A DNA stretch of 64,000 nt from Capitulum mitella (lineage: Eukaryota; Arthropoda; Thecostraca; Pollicipedomorpha; Pollicipedidae), in NCBI GenBank assembly GCA_030062745.1, contig CP099852.1:21908266-21972265 (forward strand). The letters are read 5' to 3'. The notes beneath the pieces were generated by a model that was not told the origin of the DNA, did no database searches, and worked only from the letters and a program-made list of their open reading frames with translations. Shown here piece by piece: positions 1 to 64,000 of this stretch (positions are counted from its first letter, which is position 1; every line of letters begins with the position of its first letter). The translations under genes and the position numbers were made by a program.

Positions 1-510
1 TTCGCCGCACCGGGCTCAGATGGCGGCGATATCACACGGCCACTTCAAACGCTCAGCCGAGCAAACAAAGGAAGGCATCGAGCACCGGAAACGCTGTTTA
101 TCGGTCAGCATAGCTCCTGAACCTCAAAACTTCATGTCAAAACACTCACAAACAGAGCCAGAAATGGAGCAGACAACTAGGCCAGTGTGTTCCGACTCCG
201 TTCTTGCTGCGATTTGACGTACGCAAACGCCATCTTCACATCCAAATTTTCAGCGCACGCCGACAGAATTCAGTATCGTCCGACTAAACTGACAATGGCT
301 TCACAAGCGAAATAATCCAACTGCCGACGGCGGAAGTGTTGTTGGTCTGCCCCGTGTAATCTTATGTCGGCCCGGCCGTTCTGAGAGGTGTCAGAGCGTC
401 CTGGTCGGTGCCATCCCAGGCATCACACGGGGTGTCGCCCAGGGGGTCTGAAAGTGTCCCCCCAGCCGCCCTGAGGACTTCCCCCCGGCGACTGAAGGCT
501 GTCCGCTGAC
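1..510. other. Left edge, intron of the kelch-like gene
   Basis: These bases lie downstream, in the minus-strand sense, of the third kelch-like exon. They must be intron or beyond, because the BTB domain is not yet complete and no BACK or kelch coding is visible. The short plus-strand frame at 20-217 shows no family features. Confidence 0.5.
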
Positions 511-3500
511 CTGGACGAGGTTGGAGGCGGCCATCAGGCTCTGGACGTTGGTCTGGTTGATGACGACGGCGCCGGTGTAGGCGTACTGCAGCAGCACCTC
601 CATCATGGCCGGCTCCAGGCCGTTCAGCGTCACGTCCTCGTCCTGCGACTCCTTCAGCTGGCTGGTGAACATGGCCTGCGGCACCGTCAGGCCGGCGTCA
701 GTCATGACCGCGGAGACGCCTGAGGGGCGGCCGGTGATGGACTGGCCAGTATTCAGACGGCACCGGCGTCAATTCAGATCGCCAATGCCGAACACTTCGA
801 CCACTTTCTCAACTTTCCGTCCCTCGATTTCTTCACAATAACATCGCGTTGATGGCCAGCGCCTGTATCAATTCGGATCGCCACCGCCAAACGTTTAACG
901 GGTTTGTCTCAAGCCAGACAATTCCTTCAAATTCCGCGGATTTCATTCAAGTCCGTTTAATCACCAGCCAGTTCGGATCCAACCAAAAGATAAACATTAA
1001 TTTTCCGGCTGCGTTTTCTGGGTCAACTTTAGGTCAGGCGTGGCGTGTCCTGCACGTGGCGTCGTCCACGGCCACGGCCGCCGCCCACCGGCCCCACTGG
1101 GAGGCCGACAGAGTACAGGCCTCTGATGCGCCAGGTCAGAGTCTGCTCCGCCGTCTGTGGGGGACACACACACTGTGACCGTCCGAATACAGTGCCGGCC
1201 GGCCAGCGGCGCGGTCTGTCTCGGCTCTCGAGCGGGCCAGACCGGCAGATCGGCGGCGCGGACGAAAAACCCGGCGGGAAAAAAAACGGCAAAGGGGCGG
1301 AACCGCAGCGAGGATTTCTAAATCTCCGCGCAGTCTCGAGCGGAAGCTTCGCAGCTACTTTGTGCGCGAGAAGCGGTGACCACAAGGGCCGATGTGGCTG
1401 AAACGGGAAATGTTTGCTCCGTTTTAAGGATCCGTTTTGTTCACCACAAGCAGCAGTGTAAAGAATCAGCCCGCCAAGCATTATCAAGAATTAACGTGCC
1501 AACCGTTGGGATTCCTGTGTCATCACATCGTGTGATGACTCGGGCTTGAATGTTTACAATTTGTACGAAAACACAAGAGACATGGGTGGAGATGTAGCTG
1601 CCTGAGGATATTTGTCTCAACCTACAATCAGAAATATGAACTACGGATTACGACAAGCGCTTTCTTAACATTGTTATCCGCGTTTGCAGCGAATGTCTAT
1701 AGTATGATCACGAATACCTTGGTTATGTAAAATCGTATTCCTCATGGCACAGTGCTTTATCGAAGCATCAAGCCTGGAAGCTACTTTCTGCCAGGCCCAG
1801 ACCAGTCACACACGCATTGACACATTCAGACCTGTCACGCACTTCATCATAACGCAGACCTGTCATGCACTTCATCGCACATTCATACTGTCTCTGTCAA
1901 ATTGCCTCTACACTTCCCCCAGCCGGAGCTGAATTCCCGATACCACGCCGGTCACAATGAATCGCCGCTCCAGCGCGACCTTGACCCCATGGCCACGTGA
2001 CCCCTCCGGCCATCAGCTGAGGGAGACTTATTACGACTCTGGCCTGGTGCTGCGGGAGGCGGGGGAGGGGCTTCAAACGGCGGACACCGACACAGCGCCC
2101 ACTCGGGACACGGAAGGGTAAATAATGTCAGTACAAGTTACACGGGGCCACCTATTTCGCACATAATTTCGCACCCATTTTCCGCATCAGCGCTGATATC
2201 ATGGTAGGAAAAAAAAACGAAATCACCTTGGCGCATCGCACGAGTCTCTGCCTTCCACCAGTGAGCCTGCACACTGTTCCGTTTGGAATACGTCCCCAGG
2301 CCTGGTGTTACAATGCCACCCGCTGCCATGACCCGGGGACGTTTAACGAACGCCACAAAATAGAGCATGGCCCACCCCGGGGCTGCCATAAATATACTCA
2401 ACGGGATACTGCCCGACCCAACCGACTCTGAGACCTGATCGACCACTGCGAACAATATTGACATAATGTACTGTGTTCTCCGAACTGTTAGCATGATAAC
2501 AGCGACGTTTCCGGGGGCCGTGCACCTTCATCTGATGAACGGTGACCGGAAACGCTGGAAATAAAACTGGACCGAATGAATAATACGTGTTTAACTAGTC
2601 TTAGCTGATAATGGGTTGACATGTTGCTGCATCAGATGCTCCTGAATTCACGTTGGTCGTGCAATATCTATATCAACCATAGCACTGTACATATCCATCT
2701 CAATTGCCGACAGGAAACACTACCCGATCTCTCTGGTCCCACTGTTAACAGCAGCCAGGCACTCCGCGACAAAATATGGTTCAACGAACTCACCATCCGA
2801 ACTAGATGACGTCGAAATAAAAGGCTATCGCATTTAAACATCATATCCAATATCTCTCCCCGGTTCCTAGTTACAGTTCTCAACCCTTTCCACCCAGTCA
2901 TCGGTCCCCACCTATATCTCTGTTGACGAGACGCGTTAGCCCGTTACAGCAAGTAGCCTCTGCTCAAAACTGGAACACACTCACGACCCCATGGCAAGTC
3001 CTCACGGTGTATGCCTCATGCCGCGGCGATCAATTACCGGTTATTATTAACTACGTCCCACAACACTCCAGCATCAACACCCACGTTGTCAAGGTGTATG
3101 ATTCATAGCACAATGACAAGTGAAACACCGCCAGTTATTATTAACGAAGTTCCCGCGACGCCGCACCGTCAAAGCCCTCCAGTCGAACGCACCGTCGAGC
3201 CGTCCGTTCCCAGACCACGATCCGCCGGGTCCTCACCTTGAAGTAGGGGCTGGCTGCAGCCAGGACGCACTTGTGCGCCGGGAACTGCTGGTCGCCCACG
3301 TGCAGCACCACGTCGCAGAAGACGGTGTCGCCCCGCAGCTCGTTCAGCCCGTCCAGCACCTGCAGCATGGCGGCGTCAGCGGCCGGCCGGCCGGGCGGCG
3401 AGCACGTCCGGCTGCGAGCTCGCGGGAGAGTCCGGCGGCCCCTCGGCGCCGGCAGTGAGGCGAAGGTCGGGAGGGCTGCGAGGCTGCGGCCCCACCGGCG

Positions 3501-5709
3501 CCGGCGGCGGCCGAACTGACACAGGCCGCCGGCCGGCCCCGCCTCACGTTCATACAAGGACGGACGGACGGACGGACGGACGGACGGACGGGGACGGGGA
3601 CGGGGACGGGGACGGGGACGGGGACGGGGACGGGGACAGGGACGGGGACGGGGACGGGACGGGACGGGACGGGGACGGGGACAGGGACAGGGACAGGGAC
3701 AGGGACGGGGACAGGGGACAGGGGCGGGGACAGGGACAGGGACAGCGACGGGGACAGGGACAGGGACGGGGAATGGAACAGATATGGGCAAACGGACAGA
3801 CAGACAGACAGACGGACGGACGGGGACGGACGGACGGACGGACGGACGGACGGACGGACGGACGGACGGACGGGGACGGGGACGGGGACGGGGACGGGGA
3901 CGGGGACGGGGACGGGGACGGAGACGGGGACGGGGACGGGGACAGGGACAGGGACGGGGACAGGGACAGGGACAGGGACGGGGAATGGAACAGATATGGA
4001 CAAACGGACAGACAGACGGACGGACGGACGGACGGACGGACGGACGGACGGACGGACGGATGAATGAATGGCACAGGGAGGATCAGGACCAGCAGCGAAA
4101 CCACGCATTCACATACCGTCCGCCGCAGATTGGAACCTCGTCGTTCACACATCGTCTGTCACGGACTGGGACTTGGTGACTCACTGACCGTTCGCCGAGT
4201 GGTGGGACCTGCGATTCACACACCGTCCGACACAGTGGAACTTCGAGGTTACCACCCGTTCGCTACAGACTAGGTTCTCAAGCATGGCTGGAGATCACCT
4301 AAAAATATTCGGGAGTCCACATAGGATTTCAGACCGTTCCTTTCCGGTCACTGTCATAGACCTAGTGCTAAAATCCCTCAAAAATGGGGGGCTGGACCCC
4401 CTCATCCCCGGGATCACCAGCCATCCTCTCAAGGCTCACGCACCGTCCGACATTGACTAAGGCCTCGTGGTTGAAACCCGCAAATCATAGACACAAACTG
4501 TCTTCCACAGAATGATCCCCATGGTACATACACCTTCCCTCCAGACGGACACTGGTGGTTTATACGCAACCTACTAAGAGCTGGTGTTCTGGGTTAAAAA
4601 CTGTTCTCACTGCTTTTGGCGTCAGCGAGTATAATTTTCAATCCAGCAAAACGGACACCAAAATGACTTTACTGGCGATAGCAAACCAAGTACGACTTTT
4701 GCAAAGGGAATAGTGAAAATATCCCATGTTCACATAACTTTGTTGTATTTAGGAAAATACATTTCCCATTGCATTCCTGATGCAAAAAACTTTTCAAACC
4801 TTCCTGGGGACCGTCGGTTAACGTAACGTTAGTCAGAAATTATACGTAATAGTCAGAAATTGTACTGTAGTGGTTCACGAATGGTTCACCACAGACAGAC
4901 GGCAAGTGTTGTCCTGTCCCTACCAGGGATAATTAATTCGTGGTTCACAAGAAATGGAGCTTCGGAAAACAGGCCCGATACGAGCGCATTAAGTACACAA
5001 ATTAGGCCAAAAGCCTTAGACATGGCAAGGTCGTAAACATGGCTTTTTATGCCAACAGTCCTTGGGGGCCTACTAACGATTTTCCGAGGCCAAATAACAC
5101 ACGTTTGGGATAAAAGCTACACGCAAGCATAACAGAGTAACGCCTTAGAACACTGCCAAAAGATCGCTCGCAGTTTTTTGTTATCATTATTAAAGGTTAC
5201 ATCTTACCATGTTTGTCAGTACGGTCCAGCAGTTTTTGCAAAAGACCGAAGGAAGCCCACCCCCCAACACGGGCAATGACGCCGTCCCTACTCGCACCAC
5301 GACCACACGGCCAACATCCCCGTGCGAAAAACCCACTCCCGCGTCCGTCGGCGTCCGGGCGTCAACGCACCGACCCCGGCCGCCCTCCGCCGGCCGGCGC
5401 ACTCACCGTCTTCGGGTGGACCACGTTCTCGTACTTGTACTCGTCGGCGGCGGCCAGGTCGTGCTCCAGGTCGTCCAGCGAGCCCTCCGAGAGGCACAGC
5501 GTCGAGTCGAGGCTGGCGCGCCGCGGCAGCGTGTTGGCCATCCAGGTGGTGGCGCGGAACGGCTGCAGGAAGCTGACGTCGTCCCACTGCGGCAGGTAGC
5601 CGCCGCCGGCGGCCGCCGCTGCCGCCGCCGCCGCCGCCGCCCGGCCCGGGTACGCCTGGCCCTGCGCCGGCCGCCGGGAGCGCGTGGCGCGCGACGGACT
5701 CGGAATCAT
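511..5709 (-). CDS. Kelch-like BTB/POZ protein, N-terminal part (three exons; continues beyond the left edge)
   Basis: Three minus-strand exons join in phase. Exon 1 is 5407-5709, from ATG at 5709 to donor ACG|GTGAGT. Exon 2 is 3237-3359, from CTGCAG| to AAG|GTGAGG. Exon 3 is 511-675, from CCGCAG| to CAG|GTCAGC. All junctions are phase 0. The 197 residues are a variable N-terminus with an 11-residue alanine run, then a BTB/POZ domain from about residue 102. Its hallmarks are [34 protein letters not shown] and the YAYTG turn. In this family BTB dimerises and binds Cullin-3, while BACK and kelch repeats, not in the window, recruit substrates for ubiquitination. I cannot assign the paralogue. 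Intron 1 holds a large GGAC/GGGGAC array. The 5' UTR probably begins in the shared promoter zone near 7.9-8.4 kb. The in-frame GTG at 5724 is not a start. Confidence 0.82.
676..3236. other. Second intron of the kelch-like gene
   Basis: A 2.56-kb intron on the minus strand. GC is high near 1.03-1.40 kb and mixed elsewhere. I see no conserved coding, RNA gene or clear transposon. The overlapping frames at 1029-1487 on both strands are low-complexity products of GC-rich sequence. Confidence 0.5.
3554..4062. repeat. Compound (GGAC)n / (GGGGAC)n array with a higher-order duplication
   Basis: Tetranucleotide GGAC tracts alternate with hexanucleotide GGGGAC tracts. The whole block is duplicated: the junction word GGAATGGAACAGATATGG occurs near 3769 and again near 3981, giving a higher-order period of about 210 bp. 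The array lies in intron 1 of the kelch-like gene, about 190 bp upstream (in the minus sense) of the exon 2 acceptor. The G-runs on the plus strand could form G-quadruplexes. Long frames here (R-T-D-G or P-S-V-R repeats) are repeat products, not genes. Confidence 0.95.
4283..4424 (+). mobile_element. Short inverted-repeat element, family CATGGCTGG, copy A
   Basis: It starts CATGGCTGGAGATCACC and ends GGGATCACCAGCCAT, which are inverted. The interior shares words such as GTCCACATAGGATTTCAGACC with copies at 33617, 39308 (reverse), 40372 (reverse) and 54000. It is 142 bp with no coding capacity. It looks like a MITE; the superfamily is unknown and no target-site duplication was identified. Confidence 0.6.
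4425..5406. other. Rest of first intron of the kelch-like gene
   Basis: Mixed-composition intron sequence between the inverted-repeat element and coding exon 1. I see nothing recognisable in it. Confidence 0.4.
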
Positions 5710-6000
5710 GCCGCGCCCCGCCACACTGCTGCACGGACGAGCAGCGTCACGATCCTAGCAGAAAATTCCGCACGTGACGCTTAGCGGACTGTTAGTGTTC
5801 ACAATGATGTGGGCTTTGGTCACACTACACAATGGTTGTGGGATTTGCAAACGAGAGTCAACGTTCGGTGTGATGGGTAAATAGATAAAAGCATGAGTTC
5901 ATCACAAGTCGTTCGTTTGGAAAAAAACAGAAATGCACTAATTTACATATCAAAGGCACCCAAAATCACCACCTGCTAGTGATGGTCTGTTCCGTTCTCG

Positions 6001-7844
6001 ACATGCTATGTTGCAAACATCCTCTAGGTTTGGACCCTGTAACTCCTGATGTGGGCTGTTATAAATATCCTGATGTTCTGGATATTTATGATCTAGGTAC
6101 TAGGTCATGAACCTTATATTCAACATTATGCTTATTGTCTCACCTCACTGTTACCACTGCATGTTGGTTCCAATGACAGAATGCTAGAGACCTAAGCCTA
6201 CAAACATGCAAAATGTGGTTGAGGCAAGTCTTGCAGCTCCTTTTTTTGGCCCTGATAGAGATGCTCAAGTTCAAACAAGAGCAATTCCAACAGGTAATAA
6301 GCCTTTGTTCCTCCCCCCCCCCCACCTGAAGAACCTGACTGGTTGATAAGTGAAGCATGGTAGCTACCAAAGTTTTGATACTCACAAAAACTGGCAACAT
6401 TTGGCCCCAATCAGTAATGGTTACCCTATCATGGGGTGACTATGTAGTTGCTATGATGGCATGTTAAGGCTCATAGGCACCATCTTGTTGGTTGCCTACA
6501 GGAAATTTACTCCAGATTTTGGTTCATTTCAGAGGCAGGTCAGGGAAGTACCAAAGTATTTGTGAAAGACAAGGATGTACCTTGTACCAAATGCTGCCCA
6601 CCTGACAGGTACTATCAAACAAAAAATAAAAAGTCCAGCAGCCTGGAATGTCCTTTGTTGGCCAGATGGTGAACAAACTGGGAACAGGTTCATCCATGTT
6701 TTGGAAGAATAAATCATGTTGGCATGGTACTATTTATTAAGGAATAAAGCTGAATGAATAACCTGTTAAGTCTTTTTCATTTCTGTTTTTTCTTAATTTT
6801 GCCCACATAGTTTGCATTCATAGCTTTGGGATCACAACAAATGCTATGCAGAGCTTGTTGCCTGCATCCTGAACCTGCCACCCAATAATGCAATTCCAGT
6901 CCAACAGATAATATTTCCCCCAGCCTTTTTTGACAGACTTTCATGCACTCCATCCAGGATCAGTCCACAATGAAATGACATTTTGGGAATAGTCCTTGTA
7001 ATCATTCATGCAACTCTGATTCCATATACTGGTCACCCAGTCCTAATGGCCAATGATCACACAGCCACCTAGCAGATGTGTGGAAACAGAGGTTATGGAT
7101 CATACTTCCCATCTCTTTTTCACCTGAGGTAACAGGTTGATTGGAATACAAAGGAATGATCAACCAAAAACATGGGTGTGATTCCCTTTTTTGCAGCTTA
7201 TTATATAATATCATATTTCATGGCAAAAATATGGCTTATCCATGAGATGTTCTGTCCAAGGTTGAAAATCATTCAGGATATGAGCTGATGATGCATTTCC
7301 TGATGTGATCCTTGTTATGTGATGATGTGATGTGATGTGATCCTTGCTGAGTGAAATGTTCTGGAGTTACCACAGATCACTGTGGCTATTCTTGATGAAA
7401 GAAAGTCATTCAAAATTTCTTTTTTAACTCTGACCAGTCATCTCTATATGGTGAGTTTTACAATCTGGATTCAAGTGTATGCCTCCTTCCTGATACCACA
7501 TTAGACACAAAATGTATGACTACCCTCTGCATCACTAAATAGCATGAAAATGACATTATATTTCAGGGTGTTGCAAAATAGCAGTACACTGAAGCACCAC
7601 CCACACACAGGAGTATACAAAGATGATGCAAGTCCCACCACAGATGCAGGTATAATTCATAGATAAATCAGTTGGTTCTAAATAATATGAAGCTCTATAA
7701 TATATATAACATATATTCAATATATAGTAACATACTCATTCCTTCCCTAAAATACAATGACTAGCCATCACAGCTGGAAAACTGTTCAAATATTTCTAAA
7801 TTCAACAGCTACACAAATTATCAAGTTAACAATGTTCCATACCC
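6001..7844. other. CpG desert upstream of the kelch-like coding start
   Basis: Reading line by line I found no CpG dinucleotide in these 1,844 bases. Flanks change abruptly: kelch exon 1 is very CpG-rich and CpG resumes at 7845. The stretch is AT-rich and TG/CA-rich and holds no coding. It probably corresponds to a 5' UTR intron of the kelch-like gene that has lost CpG by deamination of methylated cytosine in the germline. That last step is inference. Confidence 0.7.
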
Positions 7845-8430
7845 CGAAACACCAGCATTCAAGGGTTTCAAACTGAAATAACTTCGGGCAATAGGCGTGA
7901 CGAGTTCATAGGTCACATAGGCAACATGTGAACCAAATTCATAAAAACCAACGTGACCATTTCTGCAGTGATTTAACACGACAAAACGGTGAAAAATATA
8001 CACAACAAACCTGCCAGTATCCAACGACTTCGACAGTGACTCGGTGACGGTGTAGGTAACGAGTCTCGCGGGTTCCCTTCGTATTATCAATAGAGCATTG
8101 GTCGATTGATGCAGTTGTGTATGTTGCTTGCGCCCCTCAAGGTCGAGGGTGTGCGGCGTGTTTGGCGCATGAAAGACAAACTATGGAGCCAACTTCTGTG
8201 TTTCTGGTATGAATAATGCATGAGATTTACAGATGCTAACGTCTTCGTGTCCGTAGTGTGGACGAGCTTGAGGGACCTTTGAATCTGCTAGTTTCAGCCA
8301 TAAATATAGGTAGGAAGGTACCTAATCACTGGGAGGGATTAAACGAGCACGTCCAGCCACGAGGCTGGTTTCGTAAAAGCAAAATAGTAGAGTACAGGAT
8401 ATATCTGGTGGTTCATCACGCTTTGACCAC
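7845..8430. promoter_or_regulatory. Probable bidirectional promoter zone (kelch-like gene left, TTC39C right)
   Basis: A roughly 580-bp stretch with ordinary CpG density lies between two CpG-depleted zones and between two divergent genes. This is the expected shape of an unmethylated promoter between methylated gene bodies. No TATA box was recognised. A possible 5' exon of TTC39C (for example the segment after CCGTAG at about 8254) could not be joined in phase to the first clear coding exon. Confidence 0.4.
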
Positions 8431-8938
8431 AGATTCTATCAAGAAATATTTGATGTGGCCACTAAACTAATGTGAATGGATGCATTGTACAGTAGGCAAT
8501 CATGTACACAGAAGCTGCGAATATGGGAATGTTGTTGTGGATTGTTCACTGGCAAAAAATCTCAAATGGGAGATGAAAGATTCATCACAGTAATACATAC
8601 ATCAGTTTTAGAATTTCTGGCCTACATAGTGAAATTTGCATCCATTTAATAGCATTAATCCTCGTTAGGTGCTAATAATGTGTCATGTTGTTATGCCATT
8701 CCTTATTTAATATATTTTCAGTAGTAAAAATACATTTTGGTGGCATGAACTACAGAGTTTTAAGTCCATCCAAGCAACACCCCAAAAATGAAATTTTTGG
8801 ATGGGAACTATTCAGAAAAAGATTAAAAACACAGACATAGCCACATCTTGTAGTTGTGATTCATAAGCTGTGTTATGCAATGAACAACACAAAACTGATG
8901 TCATTGATGTGGTGGCTTGCAGACACAGCTGCAAAGAT

Positions 8939-11900
8939 ATGGAGCTGGCACGGGAAGGTGTCAGTATGTTCCTGAACAACCGCCTGGTGGAGGCTGAAGA
9001 GCTCTTCCATCACCACCTGGAAAACCGACATGTCCGAATGGCACATTGCTTCACCACTGTAATGGTTAGTATCAGATGCTGACATTTACTGCTGAGAATT
9101 ATAAATGGCATGGTGTTTTACTGCTTTTATCCCAGTAACTCAGCATCTCTTGATTTCAGAAAGTTGTAGCCAGAAGGAAGCTGCAGTTTGTTGCATGATG
9201 GATTGGTATGTTCCTTTTTCCCTATGGATCTGTTTTGTGTGCTGGTATGAGTCTAGTAACACAGATAACTGGTTGTCAGGTGATTATGCAGGATGTCATC
9301 AGCTGGGCTGTTTTTTTTGGCAGAATGCTGTGGTGACATTTGACTCCATCCAACTGGAACAAACTCAGCAGTTACTCAAGGCCACAGAGAAAGCTGTGGC
9401 TCCAGACTCTGGACTAGTCACTCAGCTCAGAGCCAAACTGAAGGGCTCAGATCAGCTGCAGGTATTTCTGAGATCAGCTGTACTCTGTTCCAAAGGTGCT
9501 GCTGTATCTTCCCATACATTGTGCCCCTTATCAGCTGGATGGTCATCCCATAAATGCCCTCTCTTAGTTGACAAAAGCTATCACCTCTCCCCTTTTTGAT
9601 CACATTTTGTGTCCAGCAACTTATGATGTATTTGTTTTGTAATGCATAATGCAGAATAATGGATGAAGGCTTTGACTTCCAGCACATTCTTGAATTCTGC
9701 ATGGTTTCTATTCTGTTTTATGCAGTCATACTGCTAGTTTCTCACACTTTCGTCCTTATTTGCCCATATGTGAGCCAGGTGTGTTTTCATTATGAAGAAC
9801 CTGGCATTTGTTATATGCTGGTACACACCCTCAGATATGTCCCAGAAAGCTGGTCATCTCAGTCACCAGCATGTACGAACACACCACCCTGTCAGGGACT
9901 GATTCCCTGTAGCCTGATGTTGACCGGGGCGTCGCGGCGTCCTCCTGCGTCGGAAAATGACCTCTGCCGTCTTCAGCAGTCGGCCGCAGGCGCTGACCGG
10001 CCGTGACCGTTTTGGCAGGAGGACGAGGTCGTGGACCTGCTGGAGCGCCAGATCGTGGTGGCCGACTGCCAGGTCTGCTCGGCCGTCATCAACTTCCTGC
10101 AGCAGGTCCGTCCGCCCGACCCGGACGCCTCGGTGCACCGGACCGGTCGTCGGCGGTGTTGGTCTGTCGGGACCCGGAGGCTCTGCACTTTATCCATGGG
10201 GTCCTGGGCCTGAGCAGTCCTGGCCTGCTCCCTGTCATCCGTGATATTGTTCGCGTGAGACCACGAAGGCCAATAAACTCCGGTTTCTGCCCCACTTATT
10301 TCAACATTACCGTGAAGTGACCGTTTTGAAACGGAAGGCTGTTCCGCGCCGAAGTATCTGAAGGTTTCTCTCTCCCGTTAGCCGCACGGTCGCCGGTCCT
10401 GAAGCATCCCAGCAGCCCTAATTTTGATGTATGTAATGAATGTGAGTCGACCGCCCGCTGACCCTGCTCCGGCCTTCAGGACCTCAGCAGCTGCGTCAAG
10501 GGCAGCTGGGGCCTGCGGCGCGCCTGGAAGACCTACGACAGGATCTACGGCCAGATCAGCTCCATGTACCGCAGCCTGCAGCAGGACGGACTGGGGGACG
10601 GTGAGAACCCCTCCCAGCGGCCGGAGCTGGCTGGCGTCGGCCGGGATCTCGCTCCCGTGATCTCACTCCCGCAGAACGTGCCGGGAACTGGAGGTGGAGG
10701 CTCGAGAATGACAGAAACGTTTTCTCGTAACCGAAGCTGCCACCGATGCCATTCTGTTGGCTTATGATCTCACGGATATCGGTACAAGTGCCCCCTGCCG
10801 TCACACGACAATAAACCCATTCGTTGGTTGGCTTTTCCCACGTTGTATTTTTATATAAGTTGGTGCTGTGAAGCGAAGGCCTTTGTCTGACGCATTGGAG
10901 GATGCGGCATTGCCGTTCTTCGTACTGTCCGTGGAAGAATACTCACGCCCTTGTTCGGTCTGCCTGCCTGCCTGACCGTGTGTCGCCGCTGCTCACTGCG
11001 TCGCTCTCATTACAAGCGGCCGAGCCGGGTGGCTGTCCTCCCCAGGCGCCGGCCCGTCCTCTACTGTCCTCCTCCTCGTCCTCCCCGAGCTTGGCCTCCT
11101 TCGCGCCCGCCGCCGCCACCGGCGCCGGCGTTCCCCGCTCCGCCACCCGGCTCCGTGTGGACCAGACCAGGTGAGTGTCGGACCGGCTCCGTGTGGACCA
11201 GACCAGGTGAGTGTCGGACCGGCTCCGTGTGGACCAGACCAGGTGAGTGTCGGACCGGCTCCGTGTGGACCAGACCAGGTGAGTGTCGGACCGGCTCCGT
11301 GTGGACCAGACCAGGTGAGTGTCGGACCGGCTCCGTGTGGACCAGACCAGGTGAGTGTCGGACCGGCTCCGTGTGGACCAGACCAGGTGAGTGTCGGACC
11401 GGCTCCGTGTGGACCAGACCAGGTGAGTGTCGGACCGGCTCCGTGTGGACCAGACCAGGTGAGTGTCGGACCGGCTCCGTGTGGACCAGACCAGGTGAGT
11501 GTCGGACCGGCTCCGTGTGGACCAGACCAGGTGAGTGTCGGACCGGCTCCGTGTGGACCAGACCAGGTGAGTGTCGGACCGGCTCCGTGTGGACCAGACC
11601 AGGTGAGTGTCGGACCGGCTCCGTGTGGACCAGACCAGGTGAGTGTCGGACCGGCTCCGTGTGGACCAGACCAGGTGAGTGTCGGACCGGCTCCGTGTGG
11701 ACCAGACCAGGTGAGTGTCGGACCGGCTCCGTGTGGACCAGACCAGGTGAGTGTCGAGTGGACCAGGTGAGTGTCGGACCGGCCCTGTGGACCAGACCAG
11801 GTGAGTGTCGGACCGGCTCCGTGTGGACCAGACCAGGTGAGTGTCGGACCGGCTCCGTGTGGACCAGACCAGGTGAGTGTCGGACCGGCTCCGTGTGGAC

Positions 11901-14900
11901 CAGACCAGGTGAGTGTCGGACCGGCTCCGTGTGGACCAGACCAGGTGAGTGTCGGACCGGCTCCGTGTGGACCAGACCAGGTGAGTGTCGGACCGGCTCC
12001 GTGTGGACCAGACCAGGTGAGTGTCGGACCGGCTCCGTGTGGACCAGACCAGGTGAGTGTCGGACCGGCTCCGTGTGGACCAGACCAGGTGAGTGTCGGA
12101 CCGGCTCCGTGTGGACCAGACCAGGTGAGTGTCGGACGGGCTCCGTGTGGACCAGACCAGGTGAGTGTCGGACCGGCTCCGTGTGGACCAGACCAGGTGA
12201 GTGTCGGACCGGCTCGGCTGAGCTGGTGAGCGACGGCTGAAGTGTGGTGGGGAGACGACCCTGCCTGTGCACGCTACCTGAACGCCGTGCGTGAGGTTTG
12301 CCCAGACTTCCCCATGAGGACCACTACGTTCGAGTGGGGTTCCAGACGTGCTGTTGACTGTAAAAGGTGCGACTCGTCAGCTTTACGTCGTTCCTCACAA
12401 GTCTTGAGGGGCGTCTCCGTCACCGCCGGGCGGCTCGTCAGTTTGTCCGTCTGTCTGTCTGTTGCAGCCCCGTCTCGGCGGCGGTCGTGCGCGCCCTGAT
12501 GGGCTCGGTATCCCTGGGGTACGGCCTGTTCCAGCTGGCCGTCTCTCTGCTGCCGGCCAAGTTCGTCAAGGTGAACCTCGAGCCGCCACGGTGGCGTACT
12601 GTGCCTGCAGTGTTGTGCTGTGATGGACCGTTCATTGTGCCAAGCGTCGGGTTTCTGATATGTATGAGCATTCGGAGAGGAACATTTCAGAGATTTGATG
12701 CGTGGTTTTTCATTGAAGAGTAGGATTAAGTTAAAACAGTTATCCTCATTAAGACAAAGATCTTGTTACGTCAGCGAGCCTTTGCATGCCTGTCTTTATT
12801 GATTTCTGCCTATACATTGCTGATTATCGAAGCGAGGAGTTGACCAAGTGCTATGCAGAAGAGGTGGTCAGAATTGCATGTGGATCAGTTACGTAGGGTT
12901 GAAAATGGGTAGCTTTGGTGCCCCAATAGCATGACTGCAGTCCTAGAACACTTACCTGTGTTTTTATGTTCATGAAAGTTACAGAACATGACGAAACTAC
13001 CTGCTTTCCGCCAGAATGCGTGGTTAAATTTGAACATTCGTTCTGCTTGATGTATGAAATGGGCTTTAAGAAAGCCCAGTCTGATCTAATCGAAAGGGGC
13101 ATTTGACCTTTGCTACGACTCTGAACAGGTGGTTCAGCTGCTTGGTTTCCAAAGTGACCGCTCGGCGGCGCTGTCGGCGCTGACGTTCTGCAAGAACAGC
13201 CAAGACATGCGGGCTCCACTTGCCAGGTACGCTTCCAGTGGTAGCATGGGCTGCCTGTTGGACAGTTCACTTCTCTTCATTTTCTGTTCGCGTTGTGTTA
13301 AAATCCTGTCCGTCAGTGAGGCTTGGGGGTGGGGGCTGTCATCGCAGCACTAGCGCTTTTCTCGCCGGATAGCAGTCTTTCTCTCTGAGCTGTCTGCCCC
13401 GTTGCAGCCTGGCGTTGCTCTGGTACCACTTGGTGGTGCGCCCGCTGCTGTCGCTAGATGGCAGGAGTGTCGCTGGACGGCAGCTGAGGTGTCTGCCCCC
13501 GTTACAGCCTGGTGCTGCTCTGGTACCACTCGGTGGTGCGTCCGCTGCTCTCGCTAGATGGCAGGAGTGTCGCTGGACGGCAGCTGAGATGGTGTCTGCC
13601 CGCGTTACAGCCTGGCGCTGCTCTGGTACCACTCGGTGGTGCGTCCGCTGCTCTCGCTAGATGGCAGGAGTGTCGCTGGACGGCAGCTGAGACGTTCTGC
13701 CCCCGTTACAGCCTGGCGTTGCTCTGGTACCACTCGGTGGTGCGCCCGCTGCTCTCGCTAGATGGCAGGAGTGTCGCTGGACGGCAGCTGAGGTGTCTGC
13801 CCCCGTTACAGCCTGGCGCTGCTCTGGTACCACTCGGTGGTGCGCCCGCTGCTCTCGCTAGATGGCAGGAGTGTCGCTGGACGGCAGCTGAGGTGTCTGC
13901 CCCCGTTACAGCCTGGCGCTGCTCTGGTACCACTCGGTGGTGCGTCCGCTGCTCTCGCTAGATGGCAGGAGTGTCGCTGGACGGCAGCTGAGGTGTCTGC
14001 CCCCGTTACAGCCTGGCGCTGCTCTGGTACCACTCGGTGGTGCGTCCGCTGCTCTCGCTAGATGGCAGGAGTGTCGCTGGACGGCAGCTGAGACGTCTGT
14101 CCTGTTACAGCCTGGCGCTGCTCTGGTACCACTCGGTGGTGCGCCCGCTGCTCTCGCTAGATGGCAGGAGTGTCGCTGGACGGCAGCTGAGACGTCTGTC
14201 CTGTTACAGCCTGGCGCTGCTCTGGTACCACTCGGTGGTGCGTCCGCTGCTCTCGCTAGATGGCAGGAGTGTCGCTGGACGGCAGCTGAGGCGTCTGTCC
14301 CCCGTTACAGCCTGGCGCTGCTCTGGTACCACTCGGTGGTGCGCCCGCTGCTCTCTAGAGTTCGCTGGACGGCAGCTGAGACGTCTTCCTGTTACAGCCT
14401 GGCGCTGCTCTGGTACCACTCGGTGGTGCGCCCGCTGCTCTCGCTAGATGGCAGGAGTGTCGCTGGACGGCAGCTGAGACGTCTGTCCTGTTACAGCCTG
14501 GCGCTGCTCTGGTACCACTCGGTGGTGCGCCCGCTGCTCTCGCTAGATGGCAGGAGTGTCGCTGGACGGCAGCTGAGGTGTCTGCCCCCGTTACAGCCTG
14601 GCGCTGCTCTGGTACCACTCGGTGGTGCGCCCGCTGCTCTCGCTAGATGGCAGGAGTGTCGCTGGACGGCAGCTGAGGTGTCTGCCCCCGTTACAGCCTG
14701 GCGCTGCTCTGGTACCACTCGGTGGTGCGTCCGCTGCTCTCGCTAGATGGCAGGAGTGTCGCTGGACGGCAGCTGAGGTGTCTGCCCCCGTTACAGCCTG
14801 GCGCTGCTCTGGTACCACTCGGTGGTGCGTCCGCTGCTCTCGCTAGATGGCAGGAGTGTCGCTGGACGGCAGCTGAGGTGTCTGCCCCCGTTACAGCCTG

Positions 14901-17900
14901 GCGCTGCTCTGGTACCACTCGGTGGTGCGTCCGCTGCTCTCGCTAGATGGCAGGAGTGTCGCTGGACGGCAGCTGAGGTGTCTGCCCCCGTTACAGCCTG
15001 GCGCTGCTCTGGTACCACTCGGTGGTGCGTCCGCTGCTCTCGCTAGATGGCAGGAGTGTCGCTGGACGGCAGCTGAGACGTCTGTCCCCGTTACAGCCTG
15101 GCGCTGCTCTGGTACCACTCGGTGGTGCGTCCGCTGCTCTCGCTAGATGGCAGGAGTGTCGCTGGACGGCAGCTGAGGCGTCTGTCCCCCGTTACAGCCT
15201 GGCGCTGCTCTGGTACCACTCGGTGGTGCGTCCGCTGCTCTCGCTAGATGGCAGGAGTGTCGCTGGACGGCAGCTGAGACGTCTGTCCTGTTACAGCCTG
15301 GCGCTGCTCTGGTACCACTCGGTGGTGCGTCCGCTGCTCTCGCTAGATGGCAGGAGTGTCGCTGGACGGCAGCTGAGGTGTCTGCCCCCGTTACAGCCTG
15401 GCGCTGCTCTGGTACCACTCGGTGGTGCGCCCGCTGCTCCCGCTAGATGGCAGGAGTGTCGCTGGACGGCAGCTGAGGTGTCTGTCCTGTTACAGCCTGG
15501 CGCTGCTCTGGTACCACTCGGTGGTGCGCCCGCTGCTCTCGCTAGATGGCAGGAGTGTCGCTGGACGGCAGCTGAGACGTCTGTCCCCGTTACAGTCTGG
15601 CGCTGCTCTGGTACCACTCGGTGGTGCGTCCGCTGCTCTCGCTAGATGGCAGGAGTGTCGCTGGACGGCAGCTGAGGTGTCTGCCCCCGTTACAGCCTGG
15701 CGCTGCTCTGGTACCACTCGGTGGTGCGTCCGCTGCTCTCGCTAGATGGCAGGAGTGTCGCTGGACGGCAGCTGAGGCGTCTGCCCCCGTTACAGCCTGG
15801 CGCTGCTCTGGTACCACTCGGTGGTGCGCCCGCTGCTCTCGCTAGATGGCAGGAACGTGGCAGGCTGGCGTGGCCGCCTCGCAGCAGCTGCTGGAGGAGA
15901 CGGCGGACCGGTACCAGCAGGCGGCGCTGTTCCAGTTCTTCCGCGGCCGCGTGCTGCGGCTTCAGGTCAGACCTGCGGCGTGACGTCACCAGCCGTTGGG
16001 ACAGGCCTGGGTACATAATGATTTCCGTTCCAAGGACAGAACCGGCCTGGATAAATGCCGTCCTCCGGCATAGGGACGTGCCTGAGTAGGCTAGTTGATA
16101 CATGTCACAGGGACAGGGCAAAGCTAGGAAATGACGTCACCTGCTTCTGGAACGGGTTGGCCTAGGTGGATACCGGAACCGGCCTGGCATTCGTAAGTGG
16201 TCCGGTATAAGTAAAGCCATTGCTGGTAGTCGCTGATTGTTTCCCTGTTGGTATGGTTTCTGACGCCGCAGTGTGTTCTGCTCGTTCGTCACGACTTGGT
16301 TAGCTGTGAGTATGAGTCTGACATCACCGTGAGTCTAAAACGGCGTTCCTCTGAAACCAAAACACGGCAGTTTGTTCGTCGCTGTTTCAGGCGGACCTGG
16401 AGGGCGCGGTGGCCGCGTACGAGCTGGCGGCCGGCCAGGGCCAGCAGTCGGAGGTGCGGCTCCTCTGCCTGCACGAGATCGGTGAGCCCCACTGCGGCGG
16501 CGTCTGGTGACGTCTTCAAGGCGAAACCTGTCGCGGGAAGTTTTTCGATGTCGCCCGGAGGAGTTACAACGTGCAGTGATGTTTAATTCCCGTAAGTTCA
16601 TATCATCCGATGAACGTTGCTCCGCTGTCATGAAGATACTCGTAGTCTCGTTCAGCGGAAGAACGACTGTAAAGTCATTCGATCGTGCGCTGCGGAGGCG
16701 CCGTGCCGACGGTCGGCAGGTAGCCTGAGACATCGGCGGCAGGCCGGTGTCGACTGGCCGTGGACCGGCGGACCGACCCGAGCCGGCCGCCTTCGTCAGG
16801 GCAGCGGGCTAGCGTTGGCTACCGACCGGATCACGGACTAACGTGCGCTGTCCGGGCGGTAGGCTGGAATCACCTGGCCGCGGATCTAACGCGCTCTGCG
16901 GGCGGCAGGCTGGTGCCGGCTGCTGAAGCTCGACTGGGTCGGCGCGTTCGTGGCGTTCTCGGAGCTGGCGCAGCAGTCGCGCTGGTCCAAGCCGTTCTAC
17001 CACTACCTGGCGGCCGGTGAGTGGCCGCGGACGGGGCCGGCCGGCGGTGCCGCCTCGCTCGCCCTGGGGTCCGGCCCCCGGCACTGGTTCCAGCCGGCCG
17101 GCAGCTCAGCTCTGCCGGACTGAAGGCAGCTCAGCTCTGTCGCGGGTCCGGCGTATCAGCCGTTAGCAAAAACAGTTTGTGCTGATTGCGTACAAACTAC
17201 AAACAGCTTCGGTCTGTCTGCTGTTGTGTGCTGATCGTCTGAGACAACCTTTGTCTGTTGTATGTTGTGTGTGAACAGTTTGCTGACCCTGTGTTACAAA
17301 TCTGCAGGCAGTCTGCCGTCCGTCTTGTGTGGACAGCGTACTGACCATTTGGGCCACCAGTTGCGCATGTGGTCAGTCTGTTGTCAGTGTGTTATCATGT
17401 GTGGACAGTGTATGCTGACTGCAACATATCGACATTGTGTGTGTGTGTGTTGTCTGTCATGTGTGGCCAATGTACGGGTACCACTACATATGCGCAGCCT
17501 GCCTGCCGTCCGTCACGTCTGGACTGCGCGCGCTGACCGGCCGCCGCCTGCCGTCAGTCTGCGCCGGCGCCTCCGGTGACGTCACGCTGTGCTCGTCGCT
17601 GCTGGCCGAGATCTCGCCGCCGGGCCGCGGTCGGCCCGACCTGGACGCGTTCATCCAGCGGCGCGCGGCGGCGTGCTGCGGGAGCCGGCCGCGCCGCCGC
17701 GCGCGCAGCTCTCGTGCCGCCTGCACGGCTACGAGCTGCTCTACCTGTGGAACGCGCTGCCCTCGTGCCCGCCCGAGGCGTGGCGCGCCATCGTCGACGG
17801 TGAGGAGGCGGCCGCCGGCCGGTGGAGGGCGGACGGATGACGGCGTCCGGTGTGAGGACGATCGCTGGTCTGTCGTGGTCTGTGGCGTGGTCGTGGTCTG

Positions 17901-19729
17901 CGGCGAGTACGGCCCGTGGTCTGTTTTGAGGATTGCGGCTGAGCCGTCAGCGCCCTCTGGTGGGGACGGTGGCAGAGCACTCACTGATATGCCGTGAGCA
18001 CTGTCACCGCTTTGTTGTCGGGACGGTTGTGGACCCATTACTGGTCTGTTGTGAGGCGGCAGGGAAGCCGCCACCGCTCTGTGGTGTGAAGATGGTAATG
18101 GCTCCGTCACTGGTCTTTTGTGGTGTTGACGTGGGAGCCGCCACTGCTCTGTTGTAAGGACGGTGGTGTGTTGTGAGGACTGTGATGACCCTGTCACTGG
18201 TCTGTTGTAAGGACGGTGCTGGGCCCGTCACTGATCTGTTGTAAGGACGGTGGCGGATCTGTCACTGGTCGGTTGTGAGGGCGACAGTTGAGCCGTCACT
18301 GGTCTTTTGCGAGAACGACAGTGTAGTCGTCACTGGTCTGCTGTGGCAGTGGTGGAACCGTCCGCTGATGTCCTCTGAGGACGGTGGTGGGGGTCCGTCA
18401 CTGGTTTATTGTGAGGACTGCAGTTAAACCCTTCACCGGTCCGCTGTGACAGCTGCAGTGGAGCCGTCACGGCTCCGTTTCGAGGAGACCAGTGGATCCA
18501 CCTCCGCTCTTTCCTGAGGACGCCAGCCGACCGGTGACCGCGCGGCCGTGCCCGCAGACTGCCAGCAGGCGGCGACCGAGCTGGCGCCGCTGGCCGCCGT
18601 GGCGCACCTGGTCTGCGGCGGCGTGTTCGACAACACCAGCCTGGCCGAGGCCGAGCGGCACTACCGGCGCGCCCTGCAGCTCGGCGCCGGCGACCGCGCG
18701 CGGCCGCACGTGGCGCCGCACGCCAGCTACGAGCTGGCGGTCATGTACTGCGGCAATGTCCGGGTACGTGGCAGGCGCGGTGGCGCAGGCGTCGTTGCCG
18801 GGTCGGCTCGCCTCCTGCGGCGTACAGGAGGGCTGTGACTGGCGATGGAGGGTTTGTTTGTTTTCCGTTAGTTTTTGTGGGCTTCTGTTGCATTCATACA
18901 GCTTTGATGCGTTCTTTTTGCTTTGTTGTGGTGTTGCACTTTTCCCAGTCGTCAATGTTCGTACTGGTTCCAGCGTTCTCGTATTTCATGTTCGTTCAGA
19001 CATGCTGGGAGGCATCCGCTTTCCGACGTTCCCCAGTAAGCGCTCTGTTGGGTGTCATGCGTAGTCGGGCTCCTTGTCCTGGTTCCGCAGTTTCTGGAAA
19101 ATCTACGCTCTGACCCCCCACCCATCTGATCTCCATAGTCAGTCACGGCAGCATTGCTTAACGCACGCCACGTCGGTGTGACTCGCCGGCGGCCGGGATT
19201 GGCACATATCTCCGGTAATCTTGGTCGTCAGTTCCCACCAGCGAGCGCCGAGTCTTCAGGTTGACCGCTGTCCGCCGGCCGATGGCCTCGCCTCGGGCCG
19301 GCTCCTGGGCTGTTGTCTGCCGTGTGATCGCCGGCTGCCGTGTGACGCCGCCTGTCCGTCCCTGTACAGCTGTCTGCCGTGTGATCGCCGGCCGCCGTGT
19401 GACGCCGCCTATCCGTCCCTGTACAGCTGTCTGCCGTGTGATCGCCGCCTGTCCGTCCCAGTACAGCTGTTTGCCGTGTGATCGCCGCCTGTCCGTCCCT
19501 GTACAGCTGTCTGCCGTGTGACGCCGCCTGTCCGTCCCTGTACAGCTGTCTGCCGTGTGATCGCCGGCTTCCTGTCCGTCCCGGCAGCGCCGCGCCGAGG
19601 GCCGCGCCCTGCTCGAGTCGGCCCGCGACGACTACAGGGACTACGACTTCGAGTCCAGACTCAGCGTGCGCATCCAGCAGGCGCTCAAGCGGCTCGAGAA
19701 GCTCGACCAAGGAGGAGAAGGACAACTAG
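8939..19729 (+). CDS. TTC39C: Tetratricopeptide repeat protein 39C-like (TTC39/IML2 family), 13 coding exons
   Basis: Exons are 8939-9064, 9324-9461, 10019-10105, 10480-10600, 11017-11170, 12468-12570, 13129-13226, 15796-15965, 16391-16481, 16909-17016, 17558-17799, 18558-18763 and 19588-19729. All have GT-AG junctions with matching phases. The product is about 594 residues, close to vertebrate TTC39C. Recognisable family words are MFLNNRLVEAEELF, QIVVADCQVCSAVINFL, LALLWYHSVVRPLLSLDG, LFQFFRGRVLRLQ, ELLYLWNALPS and YDFESRLSVRIQQAL. Role: a TPR scaffold; vertebrate TTC39C is reported to matter for cilia, while yeast Iml2 relates to lipid-droplet/inclusion biology. The start at 8939 has purine at -3 and G at +4, but an upstream exon is possible. 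Frame breaks of one base occur near 15865, 17675 and 19708; without the last, the frame would run to 19953. Junction-spanning arrays lie in three introns. The first coding exons are CpG-poor and later ones CpG-rich. Confidence 0.85.
9037..9924. other. CpG-depleted 5' body of TTC39C
   Basis: No CpG was read from 9037 to 9750, including the whole coding exon at 9324-9461, and only two between 9751 and 9924. From 9925 the sequence becomes CpG-dense within a few bases. The coding sequence is continuous across this step, so it is a compositional boundary inside one gene. Confidence 0.65.
11148..12216 (+). repeat. 36-bp minisatellite built on the TTC39C exon 5 donor site
   Basis: The unit joins the last 22 or so bases of the exon (…GTGGACCAGACCAG) to the first 14 of the intron (GTGAGTGTCGGACC). 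GTGAGT occurs 30 times, at 11171 and then every 36 bp. There is one irregular stretch at 11747-11801, with 20-bp and 34-bp steps. Copies are almost identical, implying recent expansion. Splicing from the first donor gives the phase that matches the next exon at 12468. Any later donor would retain AGG TGA in frame, a stop directly after the first unit. Two other frames and one minus frame stay open through the array only because 36 is a multiple of three. Confidence 0.97.
13390..15850 (+). repeat. About 100-bp tandem array built on the TTC39C exon 8 acceptor site
   Basis: The word GGTACCAC recurs 25 times, about every 100 bp, from 13424 to 15808. Each unit carries a pyrimidine-bearing acceptor (CCCGTTACAG or GTCCTGTTACAG; GTTGCAG in the first) followed by the exon start that encodes LALLWYHSVVRPLLSLDG. 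A diverged short echo, GTGTCGCTGGACGGCAG, follows. Units are nearly identical, with some variants of 98-102 bp and one shorter, near 14350. The exon before ends in phase 2, and every copy starts with the matching single base. Only the last acceptor, at 15796, is contiguous with the rest of the exon. Confidence 0.97.
17190..17557 (+). repeat. Degenerate tandem repeat in TTC39C intron before exon 11
   Basis: Imperfect copies of a word like GTCTGCCGTCCGT…TGTGGACAGTG…CTGACC repeat up to the acceptor CTGCCGTCAG| at 17557. The first bases of the exon (TCTGCG) resemble the repeated TCTGCAGG/TCTGTTG words. The array is older and more diverged than the others in this gene. Confidence 0.5.
17990..18475 (+). 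repeat. Degenerate minisatellite in TTC39C intron 11
   Basis: About ten diverged copies of a 40-55 bp unit with the core GTCACTGGTCTGTTGTGAGGACGGTGG. It ends shortly before the acceptor of the exon at 18558. There is no coding. Confidence 0.7.
19310..19587 (+). repeat. Six-copy acceptor array in the last TTC39C intron
   Basis: Copies of 39-59 bp start near CTGTCTGCCGTGTGATCGCC and end in a strong acceptor-like sequence, TCCGTCCCTGTACAG. Five copies carry that upstream acceptor; the sixth ends in the authentic CCGTCCCGGCAG| joined to the last coding exon at 19588. Each copy therefore has its own pyrimidine tract and AG. Confidence 0.85.
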
Positions 19730-19953
19730 GCCGGCCGGAGGCGGGGCGCGGGCGCGTCGTGAGCGAGCGGGCACCGGGTGGGAAGGGTTCACCGTGCTGT
19801 TGGAAGCGGCCACCCCACCTGAAGCGGTGCTGCGCGGAAGAAGTGGGCCGGCGCGGAGGCTGTATGGGTTTACCGGCCACGTGGGATTTGTGGTGGAGTC
19901 GTTACATCGGACCCAAGAGCGACGTACGTTCGAGTGGTGCAAGGGCACGCTAG

Positions 19954-22703
19954 CTCGGCTGCTTCTCGAACGGCGGTGTCGTAGGAAGAAAGAAAATGCG
20001 GTAGTTATTTGACAACATCGTCTTCGAGGCCGGCGTAGATGTCCAAAGGCTGTTGTAGTGTAGGCTATGTCAGAAGTCGCTGTTGAAGTCCAAAGAACGG
20101 GAATCTTACCAGAACGTAGACTATTAGGGGTATAGTGACAGCTTGTTACTATAGCGAAGCTGCCGACGGCAATTTATAATTACGTAGCATTTGCGGACAT
20201 TAGATCATGTACTGCACAGGGCGGTCCGCAATAGCAGGTACTAGGATGGTTGGCCCATATGATCTGTAGATCTATACGAAGATAATGTATATGAAGGTAT
20301 TTAACTATGGTGTTACCCGTTGAGCCGGCCAGGTCGAAACGTAGGCAGCTAATTCGCTTATTCGGATGTGTGTGGCTGCCGCAGTTGTAGGCTTCGTGAC
20401 CTGAATGGTATCGCGTGAAAGACGTCATCAGTAGCGGAGATGCGTAGTCCAGCAAGGCGGCCGCTCCATGGAACGTTATCAGACACTGGGCTGGAGCTGC
20501 AGAGGTTGTCGTTTTCATACGACGTTCCCGTTGACAGGTTGCGTCACAGTCGGAGTAGATTCGAAAATCATAGAGGAGAGTTGCTTTAACGACAGTTAAA
20601 CGCGTATCTCAGGCATGAAATGATTTCTTTTGTCATCTGTGTATCCTTTGTGACTGCGTCTTCGGACATCGACCTTCCGCTGCCGTGAATTATTTACTCC
20701 CAGCGAACGTTTTTTACCACCTGTTAGGCGTCAGCATGCTTGTCAGTTTTGAAATTGCTGGTTGCCAGCTTTGAACAGCGGACCCGGTTGGCACACGTGC
20801 ACTTGTGTCCGGTCCTGCTGTGTTGCCGCCACTGGGAGACCCTTGCCTGGGATCCATGCGCTTCCCCCCTGCACGTCTCCTGGTCACCGCAGGACGGCGG
20901 CAGGCCCGCAGGCGCCCTGGCCGGGAGCCGGGTCTCGGGCTCGGGGAGGCGACAGGCAGCCTGGTTCAGGAGGTCCTGGCGCCTCGTCGCTCCATTCGAC
21001 TGCTGAAGCTCGGAGAACGGTGCAGCGGAAACGCCCCTGCTTTACTTCTGCCGTGAAATCGTTTCGGGAGTTGTGGTTCGGCTGAGCATGCCTCGCTGGT
21101 AGACTGTCGAGAGCGGGCTGAGAGAGCTGGGCGCGGCTGGAATTGATTCGGACGTCACCCTCGTGACGCGTGTAATCTGTTCGGAGATGGGTGCATGGAA
21201 GCCTGACAGGAATTCAGTCTCAAGTCCGAAAACTAGTAGTTTCGCGTAGTGAGGTGCCTTGAAAGCAATAGGTGTTGCTGTCAGGCAGCATAGTGACGAG
21301 CCTGAGACCTAGACAACTGTGAGCTGTGTACCGTAAGATCTGCGGCTACGTCGAAGAGCGTAGCCTAGTGGAAGAGCGCTGTCCTCTGCTGCTAGTCTTA
21401 ATCGCGATGACCGGCTATCAAGGCGGGCCTCCTTCGCTATCCTAATCACGATGTAAGCAGTACAAGAGGAGAGAAGCCTCGTTTCGTTCTGCCAGTCATA
21501 GGGGTCGCCTGTTGACACGTCGCTGTTGTAGTCCGCGCGGTCGTCCTCGCCGCCGGAGCGAGGAGCGCAGCTGCGAAGCCCGTCAGCCCGCCGCCCACCG
21601 ACCGGCTGCGGCGGCCTCCACGACCAGGAGGCCTCCTGCCTCCTGATCTGGGCCTCCTGCCCGCTGCGCCGGGAACCGGTCCTCGTCGCCGCCGTTCCGG
21701 GTTTGTTCCGCCGCCGCCGCGATCCGCCTGACGCCGTCACCGGCCGGCTGAGGCTGACCGGGCGAGCGGGGCGTTCAGCTCCGGCCCGGGCGCGGTGCTG
21801 CGGCCCGGTAAAGAGCGGCCGGTTGAGCAGGGGCCGTCCGTGCCGGAGCCCGGAGCGGGCCCCAGTGTCCGGCCGAGCGCGGGAGAGGCCGGCTGCCCAC
21901 GGGCGCCCTGCTGTGACGCCTCAGAACACGGGAGAGGCTCCTTCCCACCGTCCTGCGTATCTCTCCAGCGTAGACCCGGCTCCTTTCGGAGCGTACTGGA
22001 GAAAGGAGTGAAGGTCTCGCGACGAGGTGTTGTGAAACGCCCACTCGGGTGACCTAACTTACTTCAGTAAGTAGTTGTCAGAATGGTGTAAATGGCTGCC
22101 AAAAAGCAGTTTCTTCGGCCGTTGTTTTGTGATGTCTTTCGTAGTGTTACGGTTGTTATAGTGCTTCATATTTTGATAGAATCTTCCCTTCGTTTGAACC
22201 AAACTGGCGTGCTCTCTACTAAGCAGTCCGTGACGGATGGTGGACACGACACTTTCTTTTCTCATCAGGTGGACTTTTTCATACACAACGGACTAGGAAA
22301 TGCTGCCGGGAATCGGGCCTTTACGGACCGTTTACACACGTCTGTGGCATCTCACTATGGCATCACTATGGTCTATGGCATCTCACGGGCTTGTTTGTCG
22401 TTCCCTGCTGGACGCTCCACCACAGGTGCGCTTTTTGCCACTGTTTTGTCCTTGCCGTGGCTCAGGCAGCGTGACGTACCTGTATCTTGATTGTACCTGG
22501 ACTCGGCAGGCCAGCGTGGACAGTGTCACTCTGTATCGCCATTTTGTTCTGGCAGGCTCCCTGACCTGTCGTGTGCGTTTCTCTGGGGGGGGGGGCTTGA
22601 TTGCAATTCGCCTGTCCCGGTGAAGGCCTCGCCTGGCCGTGGATGGGGGGAGGCGGGTCGTGACCTGTGTGGAACGGAGCCTGTCGTTTTGGGTGTTTAA
22701 TAG
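19954..22703. other. Intergenic DNA between TTC39C and rolling-stone-like gene, first part
   Basis: Probable TTC39C 3' UTR followed by intergenic sequence. A GC- and CpG-rich block at about 21.53-21.99 kb gives overlapping arginine/alanine-rich frames on both strands without family features. I assign no gene. No canonical polyadenylation signal was recognised close to the TTC39C stop. Confidence 0.4.
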
Positions 22704-23505
22704 CAGAGTACGAAGCGGATAGGTCCGGTCCGATCCCGTCCAATCCGTAACCGGACAGGGTGGATCCAGATCCAGTCCAAATCCATAAATTTCCTCCAAG
22801 GCTGGTGCAATGCGGATCCGATCCGCTACAAATAGGAGGCCGAAACCCAGAGAAGCCAGAATGGGAAATTTCTGGGTCCAGTCTAATACAATTTAGTACG
22901 CTAGAAATTGATTAAAACTGTCTACTTTTAGCGCAAGTAAAATTTGCGTTATAGATACACGTGAACAAGGGTTAGTCGCTGTGGTTTACCGACACCATTG
23001 GTTTTTCAGGACATACCATTTCTGTGTCAACTTTTCGCCAGTCAGCATCTGGATTCCTCTCCGCTCCAATCACTTGAGGGAAAAACACAAGCACTCCATC
23101 CATTTAAATGGTCTGGACACTTTTGAAGTTGGTTTGTGAAGGTCAATTATCAGTCTCCAAGACAAGACAAACCCCCTAAAGGAGTCACTGATTTCACATA
23201 CCTGTTCAACTGAGAGTGCAAAATCTGTCCACGTACTTGGACTACTTTGTTGGTAGTTGTTTTGGCAGCACTTAAGAGAAGCCTTGTCAAATGCTTAATT
23301 CCAGACTAAACGTTGAGTTGTTTTAACCTAGTTTTTAGGCATTTATTGTCAGCTGCTTAAATGCTATCAGTTCACGAAACTCCAAATCCAAACCCGGTCC
23401 AAAATCGTTTTTTGGACGAATTTTTCGGTTCAGTCCGGATCCAGTTCGGCGGACTGGGTCGGATGGTAAGATCTGCCGGATTGGTCCAGTCCGTTTCTTA
23501 CACTG
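22704..23505. mobile_element. hAT-type non-autonomous element (MITE), 802 bp
   Basis: The left end begins CAGAGTACGAAGCGGA; the right end, reversed, begins CAGTGTAAGAAACGGA. Over 29 bases 21 match. The flanking 8-mers TTTAATAG (22696-22703) and TTCAGTAG (23506-23513) match at 6 of 8, both differences being transitions, as expected of an aged 8-bp hAT target duplication. Subterminal regions are full of GGACC/GGATCC-like words, such as GCGGATCCGATCCGC near 22812. No transposase is encoded. Confidence 0.65.
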
Positions 23506-23513
23506 TTCAGTAG

Positions 23514-24629
23514 CCGTCTTTGGGGTTCTCTTCTCGACAGGCGCAGTCGCCGTCGCAGCGGTAGACGTGGTTCAATAAGGTCGTAGCTGTGATTTTGTGA
23601 TGTCGGTCGTAGCTGTGATTCTCGCTTGGCGCAGCCCTCCTAAACATCGGTGGTGCAATAAAGTTAATATGATAAATGTATGTGTTTACAAGGATGGCCC
23701 ATTAACCGTAAAAACAGCCTCACCAAAGATAATTACGCGTGAATTCATACACATGTCCTTCGTTATCGAAACGGTGATGTATGAGCTTACCGACACATTC
23801 CTGTAATGCAAAACTCATACGCACGCCACGTCACGCCGGAACCGTGATGTGGTGAATGTGACTGCATCACATCTATCGCTGTTCACATGGAAGACGTCAG
23901 CATGCCTGAAGCACAACGGCTGAGGGCGTCGGTATGTTCTCCAAGTGGACAACGAGCGCAGGTAGTCCTGAACGTCACCTGGCCGTTTTCCGCCCTCACG
24001 GTGCGGTTGGCATGAGAACACACAATGGGTCCCACGAAATAAATTACATGCCCACACAAACAGAACGCCCTCGTCACAGCCACGGAGGCAAATGTCGCCC
24101 CGGCAGACACCCGCAACACAGCACCCAGTTCTGCGATCGCCTTTTGGGCTCAGCCTCGAGCGTCTCAGAGTGGCAGACGAGTCGCTGCCGGCGTATCCCG
24201 ACAGGACAAGGCAGAATACCCCGACAATGTCCCTGTGCGAGGTCGCAGGCAGGCGCCAGCACTCACGGCCAGCAGGAAGCGGTAAAGTTCGAATGTTCTC
24301 GCTGTCTGCGATGCGGCGGGTGCCTTTCCTGTGCTGTATACGGGCCGGCGGGGGTCACAAACGCGTTGTGTCCTGCCGGGTGCGGATGTGTCTGATCTGG
24401 ACTGTCTGCGGTCCTGTGTCTGCGGGTCGGCGGGTGACCGCCTCTGGTCCTCATGTCTGCAGGTGAGTGTCTTGGCTCTATTGTCCGCGGCCCGGTGCCT
24501 GCGAGATCTAGACTGCTCGCGGTCCCGGTATATGCGGGCTGTTGAGTGTCCGCCTTCGGTCCTGGTGTCTGCCGGCCGGTGAGCATCTCAGCTCCACTGT
24601 CTGCTGTTCCACCGCTGGAGCCTCCCGTC
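23514..24629. other. Intergenic DNA between TTC39C and rolling-stone-like gene, second part
   Basis: No gene recognised. At about 24.39-24.60 kb there are degenerate copies of a word like GTCTGCGGTCCTGTGTCTGC, an old minisatellite downstream of the rolling-stone-like stop codon. Confidence 0.4.
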
Positions 24630-27517
24630 TCAAGAGCAGGCGTCATAGCCGGGCCGGCCGGGCCCGCCGCCGAGCAGCGCCTCCTCGTCCGGCAGACCGC
24701 CGGCCCGCCGCCAGCGCCGCCACACGGCCTCTCGCGCAACGGCCACGCCCACCACCACGAAGAACGAGATCGGCACGCCGATGACCAGGTCGAAGGCGAA
24801 GAGGGCGGCCGCGGTCGGCTGCTGCCGCCAGTCGAGGACCGGGTAGAAGGCGGTGTCGCCCCGCTCGGTGGTGCCGCCCAGCTCCGTGTAGGCGGCCGTG
24901 AAGCCCAGGTACGCCGCCGCCGCCACGGCCGGCTGCAGCACGTGCAGCGGACGGCGAGGCACTCTGCGGGGATGCGCGGGTCAGTGGCAGACTACAGTAC
25001 CACGTGCAGCGGACGGCGAGGCACTCTGCGGGGATGTGCGGGTCAGTGGCAGACTATAGTACCACGTGCAGCGGAAGGCGTGGTACTCTGCCGGGATGTA
25101 CTGGTCAGTAGGAGGCAGCAGAATGTGGACAGGGCGACGTTACGCCACCTGGAGTGCTCCATAGAACAACTGTTCACGGATCAAAGGGGCCATGGGTATG
25201 AGTTACGCAGTTAAGCGAACTTACAACAAGGTTTCAGCAAAGCATGTAAACGGCAAATGGCAAGAAATCCTCTGAGAAGCCTATGCACGGTACCGAACAG
25301 CTTTTTGCTTACAGCTGCCTGCTAAAGGTAGTTCAAACGATACAATTCACGGAACTAAGCGGAGCGCCTCCCCCTCCCCCACAAGCCCGCATTTTTGAGT
25401 GAAATTCATTGCACATCGTCTTCCCACCAGGCGGTTTTCGTATGATTTCAATTCTCAGTGAGCTCCGCTCCCCCCCCTTTTTAAGAAAATCCTGGTTGCG
25501 CCCCTGATACAGTTCACGAATCGTTGTACGTATCATAACAATGCTTGGCAGAGCGTATGATGAAAGTCACCTGTGGATGACGAGGAGAAGCAATACATAG
25601 ATGCTGTTGCCGCCGTGTGAGGAGAATGTGAAGTAGTTGAGGCTGTTGGGACCAGTATCATTGGCGTCGAATATGCTGGGCCAGAACGCGATGGTGACGG
25701 TGAAGACCAGAGCTGCGCTGACGTTGTGCATGAGCCAGCTCCAGCGGTACCGCCACGGAAGCCGGCCAGGCTCCAGGACCCGCCCTGGAAAGCACGGTGT
25801 ACCACGGTCAGCTCCAGCGGGGAGTCGGTACCACCGCGGTGAGTCGCCTGGGCTCCAACAGGACCCGTCCTGACAACATGGCGTGCCGGTCAACTCCAGC
25901 GGTGATAAACACCAGCGAAGCGGAGGGGTACCAGCTGCTGAAACTGGAGGACTGCGTCAGTGCTGTTGTGACCAGTCCTAGGCTGAAATGGCGCAACAGT
26001 TTGCCTACACGGAAACGGCCGGCGAATAACTTCTCCAAAACCTGTAGCTGGTGCTAAACGGATGTTTCTTCTTCTCGATTTCGTTGGGACAGACACACCA
26101 AAACGAAAAGCAAGGTTTATGGATGCGCAACAAGGTAGCACTGGATGATGAACACGCTGCAGAGCGATATAGTTAGAATGCCCCCGGAAATACCTGTTCC
26201 CGGGTGCGCAACCGCGAATGGCTTAAACTGAGACCAAGTATGGGAGAGCAAATTACGGCTCACAAGCTGCAAAAAAGCTAGAACTAGGCCAGACTTTTCA
26301 CTGCTGACAAGCACATGTCATCTGACGAGGGACCAATAATGGCGTTTCCAGATATCCTCAAAGCTGATGCCCAAAACATGTCGCAATAGCATTCAACATG
26401 CTCAGTGTTATCATGCGATGAGGCTATTTCACTGCTCGTTTGACTGTTTCGTCGACTGAACCAGCTAGGGTCTGGCTGACGCCTGTTCCCTTGTTCCCTT
26501 GCCTGTTCCCTTGTTTACCTTGTTTGACCCGGAGGACGTGATCCACGGCCAGCAGGGCCGCCACCAGGCTGCAGTGGGCTAGCAGGCACTGCGTCCAGTT
26601 GGTCAGGTAGATGAAGAAGTGGGCGGCGAAGTTGGGACCCGCCCACCAGCCGCCGCTCGCCGTCGGGGTTATCAACTGTGCCAGAGGTCAGGTCACGGCA
26701 GGGGTCATGACTAGGGGTCGGGTCAGGCCAGCTGACGGCTCATGTTACACGCCCAGCAAGAACCCGGGACTTCAAGCGAAGTTGGGAGGGTGAGGCCGAA
26801 AACGATGTCGAGGCCGAAAGGCTGAAAGCGAGTTCGGTTCGGTGGAACACACAGACCTGAGTATCACGACAATTTCAAGACGTCGAGGGTCCATCATGTT
26901 CACTATACTAGCTCCCAGAACATGGCACAAAATCATTGAGTCAGACGGCGCCAGATCTCAAGCAGAGCACAAATACACATGCAACAATGAACGTTTGCCG
27001 GTTAAAAATATTGCATATTCCAAACATGACAGTTGCGAGACGTTCTTCGGCCGAAAGTCATCCCAGGCTGGAACGTTTTGCGTCATGAGCGCTTCTGATG
27101 TTCCTTTCATAGTCTTTAGATACTTGCTGCCAAAATAAATACATCAAAAGCTTACGGGCTAAACGGCCCGGCATGAATTTCGCAACCATCGCCAGATTTT
27201 CTTCACACATTATCCGCAAGTAAAACAAACGCTAGGGATGATGTATTCTAGCTTCACCCATGTTTACGCCAAGTGTTGATTGTGACAAACGCAGACGTAT
27301 ATTGCAGACACTACCACCTAACTTCCTAACTAACGTTCAGGCGCCGTGTCGAACCTTTGCGATTAGCTCGACGTTGAGGTAGAGGGCACTGACTACACTG
27401 AAGGCGACGTAAGGCCCAGGAAACTTCCGACGGGTCCTGCCACTGACTGGTGCCGAAGTCGGACGGGGTGCCGGCACTCAGCGTGTACTGGCCGTAGAAC
27501 GAGGTGGACGACGGCAT
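24630..27517 (-). CDS. rost: Protein rolling stone-like multipass membrane protein
   Basis: Minus-strand exons are: exon 1 from ATG 27517 to about 27345; exon 2 at 26519-26675; exon 3 at 25571-25784; exon 4 from 24967 to the stop at 24630. Exons 2-4 join in phase (1, then 2). Family hallmarks are TSQWQ in exon 1, FFIYLTNWTQCLL at the start of the second membrane segment, PWRYRWSWLMHNVS, and hydrophobic segments in exons 3 and 4. Total is about 290 residues, normal for the family. Drosophila rolling stone acts at the plasma membrane in myoblast fusion; other members are poorly known. Exon 1 seems to change frame between TSQWQ and the hydrophobic PYVAFSVVSALYL segment (27410-27445), so its 3' end is uncertain. 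Introns carry duplicated splice junctions. Confidence 0.7.
24939..25110 (-). repeat. 62-bp triplication of the acceptor of rolling-stone-like exon 4
   Basis: CACGTGCAGCGG (plus strand) recurs at 24939, 25001 and 25063. In the minus sense each unit holds a CCCCGCAG (CCCGGCAG in the most diverged copy) acceptor followed by the exon start that encodes VPRRPLHV. Copies 1 and 2 are nearly identical; copy 3 is diverged. The acceptor that continues into the exon is the one nearest 24967. Confidence 0.9.
25350..25510 (-). mobile_element. Possible transposon end fragment (CAGGGGCGCAACCAGG)
   Basis: On the minus strand a terminus-like sequence CAGGGGCGCAACCAGG begins near 25508, followed by a G-run. 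CAGGGGCG termini are common in hAT-type MITEs. The opposite end was not found, so this may be a truncated copy. It lies in intron 3 of the rolling-stone-like gene. Confidence 0.35.
25735..25912 (-). repeat. About 90-bp duplication of the acceptor of rolling-stone-like exon 3
   Basis: In the minus sense, TTTCCAG|GGCGGGTCCTGGAGCC (authentic, exon edge 25784) is preceded by TTGTCAG|GACGGGTCCTGTTGG. Further upstream is a partial third copy, CGCTGGAGTTGACCGG. Splicing into the upstream copy would reach TGA about 20 codons later. Only the downstream copy gives the phase that joins to exon 2. Confidence 0.85.
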
Positions 27518-28189
27518 TCTGGCTGTAAAACATTCCAGATCGGTGTCACACAGCCGATCTCTCTCTCTCTCCCTTTCTCTTTTGTTTTATCGTTTTTTGT
27601 TTTTGACAACGCTTTAAGATAACTGTGACAGTCTTCCAAATTTTCGATGATGTTATCCCAAAATCAACACTACGTTAATGGCTTTCCGTCGTCATATAGT
27701 TCACGGACATTAAATACGAACGCCAAACGCTAATCGCAACGTACGTGACACAGTACGTAAAATATTGCAGTGATCAAGGGTAGTGCATGAAATACCTGTA
27801 CATGATTCAGCATTTTGATGGAAATGTGAGACGAGATGATTTTTGTCAAAGTTAGCGGAACTATCAAAGTTATCACGCTATCACGTACGCCGTAATGCTG
27901 TATCAATGTATGTTCAGTTTGTCCGACGAGAACCAGGGCCAGGTTTTAGCCTTTCCATAAATGCAACCGGATACCCCAAACCCCTCTAAACACGCATCCC
28001 TTCCGTCAGATTAGGACCGCTGACCGCCCCCAAACGTTCATGGTGACCATCGACGGGGCGCGCGCCTGCTCGGCGGTTGAGCTGGCGAACACCTGACAGA
28101 TGGCCTCACCAGGTGACGGCGGCCGTCGGCTGGCGCTCGAACACCGACGGCGCACGGACAACGTGGCCGTCACGACCGTCATCGCGTCC
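27518..28189. other. Upstream region of rolling-stone-like gene
   Basis: AT-richer sequence upstream of the rolling-stone-like ATG, with a (CT)n-like stretch near 27561. It probably contains the promoter. No defined element was recognised. Confidence 0.35.
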
Positions 28190-28440
28190 TGACGGCATCG
28201 GTCACCGTCTCTCCGTGACCGGCATCTTGTCTTCGCTTGACGGGTCACAGTCCCTCCACGACCGATGTCACGTCCGGGCTTCAAGGGTCACGGTCTCTCC
28301 GTGGCCAAGATCATGTCCAGGCTTGAACAGTCACAGTTTCTCCATGGCCGACACCATGTCCCGACTTCACCAATCAGTGTCTTCATGAACGGCATCACGG
28401 CCTGACCTGATCAGCTGGCCATTTCATGACGGACGCCGCG
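28190..28440. repeat. Degenerate minisatellite, period about 53 bp
   Basis: Roughly five diverged copies of a unit with the words GGTCACGGTCTCTCCGTGGCC and ATCATGTCCAGGCTTGA. No coding. Confidence 0.6.
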
Positions 28441-28745
28441 TCCTGGCTTCGCAGATCACAAACCTGTCCCGGGCAACAGCGCCACCCTGCGCGGCGCCGC
28501 GCTAACTTGCACGACCGACACACCGCGTACCCCCCGTCCGGCCCTCCGAACCGTCGGCACGACCGCGTCCCGCCGAACCGACTGCCCCCGATCAGCGCAC
28601 ACTGCGGCCGTTTGGGCCGACTGGCCGGCTGGGTACAGCGGACGTCGACAGGCGCCGATAATGCCCGCCGCCCGAGGCGTGTTCAGGTTCCGGCCAGGTG
28701 TCGGTGCGTGGGCGTGGTGTGCCAACTTTCGGCCGGCCGCAGGAT

Positions 28746-29004
28746 CAGGCTCGTGCTTGATTCTAATCGATTCGAATCAATTCTCAATCAATTCAGTCAT
28801 CTCTGGTTTTTGCGGTAAATTGATTCACTTGAGAACCGCAGTGAATCGGAATCGAATCGCTGACGTGCCATTCAGTCATCCTTGAATCAGAACATAGCTG
28901 ATTTATCCTTTTAAAAGCACATGCCAATCAGATTCGGAATCGATTCCTACGTCACTGAATCAAACGGTAAATTGCTTCACTTGAGAAGAATCAAGCACAA
29001 GCCT
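28746..29004. mobile_element. 259-bp inverted-repeat element (MITE)
   Basis: Termini CAGGCTCGTGCTTGATTCT and, reversed, CAGGCTTGTGCTTGATTCT match at 18 of 19 positions. The interior is dense in GAATC and GATTC words on both strands. There is no open frame. The flanking 8-mers do not match, so a target-site duplication is not supported; the CAGG start would suit hAT. Confidence 0.6.
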
Positions 29005-31170
29005 GCCTACAACGCATAGATCGCACCCAGGGCCGAAAGGTATGGCCCAGGGGCCACAAAGACGGAGCCCGGGGCACACAGACGGCATCCAGGCCCCAGA
29101 GCCCGACCCAGGGCCATAGAGACGACAAAATACAGAGCATATGCTCCAGACAGAGACCCGTGGCACCGGCACCCAGGCCTCATACAAGTCCCAGCGATGC
29201 GGGCAATTCTTCCACTGTCGAGCCGCAGCGGCGTGAAACAGGGCGTCAGGTGACGTCCCGAGCCGCCACTGCGGGCTCCGTGTTAAAGGAAGCAGCTGAC
29301 GAAATGTCTCGATATGAGCTGACATGTTCTTGCAGCGGAGCCTGCTAGATGGATGTATTTTGCATGACAGTACATCGGAGTGCCGTTCATTGTTTGCTAC
29401 GATGTTTTGTATCCCACACTGTACTGTGTTTGACGTTGTTATATTTCCCCTGTCCATGACACACGGCCTAAAAAGTATAACCCCTGACAGCAAACGAAGA
29501 TAACGCATGGAAAACTGTAAATGCCAGGCTGGCGCGTGACAGAGGCTCGTGATCATTGAAGAGCTGGTGTCTCCGGCCTGCAGAAAGGCGGACTTCGCCC
29601 CGGCCCTCAGTATTTGCCGACGGGTCAGCTGGCGTCTAGCCAGGAGAGGGCCATACTGACCACCAGGCCGGCAGGTCGTTCTTTGCGAAACGTTCAGCTT
29701 TCGCCACAGAATGGGCCATTAACCTGGAGCTGCTCGACCGGATGTTAAGCTCCGCGTAAGTTCGATATCTGCTTAGCATAACTGTGATCTGAAGCAAAAC
29801 CTTAACAAAGTACGTTGGCATAGAACAAGACAAAAACGTAGAAGGATTTCGATGCATTCTATGGTGTTAGCAGCTGGCATAAGCGAGGACGTAAGAAACC
29901 ATGCCGTTTTCCACGACACGAATGACACAGCCTGACTCCACCGACGTCCGGACAGTCGCCAGAAGGTAATCATTCCCGGCCATTTGAGTGCATTTGCTTC
30001 AGTCCATTGCGCGGTTGTCGACAGGACGAAGTGGTTCAGGTTCGTGACATATGGACCTTGCTGGACTGTGCCCTGAGTAAAAGATCGGCGAAACGCTATG
30101 TGTAGTGTTTGAAAGGTTTTGGCGCGAAGATGGAGAGCGGTGGTAAGAAATAGTCGCTGTGATCAGGGTGCTGGAAAGCGTAACTTCTGTACAAGTGGTT
30201 CCAGCGCTTGTTTGTTTGCCACAAGATGTGTCGCAATCGCCTTTTTGTGAAAATTTTAGTGGCACGTGGAAACAGCAGCGTTTCAGGGTATAACGTAACA
30301 CGGAATGAGTTACGACATTCGCAATGCAGTTTAAAACAATGATCGGGCCTAAGGAGGTAGATGAAAACTCATGCAAAAGGCCAATGTCGAGACCAAACCG
30401 CGAAGGTTTGGTCTTGCGCATAATTCTGTCCGTTGTTTATCTTTTATATGGTCCGATATTCCATGATAAAGACTTCACCGTAGAGTAGCAGGATGACAAC
30501 TGCATATATTCGGCTAGCAAAAGGCTGACGAAGAAGACTTACCTTCAAGCCTTCCCGGCTCCTGCTGCAAGGCACGACTGAAGTGGTTCGTCACAAATGC
30601 CAGTCTCCTTGCAGTGGCTCAGTTCTCAGGTCGATTATCACACAGGTGTGGAGAGACATTCTGTATGCAACACGATAGCTGCAACTCATTCGTGGCGTCA
30701 TGGACAATGCATGATGCACGCCGCGTATAGCTAGGTGTCAACGGTTATTTTAAGTCCGATTCCATATTTCAAGCGGCTGGTCATTACAAAACCGCCTTGT
30801 TTGCAAACTTTTTGCGTGTTTGCTGCCCGAAAAACCGGGCTTATGATTGCGGTATGACTTGATTATCTCGCGTCACAAAATTTATTTGCGTTTGTTTTCA
30901 TTTTTGGGAGTATTCTAACTGGTGACAGTGTCAATGCGAATGGCGGGGGAGGAGCTGCACACCTCAGGGAAATTAAATGTGTGCACATCGTGGAAAATTA
31001 ATAGAAAAGGCTACAGAGTGGAGTTTGGCCCCTCCCCCCTCCCCAACACCAACACACACACGCTGATTCTCACCGGCCTCTCATTGTCTTCATTCCTCAA
31101 CCTCACAATGGGAATCAAATGGGGCGTCATTTTGCTCCGCCCACTCTCGTTGGGCCTTCGATGAGTGTGA
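29005..31170. other. Intergenic DNA
   Basis: A short degenerate repeat of the word GCCCAGGGCCACAGAGACGG lies at about 29.03-29.13 kb. The rest has no recognised gene. Frames such as 28960-29556 (minus) lack family features. Confidence 0.35.
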
Positions 31171-31260
31171 GGTTGCGCATGCGCATGGCTGTGTGCACCA
31201 TCTGCGGATGGTTACCATGCTATATAAAAGCAAATGCGGAAAACGTGCACAGCTTTGCAG
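31171..31260 (+). promoter_or_regulatory. Core promoter candidate: NRF-1-type palindrome plus TATA box
   Basis: TGCGCATGCGCA at 31174-31185 is a perfect palindromic NRF-1-type site. TATATAAAAG at 31221-31230 is a strong TATA box 36 bp downstream. Transcription would start near 31255 on the plus strand. No coding gene is recognised downstream on that strand: the first ATG, at 31306, opens only 14 codons. It may drive a non-coding RNA or an unrecognised exon. Confidence 0.45.
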
Positions 31261-31912
31261 AAAAAGATCACCCTCTGGCGTTTTAAGGAAGGATTCGGCA
31301 CACGAATGGTGTTAAATCCAGTTACCGCCAACATCCCTGAAAAATTATAGGAAAATTCCTGCACTCTTTTGCAGATAAATTTTCTTAGCTTGCAGTCTAC
31401 CGCAACAGTATCAAACAGTAGTGGTGACTATAGGCAGCCCGTCTGCAGAATGCTGCTCATTTGAGTATCGATGATATGTAAATGCATCGTTTGTTTGCCT
31501 GGGATTTTATTGCAAATGAGACAAGAGAAAAAGCAATTCATTCCACGCTATTAATTTCGTTCAACCCCATTCTGATTTCGTTCAACCCCATTTGATCAAC
31601 CCCAACCCCATTCTAATTTCGTTCAATCCCAGTCTGAAATACCTATTGGTGAAATACCGAAATACTCTAAAACTGAAACGTAGCGGTTATTGTCCACATG
31701 CAACATTCCTTTGTGATAGTCCTTTTACAGGTGGAATTTCTGGCCGAAGTTCGTTGATCGCTCGCTGCGCTGTTGTTCTTCCGCAGCCGCAGGTGGCCAC
31801 TCGTCCTCCGGCCGCCGGCTGCGAACTGCGACATCTCCGCCAGCAGGCGCGCCTCCGGGAGGACGGTCAGCGGCCAGAGCCGGCCGGGACCCACAAGCCC
31901 CGGCCAGGCGGC

Positions 31913-32818
31913 TCAGAACACCATCCGGTCGAGCGCGGCGGGCTGCACCACCTCCGGCTGACGCTCCTCCTCCGCCTCCTTCCTGGGCAGCAGCCGGCGC
32001 GCGATCACCACGGCGCCCACCACCACGCCGACCAGCGCGCCCAGCGCGATGCCGACGCCCAGCGCCAGCGACCAACCGGCGGCGCGGGTCGACTCCTGCG
32101 GGCTGGCCGGGGTCGGCGCGTGGGCGCTCTGCACCGCCCGGTACAGCTCGCCGAAGGCCGCGTCGACCGCGGTGCGAATGATCTCCATCAGCTGCCCGAA
32201 CCGCTCCTGCTGGCTGCTCATGTCCTCGTTAAAGCCGGAGTAGCCGGCGAAGTCGGGGCTCGCCCAGCTGGGCAGTGCGCTTCTGTTCTGGGCGCGCGCC
32301 GGCCCGGAGGGGAAGTTGGCATTTCCGGGCGTCGTTGTCTTCGCCTTCGCCTTCACCGCTCCGTCTGCTTTCTTGGAGAGATTTACAGTGTGCGGGTCCC
32401 TCCTGCCGGAGCGGCCGACGGGTAGGGCCACCCGAGGGCCTCCTGGGCGCGTGGACGTTGCTGATAGGTCATTCCGGGCCTCTGTACTGGACGTGGACCG
32501 CCACGTGTCCCAAGGCGAACCTCCAGACTGACTCAGAGCCTGTCGCGGTGGTAATGTGTGTTTCTTTACCGAAGAGCTTCGATTCAGTAGAAGATGGACG
32601 GTCTTCGATCCTCGCGGGCCCGGCTGTGGCCTTCTGTTTCCAAGTGCTGTGGGGTCGACTGGAGGAGCTGAATCATCAGCTGAGTGCGGCTGTTTTCCTC
32701 CACCGCGTGAACCTGGCTTTGACAAGTTATTGTGAATTTGGATCTGTGCATCACTTGAACCACAGCAATAAGTCACAGAAAGAACTGCAAAAAATCGGAG
32801 CCAAATACGGGTTTTCAT
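31913..32818 (-). CDS. Predicted single-pass type I membrane protein, single exon, 301 aa
   Basis: An uninterrupted minus-strand frame from ATG 32818 to stop 31913. Residues 1-24 look like a signal peptide (MKTRIWLRF then a hydrophobic stretch, CCGSSDA). About 220 residues of Ser/Pro/Arg-rich, low-complexity ectodomain follow, with an NRS sequon near residue 79. One membrane span, rich in Gly/Ala/Val (SLALGVGIALGALVGVVVGA), lies near residues 248-270. It is followed by the stop-transfer RRLLPRK and a short acidic tail. I recognise no family and infer no function. An AATAAA on the minus strand lies near 31504-31511. Intron-free structure in this intron-rich window is notable. Confidence 0.6.
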   Translation of the reverse strand: MKTRIWLRFFAVLSVTYCCGSSDAQIQIHNNLSKPGSRGGGKQPHSADDSAPPVDPTALGNRRPQPGPRGSKTVHLLLNRSSSVKKHTLPPRQALSQSGGSPWDTWRSTSSTEARNDLSATSTRPGGPRVALPVGRSGRRDPHTVNLSKKADGAVKAKAKTTTPGNANFPSGPARAQNRSALPSWASPDFAGYSGFNEDMSSQQERFGQLMEIIRTAVDAAFGELYRAVQSAHAPTPASPQESTRAAGWSLALGVGIALGALVGVVVGAVVIARRLLPRKEAEEERQPEVVQPAALDRMVF

Positions 32819-33616
32819 CTACTGCATCCTCGTAAACAAAAATCAACAGATACTGTTAGTAGTAAGTCTTCGTCGATGACAGTTAAATAAAGAGAGCAAG
32901 ATTTACTTTTACAAAAAGTACAAAAGCCAACAAAAATTTGTTTCTTTCAAATGGAAACTATAATATTCGGACAACTACAAAAGCGCTTCTAAAAGAAACA
33001 AGACATCGAAGCACGTGAGATAATCTTGGATAATACCCGCAGGCTTCCAATGGTGAAGCACAGGTCAACTGCACTTGGTTTTATGGTTAAGAAATGTTCC
33101 GCCTATACGCGTCTGGTGTAACTGGTGAGCTGAAATAGCTATGTCGTTTAAGTTTTTTTTTTAAACTCGATACAATCGATATGATATAACATCGAGTTCC
33201 AGCGCGATTTCCCGCGACTTTCCCGTGCCGTATTAGCTATAGATTCGTGACGACACGAGTGGATGCAGGCGGATGCGCGTTGGCCGTATTGCGTCTTCGT
33301 CAATGGGTAACGTCAGAATATAGCGTTCGAACAACTGCATCGTTGCATACTTTCAAGTATCTTACCGAAAACATTTAGTGTTGATGAGATCAGTGACGAA
33401 AACGAAATCGGTCCGGTCACGTCTCTGCAGAATGCCTAGCAGACTACTCATTGCCGAACTGAACAGTATCTGTAAGACATGATATGGTGCTACGTTTTAT
33501 ACTCCATCCGGCCACCTCATTACGTCCCATAAGAATCGCCCTTTAGCGTGTTTGAATTCAGCTGCGTATCTTGCGCAGATACCAAAGTTGCGCAAAGCCC
33601 AACTTTGAAGCTGTAA
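32819..33616. other. Intergenic DNA upstream of the predicted membrane protein
   Basis: AT-richer sequence without recognised coding. Presumably it contains the promoter of the minus-strand gene ending at 32818. Confidence 0.35.
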
Positions 33617-33791
33617 CATGGCTGGGGATTTCCGAAAACTAGTGAGGGAGGGGATTTAATTGGGACCTCAGACCGATTTTTTCCAGCCCATAAGCACCTT
33701 AAAATTACCAAAAAGTGGGGGCCACAATAGGCCTGTTGATGTCAAAATCCCTGAAAAGTGTAAACTTATCCCTCCAGGATTCCCGGCCATG
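33617..33791 (+). mobile_element. Short inverted-repeat element, family CATGGCTGG, copy B
   Basis: It starts CATGGCTGGGGATTTCC and ends GGATTCCCGGCCATG, inverted to each other. The interior is shared with copies at 4283 and 54000, including TCAGACCGATTTTTTCC. Length 175 bp, equal to copy C. Confidence 0.6.
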
Positions 33792-35060
33792 ACCCTTTCG
33801 TCACGGGGCGCCGAGGGGAGGCCACAGCCGGCACTTCCTGGTTTTACGATGAGCAGTGCAGCGAACAGTCAGCTGAGCGATGACAGGGAGACCGACCGGC
33901 CCTCCCTGTTTTCAAATCCTGGATCCGTTTCCGGACGCCCTACCCCGTGATGGCCAGTTCCGATCATAAACTAAACACAGAGTGGAGTCCACGTAAGAGG
34001 GCGTCCCTCCAGCACGCAGCCCTTGACCTCGTTCCATGAGCTCGATGACAGGCCATGAGCCGTTGCTGGCGCCGCGCCAAGCTGCACGGCGTGCGGGACG
34101 TTTTCGTACGGATTCGCGAACACTTGCTCACATTTTTCAATGGCGACCTTCCAAACGAGTTGGGCGAATCTGGACCCTTGCAGTCTCTGGCGCCCTAAGC
34201 TGCACTGGATGACTTGCTTCTGATTTTCGTTTTACGCAGTTGCAGGGCACACCGAAGACCGTTGCGGTTACACGTTGATGCCGGCAATCGATGATACTTC
34301 GTGTGCATTTCAGCGACGCACCAGGCTCGACCGCCTGTGGCGTTGAAGTCTCCCGGACCAGGAGTCACGCTGGGGAGGGTGTTTACTGAACGCAGATAGC
34401 GGGAATCTAGTTCAGAGCCTTGTGATCAGATCAGAACAAGTGCTAAGATAGTCCGTCTGATTCAGTAATGGAATGAGTTAATCCTCAAACGAGGTACTGG
34501 TGCGGAGTAAGTGGCTAAGAGGTAAGAGGTGCTATGCATGAGGAGTACAACAGGGTGAAAACTGGGAACAATGAACACTGAAAACACTGGAGAAAACTGT
34601 CAAAGATCTGGAAAACACCAGTTACGTAACTTATGGAATAGCCCAAACTTTAATACCAAAAACTCCTGTTGCTGCGGCCTGCGTGATCATTCAAGTGGCT
34701 GGAAGCACCGTTACTCAGATGGATTAATGTTATCAGTTCGTCACACTCGCCACGCGTCCGCCTTCACAGATGAGGCATGAATGAACGCACAGGCCACCAC
34801 GTGCAGTGTTACGCAACCCGCGAATTCACTCCACGAACCGCTTCTTACTCACCGATCACGGGCCGGCGGTTTCTCTTGCGACCCTTCCGTGGAAAGGAAA
34901 GCTGGCGCCCGGGGCACCGCGCGTAACGCAAACTCGCTGTTCTCGCGGGGCCGCTGCCGGCTGTTTTAGCCGGAACGGCGTGCCCGCGCCCTCTGGGGCC
35001 GGCCGTCAGTTCCAGGAGCGGGGGTCTCGCCGCGTCCAAAGCCACGGCCGGCGCGGCGGA
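33792..35060. other. Intergenic DNA
   Basis: No gene recognised. Short frames near 34.8-35.05 kb are Arg/Ser-rich and unsupported. Confidence 0.3.
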
Positions 35061-35204
35061 CGGTCGCGTGCTGGGTCAGCGGCGGCCGGCTCTGGCTCCA
35101 GTCGTGTTTGGAACGAAAAAGCCGGCGGCGGTCAGTCCGTGCAACTCGCTCGTCCAGTCCGCACCGCCCTCCGCTGCGTCTCCCGAGTCGGACGGCACCG
35201 TTAC

Positions 35205-35375
35205 AGCAGGTCAGTGCACAGACCGGCAGGTCAGGCAGCACCGCTATACACCAGGTCAGTGTACCGGCCGGCAGGTCAGGTAATACCGCTATACACTGGG
35301 TCAGCATACAGTCCTGCAAGTAAGTAGCACCGCTGTACACCAGGTCACTGAGCAGTCTGACAGGTCAAAGAACAA
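35205..35375 (+). repeat. Minisatellite, period about 47 bp, with donor-like CAGGTCAGT in each unit
   Basis: Four increasingly diverged copies contain CAGGTCAGTG, GGCAGGTCAGG and ACCGCTATACAC. An open, Ser/Pro/Ala-rich frame ends at the first CAG|GTCAGT (about 35211), resembling the exon-plus-donor arrays elsewhere in the window. An exon here is only a possibility. Confidence 0.6.
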
Positions 35376-36890
35376 CACTATATATCATGTCCAGTCTCTG
35401 TGATCACGGTCGGTCATGCTGCTGGCTGTTTCCCGGGCCCTGACGTAGGATCGGGGTAGTGCAGCTCCTTTTAAACGTTTAGCATCTTTCTACCTGGGCT
35501 CAAGCTCAAGCCCATGTATCGTTGCATGGCTCGAGTCTATGTGCCACAGACTTAAGCTATGAGCTGCTGCGCTTATTACGCGACTGGCTCGGTTTGGTTT
35601 CATTTGCATCTTTCCACCAAGGAGTTCCGCGATTTTGCCTTTTTTAAATTTCGCTATGGCTTTCAGGCCAGGTGCTCTGTTTCTGTATGGCGGCCAGGTG
35701 GTATGTGGGTGGGGCATGCTCCGCTACGGCCGATCATGGGTTGCCTATGATAGGAAATCTGATGCCCTTTTTCGATGAATGGTGCCGGTAGTTATAAGAT
35801 TTCCACCGTACCAAAGTCATGCCAGACAACCGGGAAAGAACGACACTTTCAACGGCGATAGCACACACTCCAGACAATTCAGTCTCTTCAGTTTATAGTG
35901 ATATATAATTAATATAATATAATAGTAATACACTATAAGTAATATAGTAATATATAGACAGTAATATATCACGCCTGTCTCGGTCGGCGTTAGTGCCTTC
36001 CTGTACGTCCTATAGTGCATCTGTTTGATCTGCCTCCAAAGCCCAAGCACAGTCTCTTCAACATTCCTGCAGTTTCTTCTTGTGTGCACATTAGCTTGGT
36101 CCCAATTTTGCCTCTAAATTTCCATTACATATGAACATGCCAGATATTAATTCTGTAAAATGTTGAGGAGCGTGCACAAACCAGTTTCAAGTGTCTCCTA
36201 AACGTGTCAACTGATTTCTCGTCAAAAAATGGTGCATTTCGCATAGCTCATACGACCATGTATTCGGTAATTCCGTGCACCGCATGGCAACGGCAATGAA
36301 CCGCGGTCGAAACCGTCCGTCCTTTTCGTGCATCCGCCTTATCCCACATTCCGTCACGTCTCTATATGTGCTCGTCTCTGACATGGGAATAGGCTGTATT
36401 AAGATGCGCTGTTGCGGCCATGATGGAATGGCCCCATGAATAATCGAGATCCTTGCAGCTAGAGACGTTAGAAAAGACGCATCATACATTCATTGGTAAC
36501 TGATCGAGTTTAACAAAACTCGCCGGGCGTCAGGCTTTGGTACAACGTGTTCGAAACGTTTGAAAAATACACTTGAAAGCCAGGTCGGATCAGGATGAAT
36601 CGGTTTAAACGGTACGGGATCTGCAGTAAAGAACGAAACCAGACAGTTTGGGTTCGTTCCCGGCAGGCGCTCACGCAGCTCGCCCTCAGCTCGCAGCATT
36701 ATTGTCCACGAAAGCTACGTTGTCGTGTTTTGTTATGTAATGAATAAAGTGATTCAGTCCTGTGCTTTGCGTGATTTGGCCTGTTGCAAACGATTCAGTT
36801 ACTAAAAAGCTAACTGGTGAGCGTGACTCTTTCTGCAGTAAGCTGACGCTGGTCAAATCCGACTTTGCAGTATCGTTTTCTCGTTCCAGA
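35376..36890. other. Upstream region of the lipocalin gene
   Basis: No gene recognised. An AT-rich stretch with TATA-like simple sequence lies at 35.88-35.97 kb. The lipocalin promoter should be near the right end. Confidence 0.3.
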
Positions 36891-39800
36891 ATGTCTTCAG
36901 TTGGTCAGATTCTGTGCTGCCTTTTCGCCCTGGTGGTGGCGGCCGCAGCCCACGTCAGACATCGGGGAGCATGTCCGAGGATCAACACAACCGTGGCCGA
37001 CTTCAAGCCGGACAAGGTACGACCGTCTCCGAACGTGTGCCGTGGCCCACTCCCGCCCTCAGATCACCTGCTGCAGTCCAGGGTGTGGCAGCGGCATGAC
37101 CTGAGTGATCTCTGTTGCTCCCATGCGTGTTGTTAACAGCTCACGGTATGATTGAGATGACTGGGAGATGACGTAGCACAAGAGTAAACAGTTTAAAGGC
37201 GCGGCGAGTGACTAAGCTGTTTGAAGCGGACCAACGGCCGCGAGAACAGTTAGTCCCGGTGCAAATAATCGGTACCACACGGTGGAACCTCCGTCCAACG
37301 ACTGCGCTTCGATTCGTTTACCCGTTGGAAATTGCGGCACCGCAGAAGGAAAAAACAAACACGAGGTTTTCAGCGGTGAAAAATGTCCGTTTTTTAAAGC
37401 TACTAGCTGCCTGGTGATTACGTATTGTGTGACAATATTTCAAGAAACGTTCAAACGGACTACCAAGTGGTCGTCCTGTACTCTAGATAGCACGTAGTGT
37501 AACATGGAACTACCTGGCCGTGCATGATGTTCAGTGTATGTTCCACAAACGTTGCCCAGCTCAAACTGTTATCTGTTTTTTCCTTAAGTAATCACTTGGA
37601 TCAAATTTCCTGTGAAGAAGTAACGCGAGCATCACATGGCGATCATATGAACACGTGACATTTGTCTGGAATCCCCATGCAAAGTGCTCACCAAAAGATT
37701 TTCAGAACCCACCGAGCTCGAAATTTGAACTATTCTGGAAAGTTCGTAGACGTTCACAGCTTTGTAACACATCCAACACTTTCAAGCGTCTATTGCCGGT
37801 GAGCGCAGAACGAGCAGTGTTGTTTGCAGAACGCCTGTTGTGTTAACGGTTTGACTTTTGAGCTGTATTACGACGTTCATAAAGACAATGACTCGAATTC
37901 ATGTTGAAAGTATTGAGGAATGTAGGATAGATCATATCGGAAACGAGACTTATAGATTTTCGACTTTTTTACTCCTTTCAAATAAGACTAACACGACGTT
38001 TCTGCCTTGGGTTGTTCACGAATAATTAGTTTCGCCAGCTCTAATCCGGAATTAAGCCCGTGCGCAACGCCGCGATTCCCACTATTTCAAATTTAGCCGC
38101 GTCGACTCCCGGCGGCCCTGCGCCGGGCTGGGCGCCGCCGCCGCGTCATCCGACGGATGACGTCGCAACACTCAGGTGACGGCGGCGGACCCGGGTCCGG
38201 TGAATCAACCTCGGCGAATCGCGGCCAGTTTCTCCCTTCCATCGTCGGCGACATCCTGTTTTCTTGCAGGCGCCGCTGTCCAAATGGGGTCACAAAGACG
38301 GACTTCAAACGGGGGACGGCGGATGGGCCGCGTGGCCGGTATTTCACAACGCGTGCAGCAAGTCGGGAAGAGGCGTGCTCGATTTCTCAAGATGGACTAG
38401 ATTGTATGAGGCTCGGTCATCATTTCCCAATTACGGTTGCGGATCCTCCGAGATGTCTCGAAACACTTAAGCGTATCCCGCGCCGCAATCCTGTTGCGTT
38501 CTATTTCCACCTCTCGGCTGCGTCTCTGGGCGAAGGCTCCGGATCAGTGCGCGAGCTGGTTCGGGGCTGGCTCCGACCAACGACCAGTCGACGGAACCGG
38601 TCGTCACCGCTGCTGAGCAGGGGGGGGGGGCACCGGCCGGAGTCGGTGACCTCAGGCGGTCACCCAGTGACCTCGATACGCAGCTGCGAGCCGGAGCCCT
38701 GGACGAGATGTCGGCCAGGCGCCGACAGGCGGCTCCGGCTCAGGTCTCGCGAGGGACCCTCAGGGTTCAGAGTCAGGGATGTAAGAGGGAGTCACAGTCA
38801 GCTGGGGTCCGACCAGAGGATGATCATGTTGGAGCCGCGGCGGATTCTCGGCGGCCGGTGCTGGCTGTGGCAGACGCGCCGAAAACTGAACGAGATGTTG
38901 CGTGTTTTGTTACTGCACCTGACGTCAGGATCTTGGATTGCGGACCAGTGCAGCCAGATATTCCGGTCAGTCTGACGCCATGCGTGACGCGTTGGAAGAC
39001 GGAAAATTCCACATAGAGGGACACACCGCAACAGATTAGCACACACTTTAGTTCAAAGTCAGAGTCAGAAACTGTCAAGACATACGGCGTCCTGTATTTG
39101 TAGCCAGACGTCGCGTCACCACACAGGCGAAGCACGCTAAAATCCAAATCACCATTTGCGTCGCCAAAGGCAAATGCGGATGTACCCGCAGTTTAATTCC
39201 TTGCTGTTTCTAAAAGACCAAGAATTTTGCCCCTAACGTTTGTGATTTTGAGAGGGGGAGGGAGACGAGACGAAATCTCGCCAGCGTAAATTTGGGGCAT
39301 CCCAGCCAGTAAGGCGAGGGATCCTGAGGGGTTTGGGCGGGTCCAGACCCCCCAGTTTTAAGCGATTTTAACATCAAAGGATTTAAACATTTTGACGTAG
39401 CATAACATAAAACCTTTGACAGTGACTGGAAATGAACAGCGTCAAGTCCTATCCCCAATCATTTTCGGAAATCTCCAGACATACTAGGAGGCAGAAAAAT
39501 GCAGGAAACCCAAAATCGCAGGTTGGTTGTGGCGTCGCCGTTTCCGAAAGTACCATGATCAGATTTTCAAATCGGCTCGGTGATGGAGAAACCAAAACAA
39601 AGGAATATGAACCTGCGCGACTAGCGCGTACACGGAAGGGGCCGGGCGCGCGCACTGACGGCGGCCTGCCGAGCTTCAGCTGACATTTGCCTCTCCAATA
39701 TGAAGGCCGTCATTGACTGTTGCCTGGCGGTGGTGTGGCAGGTCGGCTGACATTTGACATGACGCAACAGAACTGGTCATGATGCGCTTAAATGATACTG

Positions 39801-40517
39801 TCGCCTTGCTTAAAAGAGATGATGGAATTCTGTGCATGCGCAAGGCAGGTGGCGTGATTCTTAAGTTTGGAAGAAACCTTCACGTTTTTTTGTTATTTTA
39901 AAGTAGGACCAAAAGATGCGACGTTGAGTTGTCTTAACGTCAGACAAAATCTGTTGCAATTATTTCTGCCACTTGACCCGTATGACTAACCTGGAAAACC
40001 GTGGGCACCTCCCCTCAGTAGTAACGGGCTGAAATTTAGCGTTCCTCTGTTTCCTCGTTTCCATCTTTCCTTTGCCCGCTTTCCGAGGCAGCGCTGGCAT
40101 TGCCCACGCCAGCGAGCGTCCTCAGGACTTCGGGAGGTTGGCTGCGATAAGCCTTTACCGAAAGCATCTCATTGTAGGAAGCACGATACATCGGGCTGAC
40201 AGGCATTTTGAGGATGTTGCTGAAGAGGCATTATGGTCAGTTGTCGGCTCCATCCGCTTTTTGGTCTGACGTCATCTACCCACAAGAATTCGGGGAACAG
40301 GTCTGTTGTGCAGTGCAGTGCAGCTAGTGCGGCCACAGAGGCAGTTTTTTGTGGAAAAACTCAGATGTGACCAGGGCTGGCGATCCCGGGGATGGGGTTA
40401 CGGATCTCCAATGTTCAGGGATTTTAACATTAGGCCAATGGTAATGACTGAAAAAGAAACGGTATGAAAATCCTATATGAATCCCTCCCAAATATAAAAA
40501 TGCACTGACTCCCCACA

Positions 40518-40599
<82 letters not shown>

Positions 40600-43500
40600 G
40601 CCACAGCATTTTTGGCGCATATAGGTGTCTTTAAATCCGTAGATATATAAGTCAACTACCAATTTCATTCTGAATAGACTGCGCCCCTGCTGGAGGTCGG
40701 CGCCCCCCCTTCCTTTGGGGTTGGCCCCCAGGGACGAATGGCCCCCCTCTCCACTTTTCGTCTTGCCCCTAAGCCCCTGTCTGAAACGATCTGACAGGAA
40801 AAACAGGAACCGAAGAGTACACAAATTTTTATATTGCCTCGCCGGAAGCCAGTAGCAGCACTTGAACGACGCGAGGCCTTTGAAGACCAAACCTTCTATT
40901 TCAGCTCGTGAAATGCAGTAATTTCGTAACCGATCCACTGCCGATGCACGATGCTGAGGTGTCCGGTGTCAGTCAGTGACAGACACGCTTCAGTGTGCAG
41001 TTATTGCCGCCAGTCGTAAGCTGCAGCTCGCGCGGCGCGGTCGTCACCGAGCCGCCAAAAGCCCGGACGCAGCGCGTCCAGTCGCCTGTTCGATTCGAGG
41101 TCGGTTGACGGTATCTTTTGTTGCTCGAACGGTCCGGTTCGTCTGGCCACGAGCAGACTGTTGAACCGCGTTACTGAACTCCGGCTTTGTTGCGGTGGGA
41201 AGGAAAATCGGTCAGACCTTCGTCATTGATCCCGTTCCGCACACCTTCCTCGAACATCGCCCCACTCAGTTGTCGCTTCTGTAATTTGTGACCAACTTTA
41301 ACAATCCACGAGCCCAAACTTTCTAATGCTTTCATGTTTCGCAATTTTCTTCAAAGAGAGTTTTCGTCAACGATCCATCGACCGGTCTTTCCGCCTGCCA
41401 AAGTTTTAGAAATCTACACCATAATGCCACTGGTGTTAAGATCCAAGTTATGCCAATTAATTACGCTGATTAGGTTTGAAGGTCCAAAATTATGCCGGTT
41501 AACTGGGCCTTAATTTGGGCTTATGAACAACGCAGCCGTTGCAAATGTTGCGAAATCCGAGAGAATGTCCTTAGAAATCCTTCGATTTGAAATGGAAACA
41601 GGAATAAGTTTTCATCAGCCCGGCACAGTGTTACACCGTTAGCTTTCGCCGTGAAAAAGCCTGAACGTGCCTTGTTAATTGACCTGATAAATGTGGGCGA
41701 CAATTCACTGGCAATTCCCGGCGCCACTGGGCCCAGTCAACCAGTCGTCTGATTCTGGCGTGGATCATAATTCGCAGTTACACCATTTTACCAATATTCC
41801 ATTTATTACGGCGGTTTTCTAGTGAAGTCGATTCCGACATCTGGCGCGAGACACAGAGGCTAGACAACGAAACGAATGACTGACTGGAGTGAGCTGTTAT
41901 CACCTGAGGACGCTACGGTGATGAACATGCCCGATAATGCTGCTGCCATTTGAACCCGGGAGAATTAACTTTTTGGCTCCTTAATGGCTGAATAAGCCGA
42001 AGGAACCCGATCCTCAGTCGAATCGCCTAGTCGTGACAATTTCCTGGAGTTTATACCACACGTTTCAAACGGCCTAACCGATAGGGGGGTAACGAAAAAC
42101 CTGATTCGACCTGCCTCTGGTTTCCTGTGTGGCCTGGTTTCACGCCAACGAACGGAGCCAAGCTGTGGTTTTCGGAGAGATCGCAGCAGCGTCGTGACGT
42201 ATTCCAGAAATAACTTAACCGTTGAGGACGACGGTCTTGCCGGGATGAAGCATCTGAACACTGGATGGCATCAAGGTCAGACATCAGTCATACCGTCTGG
42301 TCCGTTCTACGTCGCCTGGGTGCCGTTAGTCAACTCGCGTAACGCCGTCCAGCGGCTAATCTAAACGTCGCGGATCGCAAACCTTGCCACGGGGAAATGC
42401 CGCGCCGATGGCAACCGACTGGACACCGGAGCCAGCGCAACCGCCGACTCAATTTCTAGACCGACACAAATTCAAACCCAATCTAGACCCATATCCCACA
42501 TCAAATGTCGTGGCGCAATCCAGGATAATTTAAACAGCGCGGGCCAGAAATTCTGCCGCCGTGAAACATCTGAACATTATGAACTGGGTCAAATGAATAT
42601 GAATTGGATGAAATGAAAGTGAAATGATGAGACTGAAGAGTGAATGAAATGATCAAACAGAAACTGGGTCAAACTGAGAAAATGAACATGAACTGGATCA
42701 AAGTCAGATACCAGCCTAACCGTCAGCTGAATTGTACTTCCTCCTGGTTCCGTCCATATACTCGCGTAACGCCATCTAACCGATAATTTAAACGTTGCGG
42801 ATCACGATCTTTCCGAGGGGAGACATCTGAGCGATATGAACCTGCCTGAGATCAATACCAACCTATACATGGAAGCCTATACTGAGAACGATACTAGCTG
42901 GCCCGGATTTAAGATCGACCTTAACCCTATTCCCGGCAGGGGGCGGAATCCGCCCCCCTCGCGTTTTTTGCTTGCCAATTCCAGGCTTTTTAACGCAGCT
43001 TCACGAAACTTGGTGACTTTTCCTAGCTATTCCTTCTACGCGCCGTGACAAAATTTCGAAATTCTCTTTTGCTCAGGGGCGGAGCCAGACAACGTTTTTG
43101 GGAGGCACCTCAGGTCATTTTTGGCCATGTTGAGGGTAAAAGGAAAATGTCCGCCAAAAACAGAGTTTTTAAGATAGAACTTAAAACTTTATATGAATGT
43201 ATAGCTAAATAGTTGGGTAATGTGCATATGTAATTTTGTTTATCTGAGGTCACTTTACAATGTCACGTCAAGGTCAAAAGTCATAATTTGTTTTTTCGCA
43301 ATAATTTCGGCGCCGTTTTTTCAAATGCCAAACCCGGAATATATATGACGTAGAAAGGTGCCCTCTACTTGTGTACCAAGTTTCAGCTTGATATCAGGTT
43401 GGGTCACGGAGCTATGACCTAAAATGTCAGTGCGCGTACCCTATATCGCAAAAGCCAAAAAATGAATTTTTTGGAATAGAGTGAATTCAGTCGATTAAAA

Positions 43501-46500
43501 ACCTTTACAGATAATATTGAATGCACACGACATCATTCCAGGTGATCCCAAGGTCACTGGAGGTCATTTAAGGTCAAAGGTCACAAGTTGATCTGAAGAA
43601 CGTTTGACCATGACAGTTCCCCCTTTTTTATGTCCCTGGCACCGCCTATGCTAACATTATACAAACATTGTAATGCGATTTGTACTTCTTTAGCATAACA
43701 TGACTAGCAGAAGCTAAAAAAGTGTTTTGGCTTCTTTTGTTCATTCCGTTATTAGAAAACTAATCCCCCTATTTTTGAAACCCTGTGAACGCCCATGAAT
43801 TTTCTCAAAATTTCAAATTTGCATATGCATGGTAAAAGCCCTATTGATAATCTCTCGATTCATGCCAGTTTCATCGAAATCGGTCCATAAACAACGGAGT
43901 TATAAGAAGTCAAAAAGTACCCCCCATTTTGACATTTTTGCCCCCCTGTATCCACAAGTTTAAAAATTTTGAAAATTTCTTTTTATAAAAATGTAGTTCA
44001 CGTCACGGCGAATCGATTGCCGTTTGTTGCGATGAAATCGGATGAGTAATTCTCGAGATCTCAGGGGGGGGGCCGAATCCGCCCCCCCCCCCTGCCGGGA
44101 ATCGGCCATACCGTCTAGCCCTCCGGGAATAGGGTTAAAACGTCAATTTGTTCTCACGACGCAACGTACCATAAATTTAACAGCCCGGATCTGAACAAGG
44201 TGAACTATATCGGAACCTGTATATCTATGGAACTATGGAAATATATCGGAATCTGTGCGAACTGCCACAACAGTCAGCTGAACCCAAAACGACCTTGTCT
44301 CTTGTCTGTGGCGGGCGATTTTTACTAGGCTAGTGCTGAGCGGCATGTTTTTCTGTGGCGACCGCGTCGGTACCGAGGCTGTGTTTACAATGTGACGTGT
44401 TTTCCCTGCTAGCACAGTCTGCCTACTGGCCCCAGCCTCCGACGGATCATCCTGCGTGAAGATCCTCGGAACCTCAGCGCACAATCACGTGCCATTATTA
44501 TGCTGCTCTCCTTAAAGCGAAACACTTTGTAACGAAGGCTCAGCGACAGCCGGCGAAAAAAAATGTGTTAGTGGTGATTTTAGCTGACCTTAGGGCCGTT
44601 TTAGGCATACGCTGTGAAACAGTCGGGCATTTCTGTGCGTGGTTGGTACGGAAAACACGCACATGTTTGACGCGTTTTCCTTTTCACATGACGTTGTCAC
44701 GTAGTAACAGGCTTCGAAACAGAAAAAGGCGATGTTCTTGGAAGTTGATAAAGGAACGAGGGTTTATATTAAAAAAAAGTTTCAAAAAATGTTGATGATG
44801 TAACAGTTAAGGCCAGGCCAGGCAACTGCCAAGTTCAGGCATCAATGGATGCGATTTTCTTTATCACGTCCATTAATTTCCGCAAAACCTTGGACCAGGC
44901 AATGTTCGTTCCTTGTCAAGACCACAAAAGTTCATAAGTATACAAAATTTTTACAGAGGTTCGTTTTCAATCCAACGCGTCCTCAAAGCAAGGAAAAGAA
45001 AATGTTACGGAGATCTACCGTGAAAACGGGCGGCTAGTCCCGGAAAACACTGAAAAGACGTCACACCAAAATGTAAAGGAGGTTAAAAGTCACTTCATTT
45101 TCACGATTTTCCTTGATCAAGGCTGATTTTCGGGCCATGCGGCCGCCATCTTTAAATTGGCACTCCACAGAAACACCAGCAGTGAAGATGCTTTTCTATG
45201 AACTCCAAGTTTCTAGTCCTGGACTTCGCGATGAAATCACAGAGTTGGCTACGGAGAAAGAAAAAACAACCTTAGAGTCCTGTCTGTCCTTTTTAGAGAG
45301 AAACAACTTCAGAGTCCTGTCACTGCCAGTCATTGTTGGAGACTTCGAAAAATATTCAGGAGTCGAAATGGGGTTTCAGGTTTTTCCTTCTAGTCATCGT
45401 TATAGGCCTAATTGCGAGCGAGGCCGAAGGCCGAGTCTTTCTTCAACCAACGGAAAAAAGCAGATTGAGCGATCTGGCCCGGCCAGCCTAGTGACAACCA
45501 TTTCCGGATGCCAATAACTCCGCAACCACTGGGCACCGTAACATGAAATTGCTACCAGAAGATAGCTCAATTCTTTGCATTCTACGTGGTTCCAGTTATA
45601 ATGCGTCAACTTGCAATCTCTGTCTATCACATAACCATACCGGGTGAAACGCTTTTACTCTTATACCTGGTTTTTCACATGTGTTTGAACAGTTGTATTT
45701 TGGTATGTCGAAGGAGAGCGTGACGTTTAAACTTGTGATTTTTCGGATGCATAATACTGGAATAGATCGATAAACGTCTGTTTTCTGCTGCAACCTGCAT
45801 AAAGAGAAAGGAACGATACAAGCAACAACGAAGTGGGCCTTGCTCGTCATGCTCCCCACAAGGCATCTTAATGTCGCTAAAAATTTTGGACAATGGGGGT
45901 TTAACGCAGCTCCCCTGAGACAGAAATGAAAATTTTGCGTCCTCCCGGGATTGTGAGATAACTGGGTTATCGGCCGTCTCAGACGTCATGATTACCATTG
46001 CGTCGGCTGAAAAAGTGGTGAAGTGTGGCTGAGCTGGTTGGTCTGTCGACGTCCGCACCTTCCCGACACTGGAACCTCCTCCTCCGGCAGTTCGTGGGCG
46101 TGTGGTACGTGACCCAGCATTTTGACCCGGAGGCCTCCTGCCTGCGGTTCAACGTGACCACGTGCGGCGCCGGCTGCCTGCGCCTGCAGGAGCACAAGCA
46201 GATCAACCTCTTCAGCAGCATCGGCGTCTCGAACGTGTACCAGAGCCAGGCGCGCCTGCAGGTCACCGGCTCGGACCTGGCCTGCATGGAGTCCACGTCC
46301 ACCGACAGTGAGTGCGCTTCTCGCCGTGCTGGACTTCTCAGGTTCACCAATAGTTATCCTCCGAATGGAACGTTTTAAAATCCTTTGGGGTTTGCTCATA
46401 CGTTATGTGGGGAATTCTGAATCATTGTGGGCGCCCACTCAGTAGGGTCCCTTGTTACACTCTGAATATATAAGATATGTGGGGTACCCAGTGAACATGG

Positions 46501-48869
46501 CAGAAAATGCATCCATGGTTGTTACCGCCGGAGAGGAGTTTTACGTCGGCCGCAAAAGGTCGGTGTTTGTGTGGGTTTAACCGGTCTTGGTTATATTTGT
46601 CGATGGAGGTGGGACCCGGACTTGCTTCCCAATGACTCCTGTACTGGGAAGAGGAAGACCGGGTACCTTCCCCGGCCGCTCTTTTTCGTCCACCACTGCT
46701 GCTAAGACTTGTCGCGAGTCGACTGGGCTCGACGAGGCTCAGGGAGTGATTCTCGGTTCTGCTGAATCTGCGGTTGGCGCTGGGTTTGAGCGGAGCTCCC
46801 GGAGGTCCGAGCCCGGGACTGCCCGACTTTGGGAAGCTGGGGGCAGGCACATAGCCAGGATTGTCCTCGGGGAAGGGGCAAATGTTAAATTTGGTCATAT
46901 GGCGTAGGCATATGACGAAATTTGCAGGAGAAATTAGCAATTTTATGTACCTCACCTCATATTTAACTCACAAGAACACATAAAGTGTTTGCTTTTGCGA
47001 CATGTCTATGATCATTTTTCCGTATTCCTGCGAAATATCTGCTACTATATCTAGCGAAGACCGCTTGGCTCAGGGGGGCCATGGCCCCATGCCCCCCCCC
47101 CTTGGCTACGTCCCTGGCTGGGGTGCCGGCTCAGCTAAGCCGAGCAGTATAGGCCACCCGGTGGGGGCCCCGGCGCGCCGTCTGCGGTCTCTCTCCGGGC
47201 GCGGGCAGCTGTGGTCGGCGACTCGCCGGCCGCCGCCGCCGCCTGGGGTCCGCCCGACAGCGGGCCGGCACTGAGACGACGCCCCCTGTTGGTGGCCTCT
47301 GGGTTCAGGTGTGGCCGGAACGTTCGGCCGACCTGCCCGTCAGCGGGTACGGGGTACGCAGCGGGAGGACACAGTTGTAGGGCGGGCCCGACGCCCTATC
47401 AGTCACCGCACGGCACCCGCGATAGGCGAAACAGCCTGGCGGAGATACCCTGAGGAGTGAGGAGACGTCAGTTGACAGAAGTTTCATATGGGGACTGGGG
47501 ACGCCACCTGAAAGATGACGTCTCGGTGAGTCCGGCAGCAGACAGCAGGTGCTCCTTTAAACGTGCCAGCCGACTTTGTCAGTGTCAGATGCCACATTAT
47601 GGTGCCTGTGATGTGAGACCTGGTGCAGCGGACACAGTTTGGTGCCTGTTGATGCAAGACCTGACACGCCTGACGTAGCTTTGCACCGGTTCACGAATGA
47701 CCTGACACAACTGACACGGCGCAGTGACTGTCGGTGTGTGACCTGACACGACTGACAGATCCCTGCGCCGCAGACCCGCGACCGGCCACCTACGCCGTGC
47801 TGGCCACCGACTACGAGTCGTTCGCGGCCCTTTTCACGTGCCAGAACGTCAGCGTGGGCCCTCTCTCGCTCTACCACCGGCGGGACGTTTACCTGCTGAG
47901 CCGCCACAGGAACCTCACCATCGCCCCCGAACACCAGGACCAGGTGAGTGTCTCTGTGTACCTGCTGAACCGCCGCAAGAACCTTACCATCCCCCCCGAG
48001 GACCTGGACTAGGTGAGTGTCTGTGTGTACTTGCTGAGCCACCCCAAGAGCCTCACCATCTCCCCCGAATACCTGGACAACATTAGCGTCTGTATGGACG
48101 GCACCTGCTCCCCTGTGCAGGTGGATCAGGTGAGTGGCTCGGTGTCCGTCCGTCGCCTAATGTTTGTCACTAATGTTTGTCAGTGCCTGAAACCAGTGGC
48201 TGTTCTTTATGCCCCAGTATCGCGTCCACGCATCACTGGGCCCAATCGTTCGCTGCCGTGTAAGTTGCTGTCCTGACAACCAGCCCGTGACCACGTGAAC
48301 TCTGACCCTGATGACCTTGCCGGCCGCCGTGACCCCGAAATGACACTGCAGGTGGCCGCTGCGCTGATCGTCAACCAGATCGAAGACGAGTTGGAGCCGG
48401 TCACCCACTCGAGCTGCATCTCCGCCAGCCAGGCCTTCCTGGACTTGAACACCAACCGGCTGGTGAAGGGGGTAAGAACTGTGACTGTCCGCCGCCCGGC
48501 GGGCCGGACTGATCGCATTGTGGGACGTCTTTCCGACCTAGACTTACTGGTTGCGAATGTCGAGCCGGCACAGAGCAACGCCTGGGGAGGCCTGGGGAGG
48601 CCTCGGGAGGCTCGCGAGTTACTGGATCGCGTACCCCGGCGCCGTTTTTCCTCTGCCAAAGATGCGTATCGTTCGCTTCAGCTTCGTGTCCTCCGCGTGC
48701 ACGCGAGGAGTCTGCGGAGCTGCTTTCTGGCCTTTCGCGCCGGTCTTGTCGCAGCCTTGTGACTGGTTCCCCGTTCTGTCGCCAGGTGGCGGACGTGGCC
48801 AACAGCATCACCAGCACGATCAACTCCATCACGGCCACCATCAGCGGCCTCTTCTCCCGGTCCAACTAG
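36891..48869 (+). CDS. Secreted lipocalin, apolipoprotein D-like, five coding exons
   Basis: Exons are 36891-37016, 46091-46307, 47774-47943, 48352-48471 and 48786-48869, all with GT-AG junctions and matching phases. The product is 238 residues. Residues 1-20 are a signal peptide (ILCCLFALVVAAAA). The lipocalin fold follows: motif 1 is the GxW in FVGVWYV (residues 43-49), motif 2 is TDY in VLATDYESFA, and ACPR near residue 27 is typical of arthropod ApoD/Lazarillo-like proteins. The third motif (Arg) is not clear. Such proteins bind small hydrophobic ligands outside the cell; the ligand here is unknown. The C-terminus is longer than usual and ends in a Ser/Thr/Ile-rich segment (SITSTINSITATISG) on its own exon. 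The exon 3 donor region is triplicated. Intron 1 is 9 kb. Confidence 0.8.
38157..38975 (+). CDS. Hypothetical 272-aa open frame inside lipocalin intron 1
   Basis: An 819-bp frame from ATG 38157, with no tandem repeats to explain it. The predicted protein is Arg/Ser/Gly-rich with no recognised domain, signal peptide or membrane span. GC-rich sequence keeps frames open by chance, and there is no splicing or family support, so this is probably not a gene. Confidence 0.15.
   Translation: MTSQHSGDGGGPGSGESTSANRGQFLPSIVGDILFSCRRRCPNGVTKTDFKRGTADGPRGRYFTTRAASREEACSISQDGLDCMRLGHHFPITVADPPRCLETLKRIPRRNPVAFYFHLSAASLGEGSGSVRELVRGWLRPTTSRRNRSSPLLSRGGGHRPESVTSGGHPVTSIRSCEPEPWTRCRPGADRRLRLRSREGPSGFRVRDVRGSHSQLGSDQRMIMLEPRRILGGRCWLWQTRRKLNEMLRVLLLHLTSGSWIADQCSQIFRSV
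39308..39478 (-). mobile_element. Short inverted-repeat element, family CATGGCTGG, copy E (reverse, diverged)
   Basis: It aligns by eye with the reverse complement of the copy at 4283: shared words include GTCCAGACCCCCCAGTTTT, CGATTTTAACA, ACAGTGACTGGAAA and GGAAATCTCCAG. The ends are diverged. Confidence 0.45.
40372..40500 (-). mobile_element. Short inverted-repeat element, family CATGGCTGG, copy D (reverse, interrupted)
   Basis: It aligns with the reverse complement of the copy at 54000: GGCTGGCGATCCCGGGG, TTCAGGGATTTTAAC, AAACGGTATGAAAATCCTA and AATCCCTCCC. An (AT)n tract follows on its right side, so the far end is disrupted. Confidence 0.45.
40520..40599. repeat. (AT)n microsatellite
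   Basis: About 75 bases of uninterrupted TA dinucleotides followed by ACATATG, in lipocalin intron 1. Frames reading IYIYIY here are repeat products. Confidence 0.95.
42925..44134. mobile_element. piggyBac-type non-autonomous element (MITE), 1,210 bp
   Basis: TTAA at 42921-42924 and 44135-44138 flank perfect 12-bp inverted ends, CCCTATTCCCGG. TTAA targeting and CCC-starting ends are the piggyBac signature. Inside, both sides carry CAGGGGG…CGGAATCCGCCCCC-like palindromic stretches. The right side has about 25 extra bases and a second ATTCCCGG before it. There is no transposase frame. At least six AGGTCA half-sites lie at 43247-43583, including a perfect DR1 at 43571-43583. It sits in lipocalin intron 1. 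Confidence 0.8.
44139..46090. other. Right part of lipocalin intron 1
   Basis: No gene recognised. The 134-aa frame at 45113-45517 has no family features and no splice support. Confidence 0.35.
47590..47772 (+). repeat. Degenerate repeat at the 3' end of lipocalin intron 2
   Basis: Diverged copies of a word like GTGACCTGACACGACTGACA approach the acceptor GCGCCGCAG| at 47773. Too degenerate to set a period. Confidence 0.5.
47890..48097 (+). repeat. 69-bp triplication spanning the lipocalin exon 3 donor
   Basis: Units start at 47890, 47959 and 48028. Each encodes a YLLxxxxxLTIxPE-like segment, then GACCAG|GTGAGTGT or its derivative. The first is the real exon end (donor at 47944). The second keeps GTGAGT at 48012 but has TAG in frame just before it. 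The third has lost its donor (ACATTAGC). The copies are about 80% alike, so this array is older than those in TTC39C. Confidence 0.9.
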
Positions 48870-50184
48870 ACTCAACCACAGCGGCTTCTTCAGCCGCAAG
48901 GTCACCGCAACGCAGCGAAGACCCTTCGCCCATCAGTTGTCGCGCCCCAGCGGTACTGCGGCCCGAGCCGCGCCGCGCCCCCAGTAGCACTGCGGCCCCA
49001 GAGGCGCCGCGCCCCTAGCGGCAGACGCGCCCCCGTGGCCGCAGCGAAACGTGGGAGCTATCGCCGCGGGCCTCCTCCTGCCGACCGCCGAAGGACCGTT
49101 CAGTGCTTTGCCGCGCGGCCCTGTGTTCTGACAGCCCGACGGCGGCCGGCGGCCGTCAAGCTCAGCCGTCAAGCAGACGGCTGAGCTCAGCCGCCAAGCA
49201 CCGTGCTGAGCGGCGGGACGGGGCGCTGCTGCCCTGCTGCTGGGCGGGAGAGTGCTGCTGATGCTGGGTGATCAGGCCAGCAGGCCCGTCACCCGGCAGA
49301 ACGTGAGGATGGTCGTCCAGTGCTGATATGAGCTTGCCGTGCCTTTGACGGGGCGTCGTCGGTGACTGCTTTAGGTTGTGCTCGTCGAATCCTTGAGCCA
49401 ATGGCTGTACGGATGTTGCTATAATGCTGCCTTGAAGGGGTACGGCCGTAAGACAGTCCGGTATTCCGTTATTTATTTACTGATCCGTCCGTGAGCCTTG
49501 ATTGTGGTCAAAACATTAGCTGTCTTGAGATCTGCTAAATACACGTGACGACACAATGTTAGACCCGGCAACACGCTAACCATCGTCATTTGAAAACTGT
49601 TGAGTACACGAGCGAACGCATCAGGTCAGTCGAAAGCTAAAAGCACAGGGCGCCGGAGCAGTTCTTAACTGACCGACCACATGGCTGGCAGCAGCAGCCA
49701 AAATCCAGTCTTGAAACGGCTGGACGCTGGATCACGGGAACTCCGGCCTGGGCATTTGGCACTGAACGGAACAGGTTCCAACTCGCAACTAACGACACAG
49801 TGTTCCCGTTCAGACACGACGCTCCCGCCTTCTGGCCACGACGTCCAGCCGGTAACCAGGACGCCATGACGACGCCTCGCAACAGCGCCGCGACGGACGG
49901 CGAAGGGAACCCCGCGCATCACCATTATGTGGCGGTGACGGGACTCCCTGGCACTTTAGTGACAATGTAACGGTAGCGGGCAGAGGTTCAACAGGCACCA
50001 GCTGCACCTGAAACCATCGCTCCAGCCAGGTCCAGCGCTGGACTGACGTCTGAGCCTCCGCGGGCCGCACTGCACGTCCCGGGGGCCGCTGGAGCTGTCG
50101 GCGCCGGCTGTGTGTCGGAGCATTGGCCCGGCTCCCCGACTTATGTGATCGGCCGGCCGGCCGTCGCTCGGCGGCCGACAAGAG
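48870..50184. other. 3' flank of lipocalin
   Basis: Contains the lipocalin 3' UTR and intergenic DNA towards the convergent gamma-tubulin gene. A TTATTTATTT stretch near 49470 offers AATAAA on the minus strand. Alanine/arginine-rich minus frames near 48.9-49.2 kb are unsupported. Confidence 0.35.
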
Positions 50185-51130
50185 CCAGTCTGGCACCACT
50201 GGCGGTCTGGCACCACTGGCGGTCTGACACCACTGGCGGTCTGGCACCACTGGCGGTCTGGCACCACTGGCGGTCTGACACCACTGGCGGTCTGGCACCA
50301 CTGGCGGTCTGGCACCACTGGCGGTCTGGCACCACTGGCGATCTGACACCACTGGCGGTCTGGCACCACTGGCGGTCTGGCACCACTGGCGGTCTGACAC
50401 CACTGGCGGTCTGGCACCACTGGCGATCTGGCACCACTGGCGGTCTGGCACCACTGGCGATCTGGCACCACTGGCGGTCTGGCACCACTGGCGGTCTGGC
50501 ACCACTGGCGGTCTGGCACCACTGGCGGTCTGACACCACTGGCGGTCTGGCACCACTGGCGGTCTGACACCACTGGCGGTCTGACACCACTGGCGGTCTG
50601 ACACCACTGGCGGTCTGGCACCACTGGCGGACACGTCTGGCACCACTGCCGGTCTGACACCACTGGCGGACACGTCTGGCACCACTGGCGGTCTGACACC
50701 ACTGCCGGTCTGGCACCACTGGCGGTCTGGCACCACTGGCGGTCTGGCACCACTGGCGGTCTGGCACCACAGGCGGACACGTCTGACACCACTGGCGGTC
50801 TGACATCACTGGCGGTCTGGCACCAATGGCGGACACGTCTGGCACCACTGGCGGTCTGACATCACTGGCGGACCATGTCTGGCACCAATGACGATCTGAC
50901 ACCATTGGTGGAGCATGTCTGGCACCACTGGCGGACCAAGCTTGGCACTACTGGAGGTCTGACACCGATGGCGGACCATGTCTGACACCACTGGCGGATC
51001 GCGTCGGGCACCACGGGTGGTCCGACATCACTGGCGGACCATGTCTGGCACCAATGGCGGTCTGACACCACAATGGAGGTCTGACACCGCTGGCGGACCA
51101 TGTCTGACACCACTGGCGGATCACGCCTGG
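50185..51130. repeat. 17-bp satellite, roughly 55 copies
   Basis: The unit CTGGCACCACTGGCGGT repeats with few changes (GACACC for GGCACC, GGCGA for GGCGG), becoming degenerate and longer after 50.8 kb. It lies between the convergent lipocalin and gamma-tubulin genes, possibly within a long gamma-tubulin 3' UTR. Frames of 250-300 aa across it are repeat products. Confidence 0.95.
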
Positions 51131-51407
51131 CTCCGCCCGCGGATGCTTGGCACCAATGAAGGACATGGTCCAACAGACAGCGCGCACACCGGCCGTACCA
51201 CATGAACCGTCCGCACTCCAGACGGACACCAGCGTCCTGCCCACCTCCGACCTCGCGACGCCGCATTTTCTCGCGGTGGATCTGCGTTCAGGCGGCCGGC
51301 TGGTCCTCCGGCGTCCACAGCGCCGCGAGGGGGGCTCCTCCCCGGCCGCCGCCGCCTCCTGCGGGCAGCCCGGCCGGCCGGCGGGGGCCGCGCCGGCGGC
51401 GGCCGCC

Positions 51408-54400
51408 TCAGGCCGGCGCCGCCAGCCGCTCCATGCCCCAGCTGAGGTAGTCGGCGCGCGTGGCCGCCAGGTACTCGTCCACCAGCGACTGGACCACCTC
51501 GCGCGAGTTGTCCAGCTCCTCCAGGCTCTCCGAGAACATCTCCTGCTTGCGGAACTGCTCCAGGAAGGCCTCGCGTTTGCGCAGTTTGTCGTACTGCTGC
51601 AGGGTGCGCGTGAACAGGGACGAGATGCTGGTGTGGTTGGCCAGCATCAGGCCGGACACTCGGTGCGCCGACTGGATGTAGGGCGACTTCCGGGAGAGCG
51701 CCACCTGGATGCTGGCCGGCCCCCAGGGGATGAACTGGGCCAGCTTCCGTTCGCGGATCCTCTGCAGCGACTTGTGCACCTGTCAGACCGCAGCACGGTG
51801 TCAGGGGGTGGTGTACTTGTGCACCTGTCAGACCGCAGCACGGTGTCAGGGGGTGGTGTACTTGTGCACCTGTCAGACCGCAGCACGGTGTCAGGGGGTG
51901 GTGTACTTGTGCACCTGTCAGACCGCAGCACGGTGTCAGGGGGGTGTACTTGTGCACCTGTCAGACCGCAGCACGGTGTCAGGGGGGGGGGGGTGTACTT
52001 GTGCACCTGTCAGACCGCAGCACGGTGTCAGGGGGTGGTGTACTTGTGCACCTGTCAGACCGCAGCACGGTGTCAGGGGGTGGTGTACTTGTGCACCTGT
52101 CAGACCGCAGCACGGTGTCAGGGGGTGGTGTACTTGTGCACCTGTCAGACCGCAGCACGGTGTCAGGGGGTGTACTTGTGCACCTGTCAGACCACAGCAC
52201 GGTGTCAGGGGGGGGGTGTACTTGTGCACCTGTCAGACCGCAGCACGGTGTCAGGGGGGGGTGTACTTGTGCACCTGCAGCCGCAGCACGGTGTCAGGGG
52301 GTGGTGTACTTGTGCACCTGTCAGACCGCAGCACGGTGTCAGGGGGGTGTACTTGTGCACCTGCCAGGCACGGTGTCAGGGGTGGTGTACTTGTGCACCT
52401 GTCAGACCGCAGCACGGTGTCAGGGGGTGGTGTACTTGTGCACCTGTCAGACCGCAGCACGGTGTCAGGGGGGGGGGGTGTACTTGTGCACCTGTCAGAC
52501 CGCAGCACGGTGTCAGGGGGTGGTGTACTTGTGCACCTGTCAGACCGCAGCACGGTGTCAGGGGGGGGGGGGGGTACTTGTGCACCTGTCAGACCGCAGC
52601 ACGGTGTCGGGGGGGGGGTACTTGTGCACCTGTCAGACCGCAGCACGGTGTCAGGGGGTGGTGTACTTGTGCACCTGTCAGACCGCAGCACGGTGTCAGG
52701 GGGTGGTGTACTTGTGCACCTGTCAGACCGCAGCACGGTGTCAGGGGGTGGTGTACTTGTGCACCTGTCAGACCGCAACACGGTGTCAGGGGGTGGTGTT
52801 ACGCCCAACGACGTCAGATCCAAGGAGAGGTTGCTGCAGGCAGTCAGGGGCGGCAGGGCTGGTGGCCTGTATACGTCACTACACAGTGGAGAATTTTTTC
52901 CTTTTTATTCAACTCATATTCATGTCTGAACTTTAATCCAGGTATGGCGATCCGGAATCATTTTCCCATGGCAAATCCCATCATGAGGACATCTGGACGT
53001 TCGGCAGATTACCGGAGCAGCTACTCCACTCTATAGTGATGTTTTCGACAACACGATTACATAGAGACGATCACCAGTTACAGTACGCGATCCAGATTAT
53101 TACACTTCGCCGATACCGGAGACGCACTTCCAAAGCGTGCAAAGCTAAAACTGCTTATCAACTTGGATAATGGCTCTTAGATACTCCTGGTTTTTAGACA
53201 ATGTACACATTCAATAAATAAACGACCTTCCCTACCATGACTGGGGTTGATTTACACAATTCAGTCTCGTAGTGTACCGAAGGTCGTTTATTTTTTGAAT
53301 GTACACAAAACTGTTTGTTTCCCTGTGCGATTCGGGGAGGGATCAACACACGGACTTCCGAGGCCGTCCGAGAACAGAAGGGCTGGTGCCACTGACCTGC
53401 GTGGGGTCCACCTCGCCCTGGATGATGTTCAGGATGGCAATGTAGCAGTGCGCCATGCTCTTCTCGGCCGACGTGCTGACCATCATGTTCTTGGGCTGCA
53501 GCAGGCGGCGCATCACGTCCAGCACGGTCGTCTTCCGCACCGACGTCCCCGCCTGGCGGCACGTGGTGGTGCGTGACGGCGCGTGGTGGCACGTACCCGC
53601 TCGCGGGGTTCGCAGACATTAACCATGTGTGTCGTTCAGGAACGGCGTCGGCGGCGTCTCCACCGAGGCGCTACGACTGGCGGTCTCCGCAACAACGTAA
53701 CACTGACGCGACAGAGAGGCTGACGCTATGGTTTTATGCTCGTTCTTTGGGACCTGGATGTGCTGGCCAGAGATGGGCGACTCGGTACGCGGCTCAGCCG
53801 GTGGCAATGTCACTACGAATATCTCTGGACATCATAAACGGGAGACACAAACGCTCTGCACGGGTAAAAAAGTTTAACTTTGTCCGGCTTCAGCGCGCAA
53901 GCACTGCAGCTTCACGGCATCCTTACTAAGTACGCTGCACGCTTGCAAAGGTAAAATTATATGTCGTCTGCACTGAATATATTTGATACAACCGGTAATC
54001 ATGGCCAGGGATTTCCGAGAATTACTGGGCATGGGGTCCACATAGGATTCCAGACCGTTTTTTCAAGTCCCTGTCGCAGGCGTAAAATTAAGATCCCTGA
54101 ATATGGGGCCGGTGCCATAATATAATGCCGGTGCCATAATATAATCCCTCCCCCCCCCGGGATAGCCAGTCATGCCAGGAACGCCTTTCAGCCTGAGTTG
54201 GTGGCGAGCCTCCTGGATCCGGTGCGGCGGCGGTCTCGCTGATCTAGTGTTCCCGTCAAAACGCCAAACCGCGACACCCTTCCGCCGAAACACGCCAGAC
54301 TTCAGCCGGCGCGTCTGACCGCGCCCGTCCGCGGGAGCGCCGCGCTCAGGGCGGCCGCACTGACCTGGTCCGTGGTGAGCGGCGTGTAGCCGGTCATCAG

Positions 54401-55204
54401 GAAGTGCAGCCGCGGCGTGGGGATGAGCGGCGCGATCAGGCCGATCAGGTCGTTGTTCATGTAGGACGGGTACCGCAGCGTGGTCGTGCTGACCGACATG
54501 ATGGTCGACACGAGCGAGTTGATCTGCGCGAACGTCGGGTTCTGGATGTGCAGCCGGTCGACGGCGATGCGGTTCAGCGCCGTGTTGTCCAGCACGACCA
54601 CGCAGTCGGCGCTCTGCGTCAGGCGCTTCAGCGTCAGCAGCGAATTGTACGGCTGCACCACCACGTCGCTGATCTCGTCCTGGCTCGGGAACACCGAGTA
54701 CGTCTGGATCAGCTTCTTCGGGAAGCGGTCGTTGAGCTTCTCCAGGATGAAGGAGCCCATGCCGGAGCCGGTGCCGCCGGCGATCGAGTGGCACAGCACG
54801 AAGCCCTCCAGGCTGTCGCTGTTGTCCGCCTCGCGGTCGATGATGTCGAACACCTCCTCGTAGAGCCGCTCGCCCTGGCTGTAGCCGGACGCCCAGTTGT
54901 TGCCGGCGCCGCCGCCGTCCTTGGACAGGTACACGTTCTCCGGGTTGTACAGCTTGGCGTACGGCGACGCCATGATGCCGTGGATGACGCGCGGCTCCAG
55001 GTCGAGCAGCACAGAGCGAGGGATGTAGTGCTCGTCGTCGGCCTGGTAGAAGAACACGTCCTTGCGGTCCTGGCCATCGGCGGCGAAATCCTCGAGCACG
55101 CCGTCCGGGCTGATGCCGTGCTCGGCGCACAGTTTCTTCCAGAACTCGAAGCCGATCTGGTTGCCGCACTGGCCCAGCTGCAGGGTGATCACCTCGCACG
55201 GCAT
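51408..55204 (-). CDS. TUBG1: Gamma-tubulin, three coding exons, complete
   Basis: Minus-strand exons are 54365-55204 (residues 1-280), 53397-53552 (281-332) and 51408-51779 (333-455), all phase 0 with GT-AG ends. Almost every segment is recognisable gamma-tubulin: the N-terminal [16 protein letters not shown], the GTP-binding loop [79 protein letters not shown] and [13 protein letters not shown]. It nucleates microtubules in the gamma-tubulin ring complex at centrosomes. Length 455 is normal. Divergence from the consensus in ordinary positions (for example STSAEKSMA) is modest. Intron 2 holds about 23 copies of its own acceptor. The CpG-depleted stretch upstream of the ATG suggests a 5' UTR intron with transcription starting near 56.7-56.95 kb. 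Confidence 0.96.
51780..52800 (-). repeat. About 45-bp array built on the gamma-tubulin exon 3 acceptor
   Basis: About 23 copies, with most length variation in a G-run (plus strand). In the minus sense each unit ends GCGGTCTGACAG|GTGCACAAG: the acceptor plus the first nine coding bases of exon 3 (VHK). The authentic acceptor is the last one, at 51780-51782. From most decoys the frame is GTG CAC AAG TAC ACC ACC CCC TGA, a stop after seven codons. The 629-aa plus-strand frame here is a repeat product. Confidence 0.97.
53202..53307. repeat. Hairpin-forming inverted repeat in gamma-tubulin intron 2
   Basis: Left arm 53202-53229 (TGTACACATTCAATAAATAA…) and right arm 53280-53307 are inverted copies, 28 nt each, with 25 matching positions by eye. 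The loop is 50 nt. It could be a tiny MITE or a hairpin RNA precursor. AATAAA occurs in the arms. Confidence 0.6.
54000..54174 (+). mobile_element. Short inverted-repeat element, family CATGGCTGG, copy C
   Basis: It starts CATGGCCAGGGATTTCC and ends GGGATAGCCAGTCATG. Shared interior words with the copies at 4283 and 33617 include GTCCACATAGGATTCCAGACC. Length 175 bp. It lies in gamma-tubulin intron 1. Confidence 0.6.
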
Positions 55205-55291
55205 GGCGGTGTCGCCCGGGGTCCCCTCGCGGCGGAGTCGACTCGTCCAATAGCCGAGCAGCGGCTCTATCGAGACCCGTCAGAGCTAGCG

Positions 55292-56693
55292 AGGTGATGC
55301 CTAAGGTTCTGCAGAACTGGCCAGTGGCTCAGTGGTTCAGCCACTGAAGTTCCAATGCCCAAGGGTCAAGACCACCTGCAACAATCAAAGATGAATGGGT
55401 TAGATAGCCACTTGTTTTTCACTGTCAGGGATTACCTGCAAAACTGGCACCCCATGAAAAACATACACTTCTTATTTCTAAAGCAGCCAAAAGCAATGCA
55501 AACTAAATGGTACATCATTCCCTTTTCCAATACAGCTAATAGGTGGCTTCCATTGCAGACCACATCACTATCTGTGCAGGTTTCATAACTGCATACTTTG
55601 GCATCAAAAGTGCAATCAGTTTTCTAAGCCAACATCAGTCCAGTGACTGCCAAATGACAGCAGGCCGAGCTGTCATCACAAGTTAACACCTCCAATTTTA
55701 GGGAGGGGGGCCAACCTACTAAATGACATGCTGACTCTGACCTCAAGCCAGCCTCTCAGCTGCTAAGTCATATCACCTTGCCAAACTAAAGCACCAAATT
55801 GACTGCTAAGCAGTACAACAGGTTAGGAGAAGTTCTGTCCACTGTTACAAGTCTATTTTACAGTGTGTTAATGTGAAGAAGAGTATATGTTAATTCACAC
55901 AAAATGTGCCTATATGGATAGTAGGAATGATTTCTGGCATCACCCAAGCAATTATTTGGATTAAATTTGTAAAAACATGACAACCATAAATGAAGGACTA
56001 CAATAAGTTCCCCAGAGCCAAACACAAATAGACTGGCAGACACTTTGTAAGAAATTAGCATTCTGTTGCATTACTTTTCAGTTGGGGACATACTAGGATG
56101 AGGTGAAAATAGCTTAAGCTAAAAATAGCTAATAGCTGCCCATATTTGGGCACAAAATGAGGCTTCATTTCTTGTGGCAAGTACAGTATATCATGAGCCT
56201 AAGATGTACTAACTTGGGTGTGAGTGGAAAGGTTCAACCTCTATCTTCAATTTCTCATCAACATGCCCTAAATTTACAAGCCAGAAACAGTGAAACACAG
56301 TATAAGAATGGAAGCCCAAAATAGCTTACAGTCATGAACCAGATGCTAGGTAAGCAATTTCTGATCAGGCATCAGCTTGCTAATCAATATTTAGCTTTAG
56401 AAGCAGTTGGTTAAGCAATTTTTGGTACCCAAACTGTTGGCAAAGCAATTTTTCATCACTGTTTTCATGGTCAAGACCAAACACATTGATGCCAACTTAG
56501 AAAAAGTTAGGTTGACATTTGGTTTGTAGCTTAAACAATGTTCTGGGACTTGGTACCAGTGCCATTGATGGATGGGTCAATGGACTGAGGACTGAGCCAA
56601 TTTAATTGATCTTGCCAAAAACAAGCTAAAAATAGCTTAACTGTCCATATATGGACAAGTAGGAACTGTTTAGGTCAACAGTAAGATTCAGCC
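55292..56693. other. CpG desert upstream of gamma-tubulin ATG
   Basis: Only one CpG (55666) was read in about 1,400 bases; 55668-56693 has none. Gamma-tubulin exon 1 on one side and 56694-56940 on the other are CpG-bearing. No coding. It is interpreted as a germline-methylated 5' UTR intron of gamma-tubulin. Confidence 0.65.
55315..55385 (+). mobile_element. tRNA-like sequence, possibly a SINE head
   Basis: TGGCTCAGTGG at 55325-55335 fits the pol III A box exactly. GGGTCAAGACC at 55363-55373 fits the B box with one difference. The spacing suits a tRNA-derived element. The arms do not fold into a convincing intact tRNA, so a SINE or pseudogene is more likely. Confidence 0.35.
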
Positions 56694-56945
56694 CGAGCGC
56701 TTACTTCCAGGGAAAATAATCGTAGTAGTGGTTGCATGGCGTTTCAAATGCAATATTGATAAGTATTACTTACGATTTCAGCCAGAAAAACCTAAAACAC
56801 ACATTATTTCCCCCGAAACAGATTGCGTCGTCACTGGTATGCTAACCGCCAGACGCTCGCGTAGGGATTTTTGACGTTTCTGCGTTAAATAGTTTGTTTA
56901 CGTGAGATCTTGACGCTGGTTGGTCGTCGGTCGGACTCAAGGTCC
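56694..56945 (-). promoter_or_regulatory. Probable gamma-tubulin promoter zone
   Basis: A 250-bp CpG-bearing block next to the CpG desert, upstream of gamma-tubulin on the minus strand. No TATA box was recognised. The assignment rests on composition and position only. Confidence 0.3.
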
Positions 56946-57189
56946 AATCAAGAGTAATAAAAAAGTTTTGGGCGAATAACTAATGCGATATACATTATCT
57001 TCAAAATAAAAAAGTTAACCGTTGTAAAAATAATAATAGTAATAATAACAGTAATAATAACAGTAATAATAAGAGTAGTAATAATCAACAATAATAATAA
57101 AAAAGTAAAAATATTACAAAGATGGCAAAGTGTAGTTGCAATTTGAAAAATACAAAACAAAAACAAAAAGTAGTGAAATGAAATATCTG

Positions 57190-57590
57190 AAAAAAATCAA
57201 CGAACAGAACTGGAAAATATTAGGAAGTGAAATAAAACAATCAAATAAAAATTTACCCTAGCCTAACATAGTAACCAAACCTAACCTAACCTAACCTAAC
57301 CTAACCTAGCCTAGCCTGGCCTAACCTAACCTAACCTAACCTAACCTAACCTAACCTAACCTAACCTAACCTAGCCTAACCTAACGTAGCCCAGCACAAA
57401 AAAATCACGGAACAAAACTGGAAAATATTAGGAAGTGAAATAAAACAATAAATAAAAATTTACCCTAGCCTAACATAGTAACCCAACCTAACCTAACCTA
57501 ACCTAACCTAACCTAACCTAACCTAGCCCAACCTAACCTAACCTAACCTAACTTTATCTAACCTAGCCCAGCACAACCCAACCTAGCAAC
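57190..57590. repeat. Interstitial arthropod telomeric repeat (CCTAA)n in a duplicated unit
   Basis: Two arrays of CCTAA (TTAGG on the minus strand), at about 57275-57390 and 57485-57590, carry scattered variants such as CCTAG. Each is preceded by the same roughly 80-bp AT-rich sequence containing GGAAAATATTAGGAAGTGAA and TTTACCCTAGCCTAACATAG. So the unit of non-telomeric leader plus telomeric tract, about 210 bp, occurs twice in tandem. Confidence 0.92.
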
Positions 57591-58940
57591 CTAATCTAAC
57601 GAGTATTAAATGTCATAATGTAATAATACTGATATCTGACATCCCAACAATTATCTAATACAATAATATAACAGTGTAATAATGCAGCAGTTCCTCCAAG
57701 TTCAGTTTGTGGCAACAGAATAGAATTTTCCTATATATGACGTCATTAATCGCTTGAAGATGCATGCAGGGTCTACATGTCCTTGATGTCAATAACCTTA
57801 ACCTTGGCGGCACTACATTTTCCGCCGCGGAATAATGTTGTTCTCTGCCAGTTGACTGCAGCACTGTATTACTGTGTGGTATGTTATTGTTACGATTTTG
57901 TTGTTATTGTTTAGAAAATCAAGTAGTGGAAAGTACGGTTAGAAACAGGATGATACATTCTTTACATTGGTGGCAATTATACAAAGGGTTGTTTGCGATT
58001 TTGTTGGGCAGAAACTTACCTTTAGCCACTGTTTACCTTTGATCTATTTTTTATCCTCACCCTGATGTGTTCCTAACTATTTTGCCCCATATCCCCCTCC
58101 TCAGATTGGGAGCACACTTCCAAAAACTGTTTCTCAAAGGACAAAATGTTTCATAACCAAAGCTAGGTTGTTAGAAACAAGCTAGCCATCCAAATTGGTG
58201 AAATGGATTGAAGGTGGATGGACAAAAGCACCCCAGGCATAAGGAACAGTAGAATGCCTGTCACGCAGATAATTAAAGTCTGGCGGTACACTATAGGAAC
58301 ACCTCTGAAGCACAACTTTTCAAAACTATTGGGAATGCACATGCCATTCTCAACCACATGTTTCCAAGCAGCACCTCAAATGTAGTGTTAAGTGTCTGTG
58401 AAGTTGGTCACCTGTCATGCAGATACAAGTACCTGTCATGCAGATCATTAAAGCCCGGCCGTACAAAACGGGTACACCTCCGGAGAACTTTTCAAAATTA
58501 TTGGGGATGCATACGTCATTCTGAACCCTATTTTTCCAAGCAGCGCCTTCAACGTAATATTAAGTTTCTGTGCAGCTGGGAAACAGGTGCATCCCAATAC
58601 AGCAATCAACTTTCGCCCATGTTACACCTACCGCACTGACCCAACATGCGCTATGATCCGGGGAGTACACACTGAGCATAACGAGCGAAGCTTCCCGCGC
58701 CCACATAACCGCGTTGGTTTTGTCACAGTATTTTGGTTTTTAGAGCTTGAGTGTTTGTGATAAAAGCAAACCCGTCACAGTTTCGGGAACTCACCATCTT
58801 TTGATTTTTGCAATAAAATAGACGCAATTCGTAATTTTATGAGTTATTATTTTTGGTCAACGCATATTTTCAGCCAATATTTCATGTATGACGTCATGTA
58901 TAAATCCATAATTCTTTATTTACATTCGATTGTTGAATGA
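57591..58940. other. Intergenic DNA with a 180-bp direct repeat
   Basis: A segment at about 58255-58405 recurs at about 58432-58580: shared words include CAGATAATTAAAG/CAGATCATTAAAG, ACTTTTCAAAACTATTGGG and TTTCCAAGCAGC. Copies are about 75-80% alike. No gene recognised. Confidence 0.5.
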
Positions 58941-59310
58941 AAGCTTACAAACGTGCCACAATTGTCTAAGTGAATGACCCCGTTGGACGGAGGACGGTGA
59001 ACTGACATATCGGTTTCTGGGCAGCGTTAAAGGGTGTGCTTTACAGATATTTCAAGAGAGATTTGCAAATGCTGTAAGGGTACGTCGCTGTGCGCGTTTG
59101 GTGTTATTTCAGTGCGTTTGGGTCATCCATCACAACACAAGATTTGTCCAGTGTTTGTGGCAGACTACTCACCTTCACAAATATCGGATTGAAATAGTGT
59201 CGCCTATCTGCCTCGTGGTGGGGTTTGAAAAGCAAGCAGTATCGATATAGTTCGACTGAAGAGCACCCAAGGAGAAGCAGCATCCATACTGGGCGGTAAA
59301 TCATTATAAG

Positions 59311-62300
59311 ATGGCAGTGAGTACAGACTCCTCAGGCACCAACAAAACGTGGGAGTTGTCCCTTTATGAGCTTCACAGAACACCTCAGGAACCAGTGATT
59401 GACAACACTGTCATCGCTGTATCCCCACGTAGCCTTCACAGTGAGCTGATGTGCCCAATATGTTTGGACATGCTGAAGAACACTATGACAACCAAGGAAT
59501 GTCTTCACCGGTTTTGCAATGAGTGTATCATTACTGCTCTTCGGTCTGGCAACAAAGAATGTCCAACATGTCGGAAGAAGCTGGTCTCGAAAAGATCTTT
59601 GCGTCCTGATCCCAATTTTGACAATCTGATTGCCAAGATTTATCCCAGCCGTGATGAATATGAAGCCCACCAGGAGAGAGTCCTTGCAAAGCTGAACAAG
59701 AGTCACAGCCAGGCAGCTCTAGTTAGCTCCATTGAAGAGGGCATAAAAATCCAGGCACAGAACAGACAGAGCAGAAAGAAAGCAGTTGCTGATGATTCAA
59801 GCAATCCAGGAAGTCAGGCACCCCCTACCCCAGTTGAAGCACCAGCCCAGGGTGAGTTTGAGTATTTGGTAATCAGCTATTAAAGCATGGCATGTGCAGC
59901 CTGAGATGCACAGCAGTTATCAAGGATGTGTGCCTAGTGTGTGCTGGAACCAGTATATTGCATGCTTGGTGCACATGCAATACAAACATTGCATGTACTG
60001 AGATATTGCATCATTTTCATTGAATTGTCCAATGGTATCCTTGCTAATGCTAACCTGGCTTGATAGGCTTCATTTTAGTATCAAAAGAGGTTATGTTACC
60101 AAATTTGTGTAGCCAACCAGAAATGTAAATATTACTGAACCTCTGGTATTTGATTCTTATAGAGGGCACATCAAAATTTCACAGCCATCTTAGGCCTATG
60201 GAGTTGTAAAATATGCTCATACTAACCAACAGTTGCTTCAGACTAGGTATGCAGACTCACCATTTCTTGCAACACAGCATCTAGCAACTTTCTTCCAAAA
60301 TGGATATTTTAATTGATGCTACACATTGAAAAATCATAATCCACAATAGACAAATAGTGTGTGGTTAAAAGTTTATTTTCATGCCAAAAGACATTTTAAA
60401 TCATTGATTCATCATATTAAGTTCTCATAGTTTGTAATTTTGCAGTTTTCCACAGGGACTTTTTCAAATTTGGTGATAATTTGTGAGCTATTGATCCCTG
60501 CAATTCAGGCACACATTACTTTTCTTTGCTGATTGCATTGTCTTTGCATTGTTTTTTTTGCATTCAGTGAATTAGCTGTTTTATTTCTCTGAACCAGTTC
60601 TTAGCAATGGCACACACAAATCATACCAAAAACCTGGGTGCATTCTAGAACAACTCAGTGCATGCTAGGGAAAATGAAAGTGCACATTTGAGCTGGCATG
60701 AACTGTCCTTTTGTGAATGTGCTTTTTGACAAGATCTTGTTGAAACTTGCCACAGTTTGAAGTCTGGGTATTAAGGCTGGGGCATCATCACTGAGGGCAA
60801 TGGAGCAGTTTGCTCCTTCCACCTTGGAATGTGACTTACCCATTTGTATTCAAATGCCCCATACTTAAACAGAATGAATGCAAATCATGACCATGCTTTG
60901 AATCCTTGATATTTAGGTTTTTGTCAGATCAGTCATGTAGAGTTGTATTATTCATGCAAAAGTATTGGATAAATTTGGCACAATATGTTTGTGTACTAGG
61001 TTGTAGTATTATGATTAAAAATAATGAGTAAGGAAGATGGTGGTTTTTTCAATAATCAAGACTTATTTTATTGATGAGAAGAAAACAACTAGCTCTTAAA
61101 ATATTCCAAAATGTTGTCACCAATCATCCTCCTTCAAATAAGTGATGTGGTTTGGTAGGAGAAGAAAAAGTGTCTGTTGTTGTTTTCTGTGATGGTAATT
61201 ATTCCTCATTTATAGATGAAGTTGATGCAAAATGTGTGCTAGGTGCCATAAAATTTTGTTGCATACAGTGGTTTTTCAGCACTCCAATGAGTTCTTGGAA
61301 ATACCATGTGGTGCACCCTTAGGCGCCTCCAGAGCAGTCAGTCGTCCTCGTCCCTTGACGTGGGAGCTTGATCGTGCATTGTTTAGCTGAATGTGACTGT
61401 GACTGGAGACTGCCTGCGTCACTGCCTGATGCCTGTGTTTGACGCCGGCAGCCGTCGCCTCGGAAACAGCGTCCGAAGCGGCGGCCGGCCAGCCGCCGAC
61501 GGTGGCGCCGCCTGTCGCCAAGCGCGCCAAGCTGACGTCGGAGAACGAGTCATCCGGCCTGGAGGCGCCGTCGACGAGCATCGACGGCGACGTCCAGGAC
61601 GAGCCGAGCGTGCCGGAGATAGAGCTGGTGAGCGGCGCCCCAGGGGGCACGGACCTGAGCCCTGGACTGTCCAGCCTGGTGTCTGGAGTCGTGGCCGGGC
61701 CGCAGGAGCTGTGTTGTGTTGGGGAAGGGGGAGGAGGGGAGCCGTTTTCGTTGGACGCGAAGAGGTCAGAAGGCAGTAGCGCCTCTGGAAGGAGGAAGTT
61801 GCTCCGTGTCCAGGAAGGGGTGAGGAGGTGCTGTGGTTTGTTGTGCAGGATGGAGACGGGAAGCTGCAGGGTGGTGGGGAGGGGTTTGTAATGAACACTG
61901 AGAACCAGGGAATGGAGAAAGCTGAGAACTGTATCAGCCAGGTAAGTGGAGAAAGAAAGCTGCTCCATATCAGGGCAGGAATGGCGCGAGCCAGATGCTG
62001 CCAGTGAGGCGATTCTGAGAGGCAGGTGAGCTGATTCACTTGGATTCCATGATCATGCAGCAGCGAACCCCCGTCTGTCTCCTGGTCAGCGGTTACCAGC
62101 CCCCGTTTGTCTCTGAGTCAACAGTTACCTGCCTTCGTCTGTCCCGGTTGAATGGTTACCACCATCGTCTGTCTCAGTCAGTGGTAACCGTTCCCGTCTG
62201 TCTCCGGCCGAGTGTCTCCTGCCAGCTGAGCTGAGCTGAGCTGAGCGGCCTCCTCTGCCGGCAGGTGTTTAAGCCGCACCCGGTGGAGATGAGCGGCGAC

Positions 62301-63837
62301 ACGGCGCTGCTGCGCGACCTCAAGGAGAACGCCGTCCGCTACCTCAAGACCACGGCCAACGCCACCGGTGAGACCGCCGCCGCGGCCGGCCGCTCGGGCC
62401 CTCTCTCCGCGACTCGACGACTCGGTGACTCGATGACAGCAGCGGTATGGCTGAACGAGTCGTGGCCTGACTCGATAACTCGTGACTCCGGTGACGGTGC
62501 TGGCAGCAGGTGACCTGAGTCGACGACCCGGTGACTCGTAAGTTGGTGACATCACCGACGGTACGACACGACGACTCGTGACCTGACTCGCGACTCGATG
62601 ACGTCATGATGATGGCAGTACGACGGGATGAGTGGTGGGCAGGGTTGGAAGTTTGGTTTTTGTTCGTGGTGTCAGAGTATAATTCTTGTTTGGGAGTACA
62701 AGGTTTGGCAACGAGTAACGCTGGTTTAGGTTAGCGTTCACTGTGTAAGTCAATTATTACATCATACCTGGCGTCTTACTGAATGGAGACTTAGTCATTT
62801 GCTCCCAGACTTAGAAATTTTTCAGTACAATTATAATGTAGTTTTTTGGATGAAGACACATCAGACTTTTGGAGTTTAAAATGTTTTGGGGGACATATTT
62901 TCTGGTGTTCTTCAGCACCACAAAACAGCATCTTTTTCAGCCTCGCTGGTGGAGAGCGTTTGGGCTGTTGTTGTCGAGCGGCGCGTTTCGCCGGACCATG
63001 TTTTGTTTGAGGTTACTTTCGTCCACAGATCGAGCAGGAATGAATTGTTTAATGGGGTGGGGTGGATTAATGGGGTGGTGGTTTTATAGGCGCTGGGAGC
63101 TCATTGGAAGGGCCGACATGGGATTTTCCAAAATACTGGGGTGACGCAAATGTCATTGGAAGGATCTCGGGTTGTCCGAAAGTCGTCAGAGCTTATTTTA
63201 TGACGGAGCTCCATGACACATGGGTATAATCTCTGATGCCAGAAATGGTTTAACTATGTCAAACCCCGCTCTGAGTCCTGTCGTACTAAGCAAACAATGA
63301 AGATTGGGAGCGCTTTCAGCCCTGATAGACAACTTGTTCGCTAAATATAGCCAAACGTGATCGATAGTTCAGTCGCGAGAGCGATCGCCCCAAATTAACT
63401 ACGGCAAAGTCTGCGGGCTGCAGTCTTTGTGAAGCGAAGAATCGATGTCCGAATTCCGCGCAAAAACAAACGCCCCTTTGGTGGGATTGCCGCGTTGTCG
63501 ATGACCCACTGATGGTTGTCGATGTTACCTGACCGTTTCGCTCGAATGTGCACCGCGCGCACGTTGCAGGAGCCGGAACGCCTTATTTTCCTCTGCGTCG
63601 TGCTGACAGTCGTCCGGCCGCGTTGCAGTGGACCACCTGACCAAGTACCTGATGATGCGGATGCCGCTGGACCTGGAGTCGCCGCTGGCCGGCAGCCTGA
63701 CCAACTTCACCATCCAGGTGTCGCCGGCGGCCGGCCAGTACGTGACGCTGCCCGGCGAGCTGAGCCTGGAGCAGGTCAGCGAGCGCCACTGGCGCGCCGG
63801 CCGTCCGCTCGAACTCGTCTACTCCTGGAAGAAGTGA
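59311..63837 (+). CDS. RING1: E3 ubiquitin-protein ligase RING1/RING2 (Sce), Polycomb PRC1 subunit
   Basis: Exons are 59311-59851, 61452-61627, 62265-62367 and 63629-63837 with in-phase GT-AG junctions, giving 342 residues. The C3HC4 RING finger is complete: C48, C51, C64, H66, C69, C72, C84, C87, within [30 protein letters not shown] and [10 protein letters not shown] before it and [20 protein letters not shown] after it are typical of the family. A variable Ala/Ser/Pro linker with a basic PVAKRAK follows, then the RAWUL ubiquitin-like domain (VFKPHPVEM to the C-terminus), which binds CBX/RYBP partners. The protein monoubiquitinates histone H2A in the nucleus. ATG 59311 has a good context (AAGATGG). 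Exon 1 is CpG-poor and exons 2-4 are CpG-dense. Without splicing at 59851 the frame would end at 59883. Confidence 0.96.
59652..61323. other. CpG desert in the 5' body of RING1
   Basis: No CpG was read in these 1,672 bases, covering the last 200 bp of coding exon 1 and nearly all of intron 1. At 61324 CpGs become frequent at once and exon 2 is very CpG-rich. The step lies inside intron 1, about 130 bp before exon 2. Confidence 0.75.
62050..62215 (+). repeat. Degenerate repeat near the 3' end of RING1 intron 2
   Basis: About four diverged copies, roughly 40-45 bp, of a word like CCCGTCTGTCTCTGGTCAGCGGTTACC. A short (GCTGA)n run at 62223-62245 and the acceptor CTGCCGGCAG| at 62264 follow. Confidence 0.7.
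62368..63628. other. RING1 intron 3
   Basis: The first 250 bp are rich in GACTCG/ACGACTCG words, a degenerate short repeat. The rest has no recognised element. Confidence 0.4.
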
Positions 63838-64000
63838 TGCGCCGCCAGCGGCGGCCGCCCCGGCTCCGTTGCTGGCCGGCTCGGCGTCGCGGGCGGCCCG
63901 AGCTGAAGCGAGAGACGGGCTACGTGACGCGCGGGCCTGGACGCAGCCGGTACGCTCAGACGTGGACTCGCGGCGCTGGGGAGAGGACGGGACGGTCATG
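63838..64000. other. RING1 3' flank at the right edge
   Basis: GC-rich 3' UTR or flank. The minus-strand frame at 63583-63999 is the antisense shadow of RING1 exon 4. Confidence 0.5.

What the first reader, a model, noticed from the sequence alone, without database searches (positions are those of the whole stretch)
11148..52800. Tandem arrays built from splice junctions in four unrelated genes
In at least six places the tandem unit straddles an exon-intron edge and copies the splice site: TTC39C donor (36 bp x30), TTC39C acceptor (100 bp x25), TTC39C last acceptor (x6), rolling-stone-like acceptors (62 bp x3; about 90 bp x2-3), lipocalin donor (69 bp x3) and gamma-tubulin acceptor (45 bp x23). 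They occur on both strands with unrelated unit sequences. Polarity is constant: the extra copies extend into the intron, and the exon-adjacent site is the only one that preserves the protein. Ordinary minisatellites should not prefer junctions. Possible causes are duplication seeded at AG|GT, arrested tandem-duplication intron gain, or selection for tolerated decoys. Copy purity ranges from near-identical to about 80%, suggesting continued turnover. I know of no described system of this kind, but cannot search the literature.
Basis: partly seen in the sequence, partly recalled or inferred. Interest (0 to 1): 0.87.

Follow-up and report, generated by a model that had tools for sequence, protein, structure and literature searches.

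The report
Splice-junction minisatellites ("mirages") in a barnacle
In one stretch of a barnacle genome, short tandem repeats copy the edges between exons and introns, a pattern already described in amphioxus genes under the name "mirages" and not found reported in an arthropod in the searches made here.

Summary
Five tandem arrays straddle a coding splice junction in four unrelated genes: TTC39C donor (30 sites), TTC39C acceptor (25), rolling-stone acceptor (3), lipocalin donor (3 copies, 2 with GT) and gamma-tubulin acceptor (23). A sixth (rolling-stone, 82 bp, diverged) appears only with relaxed settings. The array at the last TTC39C acceptor ends 19 bp short of it and copies mainly intron.

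The source is a barnacle. [quoted passage not shown] Ten searches showed no mirage report outside cephalochordates; human boundary repeats and a potato intron gain are related.

Junction preference is only suggestive. By base coverage there is none (5 of 53 junctions against 6.9 expected). With arrays collapsed to single events, 5 of 17 loci straddle against 0.7-1.3 expected (P 0.0006-0.008). GC matching gives 5 of 16 against 1.9 (P 0.02). It is one window, picked after the fact.

Most likely mechanism: chance short duplications spanning a junction are tolerated because splicing at the exon-adjacent site leaves the mRNA unchanged, then expand as ordinary minisatellites. The constant polarity follows from that and is not extra evidence.

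The parts
11147..12215 (+). TTC39C donor mirage: 36-bp unit (24 nt exon end + 12 nt intron start), 30 CAG|GTGAGTGTC sites; authentic donor after base 11170
   Evidence: TRF; 30 sites, spacings 36 (27 times), 34 and 20; donor edge by Amphibalanus TTC39C P0001; 30 of 30 decoys, the diverged 31st site included, give an in-frame stop
13385..15854 (+). TTC39C acceptor mirage: 100-bp unit (about 40 nt intron end + 60 nt exon start), 25 acceptor sites; authentic acceptor before base 15796
   Evidence: TRF; 25 sites, spacings 87-103, and unit alignment; exon LALLWYHSVVRPLLSLDG in P0001; 23 of 24 decoys give a stop
19314..19569 (+). 40/57-bp array ending 19 bp before the last TTC39C acceptor (19588); units carry the intron 3' end with TACAG, little exon sequence
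   Evidence: TRF; alignment, z 6.8
24939..25109 (-). Rolling-stone-like acceptor mirage: 62-bp unit (37 nt intron + 25 nt exon), 3 copies (the other two 97% and 77% identical to the exon-adjacent one); authentic acceptor at 24963
   Evidence: TRF; copies; junction within HRVPRRPLHV shared with P0080
25745..25905 (-). Diverged 82-bp duplication at the preceding rolling-stone acceptor (25784)
   Evidence: Relaxed TRF; gapped alignment (z 8.8); not in default TRF
47890..48078 (+). Lipocalin donor mirage: 69-bp unit (54 nt exon + 15 nt intron), 3 copies (86% and 78% identical to the exon copy); authentic donor after base 47943
   Evidence: TRF; copies; decoy at 48012 gives an in-frame stop
51770..52799 (-). 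Gamma-tubulin acceptor mirage: 45-bp unit (35 nt intron + 10 nt exon GTGCACAAGT), 23 acceptor sites; authentic acceptor at 51779
   Evidence: TRF; 23 sites; DPTQ|VHKSLQ against gamma-1 tubulin; 21 of 22 decoys give a stop
8930..19727 (+). TTC39C gene
   Evidence: 70% identity over 98% of the query to Amphibalanus amphitrite TTC39C-like (the query left out the poorly conserved exon 11017-11170)
24660..27522 (-). Rolling-stone-like gene
   Evidence: Pfam Rost 6.5e-14; 66% identity over 271 residues to P0080 of A. amphitrite
36892..48869 (+). Lipocalin-like gene, five exons
   Evidence: Pfam Triabin 8e-5; apolipoprotein D 3e-6; no hit in the large protein search
51415..55205 (-). Gamma-tubulin gene, three coding exons
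   Evidence: PDB match to tubulin gamma-1 chain, E 8e-265

Best explanation
These are mirages: minisatellites whose founding tandem duplication happened to span a splice junction. Inferred steps: (1) replication slippage or microhomology-mediated duplication copies a 36-100 bp piece containing an exon edge and its splice site, in a minisatellite-rich stretch of GC-rich DNA; (2) the change is nearly neutral because the spliceosome keeps using the copy attached to the intact exon, so the extra copies stay inside the intron; (3) unequal exchange and slippage expand and homogenise the array, as in any minisatellite. Shown here: the arrays, their registration on the junctions, near-identity of many copies, and that by prediction nearly every decoy tested in four of the five arrays would add a stop. 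Not shown: which sites are used in RNA, and any active junction preference.
For: Five default-TRF arrays contain a junction anchored by homology (four) or by reading frame and a weak family match (lipocalin). The units of the five arrays have unrelated sequences, so no shared mobile element is needed. At the donor array the flank after the last full unit repeats the first 7 bp of the unit, CCGGCTC, as slippage or microhomology would leave; this was examined for that array only. In the donor array 25 of the 30 other copies are identical to the exon copy. The intron-distal copy is the most diverged in 4 of 5 arrays, though two of these have only three copies. Twelve of 17 minisatellite loci in the window do not touch a junction, so junctions are not required. 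Amphioxus mirages are reported not to disturb normal splicing by RT-PCR (PMC3087553).
Against: Collapsed-locus tests give more straddling arrays than random placement: about 7-fold with free placement of 17 loci, 1.9- to 3.1-fold after GC matching over 15 TRF settings. Pure chance does not explain this comfortably. The five straddling arrays are all among the seven with TRF score of 250 or more, and none of the ten weaker ones straddles. Identity of copies does not fall significantly with distance from the exon in the three long arrays (Spearman P 0.08, 0.33, 0.94), so a model in which the exon continually seeds fresh copies has no support.
Confidence: 0.7

Rival explanations
1. Splice junctions are mutational hotspots for tandem duplication in this lineage, for example through co-transcriptional R-loops or short direct repeats around AG|GT, so junction arrays arise more often than other minisatellites.
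For: 5 of 17 loci straddle against 0.69-1.33 expected, P 0.0006-0.008; circular shift of the junction set P 0.0007 for 5 of 16 loci; amphioxus shows the same in several genes.
Against: By base coverage 5 of 53 junctions against 6.9 expected, and no real excess at any of five thresholds. GC matching lowers the excess to 5 of 16 against 1.9, P 0.023; across 15 parameter rows the GC-matched P ranges from 0.0005 to 0.055. Mid-intron windows show tandem copies at least as often as junction windows: 16 of 75 against 8 of 52. The window was chosen because it looked odd.
Confidence: 0.15
2. Arrested or ongoing intron gain by tandem duplication (Rogers model): arrays are intermediates that will create new exons or introns.
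For: A duplication crossing an intron-exon boundary yielded a new intron in potato RdRp (PMC4974935); a mirage-based intron-gain model was proposed for amphioxus globins (PMC3087553).
Against: The arrays sit at introns of the gene models, and nearly all decoys tested add in-frame stops. No new intron was seen, but intron positions were not compared with other barnacles.
Confidence: 0.05
3. Selected decoy arrays that regulate splicing or intron retention.
For: The donor and the two long acceptor arrays keep their splice motif at regular spacing, with no gap of two units (30, 25 and 23 sites), so local sequence hardly distinguishes real from decoy.
Against: Near-identity is explained by recent homogenisation. 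The lipocalin third copy lacks GT. No DNA from other barnacles was available to test conservation.
Confidence: 0.05
4. Assembly artefact.
For: The assembly seems to carry small indel errors: frameshifts in TTC39C near 15866 and 17665 and in rolling stone near 27390. The amphioxus BflGb6 mirage appears wrongly assembled in the draft genome (PMC3087553), and PGBD5 copy numbers differ between two amphioxus versions (PMC3902484).
Against: Single-base indels do not create junction-registered units; copies differ by substitutions shared among subsets; the PGBD5 repeats were confirmed by re-examined and new sequence data (PMC3902484). Copy numbers here may still be wrong.
Confidence: 0.05

Closest known systems
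Amphioxus mirages (Adh3, TnC, globins BflGb6 and BflGb9, PGBD5)
   Same: Minisatellite-like tandem copies spanning donor or acceptor boundaries; units 81-100% identical in BflGb6; many but not all keep AG/GT; edge units escape homogenisation (PMC3087553 and PMC3902484, passages; the Adh3 and TnC papers were not seen)
   Different: Here in an arthropod; up to 30 copies, more than in the passages read; five to six cases in four neighbouring genes; no RNA evidence here
Variable internal tandem repeats at human exon-intron boundaries (PMC2812944, passages)
   Same: Minisatellite units of about 30 bp on average, some at exon-intron boundaries
   Different: Human cases lie in segmental duplications and can change splicing or form introns; no such change is shown here
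Intron gain by tandem duplication (potato RdRp PMC4974935, passages; Rogers AGGT model as cited there)
   Same: Duplication crosses an intron-exon boundary and copies splice signals
   Different: There a new intron results; here no new intron is seen, an intron only holds extra copies

Membership tests
Mirages | Tandem repeat unit spans an exon-intron boundary | tested here: met
   Five arrays by default TRF, the 25784 duplication with relaxed TRF; the array at the last TTC39C acceptor does not straddle
Mirages | Both 5' and 3' boundaries can be affected | tested here: met
   Two donors, three acceptors among the five
Mirages | Unit length in the reported range | tested here: met
   36, 45, 62, 69 and 100 bp; reported 10-72 bp (Adh3), 150-160 bp (globins), 60 and 108 bp (PGBD5)
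Mirages | Many, not all, copies keep AG/GT | tested here: met
   30, 25 and 23 sites at regular spacing in the long arrays; lipocalin third copy lacks GT
Mirages | Homogenised interior with diverged edge copies | tested here: inconclusive
   Distal copy most diverged in 4 of 5 arrays, two of them with three copies only; no significant gradient
Mirages | Normal mRNA splicing at the exon-adjacent site | not testable with these tools
   No RNA data; only predicted outcomes
Mirages | Length polymorphism or somatic instability | not testable with these tools
   One assembled sequence
Intron gain by tandem duplication | A new intron at the duplicated segment | not tested
   No genomic DNA of another barnacle was reachable; none seen in the gene models

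The most novel reading that the evidence does not exclude
Splice junctions are genuine hotspots of tandem duplication in two very distant animal groups (cephalochordates and barnacles), so that a general, possibly co-transcriptional, process continually lengthens introns by copying exon edges, and the spliceosome reliably picks the exon-attached site among up to 30 near-identical ones.
Probability: 0.13. Interest if true: 0.85.

Novelty: new member of a known kind. Interest (0 to 1): 0.5.

Why it matters
It takes mirages, documented in the papers I found only in amphioxus, to an arthropod, which suggests they may be a general by-product of minisatellite-rich genomes. The two TTC39C arrays are also natural experiments: 30 donors or 25 acceptors with nearly the same local sequence, of which by prediction only the exon-adjacent one keeps the protein, so site choice would have to depend on position or exon definition. 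That makes a question of splice-site competition directly testable by RNA sequencing of one gene.

Tried and rejected
The base-coverage test gave no real excess at any of its five thresholds and is reported as such; its control is inflated by the long arrays, which is why collapsed tests were added. Comparing junction windows with mid-intron windows, 8 of 52 junction windows and 16 of 75 mid-intron windows had z of 5 or more; 9 of those 16 lie in introns holding a junction array and 7 do not, and one of the 8 junction windows (donor 26519) matches a short repeat inside the intron rather than a copy of the junction. Relaxed TRF settings list up to 13 straddling loci of 113; six of the twelve listed at periods of 20 or more are short, weak arrays that I do not count as mirages. 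A gradient of copy identity with distance from the exon was looked for and is not significant. One search left out the exon-adjacent copy of the donor array and used the next one as reference, and its microhomology line used a wrong offset; one search repeats both correctly. One search tested one TTC39C acceptor decoy at a base that is not a site (15597); one search replaces it. A test whether non-junction units hold strong splice motifs was uninformative, since the random controls included array copies. The lipocalin homologue search found nothing at E 0.001 among 5301 candidates. Ten paper searches listed no mirage report outside amphioxus. Three barnacle genome papers were checked by term search only.
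Full report
Source. The window has no name, but TTC39C is 70% identical over 98% of the query to the Amphibalanus amphitrite protein and 67-79% to two Pollicipes pollicipes proteins. The neighbouring rolling-stone gene is 66% identical to an A. amphitrite protein over 271 residues, and both A. amphitrite proteins are listed with a longest contig of 423007 bases, which suggests conserved order. Arrays of TAACC at 57272-57565 fit the arthropod telomere motif (motif recalled). It is a barnacle of undetermined species, not amphioxus.

Gene models. I placed 54 coding splice junctions in six genes: KLHL-like (BTB), TTC39C, rolling stone, lipocalin-like, gamma-tubulin and RING1-like (53, plus the acceptor at 11017 found; family matches for four of them). 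The gamma-tubulin junction is exact against gamma-1 tubulin. The TTC39C exon before the donor array ends in SATRLRVDQT and continues SPVSA, as A. amphitrite RRSATRLHVDQARPVSAEA does. The lipocalin label rests on Pfam Triabin 8e-5 and apolipoprotein D 3e-6; no homologue was found in the large protein search.

Arrays. Five arrays contain a junction: TTC39C donor, TTC39C acceptor, rolling-stone acceptor, lipocalin donor and gamma-tubulin acceptor. The 36-bp donor array has 30 CAG|GTGAGTGTC sites and the 100-bp acceptor array 25 acceptors, with no spacing near two units, so no inner unit has lost its site. A second rolling-stone acceptor has a diverged 82-bp duplication. The array at the last TTC39C acceptor stops 19 bp short and copies mainly the intron end. 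The TTC39C acceptor at 16909 shows a weaker upstream copy with only five exon bases (z 4.6; alignment).

Consequences of decoys. By translation, using a later TTC39C donor adds an in-frame stop in 30 of 30 cases, an upstream gamma-tubulin acceptor in 21 of 22, an upstream TTC39C acceptor in 23 of 24, the remaining one adding 100 nt; the next lipocalin donor adds a stop too. The rolling-stone decoys were not tested. The TTC39C exon after the acceptor array has a +1 frameshift against its homologues in this assembly, so its normal product cannot be read through either. Polarity, with extra copies always on the intron side, follows from keeping the exon intact and does not by itself point to a mechanism.

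Chance. By bases, 5 of 53 junctions lie in duplicated DNA against 6.9 expected, with no real excess at four other thresholds. This control is inflated by the long arrays. With each array collapsed to one unit, 5 of 17 loci straddle a junction against 0.69 expected under free placement, and 1.33 when placement is restricted to gene bodies and not wholly inside exons (P 0.0006 and 0.008). On a window collapsed to two copies per array, with 4000 control positions, 5 of 53 junctions reach a gapped self-match score of 24, 26 or 30 against 1.6, 1.2 and 0.8 expected (P 0.02, 0.008, 0.001); at 18, 20 and 22 it is 9, 6 and 5 against 4.6, 3.1 and 2.2 (P 0.04, 0.09, 0.07). With the default TRF setting and periods of 20 or more, 5 of 16 loci straddle against 0.83 expected, or 1.90 after GC matching (P 0.023); over 15 parameter rows the GC-matched P ranges from 0.0005 to 0.055. 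Mid-intron windows hold tandem copies at least as often as junction windows (16 of 75 and 8 of 52). The excess is suggestive, from one window noticed because it looked odd. The junction arrays are also among the strongest: 5 of 7 with TRF score 250 or more, 0 of 10 below.

Turnover. In the donor array 25 of 30 other copies equal the exon copy. The intron-distal copy is the most diverged in 4 of 5 arrays, but identity does not fall significantly with distance in the three long arrays.

Literature. [quoted passage not shown] PGBD5 of amphioxus has 60- and 108-bp versions supported by re-examined and new sequence data (PMC3902484, passages). Human minisatellites at exon-intron boundaries (PMC2812944, passages) and a potato intron gained by a duplication across an intron-exon boundary (PMC4974935, passages) are related. 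I found no report of mirages in arthropods in ten searches of open-licence papers; most subscription papers are not in that library.

Verdict. A new occurrence of a known kind in a new phylum, with copy numbers larger than those in the passages I read and several cases in one neighbourhood. The most likely origin is chance junction-spanning duplication, tolerated by splicing and expanded as ordinary minisatellites. A true junction hotspot remains possible and is easy to test genome-wide.

Noticed in passing
window about 15866, 17665 and 27390: Small frameshifts relative to Amphibalanus homologues in TTC39C (two) and rolling stone (one), probably assembly indels; a decaying gene copy is not excluded
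   Followed up: partly
window 57272-57565: Two interstitial arrays of the TAACC (TTAGG) telomere-type repeat, each preceded by the same short AT-rich sequence
   Followed up: no
window 35195-35368: 45-bp array upstream of the lipocalin gene whose unit holds CAGGTCAGT, possibly a further mirage at an unannotated 5' UTR exon; the motif test was not significant (donor p 0.066)
   Followed up: partly
window 50188-51131: Large 17-bp minisatellite between the convergent lipocalin and gamma-tubulin genes, not at a known junction
   Followed up: no
window 16482-18557: Neighbouring TTC39C introns hold diverged tandem copies: a weak one at acceptor 16909 (z 4.6) and a mid-intron array in 17800-18557 (z 7 to 12) that does not reach its acceptor (z 1.3); acceptor 17558 has z 1.5 though relaxed TRF lists 17531-17628 across it
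   Followed up: partly
window 6001-10000 and 56001-62000: AT-richer blocks (GC 0.37-0.45 per 2 kb) hold the first exons of TTC39C and the RING1-like gene, while their later exons have GC-richer surroundings (most of them 0.62 or more)
   Followed up: no
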